From positions 1,034,265-1,098,264 of the forward strand of contig NZ_JAUFQT010000002.1 of assembly GCF_030409905.1 (NCBI RefSeq): a DNA stretch of 64,000 nucleotides, given 5' to 3'. Shown here in pieces: positions 1 to 64,000 of the stretch. The notes beneath the pieces are model-generated. The model was given only the letters and a program-made list of their open reading frames with translations. It was not told the origin of the DNA and ran no database searches. This stretch comes from Echinicola jeungdonensis. GTDB taxonomy: Bacteria; Bacteroidota; Bacteroidia; Cytophagales; Cyclobacteriaceae. Position 1 is the stretch's first letter. Each line of letters begins with the position of its first letter. The translations under genes and the position numbers were made by a program.

Positions 1-651
1 ACGAGGGTTATTTATAATGGCATAAGTTTAGACCGTTTCAAAAATTTACCTGACAAATCAAAAGTAAAGTCAGATTATAAAATCGAAACCCCTTTTTTGG
101 TAATTATGTCCGCTTCCTTTTCGGTCAATAAAGACCATCAACTTTTTCTAGAAATAGCAGAAAAAATCACCTCCATCCGGGAAGATATAAGCTTTATTGG
201 GATAGGAGCTCATGACATCAATAATCCCTTATATGATGCCCTTGTTAAAAAAAGTTTAGAAAACCCGAAAATATATTTTCCAGGAAGGGTAAAGGAAGTA
301 GAAGCATTGGTAAACGCATGTGATATTGGAGTGCTTTTTTCCAATGAGGCCAATCACGGGGAAGGAATTTCAAATTCGGTATTGGAATATATGGCTCTAG
401 GAAAACCGGTCATTGCTAATGATACTGGTGGAACAAAAGAATTGGTAAAAGACCAAAAAAACGGGTACCTCATTAAAAAGCAATCCCTAGATGAAATCAT
501 CCAGTTATTCCTGGACTTGATTGATAATGAACCCAAACGCCTTCAATTTGGGGCTGAAGGAAAAAAAATTGCCGAAAAACAATTCTCCATTGAAAGGATG
601 GGGAGCGAATTTAACCAAGTTTATCAGGGAATCCTTAATACCCGTCCCTGA
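1..651 (+). CDS. Glycosyltransferase family 4 (GT-B), C-terminal part
   Basis: The open frame runs from base 1 with no start in view, so the N-terminal domain lies upstream; 216 residues are visible. The visible part is the nucleotide-sugar-binding half of a GT-B retaining glycosyltransferase (Glycos_transf_1 family). It has the E-x7-E signature in EGISNSVLEYM, followed by the GKPVIANDTGGTKELV and NGYLI elements typical of GT4 enzymes. It probably adds one sugar of the exopolysaccharide repeat unit at the cytoplasmic membrane. The next glycosyltransferase starts 92 bp downstream on the same strand, so the two are likely co-transcribed. Sugar specificity cannot be told from sequence. Confidence 0.88.
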   Translation, partial: TRVIYNGISLDRFKNLPDKSKVKSDYKIETPFLVIMSASFSVNKDHQLFLEIAEKITSIREDISFIGIGAHDINNPLYDALVKKSLENPKIYFPGRVKEVEALVNACDIGVLFSNEANHGEGISNSVLEYMALGKPVIANDTGGTKELVKDQKNGYLIKKQSLDEIIQLFLDLIDNEPKRLQFGAEGKKIAEKQFSIERMGSEFNQVYQGILNTRP

Positions 652-743
652 TTTTCTATTATTTATTTATGGTAATCCAGTTTTAGGATTCATGCTGTCA
701 TGGTTGTTACAAATACTCCCTTTATTTCTATTCCAAAATTCAA

Positions 744-1682
744 ATGGAAATTCTATATGTAAGTAGGTCTAAAACAGGCAGGCCCCATCCTTTTATCATT
801 GAACAAGCAGATGTTCTATGCAAAGATTATGGTCATTCCATTCATCATTATTTGATAAAAAAAGGAGGCCTCTGGGGTTATTTATTGGCTAGTTATCAGA
901 TTTATATCCATACCAAAAAAGTTAAAACTGATATTATTCACGTCCATTATGGACTTTCTGCCATTGCGGTTATCATTAGTAAATTGTTGAGTCTGGGGAA
1001 AATAAAAGTGGTCATTACCTTTCATGGGAGTGATATCAACAAAAGCTCTGAAAGGATATTTTCCCTTTTTGCCGCCCAATATTCCGCCCATAACATTCTA
1101 GTTTCCAATAAAATGTCCCGGTATTTCCGGAAAAACTACTCCATAATTCCCTGCGGAATAGATACCAAGATTGGATTAAACTTCAGGGAAATGACGCGAG
1201 CTTTAAAAGGTTGGGGAAATGATGATTTTATTATCCTCTTTTCGTCCAGTTTTAACAGAAGGGAAAAAGACCCCGAATTTGCCTTTGAAGTGGTCAATAC
1301 ATTTGCTCAGGAAACACAAAAACAGGTAAAGTTCCTTGAGTTAAAGGGTTACCACAGGGAGGAAATCACCCAACTAATGCAGGCTGCAGATGTAATGATA
1401 ATGTGCAGTCAGATAGAAGGCAGCCCACAGGTGGTGAAGGAATCTATCCTAAACTCCCTCCCAGTAATTTCTAATGACGTGGGAGATGTCAAATTTATCT
1501 GTTCAGAGGTAGACAATTGTTTTATCATTCCAAAAAATGTGGAAAGTTATGTCCAAGTCCTCCACTACTTATCTGAGAAAAAGCTTAGGGTCCAAAACCG
1601 CAGCCCCATATTGGAAAAATTTGATAACCAGCAAATTGCAAAAAAAATAAACAAGATTTATGATTTAGTCGCCAGGATTTAA
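744..1682 (+). CDS. Glycosyltransferase family 4
   Basis: This 312-residue GT-B glycosyltransferase opens with MEILYVSRSKTGRPHPFI, where the N-terminal Rossmann domain begins. FHGSDIN lies near residue 95, a usual GT4 acceptor-side motif. The E-x7-E motif appears as EGSPQVVKE in the C-terminal half, followed by SLPVISNDVGD. It is somewhat shorter than a typical 370-residue GT4 enzyme but seems complete at both ends. It sits between another glycosyltransferase and a DUF354 gene (9 bp gap), consistent with one exopolysaccharide operon. Donor and acceptor sugars are unknown. Confidence 0.88.
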   Translation: MEILYVSRSKTGRPHPFIIEQADVLCKDYGHSIHHYLIKKGGLWGYLLASYQIYIHTKKVKTDIIHVHYGLSAIAVIISKLLSLGKIKVVITFHGSDINKSSERIFSLFAAQYSAHNILVSNKMSRYFRKNYSIIPCGIDTKIGLNFREMTRALKGWGNDDFIILFSSSFNRREKDPEFAFEVVNTFAQETQKQVKFLELKGYHREEITQLMQAADVMIMCSQIEGSPQVVKESILNSLPVISNDVGDVKFICSEVDNCFIIPKNVESYVQVLHYLSEKKLRVQNRSPILEKFDNQQIAKKINKIYDLVARI

Positions 1683-1690
1683 TTTTCACT

Positions 1691-2719
1691 ATGAATATTT
1701 TAATTGACATAAAACATCCTGCCCAGCTTAACCTCTTTAAAAATTTATCAAAAGAATTAAAGGAAGAGGGTTGGGAAGTGACTATCTGTTATTTGGAAAG
1801 AGGGAAACTCCCCAAAATCATTCAGGCTGAATATAATGATTTTGACCCGATTGCAGTTGGAAGCAGCAAGGGGACCAAATGGTCAATCATTTGGAATGGC
1901 AACTTAAAAAGGACCTTCAACTTTCTAAACCTTATTAAAAAGCACCGATTTGATATCTGCATAGCGGCAAGCAGTATCCCCTTGGCAGTTGCTTGCCGGT
2001 TAACCCGAACTCCTATCATTCAATTTTATGATGATCCGGAAAGAAAGGGCGTAAACAGATTAAATGAAATTTTCTCCGATAAGCTGTTCTTTCCCCCAAT
2101 AGTCCCAAAAAACAATAAAGTTTCCACATTTGATTGTTTGAAGGAATGGAGTTACCTCAGCCCAAAAAGATTTCGGCCTAGTACAAAGATATTAGAAGAA
2201 TACGGGCTAAAACCCCATGAATATGTATTTGTAAGGGAAGTCAGTAATAAGTCCTTCAATTATTATGGACAAGAGGAAGGCATCATTCAAAAAATGTCCA
2301 ACGATATTCCATCAAATACCAAAGTGGTTTTGTCCTTGGAGGATAAAAGTCAAATAAAAAAATATCCCCACCATTGGCAATTGCTTCAAGAACCGGTGGG
2401 GGACATTCACTCATTAATATATTATTCAAAACTTTTAATCTCCTCAGGAGACAGTATGGCTAGAGAGGGGGCCATGTTAGGCGTCCCCAGTGTTTATTGC
2501 GGCTTCCGGAAGATGAAAGCCAATGAATTACTTATGGACAAGGGAATATTAAAACATCTTCCCGGAGAAACAGCAATACCTTGGATTTCAGACATCCTCA
2601 ACAAAAAATTTGATCAAAATCAACAAGATAATCAAAGAAGCCAATTACAGGAAAATTGGTGTGACATGGTGGAATTTATGAAGGAACAAATTCATCACTT
2701 TAAAAAAACTAAAAAATGA
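1691..2719 (+). CDS. DUF354 family protein (putative glycosyltransferase-like)
   Basis: The 342-residue protein begins MNILIDIKHPAQLNLFKNL, matching the DUF354 (PF04007) start, where an I-D-I-x-H-P motif is usual. SSGDSMAREGAMLGVPSVY near residue 255 is the conserved family motif (G-D-x-M-A-R-E-A/G-A-x-L-G-V-P). DUF354 proteins resemble UDP-GlcNAc 2-epimerase and GT-B folds and occur in surface-polysaccharide loci; their reaction is not established. The stop codon overlaps the start of the next gene by 4 bp (ATGA), so translational coupling with the dehydrogenase is likely. Confidence 0.85.
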   Translation: MNILIDIKHPAQLNLFKNLSKELKEEGWEVTICYLERGKLPKIIQAEYNDFDPIAVGSSKGTKWSIIWNGNLKRTFNFLNLIKKHRFDICIAASSIPLAVACRLTRTPIIQFYDDPERKGVNRLNEIFSDKLFFPPIVPKNNKVSTFDCLKEWSYLSPKRFRPSTKILEEYGLKPHEYVFVREVSNKSFNYYGQEEGIIQKMSNDIPSNTKVVLSLEDKSQIKKYPHHWQLLQEPVGDIHSLIYYSKLLISSGDSMAREGAMLGVPSVYCGFRKMKANELLMDKGILKHLPGETAIPWISDILNKKFDQNQQDNQRSQLQENWCDMVEFMKEQIHHFKKTKK

Positions 2720-4023
2720 ATATATCAATTTTTGGATTAGGATATGTAGGGTGTGTCAGCTTGGGCTGTCTGGCCAAAAATGGCCACCACCTTACAGGCG
2801 TAGATGTAAGCGAATATAAAGTAAATATGATCAATAAAGGGCGTCCTACCATTTTAGAAAAGGATATTGATCATATTATCAAAAGTGCCCATGATGAAGG
2901 CAAAATACAGGCTACCACCTGTGCTGATGAGGCCGTTTACAATACAGATTTAAGCATTATATGTGTGGGAACCCCTTCCTCCACCAATGGTCATCTGGAC
3001 CTTTCCTATATTTTCAGAACAGCAGAGGGAATTGGGGAAGCTTTGAAGGAAAAAGATAGTTTCCATACCATAGTTATCAGAAGTACAGTTTTACCAGGCA
3101 CTAACCAAAAAGTCGGTGAAATTATTGAAAAGGTATCTCAAAAAAAGTTAGGGAAAGATTTTGCTGTTATTTCCAATCCAGAGTTTTTGAGGGAAGGATC
3201 TGCTGTGAAGGATTACTTCCACCCTTCGGTGACGGTTATCGGGGGCGACCATCCCGAAGCCATTGAAAAAGTGGCCTCTTTATATAAAGATTTGGAAGCT
3301 CCCATCGAAATTACTGACATCAAAATTGCAGAATTGATAAAATATGTCAACAACTCCTTCCATGCCCTAAAAATCACCTTCGCCAATGAAGTTGGTAACA
3401 TTTGCAAGGCGCTTGAAATCGATTCCCATAAATTGATGTCTCTTTTTTGCATGGATTCCAACCTGAATATATCCAAAGCTTATTTCAAACCGGGATTTGC
3501 ATATGGAGGGTCTTGCTTACCCAAAGACCTAAAAGGTTTGGTTACCCTTGGACATGACAATTATTTGAACACTCCTGTATTGGGGGGAATTGCAGATTCA
3601 AATGAAAACCAAAAAAAGCGGGCTTTCACCCTGATTGAAAATACAGGTAAAAAGAATATCTGCCTTTTGGGATTGAGCTTTAAAGAAGGCACCGATGATT
3701 TGAGGTACAGCCCATCGGTTGATTTGGCAGAAACACTGATTGGGAAAGGATATCACCTGACCATTTTTGATGAAAATGTTCAGCTTTCCAAACTAATCGG
3801 CGCCAATGAAGCCTACATAAATGACAAATTACCTCATTTATCTGACCTGCTTTCCAATGACATCCAAGAGGCCATTTCCAAGGCTGAAGTGCTGATAGTC
3901 AATCACCGCAATTTTGACCCAACTCCCTATTATTCATTATTTGAAAAGAAAACCAAAATAATTGATTTGGTAAGGGTGAAGGAGTTGGAACATCTACCTA
4001 ATTATGAAGGGATTTGTTGGTAA
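2716..4023 (+). CDS. algD: GDP-mannose 6-dehydrogenase (AlgD-like)
   Basis: This 435-residue nucleotide-sugar 6-dehydrogenase would make an NDP-uronate with two NAD+. The N-terminal Rossmann motif is GLGYVG (residues 7-12). The catalytic-cysteine region is FAYGGSCLPKDLKGL near residue 265, and the C-terminal domain has NICLLGLSFKEGTDDLR. The start MNISIFGLGYVGCV and the SCLPKD form resemble Pseudomonas AlgD more than UDP-glucose dehydrogenases, and the length is the same as AlgD. GDP-mannuronate is therefore the favoured product, implying a mannuronate or related uronate in the polymer. UDP-glucose or UDP-ManNAc dehydrogenase remains possible. It overlaps the DUF354 gene by 4 bp. Confidence 0.85.
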   Translation: MNISIFGLGYVGCVSLGCLAKNGHHLTGVDVSEYKVNMINKGRPTILEKDIDHIIKSAHDEGKIQATTCADEAVYNTDLSIICVGTPSSTNGHLDLSYIFRTAEGIGEALKEKDSFHTIVIRSTVLPGTNQKVGEIIEKVSQKKLGKDFAVISNPEFLREGSAVKDYFHPSVTVIGGDHPEAIEKVASLYKDLEAPIEITDIKIAELIKYVNNSFHALKITFANEVGNICKALEIDSHKLMSLFCMDSNLNISKAYFKPGFAYGGSCLPKDLKGLVTLGHDNYLNTPVLGGIADSNENQKKRAFTLIENTGKKNICLLGLSFKEGTDDLRYSPSVDLAETLIGKGYHLTIFDENVQLSKLIGANEAYINDKLPHLSDLLSNDIQEAISKAEVLIVNHRNFDPTPYYSLFEKKTKIIDLVRVKELEHLPNYEGICW

Positions 4024-4092
4024 CCACCTTTTCAGTTGGTTGTAAACATAATTAAATAACACCTCTTCTTTTTCTTTTTAAATCAGAATACG

Positions 4093-5789
4093 ATGATTTC
4101 AACCGAAAAAAAGTATACATCTGATGATGTCACTCCTAAGGAAAAAATAAGTTTGCTTACAGGTGATCAAGTGATTACCGCTATTCAAGACGAACATTTT
4201 TTAACCCAATGGGATGAGCTATATCAAAAATGTTCATGGAGCACAGTTTTTCAAAACCCTAATTTTGTCACCCACTGGTATCAAATTTACAGGGATGAAT
4301 TTGAACCCATTATGGTCACTTATTATAAGGGGCAAAATCTGGCCGGATTATTAACAATGGCCATAAGTTCACAAAAAGAGGGTACATCAAAGAAAAATTA
4401 CCGCGGAAAAATAATTGGGGCAGGCCATTATGAAGCAGAATATCAATCCTGGCTTTCCACCCCGGAGGAAAATGATGAATTTATTCATCAGGCTTTAACC
4501 TTGATAAACAGGGATTTTCCCAATTGCCATATATTCTTTAGGTATTTGATTCCGGAAGTTCCATTAGGTTGGATAGATACTTATCCAAAATGGAGAAAAA
4601 AAACCGTGATGCAAGCTTATAAAAGGCCCATCATGCGGATGGATGACCCTGAAATTTCTAAGTTATTCCGAAAAAAAGAATTTAGAAATAAATACAACCG
4701 CCTTAAAAGATTCGGAGACCTCTCTTTCAAGAAAATATCAGATCAAGAGGAATTTTCCCAGGTTCTCCCTATCCTAATAGAACAGTTTGAATTTAGGCAA
4801 ATGGCCATGTTTAATAAATGCCAATTTACCGATAGCCCCGAAAAATTGGAGTTTTTAATGGCCCTGTTTGAACAAGGCTTACTGCATGCCACCATTCTAA
4901 AAGTTGATGATGAAATAGTGGCCTCTATTTTAGGCTTAATGGAAAAAACTGGTACCACCTGGGTGCTATCAATACCCACTCTCCCGTTTATGGTAACCAT
5001 TCCCCTGGATTTGTTCACTTTATTCTTCTTGGAGAATTATTATCCCAAAACAGCCAAAACATATTTGACCTTACTCCCGGTGGAGATGCCTACAAGGAAC
5101 GAATGGCAACAGATCATGACCATGTCACTGAAATGTGCATTGCAGGAAGCCAACTTTTTGATAAAAAACAACGGCTAAAATATCTTTTCCATGATTACCT
5201 TATGCGATGGAAAAAAAGGCCTATGTCCATTCAGCTGGCCCTGAAAAAAAAGAAATATAATTTCAAACATAGATTGAAAAAAATCAAAAATTATGGGCTT
5301 AAGGCACTGCTATCAAAAGACCAGCCAATATTAGACAAAAAGCAGGAAACATTATATCCCGTCCAGTTACCCACCAGCATTGACCAAATAATGGTACCTG
5401 TAAAAAGAAATAAATTAGGAGATTTATTGGCATACGAGGAGGATCAATATGGAAGAAGTCCATGGGAATTTCTGGAAGATTCCATGTTAAAATATGCTGA
5501 GGAATTCCATGCTATTACCTGGGCAGAAAATGGGGTGCTTTTAGCTTGCGCATGGGTTTGTTCCGATAAAAGGTGGACAAAATTATTTGGGGTACCATTT
5601 CCAGGCAAACCCCATCCCGTGATAACGGATATTTTTTACCATCCCCAAATAAAGGACCGTTTAGGAGATTTTATTTCTGCAACTATTATTAAAGTGCTGA
5701 GCCAGAAAAAGGATCCTAAAATTTACATCTGCTCTCACCCCAAAAAAACAGGAATTCAAGAATGGGTGAGGCAGCATAAACAAGGATAA
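4093..5789 (+). pseudogene. CelD/BcsL-type GNAT acetyltransferase, frameshifted (two reading frames)
   Basis: Two overlapping frames (4093-5178 and the one ending at 5789) make up one protein of about 565 residues. The first frame matches the N-terminal half of the paralogue at 7055-8695 (WSTVFQNPNFVTHWYQIY against WATAFQQWEFISSWYQLY). It then loses similarity near 4948, and similarity resumes in the -1 frame: HLGAINTHSPVYGNHSPG against HLQGINTHSPFQAKHSPG, then FDLTPGGDAYKERM. Adding one A to the A6 run at 4943-4948 restores the frame. The Acetyltransf_6 (CelD/BcsL) fold is known from cellulose and capsule loci, where it acylates sugars or peptides. The cause could be assembly error, slippage on the A-run, or true inactivation. 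Confidence 0.85.
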
Positions 5790-5848
5790 AAAAAGGTAAC
5801 ATTTAAATGGTTTAATAATTTTAACCCTGAGATTGGAGGACTCCGACT

Positions 5849-6946
5849 ATGAGCTTACGTCGACTAGCAATATGGCCAACCCTGCCTTTAAACACCTATT
5901 TTAGAAAACCTGCTGACCAGACACCCTTTCCATTAAACCAGGAAGGTTGCCGGATATTCAGTTTGGCAAGACAAGCCATATGGAATGCCTCCAAGTCAAT
6001 GGGGCTTCAAGAAAATGATGTCATATTAACCCCTGCCTACCACCATGGGTCGGAAGTAGAAGCTTTATTGCAAGCAGGCCTAAAAATAAAATATTATGAT
6101 ATAAATGAAAACCTGGAGCCTGATCCTGAGGAATTAGAATCACTGATTACTGAAGAAGTAAAGGCCTTTTACCTTATCCATTACCTCGGATTTCCTCAAA
6201 ATGCCACTTTTTGGAAAACTTGGTGTGAAAAACACCAATTGATCTTTATTGAAGATGCTGCTCAAGCCTTTTTGGCACATTTTCAGGGGCAACCTCTGGG
6301 TTCTTTTGGGCAGATGGGGATATTTTGCCTTTACAAGACTTATGGGATTCCAGATGGTGGAGCGGTCATTTGCACTTCTCCCCCTTCTTTGCCTCAGGTT
6401 CCTGCAAAACTGGGCTGGTGGAAAGTATTCAAAAGGCATTTCAACTGGGTGGCAGCCCATAGAGGTGAGCTGGGGGCTATCCATTTATGGGTTAGTCCCA
6501 TAATTAGATGGTGGAAAGTTAAACGATATAAACCCCATGCAGAATTTAATCTGGATGACCCTAACACTCCACCAACCAAATTGACCCTATCCCTGCTTCC
6601 TAAGCTTCTTTCTGAGGAAACATTTGAAATCAGAAGGAAGAATTACCAATACCTTTTGGACCAAATTTCGGAATGGGTCCCAATGCCCTTTCGGAAGTTA
6701 ACTGAAGGGGCTTGTCCTTTTGCTTTTCCAGTGCAAATGGATAACCCTACTGCATTTCTAGAAAAATTACGCAAAAAAGGGGTAATGGGATTACTTTTTT
6801 GGATCAACCCTCATCCCTCTCTACCGGTAGAGTCATTCCCTCAAAGTAAAAAATTCAGGGAAAAAATGTTGGCTTTACCTGTTCATCAAGAACTGAATCA
6901 ATCAGAATTGGACCAAATTATCCATGCGGTAAAAACTTCCATTTGA
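5849..6946 (+). CDS. DegT/DnrJ/EryC1/StrS-like PLP-dependent aminotransferase
   Basis: This 365-residue fold-type I aminotransferase relative has the PLP-ring aspartate in FIEDAAQAF (about residue 140) and the Schiff-base lysine in FCLYKTYGIPDGGAV (about residue 165). Family members aminate keto-sugars or quinovosamine-type nucleotide sugars. GGAGG stands about 10 bases before the ATG, stronger than most local ribosome sites. It lies between the two acetyltransferase paralogues, which suggests the amino group it installs is the one acylated. The C-terminal region is divergent, so a role on a non-sugar substrate is possible. Confidence 0.82.
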   Translation: MSLRRLAIWPTLPLNTYFRKPADQTPFPLNQEGCRIFSLARQAIWNASKSMGLQENDVILTPAYHHGSEVEALLQAGLKIKYYDINENLEPDPEELESLITEEVKAFYLIHYLGFPQNATFWKTWCEKHQLIFIEDAAQAFLAHFQGQPLGSFGQMGIFCLYKTYGIPDGGAVICTSPPSLPQVPAKLGWWKVFKRHFNWVAAHRGELGAIHLWVSPIIRWWKVKRYKPHAEFNLDDPNTPPTKLTLSLLPKLLSEETFEIRRKNYQYLLDQISEWVPMPFRKLTEGACPFAFPVQMDNPTAFLEKLRKKGVMGLLFWINPHPSLPVESFPQSKKFREKMLALPVHQELNQSELDQIIHAVKTSI

Positions 6947-7054
6947 AAAGAATGCTCCGACATGGATACATTTTCACCTATAACACTTCCCAATGAAGTT
7001 TATTAATAATCTCCAAGTACCCTCCCTGTCTAGGAATTATTGAATTAAATCAAT

Positions 7055-8695
7055 ATGAAATTACTTTTGGGCAATAATGCCCTTGATTACCTTTTTGATC
7101 CAGATATAAAAAGTAAATGGAACCGGTTGGCTGGCCAATGCCAATGGGCTACAGCCTTTCAGCAATGGGAATTTATTTCCAGTTGGTACCAATTGTATAA
7201 GGATCAATATCAACCCGTTTTGGTTCTGGAAAATCAGGAGGGAATTTTAACTGGAGTCTTTCCTTTGGCGATGGATCAGAAGGGATGGATCATTGGTGCT
7301 GGTGCAGACCAAGCGGAATACCAGGTTTGGATTTATCAAAATGAAAATTGTCTTGATTTTGTTCATAAAGCGATCCAATTATTATGGAATGAGCTGCCTT
7401 TAAATGGAATACACCTGAAATACCTTCCCTATTCCACCCCTGGTCTGGAATTCAATTCCCTGAGGCAGTGGAAAAACCGAACTCTTCTAAAAACCCATCC
7501 CCACCCGTTACTTTTGGCGGATGGGGAAGCCATGTCCCGTGAATTGGGGAAAAAAAACAAAAGAGAAAAGGTAAATCGCCTGAAAAGGCGGGGAGCATTG
7601 AATTTTGAGAGAATCACCGATCAAAACCTGTTTGACCATATAATAGATGATTTAATTACCCAATGCGATTTTAGAAAAGGGGCAGTGTATGGAAATCAAT
7701 TGTTTTCGGATGATCCGTTCAGAAAACCTTTTTTAATTAAGCTTTTTCAATTAGGCTTACTCCATGTTACCCTTCTTAAACTTGATGAGGAGATAATCGC
7801 TTCTAATGTGGGGGTAATGGGAAATAAATGGGTCCACTTACAAGGAATCAATACCCACTCTCCTTTCCAAGCTAAACATTCTCCAGGAATCCTCCATTTC
7901 CTAATGTTGGGTCAATTATTAGAAAAAGAAGGTTTTGAAGTATTTGACCTTACTCCAGGTGCTGATCCCTATAAAAGTATGTTAGCCAACCAATATCAGG
8001 AGGCATATGAACTGACCATTGGTCATCCATTACCCATACTTAAACGAAAATGGAAACAGGGTATCAATAAATGGGTAAAAGATGGGTTGAAAAATAAGGG
8101 TTATAGTGACAGGTTCCTCAAATCTTCAAAAGCCAATTTTATTTTTAAAAAGCAACAATGGTTACATATTATTAAGCAGGGCCCAATTTTTTATTTCAAA
8201 AAGCTACTTCTTAATAAAAATAGCTCCGAATCAGGTCATCTTTGGAAGATTGAAAAAAATGGTGGCTTTGATTCGGTAAAACAAAATGGGCTTAATTTGG
8301 AGAAAAATAATCTAAAAGATTTATTGAAATATGACCCTAAGGGAGAGTTAGTTACCAAACAGGCATTTTTGATGGATTGTATGAAACGCCTTGAGGAAGG
8401 GCAACAAGTTTATACTTATACCAAAAATAACAAATTGGATTTTTTGGTATGGCTAACCCATCAACCCCAATCCATAATAAAGAAATCTAATAAACTGGAC
8501 ATAAAAACCCCTTCATGCCTAATTTATAATTTTTATTATAGGGTTAAGGGCCAAAATAATGGGCCCTTAACCCTATTGGCAATAAAAGATTGTATTACTC
8601 ATAATTTGGATAAAAACATCCTAATTCTTTCAAACCAAGATTACTTTCAAAATAAAATAGAAGGGTTCGAAATAAAACCGGTTTTGGAGGTATAA
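7055..8695 (+). CDS. CelD/BcsL-type GNAT acetyltransferase
   Basis: This intact 546-residue protein is a paralogue of the frameshifted gene at 4093-5789. The Acetyltransf_6-like core covers about residues 20-330 and contains KKNKREKVNRLKRRGAL, QCDFRKGAVYGNQLF, a beta-strand pair LLHVTLLKLDEEIIAS, and FDLTPGADPYKSM. A C-terminal region of about 200 residues after IGHPLPILKRKWK is shared with the paralogue but matches no domain I know. By family analogy it would acylate an exopolysaccharide precursor in the cytoplasm. Paralogous copies either side of the aminotransferase point to duplication within the locus. Confidence 0.82.
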   Translation: MKLLLGNNALDYLFDPDIKSKWNRLAGQCQWATAFQQWEFISSWYQLYKDQYQPVLVLENQEGILTGVFPLAMDQKGWIIGAGADQAEYQVWIYQNENCLDFVHKAIQLLWNELPLNGIHLKYLPYSTPGLEFNSLRQWKNRTLLKTHPHPLLLADGEAMSRELGKKNKREKVNRLKRRGALNFERITDQNLFDHIIDDLITQCDFRKGAVYGNQLFSDDPFRKPFLIKLFQLGLLHVTLLKLDEEIIASNVGVMGNKWVHLQGINTHSPFQAKHSPGILHFLMLGQLLEKEGFEVFDLTPGADPYKSMLANQYQEAYELTIGHPLPILKRKWKQGINKWVKDGLKNKGYSDRFLKSSKANFIFKKQQWLHIIKQGPIFYFKKLLLNKNSSESGHLWKIEKNGGFDSVKQNGLNLEKNNLKDLLKYDPKGELVTKQAFLMDCMKRLEEGQQVYTYTKNNKLDFLVWLTHQPQSIIKKSNKLDIKTPSCLIYNFYYRVKGQNNGPLTLLAIKDCITHNLDKNILILSNQDYFQNKIEGFEIKPVLEV

Positions 8696-8773
8696 ATTTA
8701 GCGATCTGGTCATCATTTTTTTGATGGAAAAATCACCCTATAAATTGAAACTTTTATAATTAAATCCAATTCC

Positions 8774-9745
8774 ATGAAGATTACCCTAACCAACATTCTG
8801 AAAGCCATTATGGCCTATGGTCTCATTATTAGCGGATCAGTAAATAGAGCAAAGAATAAAGCTTTGCAAGGAAATTATATTTTGGGCATTTATTTCCACG
8901 ACCCCTCCTATAAGGAATTTAAAAACACCATCAATTGGCTAAAAAAGAATAATTTTCAGTTTATCACACCACAACAGCTGACCCAAATCATCCAAAAAAA
9001 GCAGGAAATCCCCAAAGGGGCCGTAATAATAACCGTGGATGATGGGTGGAGAGACAACGAAAAAAATATGGTGGCTCTGGCAGAAAAGTTTGAAATTCCT
9101 ATAACCATTTTCGTTTCTACCGAGCCTGTGGAAAATGGGACTTATTGGTGGTCAAAAGTATTACAAGCAAAAAAAAACCATTTTAATAAAGCCCCTTCTG
9201 TCCAAGAATTAAAAAAATTACCCAATGAGGAAAGGTTATTTCAAATCGAAAAATTAAAGCAGGACAATGTCAATGGTCAAAATTACAGGGATGCTATGGA
9301 CATTGATCAAATAAAGCGAATTTCAAAGTCAAAATATGTCCATATTGGAGGACATACGCATACTCATCCCATTTTACCAAATTGTTCTTACAATCAAGTA
9401 TATGAAGAACTGGAATTGTCCAAAAAAAAACTGGAAAGCTGGACCAATAAAGAAATAACAACTTTTGCTTATCCCAATGGAGACTATTCTTTCAGGGAAA
9501 TTTCCATATTAAAAAAATTGGATTATCAGTTAGCATTTACTTGTGAGCCTGAAAAAATCAATCCACACAATATTTCCAATCCCTACCTCATTCCCAGGTT
9601 TGCGTTTTTGGAAGGGGCTTCCCAGGCAGAAAATATCTGTAGGATTATGGGATTATGGCAACCATTGAGGGATAAATTCAGAGCAATATTTTCCAACCAG
9701 CCTGTTGTGTATTCCGAATACAAATATAAAAACAAATCAGTCTGA
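8774..9745 (+). CDS. Polysaccharide deacetylase (NodB homology domain)
   Basis: This 323-residue carbohydrate esterase family 4-type protein has motif 1 as AVIITVDDGWRDN (the usual TFDDG has V for F), motif 2 as GGHTHTHPIL with the two metal-binding histidines, and motif 3 as FAYPNGDYS. The N-terminus (ILKAIMAYGLIISGSV) is hydrophobic and may be a membrane anchor or uncleaved signal rather than a lipobox. It probably removes N-acetyl groups from the polymer or a precursor, complementing the acetyltransferases upstream. It starts 78 bp after the second acetyltransferase and is the last plus-strand gene of the cluster. Confidence 0.88.
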   Translation: MKITLTNILKAIMAYGLIISGSVNRAKNKALQGNYILGIYFHDPSYKEFKNTINWLKKNNFQFITPQQLTQIIQKKQEIPKGAVIITVDDGWRDNEKNMVALAEKFEIPITIFVSTEPVENGTYWWSKVLQAKKNHFNKAPSVQELKKLPNEERLFQIEKLKQDNVNGQNYRDAMDIDQIKRISKSKYVHIGGHTHTHPILPNCSYNQVYEELELSKKKLESWTNKEITTFAYPNGDYSFREISILKKLDYQLAFTCEPEKINPHNISNPYLIPRFAFLEGASQAENICRIMGLWQPLRDKFRAIFSNQPVVYSEYKYKNKSV

Positions 9746-9816
9746 AGGATCTTTGAATTAGGAATTCCAAGCTTGGATTCTACAATTTGTTGCTTGTTAA
9801 TGGTAATAATTGCCCC

Positions 9817-10659
9817 TTATTTAATAGCCACCCCATATAGAGATGGAATCAAGCGTTTGGCCGTCTTTCTTATATATTTTTTAGGAAATATTGGTAGAAT
9901 TTTTTCCAAAGCTCCAAAATAAATATAAGGTAAACTTACGTCTATCCTGCTTCCCCTCCACCTTGTAAGAAAATCCGAATAATTTAGATCCTTTAGCAAA
10001 GCTTTAATTTCGGAATAGGTCCACTCTTTTAAATGAAAACATTCTGCTTCATCACAAAAATAGGCTGAAATATCGTGTGGGCCGCTTAACCTATGTGGAG
10101 TCCGAAACACATATTTGCCACCCTTTTTTAAAATTCGGTGTACCAGCTTAAAATGTAACTCTGTGTCTTCCGGATGGAAATGCTCTATCAATTGATCACT
10201 GAATAAGATATCAATAGAATTGCTTTCCACATCGTTCAGATTATAGCCATCATAAACAATTAATTGAAAATTTTTTGGAGCATTTTCCTTCGAATCTCGT
10301 TGATCAGAAATATCTATACCATAAGCAAATTTTACGTATTTAGCCACCTCATATACAAACCTGCAGTCCCCGGGAGCAAATTCCACGAATATCAAATCTT
10401 CATTTAAAAACTTCTTAATAAGCCGTAATTTTTCCTTATTAGCTTGTGCAGTTAATTGTTCTGAATTTCTTCTTGTCAACCTGGAGTGATCAGGTACTTT
10501 ACTGAACAATTCATCGTACATAGAGCCAAGGATTTCCTGTCTCTGTTCCCTATTAGATTTCCTCAGCCTATCTGAAATCGATTTTTCAACCAAATAGTGA
10601 TTTAAAATCTGCTCATATGTCCGGTTGGGAGGGAGTTTTTTTTTCAATTTCAACATCAT
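9817..10659 (-). CDS. Class I SAM-dependent methyltransferase
   Basis: This 280-residue protein has a Methyltransf_11-like core: motif I FVEFAPGDCRFVYEVAKYV (the usual glycines partly replaced by APGD), acidic strand-2 end GIDIS, NSIDILFSDQLIEHF as motif post-I/II, and LKKGGKYVFRTPHRL as motif III. The basic N-terminal 60 residues have no recognised domain. It is convergent with the deacetylase and lies before the lyase array, so a role in O-methylating a sugar or a lipid-linked intermediate is plausible but inferred. Two adjacent start codons (10659 and 10656) are equally possible. Confidence 0.82.
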   Translation of the reverse strand: MMLKLKKKLPPNRTYEQILNHYLVEKSISDRLRKSNREQRQEILGSMYDELFSKVPDHSRLTRRNSEQLTAQANKEKLRLIKKFLNEDLIFVEFAPGDCRFVYEVAKYVKFAYGIDISDQRDSKENAPKNFQLIVYDGYNLNDVESNSIDILFSDQLIEHFHPEDTELHFKLVHRILKKGGKYVFRTPHRLSGPHDISAYFCDEAECFHLKEWTYSEIKALLKDLNYSDFLTRWRGSRIDVSLPYIYFGALEKILPIFPKKYIRKTAKRLIPSLYGVAIK

Positions 10660-11257
10660 GCAGTGGTTTTGGTTTAGCAGAGAAATTCATAATACAATAT
10701 ACAAAAATCAAAGGACAACATTCAAAAACAGATCTACAAAACAGTGATTTTAAAACATTTTTTTTCAATGTTAAATACCTGACATTCTTCACATTACAAC
10801 AATAGGTTTAGATTTTGACAGAGAATCAGGAAATCGAATCAAGTGGACATTACCATTTCATTTATATCTTTTTAGAGGACAATTTCCTACACAAATAAAT
10901 TACAGATTTCCCTCATTCTTTTCAGCAATAAAAATTTATAGATAAAATCAATTAATTGAGAAATTCAATCAGAACAATTCGAGCCAATCTAAAGCCTTGT
11001 GAGGATACGTATGAATAAGTAGTACTCTTCTTGGTTTTGGAGATTACAGGAATATTTCCAAAATACCCATAAAATTTTCAGAATTATTACCCTTAAAAAA
11101 GGGAGTTTTTTTTTATTATTAAACCTATTTTTTACTAAAATATATTCTTTCCTGGAATAGCTAACCTGCATAAAATTTCCGAAATGATCAGAAAGATTTA
11201 AGGAATATGCAATGCTTTTTGAAAGGCAACCGGTTTATATAAAAATGTCAGGAATAT
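10660..11257. other. AT-rich intergenic region
   Basis: This lies between the divergent 5' end of the methyltransferase and the 3' end of the lyase-like genes. Short open frames here have no homologous look. I see no RNA gene. It probably carries the methyltransferase promoter near 10,660-10,760. Confidence 0.5.
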
Positions 11258-11302
11258 TAAAAAAAAGGATGATTAATCCTTGATTACAAAGACTAACCAT
11301 CC
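11258..11302 (-). terminator. Rho-independent terminator of the lyase-like gene array
   Basis: On the minus strand a 9-bp stem (GGATGGTTA pairing with TAATCATCC, one G-U pair) is followed by a run of about nine U residues. It lies just after the stop codon of the 11326-13488 gene and would end transcription of the array. Confidence 0.7.
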
Positions 11303-11325
11303 CATGAAAAAATGAATATCAATAA

Positions 11326-13488
11326 TTATTTGATATAATTTTCGCTTCCTTCACTAATGGTAAAAGTAAACGTTGTAGAGGTTCCAGGAACTTTTTCTCC
11401 ATTCACTTCATAATATGGAGTTACTATTAATTCATAATCTCCAGGATACAAACCATCTCCATACCAGAAATCTCCATTCCCATCATCTCCATTCAAGGCA
11501 AATGGATATTCATCATCAATACTGCTTCGATTATCCTCTCCACTAAGTTCAAACTTCACTTCAGCAGGTTGTTCAGATCCAAAATTTGGAACAATCGAAA
11601 GCCGGTGATCTTCGGCAACGATGTGGTCTCCTGAATAGAAATTACCAATAGTTCCATCAGGACTTGTATTCATCAAAGTAAGGTAATTGATGGGGGAACC
11701 TAAACTTTCAGAAGTGGTACTTTCCTCCTCTTCTACGGAGCTTGTCGTTTCTCCTGCAACATATCCTCCTTCTTCAGTAATATAATTTTCTTCTCCGGCT
11801 TCAATAGTGAAGGTATAAGTAATAGACTCCTGGGCAACTCCATTATTATATGGTGTAATCACCAATTCATAATTACCAGGATACAAACCATCTCCATACC
11901 AGAAATCTCCATTCCCATCATCTCCATTCAAGGCGAATGGAAATTCATCATCAACAGCAATCCGGTTATCTGCCCCGCTCAATTCAAATTGAACTGAGGT
12001 AGGTCGATTTGTTCCAAATTCTGGAACTATGGATAAACGGTGATCTTTGGCAATGATTAGAGCACCTGAATTAAAATTATCCACAGGCTCATCATAGCTG
12101 GTATTGATCAATGTAAGGTAATTGATTGGGAATTCTGTTTCATAAGGTGATAAAGTACTTTCTTCTTCCTCAATTACAGGGCTAGTGCTTTCTTCTTCTT
12201 CAATTACAGGGCTAGTGGTTTCACCGGTAACATATACCCCTTCTTCAGTAATAATATTATCCTCACCTTCTTCAATAGTGAAAGTATAAGTAAGGGGTTC
12301 TCGGGCAACTTCATCATCATATGGAGTAATCACCAACTTATAATCACCGGGATACAAACCGTCTCCATACCAGAAATTTCCATTTCCATCATCCCCATTC
12401 AAAGCAAATGGAAATTCATCATCCACTAAAGTTCTGTTATCTGTCCCACTCAATTCAAACCGAACTGAAGAAGGTTGGTCTGCACCAAATTCTGGAACAA
12501 TTGATAACCGGTGGTTTTTAGCTGTGATCAAAGCTCCGGTTCCAAATTGCCCAATAGGCTCATCAGAACTGGTATTAATCAAGGTAAGGCCTACTCCTTC
12601 AGTTGATGTTGTACTATCATCCACATCATTTTCCAGTACAGGTTCTTCCTCTAAATCTGAACTAGAACTGACTCCTCCCAGGGTAGACATTTCTTCAAAT
12701 GAGGCATTTTCATCTCCCATGCGGACATTGTCAAAATACATAACCCTAAGGTCAGTATCAGTGGTCTCATCGTAATTCCAGTCATCTTTGTAGATACCAA
12801 TTTTCCATCTTGGAAGGTCATAGTCTTTGTTCAAATTGCCCCCATTGATATTTAGCATTTTTTCTCCATTCATCCAGAGTTCTACCAAACCATCACTGTC
12901 ACCGGAGTGGATAATATGGATTACAAATTCATTCCAAGTGTCCTTTTGAACTGCTGCAATATCATAATCCTTCCTTTCTTCCTTGGTTGGTCCACTTTTC
13001 AGGAAGAATCTATCATCTTCTACACGCAATGTGGTTGTGGGACTACCGGATCCGCTTCCCTGGTGCCACTGGTTTATGATATCATTGTTACTATCTTTTT
13101 TAAATCCATCAGATGGCAAATAAAGGCTAAAAGAGTACCATCTTTCATTGTGGTCCTGATCTGGGAACAACACTTCTGACCTGGTTCCACTGGAAGCCAT
13201 TTCATCATCATCCCTTAATTCAAACCTACCGGAATAAGCTCCTTCAAATACCGGATCCTGAGACCTTCCAAAAGAGTAATCTTCCGAATATTGGTGATGG
13301 GCAAAGGAAAGTGGGTCACTATCCTCGAAAGTTTCAAAATAAATTAAATTGGCAGAACTTGTTGCCTTATAAATTTCTTCGCTCTCTAGATTTGATTCTT
13401 CTAATCCCGAAACATCACATGCAGACATACCTACTCCTATAAGGGAAGCAGCCATGATGTATCTTAGGTTGGTGTTAAGAAAATTCAT
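11326..13488 (-). CDS. Lipoprotein with PF14099-type polysaccharide lyase domain and three C-terminal beta-domain repeats
   Basis: A 720-residue lipoprotein. I start at 13488 because it gives a compact signal peptide with lipobox GMSAC and lipid cysteine at residue 24; an in-frame GTG at 13530 would add 14 residues. Residues ~35-265 look like the PF14099 fold (heparin lyase I/glucuronan lyase family): GTRSEVLFP, ERWYSFSLYLPSDG, IINQWHQG, then DLPRWKIGIYKDDWN and YFDNVRMG. Three copies of a ~120-residue domain follow, each with HRLSIVP, FALNGDDGNG and WYGDGLYPG, resembling domains beside malectin or T9SS modules in Bacteroidota. It should sit on the outer membrane and cut or bind an acidic polysaccharide. 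Unlike three paralogues it lacks the basic tail. Confidence 0.82.
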   Translation of the reverse strand: MNFLNTNLRYIMAASLIGVGMSACDVSGLEESNLESEEIYKATSSANLIYFETFEDSDPLSFAHHQYSEDYSFGRSQDPVFEGAYSGRFELRDDDEMASSGTRSEVLFPDQDHNERWYSFSLYLPSDGFKKDSNNDIINQWHQGSGSGSPTTTLRVEDDRFFLKSGPTKEERKDYDIAAVQKDTWNEFVIHIIHSGDSDGLVELWMNGEKMLNINGGNLNKDYDLPRWKIGIYKDDWNYDETTDTDLRVMYFDNVRMGDENASFEEMSTLGGVSSSSDLEEEPVLENDVDDSTTSTEGVGLTLINTSSDEPIGQFGTGALITAKNHRLSIVPEFGADQPSSVRFELSGTDNRTLVDDEFPFALNGDDGNGNFWYGDGLYPGDYKLVITPYDDEVAREPLTYTFTIEEGEDNIITEEGVYVTGETTSPVIEEEESTSPVIEEEESTLSPYETEFPINYLTLINTSYDEPVDNFNSGALIIAKDHRLSIVPEFGTNRPTSVQFELSGADNRIAVDDEFPFALNGDDGNGDFWYGDGLYPGNYELVITPYNNGVAQESITYTFTIEAGEENYITEEGGYVAGETTSSVEEEESTTSESLGSPINYLTLMNTSPDGTIGNFYSGDHIVAEDHRLSIVPNFGSEQPAEVKFELSGEDNRSSIDDEYPFALNGDDGNGDFWYGDGLYPGDYELIVTPYYEVNGEKVPGTSTTFTFTISEGSENYIK

Positions 13489-13750
13489 TAATTGTATCTT
13501 TATATTTTTCTGTTTTAATTGAGATATCACCTTAAAGAAGGCAATGCAAACAGTACTCTTATCAAGTACTTTTCACTTCATCTTTTCTATTATTTATTTT
13601 TTTCGTGCCCTTTGGCTTCACCTTTTATTTTTTTACCAGAATTACCTGCCTCAAAAACTTCTACTGAGGTGGATTCACCATCAGTGCTGTCTGTGGTGGT
13701 ATCGTCATCAGTACTATTATTAGTGGTACTGTCATCAGGGCTGTCTGTGG
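13440..13750. repeat. Direct repeat, mate at about 15071-15381 (offset 1631 bp)
   Basis: The 5' end of one lyase-like gene, the short intergenic space and the 3' end of the next gene are nearly identical to the block 1631 bp to the right; I count two mismatches in the first roughly 150 bp after 13531. The homology continues into the coding domains on both sides. It is the scar of tandem duplication or gene conversion and offers a substrate for copy-number change. Confidence 0.85.
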
Positions 13751-15119
13751 TAGAACCATCATCAGTGGTACTGTCTGTGGTAGAACCATCATCAGTGGTG
13801 CTATCTGTAGAGGAACTGTCGTCAGTGATTTCTTCTTCCTCAATTACGGTGCTTGTTGTTTCTTCTGTAACATATACACCTTCCTCAGTTATAATATTTT
13901 CATCCCCTTCCTCAATTGTAAAAGTATAGGTAAGAGAAGCCCGGGCCACTCCATCCTCATAAGGGGTTATTACCAATTCATAATCACCTGGGTATAATCC
14001 TTCCCCATACCAGAAGTCACCATTTCCATCATCCCCGTTTAAGGCAAATGGATATTCATCATCTTCTGAAGTTCTATTATCCTGCCCACTCAATTCAAAT
14101 TGAACAGATGAAGGTTGATCTGCACCAAATTCAGGGACTATGGATAGACGGTGGCTTTTAGCAGTGATCAACGCTCCGGTGCCAAACTGGCCAATAGGCT
14201 CATCAGAACTGGTATTAATCAGGGTAAGCCCTACTCCTTCGGTTGGAGTTGTACTATCATCACTTTCGGTTACAGGCTCTTCTTCTATATCTGAGCTAGT
14301 GCTGGTTCCCCCTGAAGTCATATCTTCGAATGAAGCGTTTTCATCACCCATACGGACATTATCGAAATACATAATTCTTAGGTCTGTATCGGTAGTTTCA
14401 TCGTAATTCCAGTCATCTTTGTAGATACCAATTTTCCATCTTGGAAGATCATAGTCTTTGTTCAAGTTTCCGCCCTTGACGTTAAGCACTTGTTCGCCGT
14501 TTAACCATACCTCTACCAACCCATCACTGTCACCAGAGTGGATAATATGGAAAACAAATTCATTCCAAGTATCTTTTTGAACTGCTGCAATGTCATAATC
14601 CACTCTTTCTTCTTTCGTAGGTCCACTTTTAAGGAAAAAGCGATCATCTTCTATTCTCAAGGTTGTTGTGGGACTTCCTGATCCACCCCCTTGGTGCCAC
14701 TGGTTAATGATATCATTGTCGCTATCTTTTTTATATCCATCAGAAGGCAAATAAAGGCTAAAGGAATACCACCTTTCATTATGATCTTGTTCAGGGAACA
14801 GCACTTCTGACCTGGTCCCATTTGAGGCCATTTCATCATCATCCCTTAATTCAAACCTACCGGAATAAGCTCCTTCAAATACTGGGTCTTGGGCTCTTCC
14901 AAAGGAGTAGTCTTCCGAATATTGGTGATGGGCAAAGGAAAGCGGGTCACTATCCTCGAAGTTTTCAAAATAAATTAAATTGGCAGAACTTGTTGCCTTA
15001 TAAATTTCTTCGCTCTCTAGATTTGATTCTTCTAATCCCGAAATATCACATGCAGACATACCTACTCCTATAAGGGAAGCAGCCATGATATTTCTTAGGT
15101 TGGTGTTAAGAAAATTCAT
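13590..15119 (-). CDS. Lipoprotein with PF14099-type polysaccharide lyase domain, one beta-domain and a basic tail
   Basis: This 509-residue paralogue of the 11326-13488 product has almost the same signal peptide (lipobox GMSAC) and lyase-like domain (GTRSEVLFP, INQWHQG, PRWKIGIYKDDWN). It has one copy of the HRLSIVP...WYGEGLYPG domain. A low-complexity linker follows with decapeptide-like units (STTDDGSTTD), and the protein ends in the tail VFEAGNSGKKIKGEAKG plus HEKNK. The start at 15119 is chosen for the signal peptide; a GTG at 15161 is in frame. Flanking DNA is nearly identical to the next copy, so this is a recent duplicate. Whether it is an active lyase or a binding protein cannot be told. 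Confidence 0.82.
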   Translation of the reverse strand: MNFLNTNLRNIMAASLIGVGMSACDISGLEESNLESEEIYKATSSANLIYFENFEDSDPLSFAHHQYSEDYSFGRAQDPVFEGAYSGRFELRDDDEMASNGTRSEVLFPEQDHNERWYSFSLYLPSDGYKKDSDNDIINQWHQGGGSGSPTTTLRIEDDRFFLKSGPTKEERVDYDIAAVQKDTWNEFVFHIIHSGDSDGLVEVWLNGEQVLNVKGGNLNKDYDLPRWKIGIYKDDWNYDETTDTDLRIMYFDNVRMGDENASFEDMTSGGTSTSSDIEEEPVTESDDSTTPTEGVGLTLINTSSDEPIGQFGTGALITAKSHRLSIVPEFGADQPSSVQFELSGQDNRTSEDDEYPFALNGDDGNGDFWYGEGLYPGDYELVITPYEDGVARASLTYTFTIEEGDENIITEEGVYVTEETTSTVIEEEEITDDSSSTDSTTDDGSTTDSTTDDGSTTDSPDDSTTNNSTDDDTTTDSTDGESTSVEVFEAGNSGKKIKGEAKGHEKNK

Positions 15120-15220
15120 TAATTGTATCTTTATATTTTTCTGTTTTAATTGAGATATCACCTTAAAGAAGGCAAAGCAAACAGTACTCTTATCAAGTAC
15201 TTTTCACTTCATCTTTTCTA

Positions 15221-16246
15221 TTATTTATTTTTTTCGTGCCCTTTGGCTTCACCTTTGATTTTTTTACCAGAATTACCTGCCTCAAAAACTTCTACTGAGG
15301 TGGATTCACCATCAGTGCTGGCTGTGGTGGTATCGTCATCAGTACTATTAGTAGTGGTACTGTCATCAGGGCTGGCTGTGGTCGTACTGTCTGTTGTGGA
15401 ATCAGTATCGGTGGTTTCATCTGAATTTGTAGCTCCAATTGAGGTCATTTCTTCAAAAGTGGCATTTTCATCTCCCATCCGTACATTGTCAAAATAAAGG
15501 ATTCTCAGATCGGTATCTGTTGTTTCATCATAGTTCCAATCATCTTTATATATCCCTACTTTCCATCTTGGAAGATCAAAATCCTTATCCATATTGCCTC
15601 CATAGAGAGTCAACACTTTTTCGCCATTCATCCAGATCTCTACCAATCCATCATCTCCGGAAGAATGCACAATATGAAACACAAATTCATTCCATGTATC
15701 CCTTTCTACCGCGGCAATATCATAATACTCCCTATTGTCTTGATGATCGCCGCTTTCCAATTGAAACCGACCATCCTCAATTCTAAAGGTGGTTGTGGGG
15801 CTACCTGATCCACTTCCTTGATGCCATTGGCTAATAATGTCATAATTACTATCAAATTCATAACCTTCCGTAGGCAGGTATAGAGAATAAGAATACCATC
15901 TTTCATTGTGGTCTTGTTCAGGGAACAACACTTCCGAGCGCGTTCCATTGGAGGCCATTTCATCATCTTCTCTTAATTCAAAGCGACCAGAATAGTCTCC
16001 TTCAAGCACGTGGTCTTGGGATCTTCCAAAAGAGTAATCTTCTGAATATTGGAGGTGGGCAAAGGAAAATGGATCACTTTCCTCGAAGTTTTCCAAAAAA
16101 ATTAAATTGGCCGAACTAGTTGCCTTATATATTTCTTCCCTTTCTAGATTTGATTCTTCTAATCCCGAAACATCACATGCCGAAATGACTACACCTAAAA
16201 GGAAGGCGGTTATTATGTTTCTTAGGTTGGTCATAAGGATATTCAT
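15221..16246 (-). CDS. Lipoprotein with PF14099-type polysaccharide lyase domain and basic tail (short form)
   Basis: This 341-residue member of the family has signal peptide MNILMTNLRNIITAFLLG with lipobox VISAC and the lyase-like domain at about residues 40-265. It differs from its siblings around residues 155-175 (DGRFQLESGDHQDNREYYD replaces FFLKSGPTKEER), a region that could shape substrate choice. No beta-domain repeat is present. A 45-residue Asp/Ser/Thr linker leads directly to VEVFEAGNSGKKIKGEAKG and the terminal HEKNK. It is in the same minus-strand array, 59 bp from the next gene's GTG, and probably co-transcribed. Confidence 0.82.
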   Translation of the reverse strand: MNILMTNLRNIITAFLLGVVISACDVSGLEESNLEREEIYKATSSANLIFLENFEESDPFSFAHLQYSEDYSFGRSQDHVLEGDYSGRFELREDDEMASNGTRSEVLFPEQDHNERWYSYSLYLPTEGYEFDSNYDIISQWHQGSGSGSPTTTFRIEDGRFQLESGDHQDNREYYDIAAVERDTWNEFVFHIVHSSGDDGLVEIWMNGEKVLTLYGGNMDKDFDLPRWKVGIYKDDWNYDETTDTDLRILYFDNVRMGDENATFEEMTSIGATNSDETTDTDSTTDSTTTASPDDSTTTNSTDDDTTTASTDGESTSVEVFEAGNSGKKIKGEAKGHEKNK

Positions 16247-16338
16247 GAATTCTCTCCTAAATGTTCCACATTGAATATTTATAGGTTAGAAAAAGTAAAC
16301 AGCACCCTCAAAGGGAACTGTTTACTTCATTCTTTCAA

Positions 16339-17463
16339 TTATTTGTTTTTTTCGTGCCCTTTGGCTTCACCTTTGATTTTTTTACCAGAATTACCTGCTT
16401 CAAAAATTTCTACTGAAGAGGTACTGTCATCAGTACTGTCCGTAGTGGAATCAGTGCTGTCCGTAGTGGAATCAGTACTGTCTGTAGTGGAACTAGTACT
16501 GTCTGTAGTGGAATCAGTGCTGTCCGTGGTGGAATCAGTGCTGTCTGTAGTAGAATCAGTGCTGTCTGTAGTGGAATCAGTACTGTCTGTAGTGGAATCA
16601 GTACTGTCTGTAGTGGAATCAGTTGTGGAAGTTTCACCTGAACTTGTAGCAACGAGAGAGGTCATATCTTCAAAAGAGGCATTTTCGTCTCCCATCCGTA
16701 CATTATCAAAATACATAATTCTTAGATCCGTATCGGTGGTCTCATCGTAATTCCAGTCATCTTTGTAGATACCAATTTTCCATCTTGGAAGGTCATAGTT
16801 TTTGTTCAAGTTTCCACCCTTGATGTTAAGCACTTGTTCGCCGTTTAACCATACCTCTACCAGTCCATCGCTGTCACCCGAGTGAATAATATGGAAAACA
16901 AATTCATTCCAAGTATCTTTTTGAACTGCTGCAATGTCATAATCCACTCTTTCTTCTTTCGTAGGTCCACTTTTCAGAAAGAAGCGATCATCTTCTATTC
17001 TCAAGGTTGTTGTAGGGCTTCCTGATCCACTTCCTTGGTGCCATTGGTTAATGATATCATTGTTACTATCTTTTTTGAATCCATCAGATGGCAAATAAAG
17101 GCTAAAAGAATACCATCTTTCATTGTGGTCTTGGTCAGGGAACAACACTTCTGATCTGGTTCCATTGGAAGCCATTTCATCATCATCCCTTAATTCAAAA
17201 CGACCAGAATAGTTGCCTTCAAATACCGGATCCTGAGCTCTTCCGAAAGAGTAATCTTCTGAATATTGGTGATGGGCAAAGGAAAGCGGGTCGCTGTCTT
17301 CAAATGTTTCAAAATAAATCAAGTTAGAGGAGGCCGTAGCACTATAAAATGCTTCGTTTTCCATGTTGGATTCCTCAGAATCTACCAAATCGCAAGAAGA
17401 AAATACAGCCCCCATAACAGATAGGGCAATTACATTTTTAAGGTTGATTTTTAAATTTTTCAT
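16339..17463 (-). CDS. Lipoprotein with PF14099-type polysaccharide lyase domain, minisatellite-encoded linker and basic tail
   Basis: This 374-residue family member has signal peptide MKNLKINLKNVIALSVMG and lipobox FSSC. The lyase-like domain spans about residues 45-270 (GTRSEVLFP, IINQWHQG, DLPRWKIGIYKDDWN). It is followed by a linker made of heptads reading STTDSTD and then the shared tail (VEIFEAGNSGKKIKGEAKG). The linker is encoded by nine 21-bp units, so its length can change without a frameshift. The linker would extend the basic tail away from the outer-membrane surface; the tail's partner is unknown, with polysaccharide binding as one option. Confidence 0.82.
   Translation of the reverse strand: MKNLKINLKNVIALSVMGAVFSSCDLVDSEESNMENEAFYSATASSNLIYFETFEDSDPLSFAHHQYSEDYSFGRAQDPVFEGNYSGRFELRDDDEMASNGTRSEVLFPDQDHNERWYSFSLYLPSDGFKKDSNNDIINQWHQGSGSGSPTTTLRIEDDRFFLKSGPTKEERVDYDIAAVQKDTWNEFVFHIIHSGDSDGLVEVWLNGEQVLNIKGGNLNKNYDLPRWKIGIYKDDWNYDETTDTDLRIMYFDNVRMGDENASFEDMTSLVATSSGETSTTDSTTDSTDSTTDSTDSTTDSTDSTTDSTDSTTDSTDSTTDSTSSTTDSTDSTTDSTDSTTDSTDDSTSSVEIFEAGNSGKKIKGEAKGHEKNK
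16430..16618. repeat. 21-bp minisatellite, nine units, coding
   Basis: Units follow the pattern TCAGTACTGTCTGTAGTGG plus AA on the plus strand, with one to three substitutions each. They lie head to tail from 16430 to 16618, with a partial unit after. In the minus-strand gene each unit encodes seven residues (Thr/Asp/Ser). Because 21 is divisible by three, replication slippage would alter linker length and keep the reading frame. Confidence 0.88.
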
Positions 17464-17757
17464 TGAAAGTTTTAGTTTATTAATTTATTTATCGGTTGAG
17501 TTTGGTTTTATTTTATTATTAATACTATTTAATTTTTTATATTCTGTTTTTTTAATATTATTCAAGTATTTTTTTGATACTATTGACACATAAAATCCCC
17601 ATAATGCTCCATTTTTTGGACATTTCTATTTCACTACACTACTTTATGACGATTAATCGGAGGTGATTATATTTTCCGCATTTCCAGTTTTAAAAATCAA
17701 TTTTTTGATCTTTATCTATCTTCAAAAACCTCCTTTGACTTTATATAATTATACTGC

Positions 17758-18645
17758 CTAAAATCCGCTACTTGACATTTCTTCATAGGTCGCCTTTTCA
17801 TTTCCCATCAGGACATTATCAAAAAACATTACTCTATGATCTGTATCAGTAGTTTCATCGTAATTCCAATCATCTTTGTAAATTCCTATTTTCCACCTTG
17901 GAAGTCCAAAATCTTTATCCATGTTCCCCCCTTTGATGTTCAAAACTTTCTCCCCATTGAACCAGAGTTCTACAAGGCCATCTTCCCCAGAGGAATGGAC
18001 AATGTGAATTACAAAATTATTCCAGGTATCTTTTTGGACTTCAGCAATATCATAATCCACCCTTTCTGCTTTCTTTGGTCCACTTTTCAAAAAGAAGCGA
18101 TCATCTTCCACTCTCAGGGTTGTGGTTGGACTACCAGAGCCACTCCCTTGGTGCCATTGACTGATAATGTCATTATTGCTGTCAATTTTAAAATCATCAG
18201 CTGGCAAATACAGGCTAAATGAATACCACCTTTCATTATGATCTTGTTCAGGAAAAAGCACTTCTGAACGGGTCCCATTACTTGTCATCGGATCGGAATC
18301 CCGCAATTCAAACCTGCCAGAATATTTACCCTGATAAGCCGGTTGGGAACTCACTGAAAAAGCATGATCGGTTCCAAACTGCCTATGAAAATCTTCTAAT
18401 GGTTCCTCTTCCTCAAAAGTCACTTTGTATATAAGGTTTTCTGATTCCCTGCTCCCATTTACCCCAGAAGGTATGGAATCACCCTCTTCAACCATCTGAG
18501 CAGCAACTTCCTTCTCATCAACCTCAAGCACTTGAGAATCTGGAAGTGCTTCCTCTTTTCCACCTGCAATCAAATCACAAGAACAAATAATAATACTTAC
18601 CAATAAATGAAGGCCTAGCATTTTAATTTTTACAAAGTGAGACAT
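17758..18645 (-). CDS. Lipoprotein with PF14099-type polysaccharide lyase domain (no tail)
   Basis: This 295-residue protein is the most diverged of the five paralogues. Signal peptide MSHFVKIKMLGLHLLVSII ends in lipobox ICSC. An acidic stretch of about 50 residues precedes the lyase-like domain, which starts near residue 65 (YKVTFEEEEPLEDFHRQFG). GTRSEVLFPEQDHNERWYSFSLYLP, ISQWHQG, FLKSGP, LPRWKIGIYKDDWN and FFDNVLMG are all present as in the siblings. It stops just after the domain, with no linker, beta-domain or basic tail. It may be the ancestral form, from which the tailed copies were built. Confidence 0.82.
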   Translation of the reverse strand: MSHFVKIKMLGLHLLVSIIICSCDLIAGGKEEALPDSQVLEVDEKEVAAQMVEEGDSIPSGVNGSRESENLIYKVTFEEEEPLEDFHRQFGTDHAFSVSSQPAYQGKYSGRFELRDSDPMTSNGTRSEVLFPEQDHNERWYSFSLYLPADDFKIDSNNDIISQWHQGSGSGSPTTTLRVEDDRFFLKSGPKKAERVDYDIAEVQKDTWNNFVIHIVHSSGEDGLVELWFNGEKVLNIKGGNMDKDFGLPRWKIGIYKDDWNYDETTDTDHRVMFFDNVLMGNEKATYEEMSSSGF

Positions 18646-18903
18646 TTACCAATACTGAATTAATATAATTAAACGAATAATTTTTGTTTTAATATAAAAC
18701 ACACTAAAAACCAGATTCCTAAAATTGGATTAACCGTTACCCATCCATACTAGAGGGAAAAAGGAATCGATCAGGATACCCTTCACCTCATTTCAAATTC
18801 ATACATGAATGCATGACAACCCATTCTCCTTCCTTTAAAAAGGTGAAAACTTTCTTGTTGAAAGATTAAGGCGCAACATTATGCATGGGGTAATGAATCT
18901 GGT

Positions 18904-19311
18904 TTAAAGCAGATTACACACCCTTACCTTATGAAATAAAAGGATTTGGAACTTCATCTTGAAAGATGGTTTTACATGGAAAAAGCCCTTTAGGCCATGA
19001 TCCTGAACCAGTGCTTTACTACTCCCCAATTTAAGCCGACCCACAGGGTCAGATTTCAAATCAGGATTTAAAATATTATCAAAAGATTGTTCCTTAGGGA
19101 ATTGCACCTGAAAACCGGGCAATAAATCACTTTTGAGAAAAGTGATATCAAAACGCAAAATTTCTGAAAATTCTTTGGCAACCCTTAACAATTCCTGGGT
19201 CCCTACAACAATTTTATGTTTTTCTGCATCTAAAATTTTCCAAAAATTGGAGGAAGTACCCGATTGGACGCAGTAATAAAGGGGCCTCCCTTGAGGAAGT
19301 TTAAATTTCAT
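18904..19311 (-). CDS. Hypothetical protein, 135 residues
   Basis: I do not recognise this protein. It is 135 residues, basic, with no signal peptide or membrane segment; it starts MKFKLPQGRPLYYCVQSG and ends in a hydrophobic, basic stretch (FQILLFHKVRVCNLL). GTSSNFWKI near residue 20 faintly recalls the adenylate-forming GH3/PaaK glycine-serine motif, so it could be a remnant of such an enzyme, but that is weak. It stands alone between the lyase array and the sugar-transferase gene. A 24-bp palindrome lies 36 bp before its start. Confidence 0.4.
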   Translation of the reverse strand: MKFKLPQGRPLYYCVQSGTSSNFWKILDAEKHKIVVGTQELLRVAKEFSEILRFDITFLKSDLLPGFQVQFPKEQSFDNILNPDLKSDPVGRLKLGSSKALVQDHGLKGFFHVKPSFKMKFQILLFHKVRVCNLL

Positions 19312-19346
19312 TAAGATTTATTCTTATAGGTGGTGGCTTATATTAT

Positions 19347-19370
19347 AAAGGAATTCAATTGAATTCCTTT
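19347..19370. promoter_or_regulatory. 24-bp perfect palindrome (terminator or operator)
   Basis: AAAGGAATTCAA is followed at once by its reverse complement TTGAATTCCTTT. A run of T follows on the plus strand (19374-19382), which would make a plus-strand terminator, yet no plus-strand gene lies upstream. Its place just upstream of the minus-strand 135-residue gene also fits an operator. Confidence 0.5.
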
Positions 19371-19906
19371 TATCATTTTTTTTTCTTGGCAGAATTTATT
19401 TTTGGTTGGCTAATTTAATCCTGCCAAAAGCTTTTGGGCGACCTTTGTTTCTATGATTCATAAACAGGTTGATTAAGTAGTTCCTTTAATTTTTCCGAAT
19501 TTAGAGACGTCTCAAGACCTTAAATATTTATGTGATTTTGATTTGGGAATACCCAATAATGATACCAATAAATAAAATTTTAGATACTTTTTGGTGAAAA
19601 ATAAATGAACTTAAGTTTTTTGTAAATGATTAAAATAAAAAAAGAAATCAATTTTGATTTCTAAATTTTTAATAAAAAAACAGCGGAAATTGACTGATAA
19701 GATTCAATCAAAACTAAAACGATAATGTGTGGAATTTTTCCTCAAATTGTAGAGAGACTTTTACAATTGGTGTAAAAATTACATTTATAAAAACTCGTTT
19801 TGTCGTTTAGAACTAAAGAATACGTGAAGAGTAATTTTGAACGACAAATTTACAAAATTATATATACCAAACAATTATTATTACAGATTAAATTTTTCAA
19901 CCCAAA
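19371..19906. other. AT-rich intergenic region
   Basis: This stretch of about 540 bases between the 135-residue gene's upstream region and the 3' end of the sugar-transferase gene holds no open frame or RNA gene that I can support. Confidence 0.5.
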
Positions 19907-21280
19907 TTAAAATGCTTTTGAATGAGTTTTTTTACCGAATATAGTTAACCATATTATCCTGATATCCAGCCACAAAGACCAATTCTCCAAGTACCATAGA
20001 TCATGTCGAAACCTTTGTTGTTTCTGTTCCTGAGTTTCTGTAGGACCTCTCCATCCATTAACCTGGGCCCAACCTGTAATCCCTGGCTTAAAATAATGCC
20101 GAACCATATATTTATCTACAGCTTTTTGAAATTGTTGATTTAAGTAACTTCGGTGTGGTCTGGGACCTACAACACTCATTTCACCAAAAAAGACATTAGC
20201 AAATTGGGGTAATTCATCTATGCTGTATTTTCTCAAAATCTTACCAACCCTTGTAATCCTGGGGTCATTAAATTGAGTAGAAGAAATTCCAGCATTATCA
20301 TTTGTCACCATCGTCCTAAATTTAAATACCCTGAAAGGCCTACCCGCTTTACCAATCCGGACCGGACAGTAAAATACCGGACCTGTAGAATCCATTTTTA
20401 TTAAAATGGCAATAATCAAAAATAGTGGGGCCAAAAACAATAATGCCAAACTTGAAAAACACCAATCAAAGCATTCTTTGATAAAATTAGATAATTTATT
20501 GTCAAGAGGCATTTGACGGGCATTGATCATATCAATTTTTCCATGACGGATTACTTTATAATCTTCCCCAAGCACCTCTTTATAATCGGGAATAAATCGC
20601 ACCCTAGCCCCGTGATAATCGGCAGTTTTTAGGATGGATTTTATTTTTTTTGAGCATTTTATGGGCAGCGCTACAATAATCTCATCAACATGGTTCTCAT
20701 TCATATAATCCCCGATATGACTGATATCGCTTACATATTGAGCATCATTATCCGTTGATTTTTCACTGTACTTAACAAACCCCTTAATATTATACCCTAG
20801 ATTTGGGTGGCCATTAAAATAATGGTTTACTTGATTTACCATATTCCCCATTCCAGTCACCAACACATCCTTGTGCCTGTTTCCATTATTACCCCATCGG
20901 TTAATCAAGCTGATGATAATAAAGTTGGTAGTCACCCCTAGCAAAGGAAAACCAATAGAAAAGGCAATGACAGCATTCCTAAAATTAGGGGGAAAAGTAA
21001 ATATCAGGTAAGTCAATCCAAAAAGCACGATTAGAATAATACATGATTTCAGAAAATTGACAATCCTGCTACTGACATCCTGACCCATGTCAGACAAATA
21101 AAGTTTCCTACTCAATACAATCACAAACCATAAAGTGGTAAGCCCAAAGAACACCAACCAATCCATCACCTGGAAACTGTTTTCCTTAAATAATGAAATC
21201 GAAAGCAGGAATGTAAGACTTAGGGTGATCACATCCCAAACAAGTAATAAACCTGAAACAAATTTATTAGAATTGTCCAT
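19907..21280 (-). CDS. Undecaprenyl-phosphate sugar phosphotransferase (exopolysaccharide initiating enzyme)
   Basis: This 457-residue polyprenyl glycosylphosphotransferase belongs to the WcaJ/WbaP type. N-terminal membrane helices (LLLVWDVITLSLTFLLSISLF and three more up to about residue 130) are followed by a Rossmann-like domain (KDVLVTGMGNMVNQ). A re-entrant helix near residue 280 leads to the catalytic bacterial sugar transferase domain. That domain carries VFKFRTM, SIDELPQFANVFFGEMSVVGPRP and YFKPGITGWAQVNGWRG. It transfers sugar-1-phosphate to undecaprenyl phosphate and so starts repeat-unit assembly. It is set apart from the glycosyltransferases by the lyase array but fits the same pathway. 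Confidence 0.93.
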   Translation of the reverse strand: MDNSNKFVSGLLLVWDVITLSLTFLLSISLFKENSFQVMDWLVFFGLTTLWFVIVLSRKLYLSDMGQDVSSRIVNFLKSCIILIVLFGLTYLIFTFPPNFRNAVIAFSIGFPLLGVTTNFIIISLINRWGNNGNRHKDVLVTGMGNMVNQVNHYFNGHPNLGYNIKGFVKYSEKSTDNDAQYVSDISHIGDYMNENHVDEIIVALPIKCSKKIKSILKTADYHGARVRFIPDYKEVLGEDYKVIRHGKIDMINARQMPLDNKLSNFIKECFDWCFSSLALLFLAPLFLIIAILIKMDSTGPVFYCPVRIGKAGRPFRVFKFRTMVTNDNAGISSTQFNDPRITRVGKILRKYSIDELPQFANVFFGEMSVVGPRPHRSYLNQQFQKAVDKYMVRHYFKPGITGWAQVNGWRGPTETQEQKQQRFRHDLWYLENWSLWLDIRIIWLTIFGKKTHSKAF

Positions 21281-22470
21281 AACATTAGTGGCAAAAATTT
21301 CAAATAATATATCCTATATTAATCTTATAACAAGTTCCAATAAACCTTTACTTAAAGAATATTATTGGCAAAAACATGATACAACCAAGAAGATATTTTC
21401 ACTCTTCAACCATAAGAAATAAAATTGAATAGACAGGTGATTACAGCTTTTTTCTTATGAATCTCACCAAACTTTTAATTTATTAATATTTATCCCATTC
21501 ACTGTAAAATTAAACCCATTCACTTACAATTTTATCTCTTTCATACACAACCTAAAACAACATAACCAACTGTTTTTCAACAACTTATCGAACTAAACAA
21601 TTTAACCGATTTCAAGGTCAATTGCAACCAAAAAACAATTTTTTTAATTCGAATCACATTTTTAGAGGTTCTAAATAATTTCACCCAGATTATTTTCAAT
21701 CCCTATTATTACCTAAACTCCTATTAGGCATAATCCGTTTTTTCTCTGTCATCAAACCAATCTCCCCTTATTATATTTGTAACCTTATTCTCTAAAAACA
21801 ACAACCTTTAAAAGCATTTATTCCCCTTGGTAATTCAACCTATTTTCTAAACATAAAAAAAAGGCATTTTATCCCATGTTCACATTATTATATGTATAAA
21901 AAATTCATCATATGGGGAAAAATATATTAAACAGTAAATTTTAAGGTTGAAAGGTAAAACGAACTTTATCCCCAAAAAAAAAAACGCTCATTTATCCTTC
22001 CATATTTTTTCAAAAGATCATCTTCTTCTCCTCTTTTAATCGGGTTAATAAGAAAAAAACCAAGGTCAAATTTGAACCTTGTCTCTCTTGATTGAGGAGG
22101 TAATTATTTGAACCTAAAAACTAATTTTTTTCAAAATTCAATAAAATCCACCCAGAAATCATCCAAAGGAATTAAGAATAACCAGACCTATTCCCTCATT
22201 TTCCTTAAGGGAAATCAGACAAACTCTCCCCCATATCCTGGAAGACATTGTCCCTCAATTGATAGGAAAATTACTTCATAAACATTTTTGAAAAAACAGG
22301 GATTTCAGGCAATTTATTGTCAACCAACTTCCTGATTCTCGAAACATCAAAAAAAACATACTAAAAATCAGACAGTTAGCGTATTTCTTAAAATAAATTG
22401 TGCAAATAAAAAAATTATCCATACATTTAAACCAACAAAAATGAATTTCAAATAACTTATTTCGCATTTA
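21281..22470. other. Long AT-rich intergenic region (about 1.2 kb)
   Basis: No open frame here looks like a protein gene on either strand. One hairpin (CAAGGT...ACCTTG, 22061-22081) has an A7 run on its left, so on the minus strand it would be a stem followed by U residues, a possible terminator of an unseen small RNA. The region presumably carries the sugar-transferase promoter (near 21,290-21,350) and that of the response regulator (near 22,400-22,470). Confidence 0.5.
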
Positions 22471-22827
22471 ATGTTGAAGATAGTGTTAATTGATGATGAT
22501 CCCATCAGTACGTTTATTACCGAAAAACTGATATCCAAATATCTCCATGAACCTTTCCAAATCTATAAATTTGAAAAAGCTGCAGATGCTTTAAAAAGAA
22601 TTTACAATATTAGTCCCAATTATTTATTCCTGGACTTGAATATGCCAGAAATGAATGGCTGGGAATTCCTGGAGCAGTTTTCCCCAAGAAAAACCTCTCC
22701 CGAAATATATATTCTAAGCAGTTCATTAGACCAAAGAGATATCAACCGGGCCAATGACTATTCCCAAGTAAAGCAATACCTTTCCAAACCCATGATTAAC
22801 AAATATATTAGTCATATTTTTAATTAA
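22471..22827 (+). CDS. Single-domain response regulator (CheY-like)
   Basis: This 118-residue receiver domain has no output domain. The acidic pocket is IVLIDDDPIST, the phosphoacceptor aspartate is in YLFLDLNMPEMNGWEF (residue about 53), the switch Ser/Thr is in ILSSS, and the conserved lysine is in YLSKP. Such stand-alone receivers relay phosphate between kinases or act by protein contact. No histidine kinase is adjacent, so its partner is elsewhere. Confidence 0.9.
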   Translation: MLKIVLIDDDPISTFITEKLISKYLHEPFQIYKFEKAADALKRIYNISPNYLFLDLNMPEMNGWEFLEQFSPRKTSPEIYILSSSLDQRDINRANDYSQVKQYLSKPMINKYISHIFN

Positions 22828-22944
22828 TGACCACTTATTTTTTTTTTGATTTTTTCACATCCCACCTATTGAGTTATTTGATTTTTTTATCGTATTTAGC
22901 CCAGTAAATCCCTACTAATACTAACCATTTCAACAGGAATTATT

Positions 22945-23178
22945 ATGGTGAAGGACCCTGAAAACGATTATGAAGAATTCGAAGAATTTGACGATTTCAA
23001 TTTGGAATTTGATAAGGATGATACAGCGTTCAAAGAAGAAATTGATGGAGAATTCTTTGATTTGGAAGACGAAGGTGAACTGGAAGATGAGGATTTTGCC
23101 AATTATGAGCTAGAAGATATTGATGAGGATGATTTTGAGGACGATGACTTTGAAGCTTATAATGATGAATTGGACTAA
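22945..23178 (+). CDS. Highly acidic small protein, 77 residues
   Basis: A small protein in which more than half of the residues are Asp or Glu (for example EDIDEDDFEDDDFEAY), interspersed with Phe. It starts MVKDPENDYEEFEEFDDF. There is no signal peptide or known domain. Its frame is closed by a textbook terminator 15 bp after the stop, which supports it as a real gene. A function such as DNA mimicry or binding to a basic partner is only a guess. Confidence 0.68.
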   Translation: MVKDPENDYEEFEEFDDFNLEFDKDDTAFKEEIDGEFFDLEDEGELEDEDFANYELEDIDEDDFEDDDFEAYNDELD

Positions 23179-23192
23179 AATTTAAACTCCAG

Positions 23193-23226
23193 AGGTTACC
23201 TTTTTGAAGGTAACCTTGTTTTTTTT
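23193..23226 (+). terminator. Rho-independent terminator
   Basis: AGGTTACC pairs with GGTAACCT across an 8-base loop and is followed by TTG then eight T. It follows the acidic-protein gene. Confidence 0.88.
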
Positions 23227-23301
23227 ATGGGTTGGGCTTTGTCAAAAACCTACATGGTATTAAATTAGCAACCAAAATGGATTCTTAAAATTTTCTATCA
23301 T

Positions 23302-23448
23302 ATGTTATTAGATATATTTAATTCCCCACTTGGTTCGGGTGCCGAATTGTTCCTGTTAATTGTTTGTATCCTTATCGGATTAGGTGCGGGCCTTTCTACC
23401 ATGGATATCAGAAACACCCTTTTTAAAGGAAACAGTAAGAAAAAATAA
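23302..23448 (+). CDS. Small single-pass membrane protein, 48 residues
   Basis: The frame from ATG at 23302 encodes 48 residues starting MLLDIFNSPLGSGAELFLL. There is one hydrophobic helix (about residues 14-31, rich in Leu, Ile and Gly) and a basic end (FKGNSKKK), so the C-terminus should face the cytoplasm. The frame lies between two strong terminators and stops 20 bp before the second, the expected place for a small gene. I do not recognise its family. Confidence 0.6.
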   Translation: MLLDIFNSPLGSGAELFLLIVCILIGLGAGLSTMDIRNTLFKGNSKKK

Positions 23449-23467
23449 TTTTCACTGAAATAGAAAA

Positions 23468-23496
23468 AGGAGGTGACCAGGTCACCTCCTTTTTTT
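23468..23496. terminator. Bidirectional rho-independent terminator
   Basis: AGGAGGTGAC pairs perfectly with GTCACCTCCT across a 3-base loop, with T7 on the right and A5 on the left. It can stop the 48-residue gene on the plus strand and the peptide transporter gene, which ends at 23495, on the minus strand. Confidence 0.9.
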
Positions 23497-25099
23497 AATG
23501 TACATTCCCCATAAGCCTTCTTATAGGTTTACTTAAAATAAAAAGGACTAAGCTTGCCCCTACTACAGTGCTTACAATTAAGAAATATTGACCGGGCATA
23601 GCTTCCAAGGCCGTTTTGCTCCCCCCGCTGGCTTTTCCTGCAATTATCCCAGCAACCAAGTTTCCACAGGCAATCGATAAAAACCACATGCCCATCATTT
23701 GTCCCTCAAACTTTTTAGGTGCTAATTTGGTGGTTAAACTTAATCCAACCGGACTTAAGCTCAATTCCCCAAAAGTATGGAGCAGGTAAGTAATCAACAG
23801 CCAGGTTGGAGCTACCAAATGTCCTGAAGCTGCAATTTTAGCAGCAAAATACATCACCAAAAACCCCATCCCCAAAAGCAACAGTCCAAAAGCAAACTTT
23901 AAAGGAGAACTGGGCTCCAATTGCTTCCTTGCTAACCAAACCCACATGGCTCCAAACAAAGGGGCAAAAATGATAATAAACAGGGAATTGGCTGATTGAA
24001 AATATCCGGTCGGAATTTCCCAGCCCAGGACTTGCCGGTCTGTAAAACGCTTTGCAAATAGGTTCAAGGTAGAACCAGCTTGCTCAAACCCAGACCAAAA
24101 AATGGCAGAAAAAACAAATAAAATTGCCACCACTCCAACTTTTTTCTTTTGATCGGAATTTAGGCCTCCAAAAAAAATCAAAAAGCCAAAATACAAAAAA
24201 GCAACAATAGCAATAAAAGTAAAAGAAGCTTCAGCAATGGCCGCAGCATTGACTGGAATAATTCCTTGAAACATCAGTAATAACAAAAAGGCAACACCTG
24301 CCAATACCAAGATGGAGGTGTTGACCAATTTTTTTCTAGCTCTAATTTCCTGAGGTGATTTGGATTTTTTTAACTCTCCTTTTCCCTCCAAATATTTACC
24401 ACTTAATTTATATTGAATCAACCCTAGCACCATTCCAAATCCTGCAAGCCCAAATCCAAGGTGCCAATCAATTTTAGCAAAGGTACTGCAGGCCAATGGC
24501 GCCAAAAATCCCCCAATATTGATTCCCATATAAAAAATAGAAAAACCTGCATCTCTTTTGGCACTTCCCTCAGGGTATAACTGCCCTACTATTGAGCTAA
24601 TATTGGGCTTAAGCAAGCCAGTTCCCACAACAATAAATATCAGTCCCAGGAAAAAACAAGTAGTATCTAAGCGGGTAACTACTGCGGACTCTTCAAATGA
24701 TGAGTTTATTAATCCCCAAATTCCCGGTACCCCCATGGTAAAATGCCCTAAGGCAATGATAAGCCCACCATACCAAACGGACTTTTTTAGCCCCAATAAC
24801 CTGTCAGCAAACCAACCTCCCGGCAAGGCTAACAAATAGACCCCCATAGTGTAAAGCCCGTAAATAGCCCCGGAAGTTTTATCTCCAAAACCAAGCCCTC
24901 CATCAACCACAGGGGAAGCCATAAATAATATCAATAAAGCCCGCATACCATAAAAACTGAAACGTTCCCACATCTCAGTAAAAAACAGGGTCATCAGACC
25001 TTTGGGATGGCCAAATAATTTGGGCCCCTGTATTTCTTCCGGATAGGCTTTTTTTTGCAAGTCTTTTTCGTGGCTTTCAAATCCTAAATTATCGGTCAT
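23495..25099 (-). CDS. POT/PTR family proton-coupled peptide transporter
   Basis: This 534-residue inner-membrane transporter has about 12-14 helices. The family signature is FFTEMWERFSFYGMRALLILF (the ExxERFxYYG proton-coupling motif) near residue 40, with GGWFADRLLGLKKSVWYGG as the second POT signature and FSIFYMGINIGGFLAPL as the third. It imports di- and tripeptides with protons. The length is normal for bacterial DtpT-like proteins. It is transcribed alone, away from pckA. Confidence 0.93.
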   Translation of the reverse strand: MTDNLGFESHEKDLQKKAYPEEIQGPKLFGHPKGLMTLFFTEMWERFSFYGMRALLILFMASPVVDGGLGFGDKTSGAIYGLYTMGVYLLALPGGWFADRLLGLKKSVWYGGLIIALGHFTMGVPGIWGLINSSFEESAVVTRLDTTCFFLGLIFIVVGTGLLKPNISSIVGQLYPEGSAKRDAGFSIFYMGINIGGFLAPLACSTFAKIDWHLGFGLAGFGMVLGLIQYKLSGKYLEGKGELKKSKSPQEIRARKKLVNTSILVLAGVAFLLLLMFQGIIPVNAAAIAEASFTFIAIVAFLYFGFLIFFGGLNSDQKKKVGVVAILFVFSAIFWSGFEQAGSTLNLFAKRFTDRQVLGWEIPTGYFQSANSLFIIIFAPLFGAMWVWLARKQLEPSSPLKFAFGLLLLGMGFLVMYFAAKIAASGHLVAPTWLLITYLLHTFGELSLSPVGLSLTTKLAPKKFEGQMMGMWFLSIACGNLVAGIIAGKASGGSKTALEAMPGQYFLIVSTVVGASLVLFILSKPIRRLMGNVH

Positions 25100-25491
25100 G
25101 ATCTGAAAATTTAGTATTAGTGATATACAATGATAAAAGAATTTTTCATTTTAAACCTATTTGGTTTTATCAAAGGATCTGATTCTACTTCCGAATATTT
25201 GGTTAAATCCAATTACAAAACCGATCACCACCGTAAATATAATGTGAAGTAAAAAGTAAAGCGCTCTTTACACTTTTCTCTTTGATTAATACTTGCACCA
25301 TACATCGGACAACGATGCCCTCAAAAACACCTCATATACCAAAACCAACTTTTCTCAGCCCATCCTTAAAAACCCCTCCGAAATCGATTGAATTTGCACT
25401 TTTTTAAGCTGAAAAAATAGGTCAGAGTATAAATTCGTTTATATTTGTTTATAGGAATATTTTATAAAAACCCAAATAACTTTAGTAAGCT
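25100..25491. other. Divergent promoter region between the peptide transporter and pckA
   Basis: This region of about 390 bases holds no gene. A TATATTTG box (25440-25447) is the one convincing promoter element; the minus-strand promoter was not resolved. Confidence 0.5.
25440..25447 (+). promoter_or_regulatory. Candidate Bacteroidota -7 box for pckA
   Basis: TATATTTG fits the TAnnTTTG consensus exactly and lies 45 bp before the pckA start. A TTTG at 25393 is too distant to be a good -33 element, so this rests on the -7 box alone. Confidence 0.45.
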
Positions 25492-27093
25492 ATGCAAGAT
25501 TTAATGACCAAAAACTCAAGGGGCAACCCTAATGCTTTAGGGGTTGAAAAAGCAAAGCAATTTTTAACCAACCTCCCCCCAGAAGCCCTTATCGAAGAAG
25601 CAATTCGGAACAATGAAGGGGTGCTAACTGATACTGGAGCTCTGATGGCCGACACGGGCCAATTTACTGGAAGGTCCCCCAAGGACCGGTTTATTGTTAA
25701 GGATGAAATCACCACTGATACCATTTGGTGGGGAGAAATCAACAAACCCATCTCAACAGAGCAATACGAAGGACTTTACGAAAAAATGCTTCAATTTTTA
25801 GAGGATAAAAAGGTCTATGTCCGAGATGCCATAGCGGGAGCAGATCCAAAATACCAATTAGATTTAAGGATCTACAACACCCATGCATGGCAAAACTTAT
25901 TTTGCTATAATATGTTCCTCCGGCCTACAACAGAACAGTTAAAATCTTTCAACCCAAATTTCACCATCATCTGTGCTCCTGAATTTAAAGCAAACCCCGC
26001 TGTTGATGGAACCAGAGGAGAAAATTTTACTATAATCAACCTCAATAAAAACATTATTTTAATAGGGGGAAGTGCTTATGCCGGAGAAATCAAAAAAGGT
26101 ATTTTTTCGGTATTGAATTACACCTTACCCCTGAAGGAAAATGTCCTTTCCATGCACTGTTCTGCCAACATTGGCAAGGACAAAGACACTGCCATCTTTT
26201 TCGGCCTTTCTGGAACTGGAAAAACCACCCTTTCTGCAGATTCAAAAAGAAAACTAATCGGGGATGATGAACATGGCTGGACCGAGGAAGATATATTTAA
26301 TTTTGAAGGAGGCTGTTATGCCAAGGTAATTGATCTAACAAGAGAAAAAGAACCCGAAATTTGGGATGCCATAAAATTTGGAGCAATAGTGGAAAATACC
26401 AGGTTTTACCCTGACACCAGAAGGGTAGATTATACCAATAAGTCAGTTACTGAAAACACCAGGACCGCCTACCCTATCCATCACATTAAAAACATTGCAA
26501 TCCCTTCCACCGGAGAAGTTCCACACAATATTTTCTTCCTAACAGCAGATGCTTTTGGAGTGATTCCACCTATTTCCAAATTAAACAAAGCTCAGGCCAT
26601 GTACCATTTTATTTCTGGTTACACCGCCAAGGTAGCAGGAACTGAAGTGGGAATCTCAGAACCACAAACTACCTTTTCTGCTTGTTTTGGGGCAGCATTT
26701 TTACCGCTGCACCCTACTAAATATGCAGAATTATTTGGGCAAAAAATGGAGACCCACCATGCCAATGTTTGGTTGGTCAATACGGGATGGACTGGAGGCC
26801 CCTATGGAAAGGGATCAAGGATAAAATTGAAATATACCCGTGCAATGATCCATGCGGCTTTAAATGGTGAACTGGACCATGTGGAATACCGCCCCCACGA
26901 AAAATTTGAAATTGCCGTTCCTCAGCATTGCCCCCAGGTGCCCGATAAACTACTAAATCCAAAAAATACCTGGGAAGACAAAAAAGCCTATGACCAGAAA
27001 GCAGACCATTTGATCAATTCATTTTTGAAAAACTTTGAACAATATAAAGCATATGCAAATGAGACCATCCTTTCAGGAGCCCCACATACATAA
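25492..27093 (+). CDS. pckA: Phosphoenolpyruvate carboxykinase (ATP)
   Basis: This 533-residue enzyme converts oxaloacetate and ATP to phosphoenolpyruvate, CO2 and ADP, the entry step of gluconeogenesis. The PEPCK P-loop GLSGTGKTTLS lies near residue 240. DEHGWTEEDIFNFEGGCYAK holds the metal-binding kinase-2 aspartate. TGRSPKDRFIV near residue 57 binds substrate, and RFYPDTRRVDY lies downstream. Length and motifs are those of the ATP-dependent family. It is monocistronic, with a terminator 18 bp after the stop. Confidence 0.97.
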   Translation: MQDLMTKNSRGNPNALGVEKAKQFLTNLPPEALIEEAIRNNEGVLTDTGALMADTGQFTGRSPKDRFIVKDEITTDTIWWGEINKPISTEQYEGLYEKMLQFLEDKKVYVRDAIAGADPKYQLDLRIYNTHAWQNLFCYNMFLRPTTEQLKSFNPNFTIICAPEFKANPAVDGTRGENFTIINLNKNIILIGGSAYAGEIKKGIFSVLNYTLPLKENVLSMHCSANIGKDKDTAIFFGLSGTGKTTLSADSKRKLIGDDEHGWTEEDIFNFEGGCYAKVIDLTREKEPEIWDAIKFGAIVENTRFYPDTRRVDYTNKSVTENTRTAYPIHHIKNIAIPSTGEVPHNIFFLTADAFGVIPPISKLNKAQAMYHFISGYTAKVAGTEVGISEPQTTFSACFGAAFLPLHPTKYAELFGQKMETHHANVWLVNTGWTGGPYGKGSRIKLKYTRAMIHAALNGELDHVEYRPHEKFEIAVPQHCPQVPDKLLNPKNTWEDKKAYDQKADHLINSFLKNFEQYKAYANETILSGAPHT

Positions 27094-27110
27094 AACAGTT
27101 CAAAAATTAA

Positions 27111-27138
27111 AAAGCGGTTCAGTTTTGAACCGCTTTTT
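27111..27138 (+). terminator. Rho-independent terminator of pckA
   Basis: AAAGCGGTTCA pairs with TGAACCGCTTT across a GTTT loop, followed by further T. Confidence 0.9.
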
Positions 27139-27151
27139 ATGTATCCCATAT

Positions 27152-27421
27152 TTATTCCTGAGGCCTATCCAAATGTTTTTCGTGCTCAAACTTGTTCCTT
27201 CGAATATCAAACCTCTCTAATTCTTCGTTTAACATCTCAAGAGAATCACTGTACCTGGAATAAAGTTCACCCATGTTTTTTTCCATGTTGGAAAAATTAA
27301 ATTCCATGGCAAAAAGCTGAAGTTGGGAGGCCTTTTCAATCAAAGCTACCTGGCTGTGTCGTAAATCATCCAATAACCTTAAGGCCCTATCCATTTTTTC
27401 TAATTTTTCTCTGTCATTCAT
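27152..27421 (-). CDS. Small coiled-coil hypothetical protein, 89 residues
   Basis: This cytosolic 89-residue protein begins MNDREKLEKMDRALRLLDD, is rich in Leu, Glu, Lys and Arg, and is predicted almost wholly helical. It has heptad-like spacing across residues 5-75 and a conserved-looking centre (FSNMEKNMGELYSRY). No enzyme motif is seen. It is convergent with pckA, sharing the terminator region between them. The function is unknown; it looks like a lineage-specific conserved protein. Confidence 0.62.
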   Translation of the reverse strand: MNDREKLEKMDRALRLLDDLRHSQVALIEKASQLQLFAMEFNFSNMEKNMGELYSRYSDSLEMLNEELERFDIRRNKFEHEKHLDRPQE

Positions 27422-27548
27422 GGTTAAATTAGTTTGTTTACTATAATATAATGAAAATTGTAAAATATTTAAACCTTTGGGTATGATATGGAAACGATTC
27501 GGAATTTGCAGAGTAGAAAAAATTAATTATCCGGTGGGCCAGATTTAT

Positions 27549-27556
27549 TATCTTTG
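27549..27556 (+). promoter_or_regulatory. Candidate Bacteroidota -7 box for the cyclophilin gene
   Basis: TATCTTTG matches the TAnnTTTG consensus. The predicted transcript would have about 78 untranslated bases, within which an ATG at 27571 opens a 15-codon frame. No well-spaced -33 element was found. Confidence 0.45.
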
Positions 27557-27640
27557 CGGAAAATAAATCGTATGGGTGCGCTTATTGCCCTAGGCAATCG
27601 AACAAGCCCAAATACATAAACCATATTTCCATCATTTATC

Positions 27641-28078
27641 ATGAAAACTGCTGAAATCATCACAGAAAAAGGTACCATGAAGGTGACTTTTTATGAAAAA
27701 GATGCACCTAATACCGTGGATAATTTTGTAAGCTTATCCAAAAAAGGATTTTACGACGGACTTACTTTTCACCGGGTTATCCCCAATTTTGTCATCCAGG
27801 GAGGATGCCCTAAAGGTGATGGAACTGGAGGCCCAGGGTACCATATTGATTGCGAACTAGGTGGTGACAACCAATACCACGACCGGGGTGTCCTTTCCAT
27901 GGCCCATGCAGGGAGAAATACTGGAGGTTCCCAATTTTTCATTTGTCACAGCCGTCAAAACACCCAGCACTTGGACAGAAACCATACCTGCTTTGGAAAA
28001 GTCACCGAAGGTTTAGAAGTAATCGACCTAATCAGACCAGGTGATAAAATCGAGAAAATCATCATTAGTGAAGATTAA
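27641..28078 (+). CDS. Peptidyl-prolyl cis-trans isomerase, cyclophilin type
   Basis: This 145-residue cyclophilin is the short bacterial cytosolic type without signal peptide. The catalytic arginine lies in [15 protein letters not shown], followed by [28 protein letters not shown] holds the Gln-Phe-Phe pocket, and [11 protein letters not shown] closes the active site. It speeds isomerisation of peptide bonds before proline during folding. The gene is monocistronic and convergent with the nucleoside transporter. Confidence 0.95.
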
Positions 28079-28106
28079 AAAGAAATTATCTTTAATAATT
28101 CATTAG

Positions 28107-28136
28107 AAAAGGCCGGGATTTATTTCTGGTCTTTTT
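28107..28136 (+). terminator. Probable terminator after the cyclophilin gene
   Basis: An imperfect stem (AAAGGCCGG with CTGGTCTTT) is followed by a T-run that overlaps the 3' end of the convergent transporter gene. Confidence 0.5.
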
Positions 28137-29421
28137 ATTCCAACAAGGTCCCAGCAATAGTGGCTGTCATCATACAAGCCAAGGTTGCTGCTAATAATGC
28201 CCTTAATCCCAACCTGGAAAGGTTCCCCTGTTGGTTGGGAGCAATACTTCCGATTCCCCCAACTTGGATTGCTATAGAGCTAAAATTGGAAAAGCCACAA
28301 AGGGCATAGGTGGAGATAATGATGGATTTGGGCGACAATTGACCGGCTGCTTTCATTTCTGAAAGCCCAGAATAGGCAATAAATTCATTGATCACCGTTT
28401 TTTGCCCTAAAAGGGATCCAACTTGAAGAGTATCTTTCCATTCTACCCCCATGACCCAGGCAAATCCTCTAAAAATCTGGCCAAAAATATATTCTAGAGA
28501 GAATCCATCAAATTGGTTTTGGGTGGTTTCTTTTACCATTTGATTTAAGCCGGTCAAATCCCCAATTATTCCAGATAGCAAATAATTCAGAGCTGCTATC
28601 AGCGCTATAAAAGCCAATAGCATTCCTCCAACATTCAGTGCTAATTTTAAACCATCTGCAGCCCCTTTGGAAAGGGCATCAATCAAATTTACCCCAAGCT
28701 CCTCCTCATTGACCACCAAATCATCATTCAACTTATCAGGGTGACTTTCTGGAACGATAATTTTGGACATTACAATAGCCGCAGGGGCATTCATTATGCT
28801 GGCCCCAAGCAAATAAGCTGCAAATTTACTTTGCTCTTCGGGACTATCACCTCCCAAAAACGAAACATAGGCAGCCAACACGCCCCCGGCAATAGTAGCC
28901 ATTCCTCCGGTCATCAAACACATCAACTCAGAGCGGGACATGGAAGCAATAAAAGGCCTAACCAGTAGTGGTGCTTCTGTTTGTCCCAAAAAGATATTAC
29001 CGGCAGCAGAAAGGCTTTCTGCACCTGTCAACCTCATTGTCCTTGCCATCACCCAGGCAATGGCATAAACCAATTTTTGCAATATTCCCAGGTAATACAA
29101 ACCTGCTGAAAGGGTGGAAAAGAAGATAATGGTAGGCAATACCTGAAATGCAAAGATCATCCCATAAGTATCCGTAGCCAAATCCCCAAAAAGGAATTCC
29201 GCCCCATCTTGGGAAAAGCTCAGCACTTTGACAAAACCTCGACTGATTGCAGTAAAAAACCTCGCCACAAAACCCACCTTAGTAATCAACAAACCAAATA
29301 TCACTTGAAGAGCCACCCCTACCCCTACCAGCCTCCAATTTATTTTCTTCCTGGCAGAAGAAAAAAGTAAAGCAAACCCTAACAGGATGATTACACCAAA
29401 AACACCTCGTATAAAATCCAT
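28135..29421 (-). CDS. Concentrative nucleoside transporter (NupC/CNT family)
   Basis: This 428-residue inner-membrane symporter has the CNT layout: an N-terminal Nucleos_tra2_N region to about residue 95, a gate domain (LSAAGNIFLGQTEAPLLVRPF, the G-Q-T-E-A nucleoside-binding motif near residue 150), and a C-terminal domain with VINEFIAYSGLSEM and YALCGFSNFSSIAIQ. It imports nucleosides with Na+ or H+. A 21-bp palindrome lies about 90 bp upstream. Length and motifs are typical. Confidence 0.94.
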   Translation of the reverse strand: MDFIRGVFGVIILLGFALLFSSARKKINWRLVGVGVALQVIFGLLITKVGFVARFFTAISRGFVKVLSFSQDGAEFLFGDLATDTYGMIFAFQVLPTIIFFSTLSAGLYYLGILQKLVYAIAWVMARTMRLTGAESLSAAGNIFLGQTEAPLLVRPFIASMSRSELMCLMTGGMATIAGGVLAAYVSFLGGDSPEEQSKFAAYLLGASIMNAPAAIVMSKIIVPESHPDKLNDDLVVNEEELGVNLIDALSKGAADGLKLALNVGGMLLAFIALIAALNYLLSGIIGDLTGLNQMVKETTQNQFDGFSLEYIFGQIFRGFAWVMGVEWKDTLQVGSLLGQKTVINEFIAYSGLSEMKAAGQLSPKSIIISTYALCGFSNFSSIAIQVGGIGSIAPNQQGNLSRLGLRALLAATLACMMTATIAGTLLE

Positions 29422-29718
29422 AATTAATTGATAGTCAAAAAGCTCCTATTATTTTTTTAGAATTAAATTTGGGAAATATAAGGTAATAATTTCCTTGGAA
29501 TCAAGATCATATTGAAGATTTCAAATCTTCAAAGTTAAAAAGTAACCGGATAATGAAAATTAAATATTTTTTTGGTCCAAAAAAATTGCAGCTGCTATAT
29601 GGTAACGCTGTTGAAGTTCAATAATTTTTTTGCTTTACTGTTTAAATGAAAAGGCCATTTTTTCCTGCCCTTAAAATTCAAGGGGTCAAGGAGCCTACGT
29701 AATGGAAAATAATAAATG
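29422..29718. other. Intergenic region upstream of the nucleoside transporter
   Basis: There is no gene here. The only structure is the palindrome at 29512-29532; the region should hold the transporter promoter. Confidence 0.5.
29512..29532. promoter_or_regulatory. 21-bp palindrome, candidate operator for the nucleoside transporter
   Basis: TTGAAGATTT and AAATCTTCAA are perfect inverted repeats separated by one C. There is no T-run next to it, so it is not a terminator. It lies 91-111 bp before the transporter start on its own strand. Confidence 0.45.
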
Positions 29719-29748
29719 AAAAAAAACCCGGAGCTTTGCCCCAGGTTT
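29719..29748 (-). terminator. Terminator of the etfB-etfA-nuclease operon
   Basis: On the minus strand AAACCTGGGGC pairs with GCTCCGGGTTT across an AAA loop (two mismatches), then a U-run. It lies 7 bp past the stop of the last gene. Confidence 0.75.
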
Positions 29749-29754
29749 CGAATA

Positions 29755-30363
29755 TTAGTTTCTTCGGTTTATTTCATCCCGTATTCTTGCTGCCCTTTCA
29801 TAATCCTCACTATTGATTGCCCTCTCCAACATTTGGTTTAGCTTTTCAAGGCTAAAATCCTTTAAAGAGCTTTCATGTTTACTGCCGGAGGAAGCGGTTT
29901 TGCCCGACTTGGAGGAAGCACTTGGTTCCGCAGATTTCTTTTCTTCTTCTTCATTGAACTCAATAGCTGCCTCGGACATTACCTTTTGAATGCAAAATAT
30001 GGGGGCATCAAACCTTACAGCAATGGCAATTGCATCGGAAGGCCTGGCATCAATTTCAGAAGTCTTATCTCCTTCCTTACAGACAATTTTTGCATAAAAT
30101 ACCCCCTCCCGCATATCTGAAATTAAAATATGATCAATAGTAAAATTAAAATTGGCCGCAAAGGACTTAAACAAATCATGAGTCATGGGCCTATTGGGTA
30201 CAATCTTTTCGATCTCAATGGCTATGGCTTGGGCTTCAAACATCCCTATAACTATAGGAAGCCTTCTTGTGCCAGCCATTTCTCCCATTACCAAGGTAAA
30301 AGACCCAGATTGTGAATGGTTGGATGATAAACCTAGTATTTCTAGTTCTACGGTGTTTTCCAC
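29755..30363 (-). CDS. Bifunctional nuclease (DUF151) family protein with UVR motif
   Basis: This 202-residue protein has an N-terminal bifunctional nuclease (BFN/DUF151) domain: LPIVIGMFEAQAIAIEIE, RPMTHDLFKSF, and the highly conserved DARPSDAIAIAVR near residue 110. A Ser/Lys-rich linker (about 140-165) is followed by a C-terminal UvrB/UvrC (UVR) motif, LNQMLERAINSEDYERAARIRDEI. The UVR motif usually mediates protein contact. It is the third gene of the etf operon, starting 6 bp after etfA ends, an arrangement whose logic is unclear. Confidence 0.9.
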   Translation of the reverse strand: MENTVELEILGLSSNHSQSGSFTLVMGEMAGTRRLPIVIGMFEAQAIAIEIEKIVPNRPMTHDLFKSFAANFNFTIDHILISDMREGVFYAKIVCKEGDKTSEIDARPSDAIAIAVRFDAPIFCIQKVMSEAAIEFNEEEEKKSAEPSASSKSGKTASSGSKHESSLKDFSLEKLNQMLERAINSEDYERAARIRDEINRRN

Positions 30364-30369
30364 AAGTTT

Positions 30370-31335
30370 TTACTTTATCGCTTTTATCGCTTCAGTTAAT
30401 TTGGGTAAAACCTCAAAAGCATCTCCCACTATTCCATAATCAGCAGATTTGAAAAAGGGTGCTTCCGGATCCTTATTGATAACTACAATATATTTAGAAG
30501 CATTGACTCCTGCAAGATGCTGAATCGCCCCTGAAATTCCAACAGCCACATATAGGCTTGGCGCAACTTTTACCCCAGTTTGGCCTACGTGCTCGTGGTG
30601 AGGTCTCCAGCCACTATCTGAAACAGGCTTGGAGCACCCCATAGCAGCCCCCATAGCTTTGGCCAAGTCTTCTATGATGCCCCAGTTTTCTGCTCCTTTT
30701 AACCCCCTACCACCGGAAACGATGATATCCGCCTCAGGAAGTGAAATTTCATCTGTAGCTTTATCAGTTGAGGTTATTTTTGCAGAAAAATCAGATTCGG
30801 AAAGTTCAACTTCCAATTTTTCAACTTTGGCATCTGGACCATCTGTCCTTAAGCTTACGGCATTTTTCTTTACCGCCAAAATTTTATTATCGGTATTTAC
30901 CTCTGTTATGGCAAAAGCTTTTCCAGTATAAATACTTCTTTTTACTTTATAACCTGAGTTTGTGTCGGGAAGATCCACTACATTGGAAACCAGCCCAGCT
31001 TTTAATTTAACAGCCAACCTAGCTGCAACAGCATCCCCCAAAGAAGACTTTGCCAATACCAAGGTGTTAGCACCTTCTTTTTCATATGCTTTGGCCACAG
31101 CATTTGCATGGGCTTGGATCACCCCTGCACTTAACTTCTCATCGGCTACATGCAACACCTTATCCGCTCCTGCGGAACCTACTTTGGTTAACTCAGCGTC
31201 ATCAATTTTACCTAATGCAACCGCTGTCACCGATTTCCCTTCCTTTTCACCTAATGCTTTCCCATAGGAAACGGCTTCCAATGAAGTTTTCTTTACTGCT
31301 CCCTCGTCGTGCTCTATATATACTAAAATGGACAT
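30370..31335 (-). CDS. etfA: Electron transfer flavoprotein, alpha subunit
   Basis: This 321-residue subunit binds FAD and passes electrons from acyl-CoA dehydrogenases to the ETF-quinone oxidoreductase. The C-terminal FAD domain carries IIVSGGRGLK, GCSKPVSDSGW, GQTGVKVAPSLYVAVGISGAIQH and the signature IVVINKDPEAPFFKSADYGIV. The N-terminal domain has the ETF Rossmann-like fold. It follows etfB by 34 bp, forming the usual heterodimer pair. Confidence 0.96.
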   Translation of the reverse strand: MSILVYIEHDEGAVKKTSLEAVSYGKALGEKEGKSVTAVALGKIDDAELTKVGSAGADKVLHVADEKLSAGVIQAHANAVAKAYEKEGANTLVLAKSSLGDAVAARLAVKLKAGLVSNVVDLPDTNSGYKVKRSIYTGKAFAITEVNTDNKILAVKKNAVSLRTDGPDAKVEKLEVELSESDFSAKITSTDKATDEISLPEADIIVSGGRGLKGAENWGIIEDLAKAMGAAMGCSKPVSDSGWRPHHEHVGQTGVKVAPSLYVAVGISGAIQHLAGVNASKYIVVINKDPEAPFFKSADYGIVGDAFEVLPKLTEAIKAIK

Positions 31336-31369
31336 AATATTCTGAATTTAAAATTTTATAAAAGCAAAA

Positions 31370-32107
31370 TTAAAGCACTTTGGCTTCATTTTTTAAAAGG
31401 TTAACCAACTCTTCAACATTATCCTTATCTATCAACTTAACTTCACCCTTGGCTGGAGGCAGTTCATACCCTATGGTATCGGTTGAAGCTTCTTCAGACA
31501 CCACTTCTACTACATTTAAAGGTTTTGATCTGGCAGACATAATACCCCGCATATTAGGAATTTTCCATTCTGCAATGGGCTCCTGACATCCAGCAACAAA
31601 CGGTAATTTCACTTCCAAATATTCTTTTCCTCCTTCTATTTCTCTGGCCAATTTCGCCACATCCCCTTCAATATCCATTTTCATAACCGGAGAAATGGAT
31701 GGCATATCCAATATTTCAGCGACCATACCATGAACCATACCACCGTTAAAATCACTGGACTCTCTACCCATCAGGATCAAATCATAATTTCCTTCTTTGG
31801 CGTAATGGGCAATTTGTTGAGCGACAAAAAAAGCATCCTTAGGAAATGCATCCACCCGAATGGCATCATCAGCACCGATGGCTAAGGCTTTTCTTAAGGT
31901 GGGATCAGTCTCTGCTTCCCCTACATTCAAAACTGTAAGACTTCCGCCCGTTTCATCTCTTAATTCAACTCCTCTAGCCAAGGCATAGTCATCATAGGGG
32001 CCAATGACAAATTGAACACCTGTTTTATCGAATTTTGTATTGTTATCGGTAAATTGAATTTTAGATGTTGTATCCGGTACATGGGTAATACAAACAAGAA
32101 TTTTCAT
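31370..32107 (-). CDS. etfB: Electron transfer flavoprotein, beta subunit
   Basis: This 245-residue ETF beta subunit carries the AMP-binding side of the heterodimer. Motifs seen are MKILVCITHVPDTTSKI at the start, GPYDDYALARGVELRDE, LILMGRESSDFNGGMVHGMVAE and LPFVAGCQEPIAEWKIPN, with the family's usual length. First gene of the operon etfB-etfA-bifunctional nuclease, so its promoter is in the 600-base region to the right. It serves fatty-acid or branched-chain amino-acid oxidation. Confidence 0.96.
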   Translation of the reverse strand: MKILVCITHVPDTTSKIQFTDNNTKFDKTGVQFVIGPYDDYALARGVELRDETGGSLTVLNVGEAETDPTLRKALAIGADDAIRVDAFPKDAFFVAQQIAHYAKEGNYDLILMGRESSDFNGGMVHGMVAEILDMPSISPVMKMDIEGDVAKLAREIEGGKEYLEVKLPFVAGCQEPIAEWKIPNMRGIMSARSKPLNVVEVVSEEASTDTIGYELPPAKGEVKLIDKDNVEELVNLLKNEAKVL

Positions 32108-32662
32108 ATAGATATATTATGTTTTTGCTATAAAATTCAGAAAATCAATTATTTAAACTAATATTTTATCAGTTGTTTTATTTGAGAATAAGAGGAAAAA
32201 ACCATGAATTTCCCCTGCTATAAAACTGACCTGTTTTTTTTGAAGCAACTTTGCCAATTATTGAAATTCATATTGGCCAATTTGCCCACGTTTGATTTGC
32301 TAATCTTTAGGTTTTATCTGTTAAAAGATGATTTTTTTAATAAGGCCAAAAATAAAAAAAAGGAGGGGATTAAACTATCCTGAATGGATTGATTTTAGTT
32401 ATCTTCCCAAACCCTGGGTTTGAATGAATCAGGGAAATTATTTTTGGATTTTAAAATACCAAAAATCAAATGTTCAGCCTGAAATAAATTTTCTCCAAAA
32501 CTACTCCTTACTAAATCATTTAAAAGCAATATAACAAAAAAACCCCCAGTTCAATTACAGTTGGATTGCACCAGGCTCCTTTCAATACAGATCAGTTCAG
32601 GTAATTAAATTAAGAAAACAACTTAATTCATTGAAATAAGGCTTCAATAATCAATAAATAAA
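32108..32662. other. Intergenic region upstream of etfB
   Basis: This AT-rich stretch of about 550 bases has no supported open frame or RNA gene. It should hold the etfB promoter on the minus strand; no clear TAnnTTTG box was found close to the start. Confidence 0.45.
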
Positions 32663-32689
32663 AAAAGGTGCAGTTTTTCTGCACCTTTT
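32663..32689 (-). terminator. Rho-independent terminator
   Basis: AAAAGGTGCAG pairs with CTGCACCTTTT across a short T loop. A-runs on the left supply the U-tract for the minus-strand gene that ends at 32713; it could work in both directions. Confidence 0.88.
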
Positions 32690-32712
32690 ATATTCTTAAT
32701 AAATTTTGGGAA

Positions 32713-33138
32713 TCACTTATTGGATTCAGCATCCTTAAGCCATTTGATAAAAGTTTGATAAACCAACCCTTTATCCCTGCAAAATTCGGATTTGGATACA
32801 CTTTGGTTATCTGCTTCTTCCCATTCTTTAAGAATAACTTCCTTATCTTTTTCAGTATATGTTTTCCTACCTCGCTTACTGGTTTTTTTTAAAGGAGATT
32901 TTCCATATAAAAATTCCACAAGCTCAACGAACTTATTGGCATCCCCCTTTTTTTCAATACCCAATTCAGCAAGCTCTTGTAGGGCTGCATCTTTGGTATT
33001 CTTAATAGTAACTTGCTTTCCGGCCCTATAAGCCTCCTCTACACTACTATACTTTTTACCTTCTTCGTCCACATATATAAATGGAGAATCAGTGGTTGGC
33101 AAATCACCATAGGTTTTGATAAATTCCTTTACGTTCAT
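32713..33138 (-). CDS. Hypothetical protein with C-terminal helix-turn-helix-like region
   Basis: This 141-residue protein starts MNVKEFIKTYGDLPTTDSP. Residues 20-40 look like a small beta-hairpin (FIYVDEEGKKYSSVEEAYRAG). The C-terminal 55 residues resemble a homeodomain-like helix-turn-helix as in transposase or resolvase N-domains (TYTEKDKEVILKEWEEA then KSEFCRDKGLVYQTFIKWL). It is flanked by about 550 bp and 910 bp of non-coding DNA and has its own terminator. A DNA-binding role is likely; nothing links it to a known mobile element. Confidence 0.62.
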   Translation of the reverse strand: MNVKEFIKTYGDLPTTDSPFIYVDEEGKKYSSVEEAYRAGKQVTIKNTKDAALQELAELGIEKKGDANKFVELVEFLYGKSPLKKTSKRGRKTYTEKDKEVILKEWEEADNQSVSKSEFCRDKGLVYQTFIKWLKDAESNK

Positions 33139-34049
33139 TTTTCTTCTTTTTTGTTTTGAAATCTAATAATTAACAATACTGAAAACCAACGATTTAACTT
33201 TTTCAAATTAAAATGTTTATTCTTTGGGCAATTAAGACATTTGACTTCTTGTCTTCCAATAATAGTCAACTTTGTCAGTTTCCATTTAACTCACTTAAAT
33301 ATAGCTTTTCTTTTTTCATTTTTATATATAAACACGAAACGAATATTCAATTTTTATGTTGTAGTTATATTCATTTGTAAAAATATTTACTTTTTGATTA
33401 CTACAAGGTACCATATACACCAATAATTACCAAAAACAGCACGTTTATCATTTTCCAATTAACAAACCTATAACACTAACTAAAAACAGCCAGTTATAAG
33501 TAAAAACAAATATTCACAATATTTCTATGAACCATTTTTTCTCATAAAAGGACATTTTAAGTCCCATAACTACTAGAATCAGATTAAAATCCCTTTTTAC
33601 TAAGAAAAAAAAACCAAATAGATATTGAACATCAAATCAATAATTGAATTTAATCTTTAAGAAAATATTTAACCCTGTGGTGAACAAATTCTTTATTTAG
33701 TAGTAAGGCTTTTAAAATTATTAAATGAAGTTTCAATTCATTTAATAGGTTTGGATAAACTTTCTCCTGGCCCTAAATTTTTTTTCCATAAACCCCAGTT
33801 TAAAGCCAGAACCCTGAATCATCTGCGCGGAAATCTTCTAGAACATTTTCCAAAAAATATTTTCAATCCAGAGAAAGCAGATAGTCTCCCCAAAAACCAT
33901 TTTCAAACACCCTATTCGGTCCTACATTTTCATCGGGTCTCCAAATATCTTTTGACAAATATCCACCCTTATTAGCCCTTATTTCATGGATATTTTATTA
34001 ATTTCGAATAACACCTAATACCCAAATGGATTAAGCTAAAAATCACCCA
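33139..34049. other. Long AT-rich intergenic region (about 0.9 kb)
   Basis: I found no supported gene, repeat or RNA. A 74-codon frame at 33751-33975 starts with TTG and has no protein-like features. The region separates a minus-strand gene on the left from a plus-strand gene on the right, so it holds two outward promoters. Confidence 0.5.
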
Positions 34050-34373
34050 ATGGACAGGATAAAGCTATTATTACAATTTATTGAGGAAGAACCTGACAAC
34101 CCGTTTAACCTCTATGCCATCGCCCTGGAATACCAAAATACAGACCAAGAGGCTGCCCGGGATTATTTCGAAAAATTATTGGAAAATCATGCTGATTACC
34201 TGCCCACTTATTTTCATGCTGCAGCTTTATTTGCTGAATTTGGGAAACTGGAAAAAGCACAGCAGATTTATGAATCAGGTATTGACCTGGCCAAGCAACA
34301 AAATGACCAGCATACCCTAAGAGAGCTTCAAAATGCCTATCAAAATTTTTTATTTGAGTATGATATAGATTAA
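34050..34373 (+). CDS. Tetratricopeptide repeat protein, 107 residues
   Basis: This small all-helical protein has two to three TPR units: PFNLYAIALEYQNTDQEAARDYFEKLL, YLPTYFHAAALFAEFGKLEKAQQIYESGI and a partial third. The Ala/Gly/Tyr spacing is typical for TPR. There is no signal peptide, so it is cytosolic. It is probably a protein-protein adaptor of unknown partner. It is convergent with the oxidoreductase, with 18 bp between them. Confidence 0.85.
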   Translation: MDRIKLLLQFIEEEPDNPFNLYAIALEYQNTDQEAARDYFEKLLENHADYLPTYFHAAALFAEFGKLEKAQQIYESGIDLAKQQNDQHTLRELQNAYQNFLFEYDID

Positions 34374-34391
34374 TTTTCCTAAAGTGTCAAA

Positions 34392-35390
34392 TTAAAAGGT
34401 CAACACCAATTTGCCCATTTGAGCACCCTCACTCATTTTTTCAAAAGCTTCAATGGCATTTGAATAAGGCCTAACAGAGTCCACTACAGGAATAACCTTT
34501 TTCTCCTGGACAAAATTGACCATTTCTTCAAAGTCATGGTCGCTCCCCATGGTGCTACCCTGGATGGTCAATTGGTTCCAAAAAACTCTTCGGGCATTAA
34601 TTGAGGAAGGGTTCCCCAAAGTCGCTCCATAAAAAATCAATCTTCCTCCTGGATTGAGTATTTTGGTCAGGTCATCAAAGGTATCCCCTGCAGTTCCATC
34701 AATGATCAAATCAAAACCTCCGATTTGGCTGATGGCATCTGCTGCCCAGACTTTGTCTTTATAATTAAATCCTCCATGAGCACCTAAACTAATTGCCTTC
34801 CGGATCTTTTCTTCTTTGCTGCTGTTGACATAAACCTTGGCTCCTGCTGCTATGGCATATTGAGCTGCAAATTGGGCTACGCCACCCCCAAATCCTGTAA
34901 CCAAAACTTTGTCTTCTTCACTTATTTTCCCCTGGGTAAATACTGCCCTGTATGCCGTCAAACCACCCAAAGGCAATGCGGCAGCTTCCTCATATTTCAG
35001 ATGCAAAGGTTTTTCTTTCAACCGGTCAGCAGGTACCTGAACATATTCTGCAAAGGTTCCGTGCTCTGGCATACCCAAAATCTGAAATTCCTCAGATTGG
35101 GCTTTTTGACTATTTCCCCAGTGTTTAGCGGGGTTGATGATTACATCTTTACCCAACCAATCCTTCTCAACTAATTCTCCAATTTCTTCCACCACTCCCG
35201 TCCCATCAGAACCCAGAACAACCCCATCAATTCGTGCCGGATAAAGTCCCCGTCTGCACCATTCGTCCCTATGATTAAGAGCAGCTGCCTTTATTTTCAC
35301 CTTTACCTCATGTGGCTTCAACCTAGGCAATTCAACTTCTTTAATTTCTATTTTATCGGGATGTTTGGAGTTAAGGACAATACCCTTCAT
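34392..35390 (-). CDS. Medium-chain zinc-type alcohol dehydrogenase / quinone oxidoreductase family
   Basis: This 332-residue MDR-superfamily oxidoreductase has a GroES-like N-domain (VKVKIKAAALNHRDEWCRRG, VLGSDGTGVVEEIG) and a nucleotide-binding domain with VLVTGFGGGVAQFAAQYA. It has FDLIIDGTAGDTFDD and a C-terminal GKLVLTF. The structural four-cysteine zinc loop is absent, so it is closer to quinone oxidoreductase-like members than classical zinc alcohol dehydrogenases. Substrate unknown; NADPH use is likely but unproven. Confidence 0.88.
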   Translation of the reverse strand: MKGIVLNSKHPDKIEIKEVELPRLKPHEVKVKIKAAALNHRDEWCRRGLYPARIDGVVLGSDGTGVVEEIGELVEKDWLGKDVIINPAKHWGNSQKAQSEEFQILGMPEHGTFAEYVQVPADRLKEKPLHLKYEEAAALPLGGLTAYRAVFTQGKISEEDKVLVTGFGGGVAQFAAQYAIAAGAKVYVNSSKEEKIRKAISLGAHGGFNYKDKVWAADAISQIGGFDLIIDGTAGDTFDDLTKILNPGGRLIFYGATLGNPSSINARRVFWNQLTIQGSTMGSDHDFEEMVNFVQEKKVIPVVDSVRPYSNAIEAFEKMSEGAQMGKLVLTF

Positions 35391-35446
35391 AAGCAGTGAT
35401 TTAAATTTTGTTAAATGGTGAATATTTAGGATTTTCTGAATTGAAA

Positions 35447-37042
35447 TTAAAATGGAGCTGGTTCATTACTTCCCAGGCCCCCTGGGAATGCATCGTCATC
35501 ATCCCCATTGGCTTTACTTTGGATCCGGATCATATTGGAATCATCAAAGCCTTTTCCTCCGGAAGCACTTGGGAATTTACTTCCATAAAAAGCTTCCTGA
35601 GCCTGTGGTTGATAGGGGACATTCATATCCAGATCGGTAAATTTGGTGTATTTGCCAATAAATCTCAATTTGACAGTTTCTAGCGAACCACTACGGTGTT
35701 TGGCAATGATCACTTCCCCAGTTCCTGCTGTGGTATTACCTTCTTCATCTTCATTGATACCATAATATTCCGGTCTGTAAAGGAACATGACAATATCGGC
35801 ATCCTGCTCGATGGCTCCAGATTCCCTCAAGTCGGAAAGCTGGGGACGCTTATCTCCACCTCTGGTTTCAACTGCTCTGGAAAGCTGGGACAAAGCAATA
35901 ACTGGAACTTCCAATTCCTTAGCTATTTTCTTCAAAGCCCGGGAAATGCTGGAAATCTCTTGTTCCCTGTTTCCATTTGCATTAGCCTTAGAGTCTCCTG
36001 ACATCAGCTGAAGGTAATCAATAACGATCATCTGGATATCACTCTGCGCTTTAAGCCTTCGACATTTGGCCCTCAATTCCAACACCGATAAAGCCGGGGT
36101 ATCATCCACAAATAAAGGGGCAGAGGACAATTTGCTGGTCTTATGGATCAGTTGTTCCCATTCATAGTCGGCCAAATTCCCCTTTTTAATTTTTTCTGAA
36201 TCCAATTCCGCTTCTGAGGAAATCAAACGGTTAACCAGCTGAACGGCCGACATTTCCAGGGAAAAAATGGCCACTGGCCTGCTGTGATCCACTGCGGCAT
36301 TTCGTAAAACAGAAAGCACAAAGGCAGTTTTACCCATTGCAGGACGGGCCGCGATGATCACCAAATCTGATTTTTGCCATCCGGAAGTAACCCTGTCCAA
36401 GGCAGTAAAACCACTGGGAACCCCGGTCAAACCATCCTTAAGGTCCTTTTTACCTTCCAATTCGGTAATGGCCTCCCGCATAATGGATTTCATATCGGAA
36501 TAATTTTTCCGGATATTATTTTCGGAAATTTCAAAAAGGGATTGCTCCATTTTGTCAAGCAATTCAAAAACATCAGTAGTCTCTTCATAGGCATCCCTTT
36601 GAATCTCCGAAGCCACATGGATCATATCCCGTTTCATGGCTTGTTCGGTGATGATCCTAGCGTGATATTCAATATTAGCAGCAGAGGAAACTTTGGAAGT
36701 TAGCTCGGTGATGTAAAAGGCCCCACCTGCAATTTCAAGCTTTCCGTTTTTCCGAAGCTTGTTGGTAACAGTCAGCAGATCTATGGGCTCACTTTCATTG
36801 AAAAGGTTCAATATGGCCTCATAGATTTCCTTATGTGCATCTTTATAAAAACTGGCTGGTTTTAGGATGTCAACCACCACGGTGATGGCTTCCTTTTCTA
36901 GCATCAATGCCCCTAAAACGGCTTCTTCAAGCTCTATTGCCTGTGGGGGGATTTTACCAATTCCCGTCCCAAATCCAAAATCATTATTTTGTTTTCTTCT
37001 AAAAGGAGACCTTTCCCTTCCTGTAGTATTACTTTCTGCCAT
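35447..37042 (-). CDS. dnaB: Replicative DNA helicase
   Basis: This 531-residue DnaB hexameric helicase unwinds the fork and binds primase. The N-terminal DnaB domain (IPPQAIELEEAVLGALMLEKEA) is followed by the RecA-like core: Walker A AARPAMGKTAFVLSV near residue 230, Walker B IQMIVIDYLQLMSGD, VIALSQLSRAVETR and SDLRESGAIEQDADIVMFLYR. There is no intein. The C-terminal tail of about 60 residues is Gly/Asp rich and ends EPAPF. It is divergent from mpl. Confidence 0.97.
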   Translation of the reverse strand: MAESNTTGRERSPFRRKQNNDFGFGTGIGKIPPQAIELEEAVLGALMLEKEAITVVVDILKPASFYKDAHKEIYEAILNLFNESEPIDLLTVTNKLRKNGKLEIAGGAFYITELTSKVSSAANIEYHARIITEQAMKRDMIHVASEIQRDAYEETTDVFELLDKMEQSLFEISENNIRKNYSDMKSIMREAITELEGKKDLKDGLTGVPSGFTALDRVTSGWQKSDLVIIAARPAMGKTAFVLSVLRNAAVDHSRPVAIFSLEMSAVQLVNRLISSEAELDSEKIKKGNLADYEWEQLIHKTSKLSSAPLFVDDTPALSVLELRAKCRRLKAQSDIQMIVIDYLQLMSGDSKANANGNREQEISSISRALKKIAKELEVPVIALSQLSRAVETRGGDKRPQLSDLRESGAIEQDADIVMFLYRPEYYGINEDEEGNTTAGTGEVIIAKHRSGSLETVKLRFIGKYTKFTDLDMNVPYQPQAQEAFYGSKFPSASGGKGFDDSNMIRIQSKANGDDDDAFPGGLGSNEPAPF

Positions 37043-37222
37043 AAGAACAAATGTAACCGCTTTGATGCAAAGATTTTCAACAATTTATTCACTTGTTATC
37101 AACACTTTATTAACCTGCTTATTGACAACATGTTACAAATCTACGCGCACAATACCATATTGATAATCGGAAAAAATATTTCATATTCCTTCTCCAACAG
37201 TTCCCTGGCTTTTTGAAATTAA

Positions 37223-37230
37223 TATCTTTG
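37223..37230 (+). promoter_or_regulatory. Candidate Bacteroidota -7 box for mpl
   Basis: TATCTTTG matches TAnnTTTG and ends only 4 bases before the ATG at 37235. If used, the transcript would start at or next to the start codon (leaderless). The -33 element is unclear. Confidence 0.42.
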
Positions 37231-37234
37231 TGAC

Positions 37235-38602
37235 ATGTCAAAAAAGTATCATTTTATTGCCGTTGGAGGCAGTGTTATGCATAACCTTGCCCTATCCATG
37301 GCAGCCAAAGGGTACCAGGTAACCGGGTCAGATGATGAAATATACGAACCATCCAAAACCCGATTAGGAAAGGCCGGAATCCTCCCAGATTCTTTTGGCT
37401 GGTTTCCTGAAAAAATCCATAATGACCTGGACGGGGTAATTTTGGGTATGCATGCCAGACCGGACAACCCTGAACTGCAAAGAGCCCAATCGCTCGGGGT
37501 TCCCCTATTTTCTTTTCCCGAATTTATTTATGAACAAAGCCGCAATAAAAAGCGCGTGGTCATTTCAGGAAGTCATGGAAAAACCACCATCACTTCCATG
37601 GTTCTACATATATTGAAGGAGGCCGGTATGGACTTTGATTATTTGGTAGGCGCACAGATCAAAGGCTTTGATTTGATGGTGAAACTTTCTGATGCTCCCT
37701 TGATTATCCTGGAAGGGGATGAATACCTGAGCTCCCCGCTTGACCACAGGCCGAAGTTTTTCCATTACCATCATGATATCCTGCTGATGAGCGGCATCGC
37801 CTGGGATCATTATAATGTTTTCCCCACCTTTGAAAACTACAGGAAACAATTTGAAGACCTAACCGCTATGACCCCAAAACAAGGTCAATTTATTTATTGT
37901 GACCTAGATAAAGAGGTTAGAAATATTGCCGGAAAAAACAATCATTTCCCCAAAACACCCTATGTTGCCCATCCTTATCAAATCCAGGATGGGAAAACCC
38001 TTTTGCAAACCCCCTTTGGAGAAAAAGAAATTTCTATTTTTGGGGAACACAACCTTCAAAATCTCCAAGGGGCCCTGGAAATTTGCAGGGCATTGGGCAT
38101 TAAGGATGAGTTTTTCTACCAATCCATCTCCTCTTTCAAGGGTGCTGCAAAAAGGCAGGAAATCCTGGCCAATTCTGAAAACAGTCTTTTTATCCGGGAC
38201 TTTGCCCATGCTCCATCTAAACTGAAAGCTACAGTAGAGGCCGTCAAAGAGCAGTTTCCCAAAAGGACCTTGATTGCTGCCCAGGAATTGCATACCTATA
38301 GTTCTTTAAATAAAGACTTTATTAGCAATTACGCCCATACCTTCGATGCAGCAGATGAGGCGATTGTTTATTTAAACCCTAAAGCCGTATCTTTGAAAAA
38401 ACTGGAACTGATGGATGAGGCCATGCTTCAAGATGGTTTTAAAAGGAAAGACCTGAAGCTTTTCGTGGATATTGATCAGCTAAAAAATTATTTAGAAGCA
38501 AAACCTTATCAAAATACTAACCTGCTCCTGATGAGTTCCGGAAACTACGATAACATGGAGCTGGAAACACTTATCAAAAAAATAAATACCCATACAAAAT
38601 GA
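37235..38602 (+). CDS. mpl: UDP-N-acetylmuramate:L-alanyl-gamma-D-glutamyl-meso-diaminopimelate ligase (Mpl)
   Basis: This 455-residue Mur ligase recycles the cell-wall tripeptide by joining it to UDP-MurNAc. The N-terminal domain opens YHFIAVGGSVMHNLALSMA, the Mpl form of the MurC Rossmann motif. The ATP loop is VISGSHGKTTITSMVL. LIILEGDEYLSSPLDHRPKF and MSGIAWDHYNVFPT follow, and RDFAHAPSKLKATVEAV lies in the C-terminal domain. SPLDxRPKF and DH.NVFPT fit Mpl rather than MurC. It overlaps the exonuclease start by 4 bp (ATGA). Confidence 0.93.
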   Translation: MSKKYHFIAVGGSVMHNLALSMAAKGYQVTGSDDEIYEPSKTRLGKAGILPDSFGWFPEKIHNDLDGVILGMHARPDNPELQRAQSLGVPLFSFPEFIYEQSRNKKRVVISGSHGKTTITSMVLHILKEAGMDFDYLVGAQIKGFDLMVKLSDAPLIILEGDEYLSSPLDHRPKFFHYHHDILLMSGIAWDHYNVFPTFENYRKQFEDLTAMTPKQGQFIYCDLDKEVRNIAGKNNHFPKTPYVAHPYQIQDGKTLLQTPFGEKEISIFGEHNLQNLQGALEICRALGIKDEFFYQSISSFKGAAKRQEILANSENSLFIRDFAHAPSKLKATVEAVKEQFPKRTLIAAQELHTYSSLNKDFISNYAHTFDAADEAIVYLNPKAVSLKKLELMDEAMLQDGFKRKDLKLFVDIDQLKNYLEAKPYQNTNLLLMSSGNYDNMELETLIKKINTHTK

Positions 38603-39405
38603 ATTTGAAGTTAAAATCCCCTCTTGCATTTTTTGACCTGGAGGCCACAGGAATCAATATTTCCACTGACCGAATTGTTGAAATTTCTATCGTAAAGGTC
38701 CATCCTGATGGTAATGAAGAAATTAAAACCATGAAGGTCAACCCCACCATCCCAATTCCCAAAGAAGCTTCATTGATTCATGGGATTTATGATGAGGACA
38801 TTAAAAATGAACCTCCTTTCAAAGATGTCGCCCGTGAACTACATCAGTTTTTGGAAGGCGCCGATCTTGCTGGGTTTAATGTATTGAAATTTGATATCCC
38901 TTTATTGGTAGAGGAATTTTTAAGGGCAGGAATTGACTTTGATATCGAAAAGAGGAATTTGCTGGATTCTCAAAAGATTTTCCATATGATGGAAAAAAGG
39001 AATCTTACTGCTGCCTATAAATTTTATTGTGGCAAGGAGTTGAAAAATGCCCATAGTGCAGAAGCCGATACCTTGGCCACCTATGAGGTTTTTAAGGCTC
39101 AAGTGGAAAGGTATGAAAATGAAAAAGCTGTAGACCTCCAGGGAAAACCTCTCGGTACCATAGAAAATGACATGAAAAAAATCCATAACCTGATCAATGA
39201 AAAAATGGTTGATCTTGCGGGCCGCTTTATTTTCAATGATGATGGAGTGGAATGCTTTAATTTCGGTAAACACAAAGGCAAGCCAGTGGAAAAAGTCCTA
39301 CAGGAAGAACCCAATTATTATGATTGGATGATGAAAGGAGATTTCCCTTTGGATACCAAAAGAAAATTCACACAGATTAAGCTTAGGAATTTTAATAACC
39401 GGTAG
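38599..39405 (+). CDS. 3'-5' exonuclease of the DnaQ/DEDDh type
   Basis: This 268-residue DEDDh exonuclease has ExoI FFDLEATGINISTDRIVE (Asp and Glu catalytic), ExoII LAGFNVLKFDIPLL, and ExoIII HSAEADTLATYEVF (His and Asp). A C-terminal region of about 80 residues has an invariant-looking block CFNFGKHKGKPVEKVL, a motif seen in Bacteroidota exonucleases that often ends with NYYDWM. It may proofread or trim DNA 3' ends. It is translationally coupled to mpl. A strong terminator follows. Confidence 0.92.
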   Translation: MNLKLKSPLAFFDLEATGINISTDRIVEISIVKVHPDGNEEIKTMKVNPTIPIPKEASLIHGIYDEDIKNEPPFKDVARELHQFLEGADLAGFNVLKFDIPLLVEEFLRAGIDFDIEKRNLLDSQKIFHMMEKRNLTAAYKFYCGKELKNAHSAEADTLATYEVFKAQVERYENEKAVDLQGKPLGTIENDMKKIHNLINEKMVDLAGRFIFNDDGVECFNFGKHKGKPVEKVLQEEPNYYDWMMKGDFPLDTKRKFTQIKLRNFNNR

Positions 39406-39420
39406 GGATAATAAGAAGTA

Positions 39421-39458
39421 CGAAAAAAGGCAGGAGATATTAATCCTGCCTTTTTTCG
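39421..39458 (+). terminator. Rho-independent terminator of mpl-exonuclease
   Basis: CGAAAAAAGGCAGGA pairs perfectly with TCCTGCCTTTTTTCG across an 8-base loop. The T6 is part of the stem; it can work in both directions. Confidence 0.92.
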
Positions 39459-39647
39459 TTAATAAATGAGTATCAAGGATTTTACCGATAGTACCAAAAT
39501 CAATTCGATTATAATTAAAGTCAATCTGTAGTCGAATCTATTGACGGCTGATAAACCCGGTTGTTTCAAAATAAGCAACCTAAATGTATTTGATCGGCTT
39601 TTGACTTGTGTCTTGCAACTTGTGTATAATGTCTCAGTTTTTGCATC

Positions 39648-40394
39648 TCAAGAAATTGGTTTATCCAATAAACCCTTTCTATCAAAATACCTAATTCTGT
39701 AACACTGCATGGCTGATTTGCCCAAATGGTCTGCAAGCCTGTAATTGGTTATTGCCCCCACTCCTGCACCAATGACAGGTATCAATTGGGCAAGCTTTGC
39801 CAGATCCATATAATCACGGTATTCAATTTGGAAAGTCCGCCAATCAATTTCACTTTCCTCTTTTGGGAGGGTTTTACTGTATTGGGGCCAATTTTCCATA
39901 AAACCTGCTAATTCCTTTCTCCTCTTTTGGCTGCAAAAAGCCAATTGAAAAATGTACAAAATAAAAAGCCGCTCTTTAAGGTCCTTTACATCATAGCCAT
40001 AAAGGGAAGCTATTTCAAACATCAATTTCATTTTGATGGCAAAAAAAGCAGGAAAATCCACAAATCCCCACAAAATCCCTCCTGCTCCTGTTACGGCCCC
40101 CTCCACGCTGGCCGTTCTTTGATAAAATTTAATTTTTTCCTTTATCCTGCTTTCCCGCATTTCAAAAGTGGCCTTTTCTGGCATAGTAGCATTGATATAG
40201 CTTGATCCAAAAATCACCCCTTTAACCATTTTTTCAACAGCATAAGTGATGGCCTGATGTACCTTTTCGGGAATATAATCATTGATTTTGTGCTGAACAC
40301 CTGTAGCCATCCGGTTGATGATAGATGGATTTTTCTTCACCTTCTTGAGCCAGGCATTCATTTCATTAAAAGCTATTTCTTCATACAATACCAT
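39648..40394 (-). CDS. EcsC family protein
   Basis: This 248-residue member of the EcsC family was named after a Bacillus subtilis gene of the ecs ABC-transporter operon; the biochemical function is unsettled. Seen are helical N-terminal segments, the Gly/Ala-rich stretch GAVTGAGGILWGFVDFPAFF, which could insert in the membrane, YGYDVKDLKERLFILYIF, and LIPVIGAGVGAITNYRL near the end, which are conserved family elements. It stands alone with no neighbour that hints at its role. Confidence 0.88.
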   Translation of the reverse strand: MVLYEEIAFNEMNAWLKKVKKNPSIINRMATGVQHKINDYIPEKVHQAITYAVEKMVKGVIFGSSYINATMPEKATFEMRESRIKEKIKFYQRTASVEGAVTGAGGILWGFVDFPAFFAIKMKLMFEIASLYGYDVKDLKERLFILYIFQLAFCSQKRRKELAGFMENWPQYSKTLPKEESEIDWRTFQIEYRDYMDLAKLAQLIPVIGAGVGAITNYRLADHLGKSAMQCYRIRYFDRKGLLDKPIS

Positions 40395-40650
40395 GTAATC
40401 TTTTTCTTTTTGTACTTTTCTTCCCTGACCCGGGTTTCACTTTGCATCAAAAAATAATGATTCGAATTTAAATTATTAAGGTTTTGGACGAATCGTCGAA
40501 ATGGTAAATCGTCGAACTGAAAGGCTCCAATTGTCAGTCCTTCATTCTAAATTCTCTATTTTAAAGTCTATTAATTTTTTATCTGTTATACCACCGAACC
40601 GGTTAGGCCAGGGCGAAACCTGGAAGAATCCCATATTTCACATCTATCTC

Positions 40651-41154
40651 TCACACGCCCCTTCTCCCCAACTCAATCACCCTCAAATTTTGGGGTTTTC
40701 CATTTTCGATTTCAAATTTTAGCAAGGTCCGCATTTGATGGAAACCTTGATTGCCAATGGCTCCAGGGTTCATGTAAAGGCAATCGAACCGCTTGTCAAA
40801 TTCCACCTTACAAATATGCGAATGCCCACAGACAAAAATATTGGGCTGAAATTTTTTTAGGGCAGGAACCACCCCTTTAGCATAACGGGGAGGCTTCCCG
40901 CCTATATGCGTCATCAAAACCTTCACTCCCTCCACTTCAAAATCAAGCCATTCTGGATATAAATTCCTGGCATTTTCATCATCAATATTTCCATAAACCA
41001 CCCTCAATTCCTTTTCCATAGGCAGGGATTCCATTACCTGGAAATCGCCAATATCCCCAGCATGCCAAATTTCATCCACATCCTGCAAATGGGACAAGGT
41101 CTTCTCATCAATAAAACTATGGGAGTCAGAAATCAGAGCTATTTTTTTCATCAT
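40651..41154 (-). CDS. YfcE-type metallophosphoesterase
   Basis: This 167-residue calcineurin-like phosphoesterase has metal ligands in order: ALISDSHSF (Asp, His), IWHAGDIGD (Asp), YGNIDDE (Asn), VLMTHIGG (His) and FVCGHSHICKVE (His-x-His). LYMNPGAIGNQG closes the fold as in YfcE/MJ0936 proteins. It would hydrolyse phosphodiesters, natural substrate unknown. Two ATG codons in series (41154 and 41151) are equally plausible. Confidence 0.93.
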   Translation of the reverse strand: MMKKIALISDSHSFIDEKTLSHLQDVDEIWHAGDIGDFQVMESLPMEKELRVVYGNIDDENARNLYPEWLDFEVEGVKVLMTHIGGKPPRYAKGVVPALKKFQPNIFVCGHSHICKVEFDKRFDCLYMNPGAIGNQGFHQMRTLLKFEIENGKPQNLRVIELGRRGV

Positions 41155-41503
41155 TTTGGAAAAATCCTGGAAATAATAAATGGATTAATTAATTGGAATA
41201 AAGGCAAAGAAATGCAATTTAGGAAGCAATGTAAAATAGTAATAACATATCGCCTAAAGACAAATTAATCTTGGACCAGTTTACAGAATCTAGTTTTCAT
41301 TTGAAAAATTTGTCTGTAAATTTAATTTGATGATCTCTTTTTGTTAGAAATTCTAAAACATGGCCACTATGCATTTGAACGGAGTCTTTGGACTTTTGTC
41401 CCTGTTTCAAATTATTTTGGTCTAATTCTAACAGAAATAGCTTCAATCAATTGAATATATAGATTTTGATAAGAAATAAATTTATCCATAACACCATAAT
41501 ATT
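41155..41503. other. Intergenic region before the aldehyde dehydrogenase
   Basis: About 350 bases without a supported gene, divergent promoters expected. No clear hairpin or repeat was seen. Confidence 0.45.
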
Positions 41504-42865
41504 ATGAAATCCATCAATCCCTATAATGGAGAAATTTTACAGGAGTTTAACGAACATTCTGAACAGGAGACACAACAGATAATTGAAGATTCCCATCAGG
41601 CTTTTTTACAATGGCGCGGGATTACAATAAAAGACCGCAGCAAACTGATGTCACAGGTGGCTGAAGTACTTAGAAACAATAAAGAAAAATATGCTCGCAT
41701 CATTTCCCTTGAAATGGGAAAGGTGATCAAGGAGTCCCGGGCAGAAGTGGAAAAATGCGCTTGGGTCTGTGATTATTATGCAGAAAATGCAGAAGGTTTT
41801 TTAAAGGATGAGCCAATTAAGCTTCCTGAGGGTAAAAAAGCCAAAGTAATCTACAATCCACTAGGTGTTATTTTGGCAGTAATGCCCTGGAACTTTCCAT
41901 TTTGGCAGGTTTTCAGATTTGCTGCCCCCAATTTACTGGCAGGAAACACCGGTTTGCTCAAACATGCCTCCAATGTTCCTAAATGTGCCATGGCCATTGA
42001 AGATATATTTATTAAGGCCGGCTTCCCCAAGGGAGTCTTCCAAACCCTTATGATTGGATCGGGTCAAGTAAAAAACATCATCGAAAACCCATTGGTCAAA
42101 GCAGTCACCCTGACCGGGAGTGAAAAAGCGGGCCAAAGCATTGCTGCTGAAGCGGGCAAGGTAATCAAGAAAACAGTTTTAGAACTGGGCGGAAGTGATC
42201 CATTTATTGTTTTGAAAGATGCCAATTTGGAAAAAGCTGCAAAGACAGCCGCCAAAGCCAGAATGATTAATTTTGGTCAAAGCTGCATTGCTGCTAAACG
42301 GTTTATTATTGAAGAGGAAGTTTATGATGAATTTATAGAGAAATTCAAATCAACCATAGAATCCTATAAGCAGGGAGAACAACTGGACGAATCGGCCGAT
42401 TATGCCTGTATGGCCAGGCCCGACTTAGCAGAGGAACTTTATCACCAGGTGGATGATTCCCTGAAGTTGGGGGCTGAAGTTTTATTACATGGCATGGTTC
42501 CCGAAAAGGGAAAATCCTTCTTTAAGCCGATGATATTAACCAACCTCAGTCCGGAAATGCCCGCTTACCGGGAAGAGTTTTTTGGTCCGGTAGCATTGGT
42601 CTTTAAAGTAAAAAATGTAGAGGAGGCCATCCAGATTGCCAATGACAGCCCTTTTGGCCTGGCTGCTTCCGTTTGGACCAATGATAAAGATAAAGCAGAC
42701 CAATTAAGTCGGGAAATTGAAACAGGAGCTGTATTTATCAATAAAATGGTGGCATCCAACCCCTACCTCCCTTTTGGGGGTATCAAAACTTCTGGATATG
42801 GTAGGGAATTGGGCGAAATAGGGATCAAAGAGTTTGTAAATATCAAAACCGTGTATTTAGGATAA
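41504..42865 (+). CDS. NAD(P)-dependent aldehyde dehydrogenase (succinate-semialdehyde dehydrogenase-like)
   Basis: This 453-residue ALDH-superfamily enzyme has cofactor motif VMPWNFPFWQVFRFAAPNLLAGN, TLTGSEKAGQSIAAEAG, catalytic glutamate in LELGGSDPF (about residue 230) and catalytic cysteine in NFGQSCIAAKRF (about 265). FFGPVALVFKV and PFGGIKTSGYGRELG follow. The length and the SCIAAKRF form match the Sad/GabD-like group, which oxidise succinic semialdehyde to succinate; specificity is inferred. It precedes pdhB by 94 bp. Confidence 0.9.
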   Translation: MKSINPYNGEILQEFNEHSEQETQQIIEDSHQAFLQWRGITIKDRSKLMSQVAEVLRNNKEKYARIISLEMGKVIKESRAEVEKCAWVCDYYAENAEGFLKDEPIKLPEGKKAKVIYNPLGVILAVMPWNFPFWQVFRFAAPNLLAGNTGLLKHASNVPKCAMAIEDIFIKAGFPKGVFQTLMIGSGQVKNIIENPLVKAVTLTGSEKAGQSIAAEAGKVIKKTVLELGGSDPFIVLKDANLEKAAKTAAKARMINFGQSCIAAKRFIIEEEVYDEFIEKFKSTIESYKQGEQLDESADYACMARPDLAEELYHQVDDSLKLGAEVLLHGMVPEKGKSFFKPMILTNLSPEMPAYREEFFGPVALVFKVKNVEEAIQIANDSPFGLAASVWTNDKDKADQLSREIETGAVFINKMVASNPYLPFGGIKTSGYGRELGEIGIKEFVNIKTVYLG

Positions 42866-42959
42866 CCTGAAATTATCCATTTTGTCGCTTAATTCGACAA
42901 TAGGCTTGGTAATTGAAGGATTCCTTTCTATTTTTACGAGCGAAAATTTTGGCTTACAC

Positions 42960-43940
42960 ATGAGAGAAATACAATTTAGAGAAGCATTAAGAGAGGCTAT
43001 GAACGAAGAAATGAGACGCGATAAAAACGTGTTTCTCATGGGCGAGGAAGTAGCCGAGTACAATGGTGCCTACAAGGTAACCCAAGGCATGTTGGATGAA
43101 TTTGGCCCGGAAAGGGTTTATGACACCCCTATTTCTGAGCTGGGTTTTGCCGGTTTGGGCGTAGGTGCAGGCATGAATGGCCTTAGGCCGATCATTGAGT
43201 TCATGACTTTTAACTTTTCACTGGTAGCCATGGACCAGATCATCAATTCAGCTGCTAAGATGTTTGCCATGTCCGGAGGGCAATACAATGTACCAGTTGT
43301 ATTTAGAGGACCGACTGGGAATGCTGGCCAATTGGGTGCCACCCACTCCTCCAACTTTGAGAACTGGTTTGCCAATACTCCAGGGTTGAAAGTAGTTGTT
43401 CCCAGCAACCCTTATGATGCAAAAGGATTGTTAAAATCAGCTATCCGTGATGATGACCCTGTTATTTTCATGGAATCAGAATTGATGTACAGTGACAAAG
43501 GAGAAGTGCCTGAAGGTGAATATTTGTTGCCATTGGGCGTTGCCGATATCAAAAGAAAAGGAAAAGATGTAACCATCCTTTCTTTTGGTAAAATTATGAA
43601 AGTAGCTTTGGAAGCTGCAGATCAATTGGCCAAAGACGGCATTGATGCTGAGGTAATTGACCTTAGAACCGTAAGACCAATTGACTACCCTACCATCATG
43701 GAATCAGTTAAGAAAACCAACCGATGCGTGGTCGTTGAAGAAGCTAATCCAATTGCTTCCCTCGCTACTGATTTGGCTTTCAATATCCAGAAACAAGCAT
43801 TCGATTTCTTGGATGCCCCTGTCCTGAGAGTTAACTCCATGGACATTCCATTGAGTTATGCGCCATCCTACATTGAAGCAACCCTTCCCAATGTAAAGCG
43901 AACCATCGAAGCCGTAAAAAAAGTGACATATGTAAAATAA
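42960..43940 (+). CDS. pdhB: Pyruvate dehydrogenase E1 component, beta subunit
   Basis: This 326-residue transketolase-like E1 beta subunit forms a heterotetramer with E1 alpha in the pyruvate dehydrogenase complex. I place the start at 42960 (MREIQFREALREAMNEEM), the conserved family start; an upstream TTG-initiated extension of 26 residues looks non-coding. VFLMGEEVAEYNGAYKVTQGM contains the ThDP-contacting glutamate, and DTPISELGFAGLGVGAGM, RGPTGNAGQLGATHSS, and VIDLRTVRPID follow. E1 alpha and E2 are not adjacent, so the complex is encoded at split loci. Confidence 0.95.
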   Translation: MREIQFREALREAMNEEMRRDKNVFLMGEEVAEYNGAYKVTQGMLDEFGPERVYDTPISELGFAGLGVGAGMNGLRPIIEFMTFNFSLVAMDQIINSAAKMFAMSGGQYNVPVVFRGPTGNAGQLGATHSSNFENWFANTPGLKVVVPSNPYDAKGLLKSAIRDDDPVIFMESELMYSDKGEVPEGEYLLPLGVADIKRKGKDVTILSFGKIMKVALEAADQLAKDGIDAEVIDLRTVRPIDYPTIMESVKKTNRCVVVEEANPIASLATDLAFNIQKQAFDFLDAPVLRVNSMDIPLSYAPSYIEATLPNVKRTIEAVKKVTYVK

Positions 43941-43958
43941 GTCACATTGACAATATCA

Positions 43959-43997
43959 TAAAAAAGCCTGTTTGGATGTTCCAAACAGGCTTTTTTA
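43959..43997 (+). terminator. Rho-independent terminator of pdhB
   Basis: AAAAAAGCCTGTTTGGA pairs with TCCAAACAGGCTTTTTT across a 4-base loop (ATGT region), with A/T tracts on both sides. Confidence 0.93.
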
Positions 43998-44176
43998 TGT
44001 AAAATTTCCAGAAGTTTTATTGATTGAGATGGTTCAAGTCTCTGAACTGGACCTAGGAATATAAAGTCTCCTGACCTTAATTAATCATTGAAATAAAGTA
44101 ATATATGCTTAGAAAATCTTTTTCGGATAATCCATAATTGGATCCCTACCTCTCCCTATTATAGTATCAATTTATA

Positions 44177-44390
44177 CGATCCCATCGGGGTCGGGGGCTG
44201 GTTGCTTTAATTTTTTTAAATAGATTTGAATCCTTCGGGGCCATAAACCTTTTTGGTTTAACAAATTCTCGTTTTTGAAAAATTAAACAAAAGAAATTCA
44301 TTATTTGTAATTTGCACCCCATCCCGAAGGGATGGAATATCTATAAAATAACAAGATAAACCATTTTCCACGCCCCCGAAGGTGGTCGTA
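44177..44390. repeat. Cluster of REP-like palindromes (CCGAAGG core)
   Basis: Four related elements lie within about 215 bp: CGATCCC-ATC-GGGGTCG (44177-44193, one G-T pair), a CCTTCGGGG stretch near 44232, the perfect CCATCCC-GAA-GGGATGG (44319-44335), and CCCCCGAAGG near 44373. TAAACC-TTTTT-GGTTTA (44244-44260) is a further hairpin. They resemble dispersed extragenic palindromes moved by RAYT transposases in Bacteroidota; one RAYT gene lies at 54929. Confidence 0.6.
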
Positions 44391-44429
44391 TTTTTTATGG
44401 AGATAAATCCACCTTATCGAATCAAAATA

Positions 44430-44455
44430 GGGTCCAAGCTTGAAAACTTGGACCC
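44430..44455 (-). terminator. Probable terminator of the TonB-dependent receptor gene
   Basis: GGGTCCAAG and CTTGGACCC form a perfect 9-bp stem with an 8-base loop, 40 bp past the receptor stop codon. The U-tract on the minus strand is short (TATTTT), so confidence is moderate. Confidence 0.6.
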
Positions 44456-44494
44456 AATATATCTTTCCCATTTAAAATTCTTAATGATAAGCTT

Positions 44495-47023
44495 TTACTG
44501 CCCTGGCCCCATCATATTTTGGCCACCTCCTGAATCCATATCATTATTTTCAATGGATTTCTTTTTCCTTTTTGGCCCTACACTCATTTTCCCGATCCGG
44601 TAACTGAAATTGATCTTGAAATTCATATTCCGCATCATATTGGTGCTTTGCTGGGAGATGGTTGCCGAATTGATTTCATTTCTCATTTTAAATTCCGGCG
44701 TAAAGAAATTCTCAGCCCCTATACCAATGCTTCCTTTTTTTTCTTTGAACTGTTTGTTGATATTTAATCCATAGATTCCAAATCCACTATCATAGCCCTG
44801 AAGATTGACCCTCCTGCCTCGGGCAAAACCAAATCCCTGAAGCACCCAACTGTCGGTGATATTATAATTTCCAAATACCCTACCGCTTACTACGAATCCA
44901 TTATTGGAAGCCTGGTACTGCAGGTCTGAAACATTATTGTCAATTTGCGTATAATAGCCATCGATGCTTCCATTGAGTGAAAATTTATCGGATATATTGA
45001 TATTGGAAAAAAGACTCAAGCCATAAGCCTTTTCACTTCCAATGTTTTCATAGGTGGTATAAATCACCCCATCCTCCTGGATACTTCTGACCGGCTGGAT
45101 GGCACCGGAAGAATTTCTGAAAAAGCTGGAAAAATTAAAGCTGGCTTTATCCCAATAAGTGCTGTATGACAATTCATAATTGTCCGTAAACTCCGGATCA
45201 AGCAAGGGATTTCCCTGGGTAATAATGCTAGGGTTAGACCCCTGAATATTGGGATTTAAATACCTAAGGGATGGCCTTTGGATTCTTCTGTTATAGGCAG
45301 CTTTTATCATATTGCCATTTTTTAGTTTCCGGCTCAAATTAACACTGGGCACCCAAACCCCATAAGATGGAATTTCCGCTTCCTGCTCACCGGATTCAAA
45401 ATCCGCATCTATATGAGTGTATTCATACCTCATTCCTGCCTTCACCGTATAGTTATCCCAAAAACCCAAAGTATAGGACAAATATCCTGCTGTTACATTT
45501 TGATCATAGTTAAAAGCATTGGAAAAAGTAGCATCTGTATTTTCCAAATAATCTCCATCAGGGCCTTGAGCTGAAAAATAGACATAATCACTGTTTACCC
45601 TTCTCAGGATATTTTTGGCCCCATATTCCAATATCTGATTTTCTCCCTCTCCTAAGGGAGTAATATAATCCAACTGAAAAGTAAATTCCTGATTGTTGCT
45701 GGCATTTTCGTTTTTAGTCCTTGATTCAATTTCCTCAAAATCACCATCCAGCAAAGCCTGAACAAAATCATTGGTTCTGTTATTACGGCTGTACAAAGTC
45801 ATAATGCTAAATTCCTTTTGAGGTTTTTCATAAGTCCTTGTATAGTTTAAGCTTACATCAATCGTATTGGAAAAGTTATCCATATTTACCCTTCTCATCA
45901 AGGCACTTACCAATTCATCCTCCTGGAAATTCTCGGTCAATAAATTATCCTGCTTATTTTTAAAATTAAACATGCCAAAATTTACCGAGGCTGCTAACCA
46001 ATTGTATTTGTCGATTTCATAATCCGCCCCAAAATTATACCTGCCCATCAACATATTGGTATGAGTATCTGCACTTTGGACTACACGGGAAGTACTTCCA
46101 TCCTCATTGGTGAGCAATTGGTTGTTTTCAAATCCACCTTGAATATTATAACCTGCCCGGCCAAATCCACCCAAAGAAAATCCCCATTTCCCCTTTCTGG
46201 CACTTGCATTCAAGCCCAGGTTGGAGCCTCTCATTCCCGCACTGGTATTGATACTCAAGGAAGTGCCCTGAAGATTATTCTTTTTGGTTACAATATTGAT
46301 CACGCCACCGGAACCTTCTGCATCATATTTGGCCGAAGGAGAAGTGATTACCTCCACTGATTTGATCTCATCTGCGGGAATTTGTTTCAAGGCATCGGCA
46401 ATGCTACTGGCTGACATGGTGGAAGGTTTGTTATCAATTAACACCCTGATATTTTGGCTTCCTCTTAGGGAGACATTGCCATCCAGATCCACTGACAGCA
46501 TAGGCACTCTCCTCAAAACATCTGTGGCATCCCCTCCTACCGTAGTTTTGTCATTTTCAGCATTGTAAATGGTTCGGTCTACTTTTTCCTCGATCAATTC
46601 CCGTTGTCCCTGAACGGTAACTTCCTCCAAAGAGACGGATTCTTCCTGCAATCCGATCTTCCCCAAGTTCAACAGGGTTTGCCCCTCCTGGATCTTAACA
46701 TCCTCCAAAGTTTTGGTTTCAAACCCAACAAAATTAACCTGTACCTTATAAGAACCCACCTCAAATCCGGTAATAAAAAACTCACCTTGATCATCTGCCA
46801 CAGCCCCGGCAATCTGTTTTGAGCTTTTCGCATCCAAGAGCTGGATGGTTGCATAGGAAATGGAATTTCCACTTTCCTTTTCTATCACCTTTCCAGTCAA
46901 TTGGAAGCCCCCTTTTTGGGAAATTGTTTTTTCCTGGGCCAATATCTGTCCACTGACAAAAGAAAAAAGCAACAATAGGATCCACTGAATTTTTAGATAA
47001 ATTTTCATAATAGGTTTGTTCAA
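44495..47023 (-). CDS. TonB-dependent receptor family outer-membrane beta-barrel protein
   Basis: An 842-residue outer-membrane protein. A signal peptide covers about residues 1-29 (IQWILLLLFSFVSGQILAQ). A carboxypeptidase-D-like regulatory domain (GFQLTGKVIEKESGNSISYATIQ to about residue 115) is followed by the plug: VGGDATDVLRRVPMLSVDLDG, LRGSQNIRVLIDNKPS and VEVITSPSAKYDAEGSGG. A long Outer_membrane_beta-barrel_3 domain runs to a Gly/Met-rich end. Such proteins import ligands or act in surface signalling; no SusD partner is present. It is divergent from a LytS/LytTR pair that may regulate it. Met-6 (47008) is an alternative start. Confidence 0.92.
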   Translation of the reverse strand: MNKPIMKIYLKIQWILLLLFSFVSGQILAQEKTISQKGGFQLTGKVIEKESGNSISYATIQLLDAKSSKQIAGAVADDQGEFFITGFEVGSYKVQVNFVGFETKTLEDVKIQEGQTLLNLGKIGLQEESVSLEEVTVQGQRELIEEKVDRTIYNAENDKTTVGGDATDVLRRVPMLSVDLDGNVSLRGSQNIRVLIDNKPSTMSASSIADALKQIPADEIKSVEVITSPSAKYDAEGSGGVINIVTKKNNLQGTSLSINTSAGMRGSNLGLNASARKGKWGFSLGGFGRAGYNIQGGFENNQLLTNEDGSTSRVVQSADTHTNMLMGRYNFGADYEIDKYNWLAASVNFGMFNFKNKQDNLLTENFQEDELVSALMRRVNMDNFSNTIDVSLNYTRTYEKPQKEFSIMTLYSRNNRTNDFVQALLDGDFEEIESRTKNENASNNQEFTFQLDYITPLGEGENQILEYGAKNILRRVNSDYVYFSAQGPDGDYLENTDATFSNAFNYDQNVTAGYLSYTLGFWDNYTVKAGMRYEYTHIDADFESGEQEAEIPSYGVWVPSVNLSRKLKNGNMIKAAYNRRIQRPSLRYLNPNIQGSNPSIITQGNPLLDPEFTDNYELSYSTYWDKASFNFSSFFRNSSGAIQPVRSIQEDGVIYTTYENIGSEKAYGLSLFSNINISDKFSLNGSIDGYYTQIDNNVSDLQYQASNNGFVVSGRVFGNYNITDSWVLQGFGFARGRRVNLQGYDSGFGIYGLNINKQFKEKKGSIGIGAENFFTPEFKMRNEINSATISQQSTNMMRNMNFKINFSYRIGKMSVGPKRKKKSIENNDMDSGGGQNMMGPGQ

Positions 47024-47295
47024 TTTTAATAAGGATCAGTCAAACTTGTTCTCAAGACATGATTCAGCAACAAAGGAAGTGGGTAAATCAATTACTAAAA
47101 AATGAAATAGATCAAACGGACGGAAATATCGACTGAATGGTCATTTCCCCAGACGAAGCCCTTTAGGAATATTATTATTATAGCCCAAAGAGGAAAACCC
47201 GGGCTTCATAGGTAAAAACCTTTCATTGGTCGATTAACTTTTCCTGTTTTGCCGGGATTATTTTATGTTTAAAGAATTAAATTGACCTGTACTGA

Positions 47296-48372
47296 ATGAA
47301 ACCATCCCTTGTCCTTCATAAAAACATTACCGTTTTAATCCATATTTTAGGGTGGATACTGATGGGAACCTTGTTTTTCCTATTAACTCCATTGTCCTGG
47401 AACGTAGCCCTTCCCCATCAGTTTTGGGTTAGACAGGTTACCTTTTTCATCCTTTTGATAGGTTTATTTTATATCAATCAGCATTTATGGGTTCCCAACT
47501 TGCTGTTTAAGTCACGTGTGGGTTGGTTTTTATTATTGACAATTGGGGTCAGTGTAATCCTCATGTACTTCCTGGAATACTATGAAAACTGGTTGGGTCT
47601 TCCCAAACTGATGCACCAGGCCTTTCACCCTGAAGAGGAATATATCCCCAGAAAGAAACCTCTCCCCTTCCATATTTTTAACCTGATCGTGGCTTTTCTT
47701 ACCCTTGGGATCAGCACCAGTGTGGCGGCGGTAAAAAAATGGCAGGCAGATGAGTTCCTTAGACAGCAACTGGACCAACAAAGAATTAAATCGGAGCTAT
47801 CTTATCTCAAAGCCCAAATCAATCCCCATTTTTTCTTCAATACCCTCAACAATATTTATTCCCTTACCAACATTGATGTGGAAAGGGCCCAAACTGCCCT
47901 GCACAAACTTTCCAGGTTGATGCGTTATGTGCTTTATGAAACAGAAAAGGGCCAGACCCTATTGAGTAGGGAAATTGATTTTATTAAAGACTATATTGAG
48001 TTAATGAAATTGCGGATATCTGAGAAGGTAAAAATTAACTTGGATATACAGGAACAGATGGAGGAAAAATGCATTGCGCCCATGATATTGCTTCCTTTTA
48101 TTGAAAACTGCTTCAAACATGGCATCAGCTCTCAGCAACAAAGTGTTATCACAGTGAAACTATCTGAAAAGGACCAGGTATTGCACCTATATACCTGCAA
48201 CAATATCATTTCTTCTTATTCCAATAGCCCTGAATCGCAAGCAAAGGGTATTGGCCTTACCAATACAAAAAGGAGGCTTTCATTGCTTTATGCTCAACGG
48301 TTTCAATTGGAAATCGATGATCAAAATCCGGAAAATGAATACCGCGTCAACCTAAAAATCCACCTGGCATGA
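47296..48372 (+). CDS. LytS/YehU-type sensor histidine kinase
   Basis: This 358-residue membrane kinase has four predicted helices within residues 10-150 (TVLIHILGWILMGTLFFLLTP, VTFFILLIGLFYINQHL, FLLLTIGVSVILMYFLEYY and a fourth). The His_kinase domain (PF06580) carries the phosphoacceptor in LKAQINPHFFFNTLNNIYSL and RLMRYVLYE. The ATPase has PFIENCFKHGI and GIGLTNTKRRL. It forms a two-gene operon with the LytTR regulator (4-bp overlap). The signal is unknown. Confidence 0.94.
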   Translation: MKPSLVLHKNITVLIHILGWILMGTLFFLLTPLSWNVALPHQFWVRQVTFFILLIGLFYINQHLWVPNLLFKSRVGWFLLLTIGVSVILMYFLEYYENWLGLPKLMHQAFHPEEEYIPRKKPLPFHIFNLIVAFLTLGISTSVAAVKKWQADEFLRQQLDQQRIKSELSYLKAQINPHFFFNTLNNIYSLTNIDVERAQTALHKLSRLMRYVLYETEKGQTLLSREIDFIKDYIELMKLRISEKVKINLDIQEQMEEKCIAPMILLPFIENCFKHGISSQQQSVITVKLSEKDQVLHLYTCNNIISSYSNSPESQAKGIGLTNTKRRLSLLYAQRFQLEIDDQNPENEYRVNLKIHLA

Positions 48373-49100
48373 AAATCAATTGTATCGCTGTAGATGATGA
48401 ACCCCTTGCCCTGGAAATGATCAGTAAGTTTATCGGCCAAACTTCATTTTTGAACTTGATGGGTAAATTTGAAAATGCAATCGATGCCCTGGCTTTTATT
48501 CATAAAGAACCGGTAGACTTGGTTTTTCTGGATATCCAAATGCCCGATCTTTCCGGGATGGAACTGGCCAGAATTATGGGCGCCAATAAAAAGGATTCCC
48601 CTTGCCGTATCATTTTCACTACTGCCTATAACCAATTTGCCATTGAAGGGTATAAAGTGGATGCCCTGGATTACCTGCTGAAGCCCTATAATTATGAGGA
48701 ATTTCTTAAGGCCAGCACCAAGGCTTTGCAGTTTTTTGAAAACCAAAAAAAATCCATAAAAAAAGTAGATGAAGTACCCGAATATATTTTTCTAAAGGTG
48801 GAATATCAATTGGTAAAAGTTTTGCTAAAGGACATTCTCTATGTGGAAGCGTACAAAGATTATGTCAAAGTCCACCTGGTGGACAAACCCCATCCTCTCC
48901 TATCCCTGACAAGCCTTAAAAACATGGAGGAATTGCTCCCCTCCAATAAATTTATGCGTGTCCACCGGTCCTTTATTGTAGCCCTGGACCATATCCACTC
49001 CATTACCAAAAACAGCATTCAAATTGGGAAATCCACCATCACGGTAAGTGAAAATTATAAGGAGAATTTTTTGAAGTTTTTGAATCGTTGGATGGGGTGA
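48369..49100 (+). CDS. LytTR family response regulator
   Basis: This 243-residue regulator has an N-terminal receiver (CIAVDDEPLALEMI with acidic pocket; phosphoacceptor Asp in LVFLDIQMPDLSGMEL; lysine in YLLKPYN) and a C-terminal LytTR DNA-binding domain (about residues 140-243: ILYVEAYKDYVKVHL, FMRVHRSFIVALDHI). It should activate or repress promoters with direct-repeat sites when phosphorylated by the overlapping kinase. The receptor gene on the other side of the kinase is the nearest candidate target. Confidence 0.95.
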   Translation: MKINCIAVDDEPLALEMISKFIGQTSFLNLMGKFENAIDALAFIHKEPVDLVFLDIQMPDLSGMELARIMGANKKDSPCRIIFTTAYNQFAIEGYKVDALDYLLKPYNYEEFLKASTKALQFFENQKKSIKKVDEVPEYIFLKVEYQLVKVLLKDILYVEAYKDYVKVHLVDKPHPLLSLTSLKNMEELLPSNKFMRVHRSFIVALDHIHSITKNSIQIGKSTITVSENYKENFLKFLNRWMG

Positions 49101-49536
49101 TTTTAATGGTAAAACCCTTCAAGGTTTTGAACCCTTGAAGGGTTACTCCAACAACGTTTGGCTAGGTCATCCCCACTTATTGTTTTATATTAATTTTAGC
49201 CCTATTTATTCCCTCCTCTCCGATAAAACCCGATTCCCTTAATCTTAAAAAATACCGCAATTTAGGTATTTCATTAATGTGCTCCATTATTTAAATTAGA
49301 ATGCTAATCACCGGATCTTTTTTTGAAGAAGCTAGCGGAAAGGGCAAATTTCACCTAATAAAGGTAATTATTTTCACTATAAAATGGTTATTTTAGAGAT
49401 TACGAGATTAATTCTAAGCATCTTATTCAAAAAAAGGAGAGCGCAGTTTGTATTCAAAAATTCTATTTTTGATGCTTGTAAACATCTTTTTTAATCCATG
49501 TTTTTCGGTCTTTAATGACCCATAAAGTAAAATTTT
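49101..49536. other. Intergenic region with a REP-like hairpin
   Basis: About 435 bases without a gene. Apart from the hairpin at 49113-49144 I see only AT-rich sequence leading to the HIRAN gene promoter. Confidence 0.5.
49113..49144. repeat. 12-bp stem hairpin, REP-like, after the LytTR gene
   Basis: AACCCTTCAAGG and CCTTGAAGGGTT form a perfect 12-bp stem with an 8-base loop, 12 bp after the regulator stop. No T-run follows, so it is better read as a dispersed REP palindrome, though it may slow transcription. Confidence 0.6.
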
Positions 49537-50013
49537 ATGAAACTTAACCGAAAGGAATTTTTGAAATCGGCTGGACTGGGAGGCATATCCCTGATTTTAC
49601 CAGGCTCTTCTCCTAAAGCTGAATTGGTTACCAACCTGATTGCCAAGCCCATCCAAATATATGACAATTACCTGCTTGGGGTCCAGTATTATTCTTTAAA
49701 TAAATGTTTTGGGAAAATCCGGGCAGGTGACCTGGTAATCTTGGAACAATTTTCAGAACACGAACATGACCGTATTGCAGTTGGGGTAAAATGGGAAAAT
49801 ATGTTTCTGGGGTATTTACCTGCTTATGAAAACATTGTCCTGGCCAACCTGATGGATGCTGGTGCCAGGTTAAATGCCATGGTTAATGCTAAACTTTCTT
49901 TGCATCAATTTGGAATAGGCATCTGGACTAATCTGATCGTCCCAGAAAAGGAAGCTACAGAGAAACTTAGTAACAAGGCAGCAGATGATGTGGATGATGG
50001 ATATAGGAGGTAG
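49537..50013 (+). CDS. Exported HIRAN-domain protein
   Basis: This 158-residue protein begins KLNRKEFLKSAGLGGISLILP, a Tat-like signal (R-K-E-F-L-K followed by a hydrophobic stretch). The HIRAN domain covers about residues 40-130: YLLGVQYYSLNKCFGKIRAGD, LEQFSEHEHDRIAVGVKW, FLGYLPAYENIVLANLMDAG. HIRAN domains bind 3' ends of single-stranded DNA in HLTF-type proteins; an exported version must have another role. It is next to cas9 (149 bp), with the antisense tracrRNA in between. A functional tie to CRISPR is not shown. Confidence 0.85.
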   Translation: MKLNRKEFLKSAGLGGISLILPGSSPKAELVTNLIAKPIQIYDNYLLGVQYYSLNKCFGKIRAGDLVILEQFSEHEHDRIAVGVKWENMFLGYLPAYENIVLANLMDAGARLNAMVNAKLSLHQFGIGIWTNLIVPEKEATEKLSNKAADDVDDGYRR

Positions 50014-50100
50014 AAAAAGAAAGGCGAGTTGCCCCGCCTTGAATGTTTTCACAACGGAATAATCCTTATTGTGAATTGCTTTCAGAATTATGATTTCAAT
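50013..50100 (-). ncRNA. tracrRNA of the type II-C CRISPR-Cas system
   Basis: Plus-strand bases 50069-50091 are identical over 23 nt to the crRNA-sense CRISPR repeat, from its second base, so the minus-strand transcript carries the anti-repeat ATAATTCTGAAAGCAATTC plus ACAA. Downstream on the minus strand the tail reads AATAAGGATTATTCCGTTG and ends in the hairpin AAGGCG...CGCCTT (50021-50040) followed by TCTTTTT. Ends are estimated: the 3' end by the terminator, the 5' end by the anti-repeat. It lies between the HIRAN gene and cas9, opposite to the cas genes. Confidence 0.9.
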
Positions 50101-50161
50101 TTAGGAATGAATTTTAAAAAGGCAATAAAAAAGTTAAATAAAGAATAAATTAAATTATAAT

Positions 50162-53100
50162 ATGAAAAGAATATTAGGACTGGATTTGGGAACAAACTCT
50201 ATTGGGTGGGCTTTGGTTGCGCAAAACTTTGAGGAAAAGCAAGGTGAAATACTTGGAATGGGAAGTAGGATTATTCCGATGAGTCAGGATATTTTAGGAG
50301 AATTTGGAAAAGGAAATTCAGTTTCCCAAACGGCTGAAAGAACAGGTTTCAGAGGAACCCGAAGACTCCGCGAGAGACATTTACTCCGTAGGGAAAGGCT
50401 ACATCGTATTTTGAATATTTTGGGATTTCTCCCTAAGCATTACTCTTCACAAATAGATTTCGAGAATCGCCTTGGCAAGTTCAAGAGGGAAATGGAGCCC
50501 AAACTGGCTTTTAATAATAAAGAATTCATCTTCAAAAAATCATTTGAGGAGATGCTTGTTGATTTCAAGAAGTGTCAACCACAGTTATTAGAAGAAGGAA
50601 AACTAATCCCTTATGACTGGACAATCTATTTCCTACGAAAAAAAGCACTTTCTCAGAAAATTGAAAAAGAGGAGCTCGCTTGGGTCATCCTAAATTTTAA
50701 TCAAAAGCGGGGGTACTATCAGTTTAGAGGAGAAGAGGAGGAAGAAAATCCTAATAAATTGGTCGAGTTTTATTCATTGAAAATTATCGATATAAAAGCT
50801 GAAGAAACTAATAAAAAGGGAGAGACTTGGTATTCACTGATTCTCGAAAATGGATGGGTTTATAGACGTTCAAGTAAAACAGATTTATACGATTGGAAAG
50901 ATAAAGTCAGGGATTTCATTGTTACTACTGACCTGGATGAGGATGGCTCAATTAAAAGGGATAAAGAGGGAAATGAAAAAAGGAGCTTTAGAGCCCCAAA
51001 GGAAGATGATTGGACACTAATCAAAAAGAAAACCGAACAGGAAATTGACCATTCTAGTAAAACGGTAGGTGCATATATCTACGACACACTATTACAAAAC
51101 CCAAGTCAAAAAGTAAAGGGCAAATTAGTCCGTACTATTGAACGTAAATTCTACAAAGAAGAATTAAAGGCTATTCTGGAAAAACAAAAGGCATTTCATC
51201 CTGAATTAACGGATGAAGGTTTGTACAACGAATGTGTGAGAGAACTATACAGAAACAATGATGCACACCAATGGGCATTAAGCAAAAAGGATTTTACACA
51301 CCTTTTCCTTGAGGATATCATTTTTTACCAACGGCCTCTAAAAAGCCAAAAATTTAATATAGGAAAATGCTCGTTAGAGTACAGAAATTTCAGGATTAAC
51401 GGAGAAAGGAAAACCAAATACCTGAATGCTGTCCCCAAATCCAATCCTTATTATCAAGAATTCAGGGTTTGGCAATGGATGTATAACCTTAAGATCTACA
51501 AAAAGGAGGATGAAGTTGATGTAACTGGCCAGTTTCTATCCAACATTGAAGATTGGGAAAATCTTTTTGAGTTTTTGATGAGGCAAAAAGAGGTAGACCA
51601 TAAGATTATATTGAAACATTTGCTTACCTCTAAAGAACTGAAGGGAAAAGCGTTAAATGCAGAAACTGCAAAGTACCGATGGAATTACGTGTATGATTCT
51701 GTAAAGGATGAATCAAAAAATATCCCTGTAATGAAACTGGTTATGAAATCAGGAGAAGATTAAAAAAAGTCGAAAATATGTCTTTTGATTTCTTCACAAG
51801 AGAAATTGAGTACAATTTGTGGCATATTATCTACTCAGTCACAGATAAAATAGAATATGAAAAAGCCCTGAAAACCTTTGCTGAAAAACACCGATTGGAT
51901 GTCAATTCCTTTGTGGAAAATTTCAAAAAGTTCCCCCCGTTTAAAAGCGAGTACGGCCCTTTTTCTCTAAAAGCCATTAAAAAATTATTACCCTTATTAC
52001 GTTTAGGAAAATATTGGAGTTGGGATGCTATTGATGAAAAAACAAAAAGCAGGATTGATAAAGTCACAACTGGTGAATTTGATGAAAAGATCAAAAATAG
52101 GGTTAGGGAGAAAGCAATTAATTTAACCGAGTACCATCATTTTCAAGGCTTACAGCTTTGGTTAGCAAGCTATATTGTTTATGATAGACATTCCGAAGCT
52201 GATATTAGTAAAAAATGGAATTCGGTTGTTGATTTGGATGGTTATATCAAAGATTTCAAGCAGCACTCACTGCGTAACCCCATTGTAGAGCAAGTAGTAA
52301 CCGAAACCCTCAGGGTAGTAAGGGATATTTGGCAAGAATACGGCGAAGGGAAGAAAGATTTCTTTGATGAAATCCATGTGGAATTGGGGCGGGAAATGAA
52401 AAATCCTGCAGATAAGCGCAAACAAATAACTAACCAAATTACGGATAATGAAAACACCAATCTTCGTATAAAAGCTTTACTAACTGAACTCAAGAATGAT
52501 ACAGGTTTTGAGAATGTTCGTCCATATTCACCAATGCAGCAGGAAATTCTTAAAATTTATGAAAATGGAGTGCTCAATTCCAATATTGAAATTCCAGAGG
52601 ATATAGAAAAGATCAGCAAAAAGGCCATCCCTACTTCTTCGGAATTATTGCGCTATAAGCTTTGGCTTGAACAAAAATATCGTTCCCCGTATACAGGTGA
52701 AATCATTCCATTTACAAAGCTTTTTACTTCTGAATATGAAATCGAACACATTATTCCACAAAGCCGATACTTTGATGACAGTTTCAGCAATAAAGTAATA
52801 TGTGAAGCTTCCGTGAACAAATTAAAAGACAATCAAATAGGTTTAGAATTTATAAAAAACCATCACGGAGAAATAGTAGAAAATGGTTTTGGCAAGAGCG
52901 TAAAAATATTTGAGGTCAGGACATATGAAACTTTTGTAAAAGACCATTACTCCAAATCCTTTTCAAAGCGGAACAAATTGCTCATGGAGGAAATTCCGGA
53001 GAAGATGATCGAGCGCCAAATAAATGACACTCGTTACATAAGCAAGTATATTTCAGCAGTCCTATCCAATATAGTCCGTTCAGAAACTAATGATGAAGGC

Positions 53101-54758
53101 ATCAATTCCAAAAATCTTATTCCAGGTAACGGAAAAATCACTGCTACCCTTAAACAGGATTGGGGGTTGAATGATATTTGGAATGGGATAATCTTAACCC
53201 GCTTCGAACGGATGAATCAGCTTACCAATTCAAAAGGTTTTACAAGCTGGAACAAAAATCATCAAAAATACTTACCCACCGTGCCTCTTGAGTTGTCAAA
53301 AGGTTTCCAAAAAAAGAGAATTGACCACAGACACCATGCTTTAGATGCTTTGGTTATAGCTTGTGCAACACGTGATCACGTCAACCTTTTAAATAACCAA
53401 TATGCAAAATCTAAGGAACGCTTTGATCTAAATAGGAAACTAAGAAAATATGTAAAAGTCGCTTACTCCCACCCAAAAACCAAAGATAGAATTGAAAGAG
53501 AGGTGCCAAAAGATTTCCAAAAACCCTGGGAAACTTTTACAATTGATTCCAGAAACGCTTTAGAAACCATAGTAATAAGTTTCAAGCAAAACCTTAGGGT
53601 GATAAATAAAGCTACTAATAAATATGAAAAATGGATTAAAAAAAACGGCCAAAAGTCCAAAGAAATAGTGGAACAAAAAGGACTTAACTGGGCTATTAGG
53701 AAGCCAATACATAAAGACACTGTCTCTGGACTAATTAAGCTTCGAAAAAAGAAGAAAGTTTCTCTTGGAGTTGCATTGGACAATATTTCGGATATCGTCA
53801 ATAAGCCGTTGAGAAAGGAAGTTCAATCCTTAGCAAGATTGAAATATGATAAAAATCTTTTGACCAAGTATTTTAAGGACAGAAAATACAAGTGGAAAAC
53901 TCAAGATATTTCTAGAGTAGAAATTTATTATTGGGAAAATGACTTAGTAGCAACACGTACAAGCTTAGATACTTCATTCAATGAAAAACGGATTAAAGGA
54001 TCAATTACAGATACCGGAATCCAAAAAATTCTACTGGCCCATTTAGAAAAATATAAAAACAGGGTTGATGAAAAAGGCAAATCTATGGCACCAGAACAGT
54101 TGGCCTTCACCCCAGAAGGAGTTGATGAGATGAACAAAAATATCATTCAACTCAATGGGGGAAATTTCACAAGCCCATATTAAAGGTAAGAACTTATGAA
54201 CCAAAAGGGAACAAATTTAAAGTAGGAGAAACGGGGAATAAGAGGAAGAAATATGTGGAAGCTGCCAAAGGCACCAACCTATTTTTTGCCATATATCAAA
54301 ATGGTGAGGGGAAGCGAAGCTATGATACCATCCCTTTGAATATTGTGATAGAAAGGCAAAAACAGGGGCTGACTTCTGTCCCAGAGATTAACGAAAAAGA
54401 AGAAAAATTACTGTTTTATTTATCTCCAAATGATTTGGTGTATGTGCCAAATGAGGATGAAAACATTGACACCATTGACTTTAATAATCTAACCAAGGAA
54501 CAAACAGAAAGGATATACAAAATGGTGAGTTCTTCAGGAAATCAATGTTTTTTCCTTAGACAAGACGTATCTACCGCCATTGTAAATAAAGTTGAATATT
54601 CAGCGCTTAATAAAATGGAAAGAAGTGTAAATGGTGTGATGATAAAAGAATTTTGTTCTAAGCTTAATACAGATAGACTTGGAAATATCAAAAGTGTCCA
54701 TAACAAATCAGGAATAATAAAAATAGGAAACCACGAGTATGAAAATAAAGAAGTTTAA
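50162..54758 (+). pseudogene. cas9: Cas9 (type II-C), interrupted by two single-base losses
   Basis: Three frames (50162-51763, 51778-54183 and the one ending at 54758) form one Cas9 of 1532 residues once two -1 shifts are made, near 51730 (PV|NETGYEIRRRLKKVEN) and 54177 (TSP|ILKVRTYEPKGNKF). All nuclease residues are present: RuvC-I ILGLDLGTNSIGWAL (Asp8), arginine-rich bridge helix GFRGTRRLRERHLLRRE, RuvC-II IHVELGREM (about Glu741), HNH YEIEHIIPQSRYFDDSFSNK (about His863 and Asn886), RuvC-III HRHHALDALVIAC (about His1059 and Asp1062). It is an RNA-guided DNA endonuclease using the adjacent tracrRNA and array. As sequenced no full-length protein is made; assembly error or true decay are the alternatives. 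Confidence 0.93.
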
Positions 54759-54871
54759 TGGAGAGCTTAAAAACAGGAAACTAGATAATTCATTCACCAA
54801 CAAATCCAAAAAGGGATTTCCAAACACTTACAAAGACACCTTAAGGCATATTCTCATTCTAGAAAATATCA

Positions 54872-54904
54872 AAACCTGTCAGGTCTCCCAGACCTGACAG
54901 GTTT
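54872..54904. repeat. Perfect 15-bp REP hairpin upstream of the RAYT gene
   Basis: AAACCTGTCAGGTCT and AGACCTGACAGGTTT flank a CCC loop. It sits 25 bp before the RAYT start and 114 bp after the cas9 stop. This type of palindrome is the usual substrate-like element near REP-associated tyrosine transposases. Confidence 0.88.
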
Positions 54905-54928
54905 GAATATGCACAAACCACCAATCTT

Positions 54929-55534
54929 ATGGAACAAGGCCAATCCTACCATATTTACAAACACGCCAACCTGCCCGTCCGGCAAGCGAGTGGCTCGGAG
55001 GATATTTTCCGGGAGGAGGAAAATTATCGTTTTTTTCTCCAACAGTATAGCAAATACTTAGGGAATGTAGTGGACACCTATGCTTTTTGCTTGATGCCCA
55101 ATCATTTTCATTTTTTGGTTGGGGTAAAGTCTGAGGAAGCCTTGAAGAAAACTTTTCCAAAGTTTGAAACTTTGGGAAAGTTAATCTCCAAGCAATTTTC
55201 AAACTTTTTCAGTTCTTATGCCCAAACTTTCAACAAAAAGTATAAACGAAAAGGAAGTTTGTTTATCAATAACTTCAGGAGAAAACCAATCCAAACAACA
55301 TCCCAATGGCAGGAAATCTTCCTGTATTTCCATCTCAACCCAATAAAACACGAGTTTGCCACATCGGTAAACGATTGGAAATGGTCAGGCTGGCATGCTT
55401 ATAAATATTTAGAAAAGAAGTCTCTATTAGAGCGTACCTATTTTATGAACTTCTTTGATGGAATATTTCATATCAATGATATGATGGAGGTAAAAAGGGA
55501 GATATTATTAAATAAGAACCTGGAAATAGAGTAA
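54929..55534 (+). CDS. REP-associated tyrosine transposase (RAYT, Y1/IS200-like)
   Basis: This 201-residue Y1_Tnp-superfamily protein has an N-terminal YHIYKHAN, the HUH motif in FCLMPNHFHFLVGV (two metal-binding histidines), and the C-terminal block KRKGSLFINNFRRKPIQ with LYFHLNPIKH. Relative to the usual family start, seven residues (LPVRQAS, 54971-54991, GC-rich) look like an in-frame insertion before GSEDIFREEENY. RAYTs nick and rejoin REP hairpins and are often single-copy, domesticated proteins. It lies between cas9 and cas1 on the same strand, only 17 bp before cas1, so it may be read with the cas operon. Confidence 0.9.
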   Translation: MEQGQSYHIYKHANLPVRQASGSEDIFREEENYRFFLQQYSKYLGNVVDTYAFCLMPNHFHFLVGVKSEEALKKTFPKFETLGKLISKQFSNFFSSYAQTFNKKYKRKGSLFINNFRRKPIQTTSQWQEIFLYFHLNPIKHEFATSVNDWKWSGWHAYKYLEKKSLLERTYFMNFFDGIFHINDMMEVKREILLNKNLEIE

Positions 55535-55551
55535 GTAATAAACTTATAAAA

Positions 55552-56784
<1,233 letters not shown>

Positions 56785-56900
56785 TCATTTGAAAAATGAA
56801 ATTGGCCTACTATCCTTTTTAACAACCCAAAAACAGCTTGATTTTTTATTTCTAAATATCAACTTAAACAACAGCATACCAACCACTTACATGGAGGTAT
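56785..56900. promoter_or_regulatory. Cas2-proximal flank of the CRISPR array (leader candidate)
   Basis: This AT-rich stretch between cas2 and the first repeat lies opposite to the degenerate end, so it is the likely site of spacer insertion. It includes a 10-bp inverted repeat, ACAGCATACC (56871-56880) and GGTATGCTGT (56896-56905), whose right arm runs 5 bp into the first repeat. Confidence 0.6.
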
Positions 56901-59039
56901 GCTGTGATTACCTAGCTAAGGTATAATTCTGAAAGCAATTCACAACGGCAGATAGGGAGTTTGCTAATCGGAGGGGGCTGTGATTACCTAGCTAAGGTAT
57001 AATTCTGAAAGCAATTCACAACGTACATGATGAAGCCTCCTCAAATCCCACAGCTGTGATTACCTAGCTAAGGTATAATTCTGAAAGCAATTCACAACCG
57101 CTTTTGTTGTTTTTTCGCGGCTCCTCTGGCTGTGATTACCTAGCTAAGGTATAATTCTGAAAGCAATTCACAACAGGTGCTCCAAGTGCAGGTAATTTCA
57201 GGTGCTGTGATTACCTAGCTAAGGTATAATTCTGAAAGCAATTCACAACTCCCTCAAATATCCCCCGCTCAAATGATTCGCTGTGATTACCTAGCTAAGG
57301 TATAATTCTGAAAGCAATTCACAACGCATTAACATTCTGAGCCTGATTTTGTAACGCTGTGATTACCTAGCTAAGGTATAATTCTGAAAGCAATTCACAA
57401 CACAGTTTCCAAAATGTTAGGACATAAAGACGCTGTGATTACCTAGCTAAGGTATAATTCTGAAAGCAATTCACAACGATGACCTTTAAATTCATATTGC
57501 ACCCCTTGCTGTGATTACCTAGCTAAGGTATAATTCTGAAAGCAATTCACAACATTTCCTGCATAGGGATAATTTAGGGGTGGGCTGTGATTACCTAGCT
57601 AAGGTATAATTCTGAAAGCAATTCACAACATTGTCTTTGTTGGCCTGTGCCACCATAGGCTGTGATTACCTAGCTAAGGTATAATTCTGAAAGCAATTCA
57701 CAACGAAATGTTGGTAACTATAAAAGCGCCCTTTGCTGTGATTACCTAGCTAAGGTATAATTCTGAAAGCAATTCACAACAAATCCTCCTCTGCATGATT
57801 GAGCCTATTTGCTGTGATTACCTAGCTAAGGTATAATTCTGAAAGCAATTCACAACATAATAGGAGAGCCGGAACACTACAGGCCAGCTGTGATTACCTA
57901 GCTAAGGTATAATTCTGAAAGCAATTCACAACCCTCTTGCCTACCATGGGCACAAAAAGGAGGCTGTGATTACCTAGCTAAGGTATAATTCTGAAAGCAA
58001 TTCACAACTGCATTGTTCTATTTTCATTTTCGCCTAAGGCTGTGATTACCTAGCTAAGGTATAATTCTGAAAGCAATTCACAACTGATTACCTGGAGGAA
58101 GTTGAATATTTCCAGCTGTGATTACCTAGCTAAGGTATAATTCTGAAAGCAATTCACAACGGAAATTAAAGGATTAATAAACAGAAGAAAGCTGTGATTA
58201 CCTAGCTAAGGTATAATTCTGAAAGCAATTCACAACTACAGGTTTCTATCAGTTCCTATGCAAAAACGCTGTGATTACCTAGCTAAGGTATAATTCTGAA
58301 AGCAATTCACAACGTAGGAGGCTCGAAGCAGTTTTCATATACAGCTGTGATTACCTAGCTAAGGTATAATTCTGAAAGCAATTCACAACACATAATCTGG
58401 CTTTCCTTCAATATCAAAAGCTGTGATTACCTAGCTAAGGTATAATTCTGAAAGCAATTCACAACCACAATAGCGGTGGCATTCATTACACTTGTGCTGT
58501 GATTACCTAGCTAAGGTATAATTCTGAAAGCAATTCACAACGGTCAAGGTATTGAAGAGCTTCGAAGGCATGCTGTGATTACCTAGCTAAGGTATAATTC
58601 TGAAAGCAATTCACAACGTTACTGATCCGGTAAATTCAGTATCAAATGCTGTGATTACCTAGCTAAGGTATAATTCTGAAAGCAATTCACAACGGAAGAA
58701 TAACTCATGACAATGTTGAAAGGCTGTGATTACCTAGCTAAGGTATAATTCTGAAAGCAATTCACAACCGTGTGGTTCAGGTGTAATTAATGCTATTAGC
58801 TGTGATTACCTAGCTAAGGTATAATTCTGAAAGCAATTCACAACAAGTTGGCTAATAATAAATTTTATGGCATAGCTGTGATTACCTAGCTAAGGTATAA
58901 TTCTGAAAGCAATTCACAACAATGCTCTGTTCTATTTCCAAAATTACTCTGCTGTGATTACCTAGCTAAGGTATAATTCTGAAAGCAATTCACAACAGCA
59001 TTTCCAGTTTAAACAGCAGTTTTTTTGCTGTGATTACCT
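56901..59039 (-). CRISPR. Type II-C CRISPR array: 28 repeats of 46 bp, 28 spacers, plus a degenerate terminal repeat
   Basis: Repeats begin GCTGTGATTACCTAGCTAAG on the plus strand and end AAAGCAATTCACAAC; all 28 appear identical. Spacers are 30 bp, except 29 bp after repeats 4, 10 and 24 and 31 bp after repeat 18. The last unit (59027-59039) keeps only 13 matching bases. The tracrRNA anti-repeat shows that crRNAs come from the minus strand, where the repeat begins GTTGTGAATTGCTTTCAG, the usual form in Bacteroidota II-C systems, so the array is antisense to cas9-cas1-cas2. The half not paired to tracrRNA contains a small palindrome (TACCT...AGGTA). No two spacers look alike. Confidence 0.97.
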
Positions 59040-59136
59040 TACTAGGGAGGATCTCCCTGGCATCTTCCCCTAATGATTTCACCTATAATTTTTTTCGTTA
59101 TTTTAAAAAAACGCATAATGAATATTTTATTTTTAA

Positions 59137-60196
59137 AATTAAAATTATGTATATCCGCAATGACACCAGTAGCCAAATAAATTAAAAGTGACAGTTAGTG
59201 TCAATAGCTTTAGTTAAGTTATTACTCTGTATAAATTGGGTCAAAATAAACGGTTTTGACCATGAATATAATCAACTTCATTAATCGGTTTCCTGACGAG
59301 TCTTCCTGTATTAAGTTCATTAGAGAACAAAGGACAAAATCGGGCATCATTTGCAAACGGTGCAGCTGTAACCGTCATTATTGGCTTGAAAACAAGAAGT
59401 CCTTTCAATGTGCTTCATGTGGGTTCAGGACCAGCATCAAGAGTGGTACTGTTATGGAAAACAGCAACCTTCCAATTAGGACCTGGCTGCTGGCCATGAC
59501 CTTCATAACCGCCACTAAGAAGAGCTTCAGTGCCTCAGAGCTACAAAGGCAGCTTGGGATGAAGCGGTATGAACCTGTTTTCAGGATGTACCATAAACTC
59601 AGGAAGGTCATGGGACAACGCGATGATATCTATAGGCTTGAGGATATGGTAGAATATGATGAGGCCTTTGTAGGAAAAGCCACCAAAGCCAAATCCCAAA
59701 ACAAGCTCAAAAGAGGCAGGGGCAGTCAAAAACAGTCCATTGTAGCGGTAATGGCCGAATCGACAGTTTTAGAAAACCCTGAATCCGGAAAGCTTGAAAA
59801 GAGCTGTAGATATTTTAAAATGAAGAAGATAAAGAACTTAGAGGCAAAAACAGCCCAAGGTCTGGTCAAAGAATTCATTGATCAGGACTCAGTGCTTCAA
59901 ACAGATAAGAGTACCACCTTCTCAGATCTGGGTGACTGTATTGAGGTTCATGTCAGAGAGGTCTCTGGAACTGATAAAGGCCATTTTAACCTCAAATGGG
60001 TTCATATAGCCATAAGTAATTTAAAGAAACAGCTGCAGACATACCATATGATAAGTGAAAGGATGATGCAAAACTATCTTGATGAGTTTAGTTATAAGCT
60101 CAACAGAAAATATTTCGGTCAAAAACTTTTTGACCGGCTCATTATTGCTTCCATTTATCCTTACTGGCATGATTGCGGATAATCATAATTAAAATT
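59137..60196 (+). mobile_element. IS1595-type insertion sequence
   Basis: The transposase gene is flanked by 25-bp imperfect inverted repeats (59137-59161 and 60172-60196; 21 of 25 positions match, ending ATCCGCAAT towards the inside). The right repeat overlaps the transposase stop codon. No clear target-site duplication was seen next to these ends, so the true outer boundary may differ by some bases. It sits about 100 bp from the degenerate end of the CRISPR array. Confidence 0.68.
59256..60182 (+). CDS. IS1595 family transposase (ISXO2-like)
   Basis: This 308-residue protein has an N-terminal zinc ribbon (ICKRCSCNRHYW and FQCASCGFRTS; four cysteines) and an ISXO2-like DDE domain. The latter carries MVEYDEAFVGK (first Asp), VLQTDKSTTFSDL (second Asp), GHFNLKWVHIAISNLKKQL (third position as Asn) and FSYKLNRKYF. 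It is full length with no disruption, so the element may be active. A start at 59262 (MNIINFINRFP) is also possible. Confidence 0.9.
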   Translation: MTMNIINFINRFPDESSCIKFIREQRTKSGIICKRCSCNRHYWLENKKSFQCASCGFRTSIKSGTVMENSNLPIRTWLLAMTFITATKKSFSASELQRQLGMKRYEPVFRMYHKLRKVMGQRDDIYRLEDMVEYDEAFVGKATKAKSQNKLKRGRGSQKQSIVAVMAESTVLENPESGKLEKSCRYFKMKKIKNLEAKTAQGLVKEFIDQDSVLQTDKSTTFSDLGDCIEVHVREVSGTDKGHFNLKWVHIAISNLKKQLQTYHMISERMMQNYLDEFSYKLNRKYFGQKLFDRLIIASIYPYWHDCG

Positions 60197-60205
60197 AATT
60201 TATTC

Positions 60206-60227
60206 TTTACTTTTTCTAAAAAGTAAA
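60206..60227. terminator. A/T hairpin after the IS1595 element
   Basis: TTTACTTTTT and AAAAAGTAAA form a perfect 10-bp inverted repeat with a 2-base gap, 10 bp outside the right IS end. It is wholly A/T in the middle, so it would be a weak terminator. Confidence 0.35.
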
Positions 60228-60412
60228 ATTTAATTTTTCTAACTTTCTATTAGTTAATTGTGGTTTATTATGCTTTGGAATATTTGATTAGGCCTTATAC
60301 CCATAAAGTTTAAGAAATGGATCAAAAACTCATTAAAAAAGACCATAGCCAAAAAAGTATTGGATGTAAATCTTAATCTGAAATATTAGTATTAATCCAA
60401 CCATAAGTCAAA

Positions 60413-61195
60413 ATGGAAAATATTATTGCCTTTTTGATCGGGGTGGGCATTGCATTTATGCGATACTTTGTAGTTGCAGGAGTATCCTTTTTGATTTTTT
60501 ATAAGTTTTATTTTTATAAATATTTTAAAGCAAAAATTCAGAAAAGATTGGCCAATGGCAAGGATTTTAAAAGGGAGATTTTTCATTCCCTTGTTTCTAA
60601 TATCATATTTGTTCTTGCAGCAATAATCATTATCCGCGGTCCTTGGGTGGAGTACACCAAAATTTACAGGGATATTACGGCTTATCCCTTATGGTGGATG
60701 CCTATTAGCTTGATTTTATCCTTATTTATCCATGACACTTACTTTTATTGGTTACATAGGATATACCATCTTCCCTTATTTTTTAAAACCATACATTGGG
60801 TTCATCATAAATCCATTTCCCCTACCCCTTGGGCTTCTTACTCTTTTCATTTTTGGGAAGCATTTACTTTGGTTTTCTTTATTCCAATTCTCGTTTTATC
60901 GGTCCCAATTCACCCATTAATGTTTTTGACTTTTAATTTTTGTACATTTACCATAAACGTTTACGGGCATTTGGGATTTGAAATCATGCCCAAGTGGTTT
61001 AGGAACTCCTGGTTATTTGAAGTAATAAATAGTTCTGTTTACCATAATCTTCATCATTCAAATTTTAAAGGGAATTATGGACTATATTTTAGAATTTGGG
61101 ATAGATTGATGGGGACAGAACATTCGGATTATGTAAAAATTTACGATAGCATTCAAAAAAGAAGATTTGGTGAAAAAATAAAAATGGCCCATTAG
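60413..61195 (+). CDS. Sterol desaturase / fatty acid hydroxylase family membrane protein
   Basis: This 260-residue integral membrane di-iron enzyme of the FA_hydroxylase superfamily has three to four hydrophobic helices in the first 150 residues. The histidine clusters are HDTYFYWLHRIYH, HWVHHKS, and YHNLHHSNFKGNYG, with a further His in YGHLGFEIMP. Bacterial members hydroxylate or desaturate lipids, hopanoids, carotenoids or ornithine lipids. The substrate cannot be named; proximity to a sulfotransferase and a peptide synthetase hints at a modified lipid or lipopeptide. Confidence 0.9.
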   Translation: MENIIAFLIGVGIAFMRYFVVAGVSFLIFYKFYFYKYFKAKIQKRLANGKDFKREIFHSLVSNIIFVLAAIIIIRGPWVEYTKIYRDITAYPLWWMPISLILSLFIHDTYFYWLHRIYHLPLFFKTIHWVHHKSISPTPWASYSFHFWEAFTLVFFIPILVLSVPIHPLMFLTFNFCTFTINVYGHLGFEIMPKWFRNSWLFEVINSSVYHNLHHSNFKGNYGLYFRIWDRLMGTEHSDYVKIYDSIQKRRFGEKIKMAH

Positions 61196-61352
61196 TTTTA
61201 CCCAAAAAAAAGTTAACCTTGGGCAGGTCTTTATTTTTTTAATTGAATTAAAATTATCAAAATTTAATAAATGTATTCCCTGGAGAAATATTGAGGAAAA
61301 ACTTTAACTTTTTTTCAAAATGCTATATGTATTAAGATAAAACAGCCAGCTC

Positions 61353-62447
61353 ATGCACCGTTTTTTTCCACTTCCTTTATTTTCTTTTTACAAGATGGTC
61401 AGAAAAAATGGTGGTATTGACCCTTCAAAGCTTAAAAACACCCCTCCATGGCTGTTAAAGATCATATTATTTGAACCTATCAGGTGGATCGAGCTAGCCT
61501 TATATGATCAAAAAATCAGTCAACATCAAATTGAAAAGTCTCCCCTTTTTATCCTTGGTTATTATCGCAGTGGAACTTCTTATCTACACCAGTGCTTGGT
61601 GCAGGACAACCGTTTTGGTTATCATAGTAATTATCAAATGGTACTACCTGAAATAATGTTAAGTACAGAAAAAAAATTACTACCAATTTTTGAGCTTATT
61701 TGTCGGATTTTTAAACTAAAAGATTCCGTGCACAGGGTACCCTTATCTTTTCGCTTTCCCGGTGAAGAGGATGCCACAATGACCACTTATTTAGATGAAA
61801 AAGGGGCCCAATGGGGTTACTTCTTCCCTGGGATGATGAATGAACAGTTTAGTAAATATGTGCTTTTCGAGAATATTACAAAATCCGAATTAGAAGCTTG
61901 GAAGGATTCGTTTGTTTATCTGCTCAAAAAAATTTCCATAGCGAATCATCAAAAACAACTTGTACTCAAAAGTCCACCCAATACAGCTAGAATAAAATTT
62001 TTGCTTTCCATTTTTCCCAAAGCTAAATTTATTTTCATTCATCGTAATCCCTATGAGGTATACGCTTCCAATAAGTGTTTTTGGAAAGTAGTTCAAAAAG
62101 TTTACGCTTTACAAAACAGCAATAAGGTCAATGTCAATAAAATAATTTTGGACACCTATTCTCAAATGATGTCACGGTATTTGGAGACAAAAGATTTAAT
62201 TCCACCAGGGCAATTGACCGAACTCGCCTATATTGATTTCATAAAAAATCCACTGGAAACCCTTCAAAAAACATATCAAACTCTCCACCTTCCAGATTTC
62301 GATTATTGTAAAGATAAGTTAAAATCATTTATTGGACCACAGAAGGATTTTGTGCAACTAAAACATACAATAGCTAAAAATGAAAGGGAAATTGTTACTG
62401 AAAAACTGGAACCTTTTCTCCGCTATTGGAATTATCCCATATTGTAA
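61353..62447 (+). CDS. Sulfotransferase family protein
   Basis: This 364-residue cytosolic protein has the 5'-phosphosulfate-binding loop LFILGYYRSGTSYLHQ near residue 70 and the 3'-phosphate motif PKAKFIFIHRNPYEVYASN near residue 230. It would transfer sulfate from PAPS to a hydroxyl, such as a lipid or glycan. The arrangement matches Sulfotransfer_3-like proteins of bacteria. Its 3' end overlaps the convergent synthetase gene by 16 bp. With the hydroxylase upstream, which could make the acceptor hydroxyl, a two-step lipid modification is plausible. Confidence 0.88.
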   Translation: MHRFFPLPLFSFYKMVRKNGGIDPSKLKNTPPWLLKIILFEPIRWIELALYDQKISQHQIEKSPLFILGYYRSGTSYLHQCLVQDNRFGYHSNYQMVLPEIMLSTEKKLLPIFELICRIFKLKDSVHRVPLSFRFPGEEDATMTTYLDEKGAQWGYFFPGMMNEQFSKYVLFENITKSELEAWKDSFVYLLKKISIANHQKQLVLKSPPNTARIKFLLSIFPKAKFIFIHRNPYEVYASNKCFWKVVQKVYALQNSNKVNVNKIILDTYSQMMSRYLETKDLIPPGQLTELAYIDFIKNPLETLQKTYQTLHLPDFDYCKDKLKSFIGPQKDFVQLKHTIAKNEREIVTEKLEPFLRYWNYPIL

Positions 62448-64000
62448 TTTTCCCCTTTTAGGTAAGTTGCCAATTCATGGATGGTTTGATATTCAAAGAT
62501 ATCTTCTACTTTTATTTTTAATCCATACATATTTGCATTGGCCACCATTTGGAGACTCTGCAATGATGCTCCACCAAGGTCAAAAAAATTCTCATTCACT
62601 CCCACCTGTTCAATATTTAATATGTTTTGCCAAATTTCCACCAAAATTTGCTCCTCTTCACACCTTGGCCCTATATAACCAGAAAGTAGCCTTACATCTT
62701 CTGGTACTGGAAAAGCCTTCCGGTTAATCTTTCCATTTGGAGTTAAAGGAAATGAGTTCATTGGAATAAGGAAGTTGGGAATCATATAATTAGGAAGTCT
62801 TTCACCCAAAAACTCTTTCAATTCTCCCAAATCAAGAGGTTTATCAAAGGCTTTAGGGACAAAATAAGTGACTAATCGTTTTTCGCCAGATTTTTCTTGC
62901 CTGGCAAGGGTAATGGCATCTTTTACTATTGGGTGTTGAACCATTAGAGCAGAAATTTCCCCTAACTCCATTCGATTTCCCTGAATTTTAACTTGGTCAT
63001 CTTTTCTGTCCAAAATTTCAATAGAACCATCAGCCAAATACCTTGCTAGATCACCAGTTTTGTACAATTTAGCCCCTTTCTGGAGGGAGAAAGGGTCAGG
63101 TATAAATTTCTTTTCTGTCAATTGGGGCATATTTACATATCCACGGGCTATTCCTTCCCCTCCAATATGAAGCTCCCCTACTACATTTACCGGCAATTGC
63201 TGTTGGTACCGGTCTAGAATATAAAGCTGCGTATTGTCAATAGGCTGACCAATGGTAATCCGTGTATCTCCTTTTTTTATTAAACTTATAGAGGACCAAA
63301 TAGTCGTTTCAGTGGGCCCATACATATTCCACAATTTCCCCACCCTTTCCAAAAGATTATTTGCCAGTTGAAGTGACAAAACATCACCACCACATAAGGC
63401 TTTTAAGTTTGGCCTACCTTTCCATTCTGTCTCGAGAAGCAATTGCCAAATTGCAGGGGTGGCCTGCATAATACTTACCTTAAATTTATCTATTGATTCA
63501 CAAAGCTCCTGGGGTTGTGAGAGCAGCTCATCACTGGCAATAATAATGGTTGCTCCTACCATCAAAGGCAAAAATAGCTCCAAAGCAGCAATATCAAAAG
63601 AAAGGGAAGTAATTGCTAACAGGATATCATTCTGACAAATCCCAGGGCTTTTACTCATCGAACAAAGAAAATTTGTCAAAGAAGCATGACTAATCATTAC
63701 CCCTTTTGGAGTACCTGTTGATCCGGAGGTATAGATAATATAAGCAAGTTGCTCTGGGTCAATTTTAATGTTGGGGTTTGAAAACTCCCCATTTTAAACT
63801 TTGAATTTTCTGTTAAGCGGATTATTGATAACTCAAAATTATCCAAAATTTTGGTCTCAATATTCGTCAACAAAACACCTACCTGTGCGTCCTTTAGAAT
63901 AAACTCAACCCGGCGTATTGGGATGGAGGCATGTACAGGAACATATGCTGCACCAGTCTTACTAACTGCCAAAAGAGCTACCAGCATTTCTATTGACCTT
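62432..64000 (-). pseudogene. Nonribosomal peptide synthetase, 3' end (adenylation domain plus carrier), frameshifted
   Basis: The gene is open at the right edge. Two frames join near 63792-63795: the upstream one reads SIEMLVALLAVSKTGAAYVPV and ends out of frame, the downstream one reads FSNPNIKIDPEQLAYIIYTSGST plus GTPKG (A3). One base missing from the T4 run (A-run on the coding strand) explains the shift. Further A-domain motifs: FDIAALELFLPLMVGA (A4), NMYGPTETTIWSS (A5), LYKTGDLARY (A7), NGKINRKAFP (A10). A carrier domain follows with its phosphopantetheine serine in NFFDLGGASLQSL. No thioesterase or reductase follows, so release is by another route. The amino-acid specificity was not derived. 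Confidence 0.85.

Follow-up and report, generated by a model that had tools for sequence, protein, structure and literature searches.

Is a CRISPR-Cas system whose cas9 and cas1 are split across reading frames decaying in its host, or has the assembly dropped bases from intact genes? The stretch of DNA that raises this question, hereafter the window, is 64,000 nucleotides long (G000:C2:1034265-1098264) and lies at the right end of a 1.098-Mb contig, C2, in a draft genome of 4.53 Mb and 13 contigs. We put at roughly 95% the probability that its five frame breaks are residual errors in the assembly consensus, with one base lost per short homopolymer and the losses densest in roughly the last 8 to 12 kb of C2. 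With the window as the right-hand end of C2, a second contig, C1, would begin by repeating this place as a fold-back copy, and 16.66 kb of one chromosomal locus would have been written out three times, each time with errors particular to that copy. The living cell most likely has unbroken cas9, cas1, synthetase, and acetyltransferase genes.

Single-base frame breaks in the window

We searched the window by tblastn with 144 open reading frames (ORFs) from relatives, taken from genomes G001, G008, and G011 and from the cas loci Cognataquiflexum L007 and Algoriphagus L061 and L008. The scan, which was run blind to previously reported sites, returned 25 frame-change rows over the whole window, and 22 of these were assigned to five places (4935-4950, 51697-51715, 54159-54177, 55776-55794, and 63742-63793). 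These are the same places at which an earlier note had proposed five same-direction single-base losses, three of them in the cas operon, and at every one the shift was minus one, i.e., a single base was missing. Two of the remaining rows were set aside because the query ORF matched the CRISPR array (58.5-58.9 kb), and one because it was a weak match to a distant Cas9 from G008 (29-32% identity) that would shift the first break in cas9 downstream by about 100 bp. A sixth break did not turn up in the window, where matches above 50 bits covered 44.4 of the 64 kb; breaks in window genes that lack such relatives could escape the scan.

On the plus strand, a GNAT-like acetyltransferase gene is written as two pieces (4093-5178 and 5103-5789) with a minus-one shift at a run of six adenines (A6; 4943..4948). 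Orthologues from G001 (561 aa) and G008 (573 aa), which are 51-59% identical, place the frame change at 4935-4950. Two further breaks lie in a type II-C-like cas9 (50162..54758, plus strand) that consists of three ORFs (50162-51763, 51778-54183, and 54255-54758). All three pieces are spanned by the Cas9 ORFs of four relatives (1497-1569 aa), and they carry Cas9-BH, HNH_4, and RuvC_III domains. The first cas9 break falls in an A6 run (51715..51720, plus strand), as placed by relatives having a loop similar to EKDESKKYPCNETGYEI (L070, with close forms in L016 and L029), and the second falls in a G5 run (54157..54161, plus strand). The cas1 gene (55552..56444, plus strand) is split at a CC (55774..55775) into ORFs 55552-55857 and 55755-56444, both of which match the Cas1_II profile. 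Finally, a synthetase gene on the minus strand with Pfam AMP-binding and PP-binding domains (62432..64000; ORFs 62432-63697 and 63697-63999) runs off the contig end and is broken at a T4 run, as read on the plus strand (63792..63795). This last site fell below our strict identity filter and was counted on the strength of the duplicates described below. In contig coordinates, window positions 51715, 54157, 55774, and 63792 are C2:1085979, 1088421, 1090038, and 1098056.

These positions refine the ones first proposed. The A6 at 4943-4948 and the T4 at 63792-63795 fit, but the other three had been placed 4 to 20 bases away from the runs concerned. A loss put at 51730 belongs about 10 bases away, judging by the loop in relatives; one put at 54177 was off by 16-20 bases; and one assigned to a GG at 55779-55780 belongs to the CC, 4-5 bases away.

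Three versions of one locus in the same assembly

Contig C1 opens with a spacerless palindrome (bases 1-36063; 99.48% identity to its own reverse complement; arms of about 18 kb). The last 16.66 kb of the window (47342..64000, plus strand), which hold the cas operon, the array, and the end of the synthetase gene, match both palindrome arms at 99.8%. The same stretch is present in three versions: the right end of C2 as read in the window, version A (C1:1380-18016, minus strand), and version B (C1:18016-34673, plus strand). They differ mainly by single-base indels, and the CRISPR array has zero variants among them. Across the 16.66-kb alignment we counted 58 variant groups, in which the odd version out was the window in 3, A in 26, and B in 29 (one B group being an alignment edge).

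The three private differences of the window are exactly the breaks at 54157, 55774, and 63792, where A and B both have runs that are one base longer (G6, CCC, and T5, respectively). Three places picked at random would all lie no more than 25 bp from one of the four break sites with a probability of about 2e-6. All three are deletions, in runs of three to six bases. Among differences private to A, 26 of 28 columns are likewise deletions; those private to B are not deletion-biased, with 13 deletions, 15 insertions, and 8 substitutions (13/36, a count that omits the first eight columns). Because no B-private difference occurs after position 54046, we regard B as the best version at 54157, 55774, and 63792. 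In B, cas1 is a single ORF of 297 aa, and the synthetase frame extends uninterrupted over 1083 aa, compared with 453 aa in the window. Version A has a cas1 that is split by errors of its own. No version has an unbroken cas9, and both A and B have it in more pieces than the window does through private indels.

The versions disagree at four of the five break sites. Each of the four duplicated breaks has the longer run in one or both of the other versions (in both for three of the breaks), which supports the reading of homopolymer deletions as assembly errors that the earlier note had offered. The versions may not be fully independent, since reads may be common to them. The acetyltransferase site (4943..4948) lies outside the duplicated stretch and has no second version for comparison; it probably shares the origin of the other breaks.

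The first cas9 break is the least clear of the duplicated sites. At 51715 the window and version A both have A6, and only version B has A7. Version B is error-rich in this neighborhood, with several private insertions, and its longer run could be luck; because of its many private errors, we did not take it alone as truth over 47.3-54.05 kb. The duplicates lean toward an error at this site without deciding it. A difference between A6 and A7 that is real and switchable, and that would leave some of the cells with an off-state Cas9, is conceivable for 51715 alone because two of the three versions have the short run. Even there, we consider it very improbable.

Breaks elsewhere in the assembly and at contig ends

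The same class of error occurs far from the cas operon. We extended the scan to other parts of the assembly with 645 ORFs from relatives. In contig interiors, the 251 kb covered (from C2:500-600k, C2:834-1034k, window 1-51 kb, and C1:1500-1700k) yielded 7 clear breaks of minus one, or about 1 per 36 kb. Another 16.6 kb, covered in C1:36-80k, had no breaks, and the rate is 1 per 38 kb if that region is added. As a reverse control, the genome's own ORFs were searched against G008, giving one weak event in 277 kb, which was not counted as a break (36/29%). Several other rows were rejected: one at C1:1535104 with 27/24% identity; one near C1_end 11240 / C2 20540, at 27/39%, which was common to all three versions there; and rows of shift class 1 at C2:4568-4610 and C2:568449, each of which spans two minus-one breaks already counted.

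The density of breaks rises at both ends of C2. The two 13-kb ends together had 9 breaks in 10.45 kb covered, compared with 5 in 143.4 kb of C2 interior (binomial, 4e-8), with the 13-kb cut picked after the data had been seen, the five left-end breaks sitting in two genes, and rows from the end of C1 excluded. For the right end alone against the interior, the corresponding value is 5e-4; there, 6.4 of the 8.0 kb covered is cas sequence, so that cas genes and contig end are inseparable from that end by itself. At the left end, the breaks are in genes unrelated to cas. That end (C2:1-30844) overlaps C1:3177836-3208690, after which C1 folds back on itself. In this overlap, 17 columns are short in C2, all within its first 8.2 kb, 6 columns are short in C1, and there are 3 substitutions. 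None of the five left-end breaks of C2 is found in the C1 version that overlaps it, and where C1 folds back at its end, the arm has two breaks of its own without counterpart in the other versions.

The clustering that had suggested decay of CRISPR-Cas is best read as a contig-end effect, because the window ends C2, breaks are dense at both C2 ends, and those at the left end lie outside cas genes. Selection-free decay, with real frameshifts in cas9 and cas1, would account for three of the five breaks lying within 4.1 kb in cas genes and for the short run at 51715 that the window shares with version A. But two of the three cas breaks are missing from both other versions, and the third (51715) is missing from version B. 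Breaks of the same kind occur in unrelated genes, some of them in contig interiors but most notably at the opposite end of C2. Decay would not require every break to be minus one and at a run, as we observed; cas2 has no break, and both the array and the anti-repeat are intact. We consider decay very unlikely.

We give just as little weight to real heterogeneity, in which slippage-prone runs vary between cells (phase variation) and each version is a true allele. The versions do disagree at the break runs, but so they do in 58 variant groups spread over many genes and intergenic sequence, at runs down to 2-3 bases, with as many as 26 groups private to A and 29 to B. Long tracts are typical of phase variation, and they are absent from the five sites; furthermore, error density tracks contig ends and fold centers. 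That the locus truly occurs three times in the genome, as an 18-kb inverted duplication and one more copy, with decay in some of them, is the least credible reading even though the assembly has matches at 99.8% in three places: the arms have no spacer and begin at the contig start, one arm continues where C2 ends, the opposite join of C1 and C2 folds back likewise, 8 of the 11 small contigs are palindromic over most of their length, and long spacerless palindromes are not known to be maintained stably in bacteria.

The consensus errors probably arose from thin read support or insufficient polishing at the ends of contigs, and an unpolished long-read assembly is their probable source. The palindromes, which are spacerless in those 8 small contigs too, are probably fold-back artifacts arising from missed adapters or amplification. 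According to part of PMC6218980, whole-genome amplification and missed SMRTbell adapters both yield palindromic reads that harm assembly. The inverted duplicates found here resemble the ones described there in breaking and duplicating an assembly; unlike in that case, our palindromes are known from contigs alone. Deletions at homopolymers of two to eight bases are among the gene-fragmenting errors of long-read assemblies treated in part of PMC12007338. As in the cases set out there, short runs have lost single bases, and a gene is then read as neighboring ORFs in different frames; in contrast to them, the errors here could be shown without reads, by comparing redundant ends of contigs within one assembly, and they gather near contig ends.

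This reading guards against wrongly claiming that the CRISPR-Cas system is decaying, the breaks in all probability not being a real biological feature. Overlapping or folded contig ends of one draft can serve as replicate reconstructions and provide a read-free test of such claims. For this draft, genes less than about 10 kb from contig ends should not be called pseudogenes.

The CRISPR-Cas locus and the gap between cas9 and cas1

Apart from the breaks, the CRISPR-Cas system looks intact. It has the parts of a type II-C system: a Cas9 with RuvC and HNH domains (by profile matches), cas1, cas2, an array, and a candidate tracrRNA anti-repeat. The cas2 gene (56362..56784, plus strand; Cas2_II, 1.7e-48) is unbroken. 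The array (56901..58996, plus strand) contains 28 exact 46-bp repeats and 27 distinct spacers of 29-31 bp, and the anti-repeat candidate (50069..50091) is complementary to part of the repeat at 23 of 23 bases. We found no erosion in these array and guide parts. The final repeat (at about 59028) is truncated, as is commonly the case at the far end of an array. Neither csn2 nor cas4 was among the families matched by the eight ORFs scanned in 49.5-56.8 kb. An Rfam scan had no family reaching its gathering score, and a plasmid search with the ORF at 44.5-47.0 kb as query gave no match. The arrangement is like that of type II-C systems of Bacteroidota such as Flavobacterium psychrophilum, as described in part of PMC10309648: the genes run cas9-cas1-cas2 and are followed by the array, the anti-repeat lies upstream of cas9, and the repeats are 46 bp long. 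Unlike those systems, the window has a gene resembling REP-associated tyrosine transposases between cas9 and cas1.

This transposase-like gene (54929..55534, plus strand) is unbroken in the window. It matched the NCBIfam model REP_Tyr_transpos at 2.2e-16 and Pfam Y1_Tnp at 0.012, in both cases below the curated cut-off of the model. Using a profile made from the first matches, we found such a gene in the cas9-cas1 gap of 12 of the 61 loci that show both genes (two of the 12, L025 and L026, being one genome) and nowhere else in 1.18 Mb spanning 77 cas9 loci, save for a thirteenth locus that has no cas1 on its contig. Among the literature matches listed, we found none linking a REP-associated transposase-like gene to type II-C operons. 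In-frame REP insertions inside such genes have already been described for TnpA-REP subclass 2.4 in part of PMC6006769, and the term CRISPR is absent from its main text. Counting the window, 13 of 14 such ORFs contain a palindrome with arms of 14-19 bases. A palindrome arm longer than 11 bases was present in 1 of 37 comparison ORFs of similar length from the same loci, and in-ORF palindromes occurred in two of seven relatives of the transposase-like gene from elsewhere.

A transposase-like gene between cas9 and cas1

A gene resembling REP-associated tyrosine transposases lies between cas9 and cas1 in the window (54929-55534). Across the compared loci, such a gene occupied the cas9-cas1 gap in 12 of the 61 type II-C-like loci that contain both genes (L008, L015, L021, L025, L026, L031, L044, L061, L062, L063, L072, and L109); locus L023 also carries it. 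No copy was found outside this gap across the 77 loci. Within the window's genus, represented by 11 genomes, close copies were restricted to the source assembly (G000) and the sister species G008, where the gene sits at the same place in both; the relative in a third genome, G009, is distant (E = 6e-9). The gene is possibly one that the cas operon retains.

The locus of G008 (L109) encodes a Cas1 that is 75% identical to that of the window and a transposase-like gene that is 76% identical. Because the Cas9 beside these two neighbors is only about 26 to 32% like the window's Cas9, the sequence comparison suggests that cas9 may have been exchanged inside an operon that was otherwise retained.

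Roughly 200 bp past the last CRISPR repeat, which is truncated, the window holds a 308-amino-acid open reading frame (59256-60182) that, judged by eye, looks like a candidate transposase.

Palindromes in genes and contigs

One REP-like palindrome falls within the transposase-like frame (window 55150-55182), and a second lies just upstream (54872-54904). Internal palindromes were found in 13 of 14 cas-linked members of this family, compared with two of the seven other members examined. REPs inside genes are already known for TnpA-REP subclass 2.4 (PMC6006769). The open reading frame at L021:6712-7236 contains a palindrome whose arm is 51 bases long and which may be a further fold-back of assembly origin.

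Eight of the 11 small contigs of the draft assembly (C4 through C9, C12, and C13) consist mostly of spacerless palindrome, with two in C6, and C1 bears such palindromes at both its start and end. Contigs C9, C12, and C13 are repeats of C1 at about 47665-55310. C1 and C2 overlap each other at either end, the arrangement that a single circular chromosome would give. Within the window, several adjoining paralogous stretches (12184-18279) are 77 to 90% identical.

Beyond the window

Further minus-one frame breaks occur at six places on C2 and C1. The nearest, at G000:C2:1033716, is 548 bp left of the window and affects a gene whose tail extends into it; the others are at G000:C2:856556, G000:C2:568.4k and 568.55k, G000:C1:1565849, and G000:C1:1577415.

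The synthetase gene continues past the end of C2 at G000:C1:33104-36346 (1,080 amino acids in the stretch read). The next large open reading frame, on the same strand, spans G000:C1:36327-39995 (1,222 amino acids in the stretch read), and together the two perhaps form a multi-enzyme synthetase cluster.
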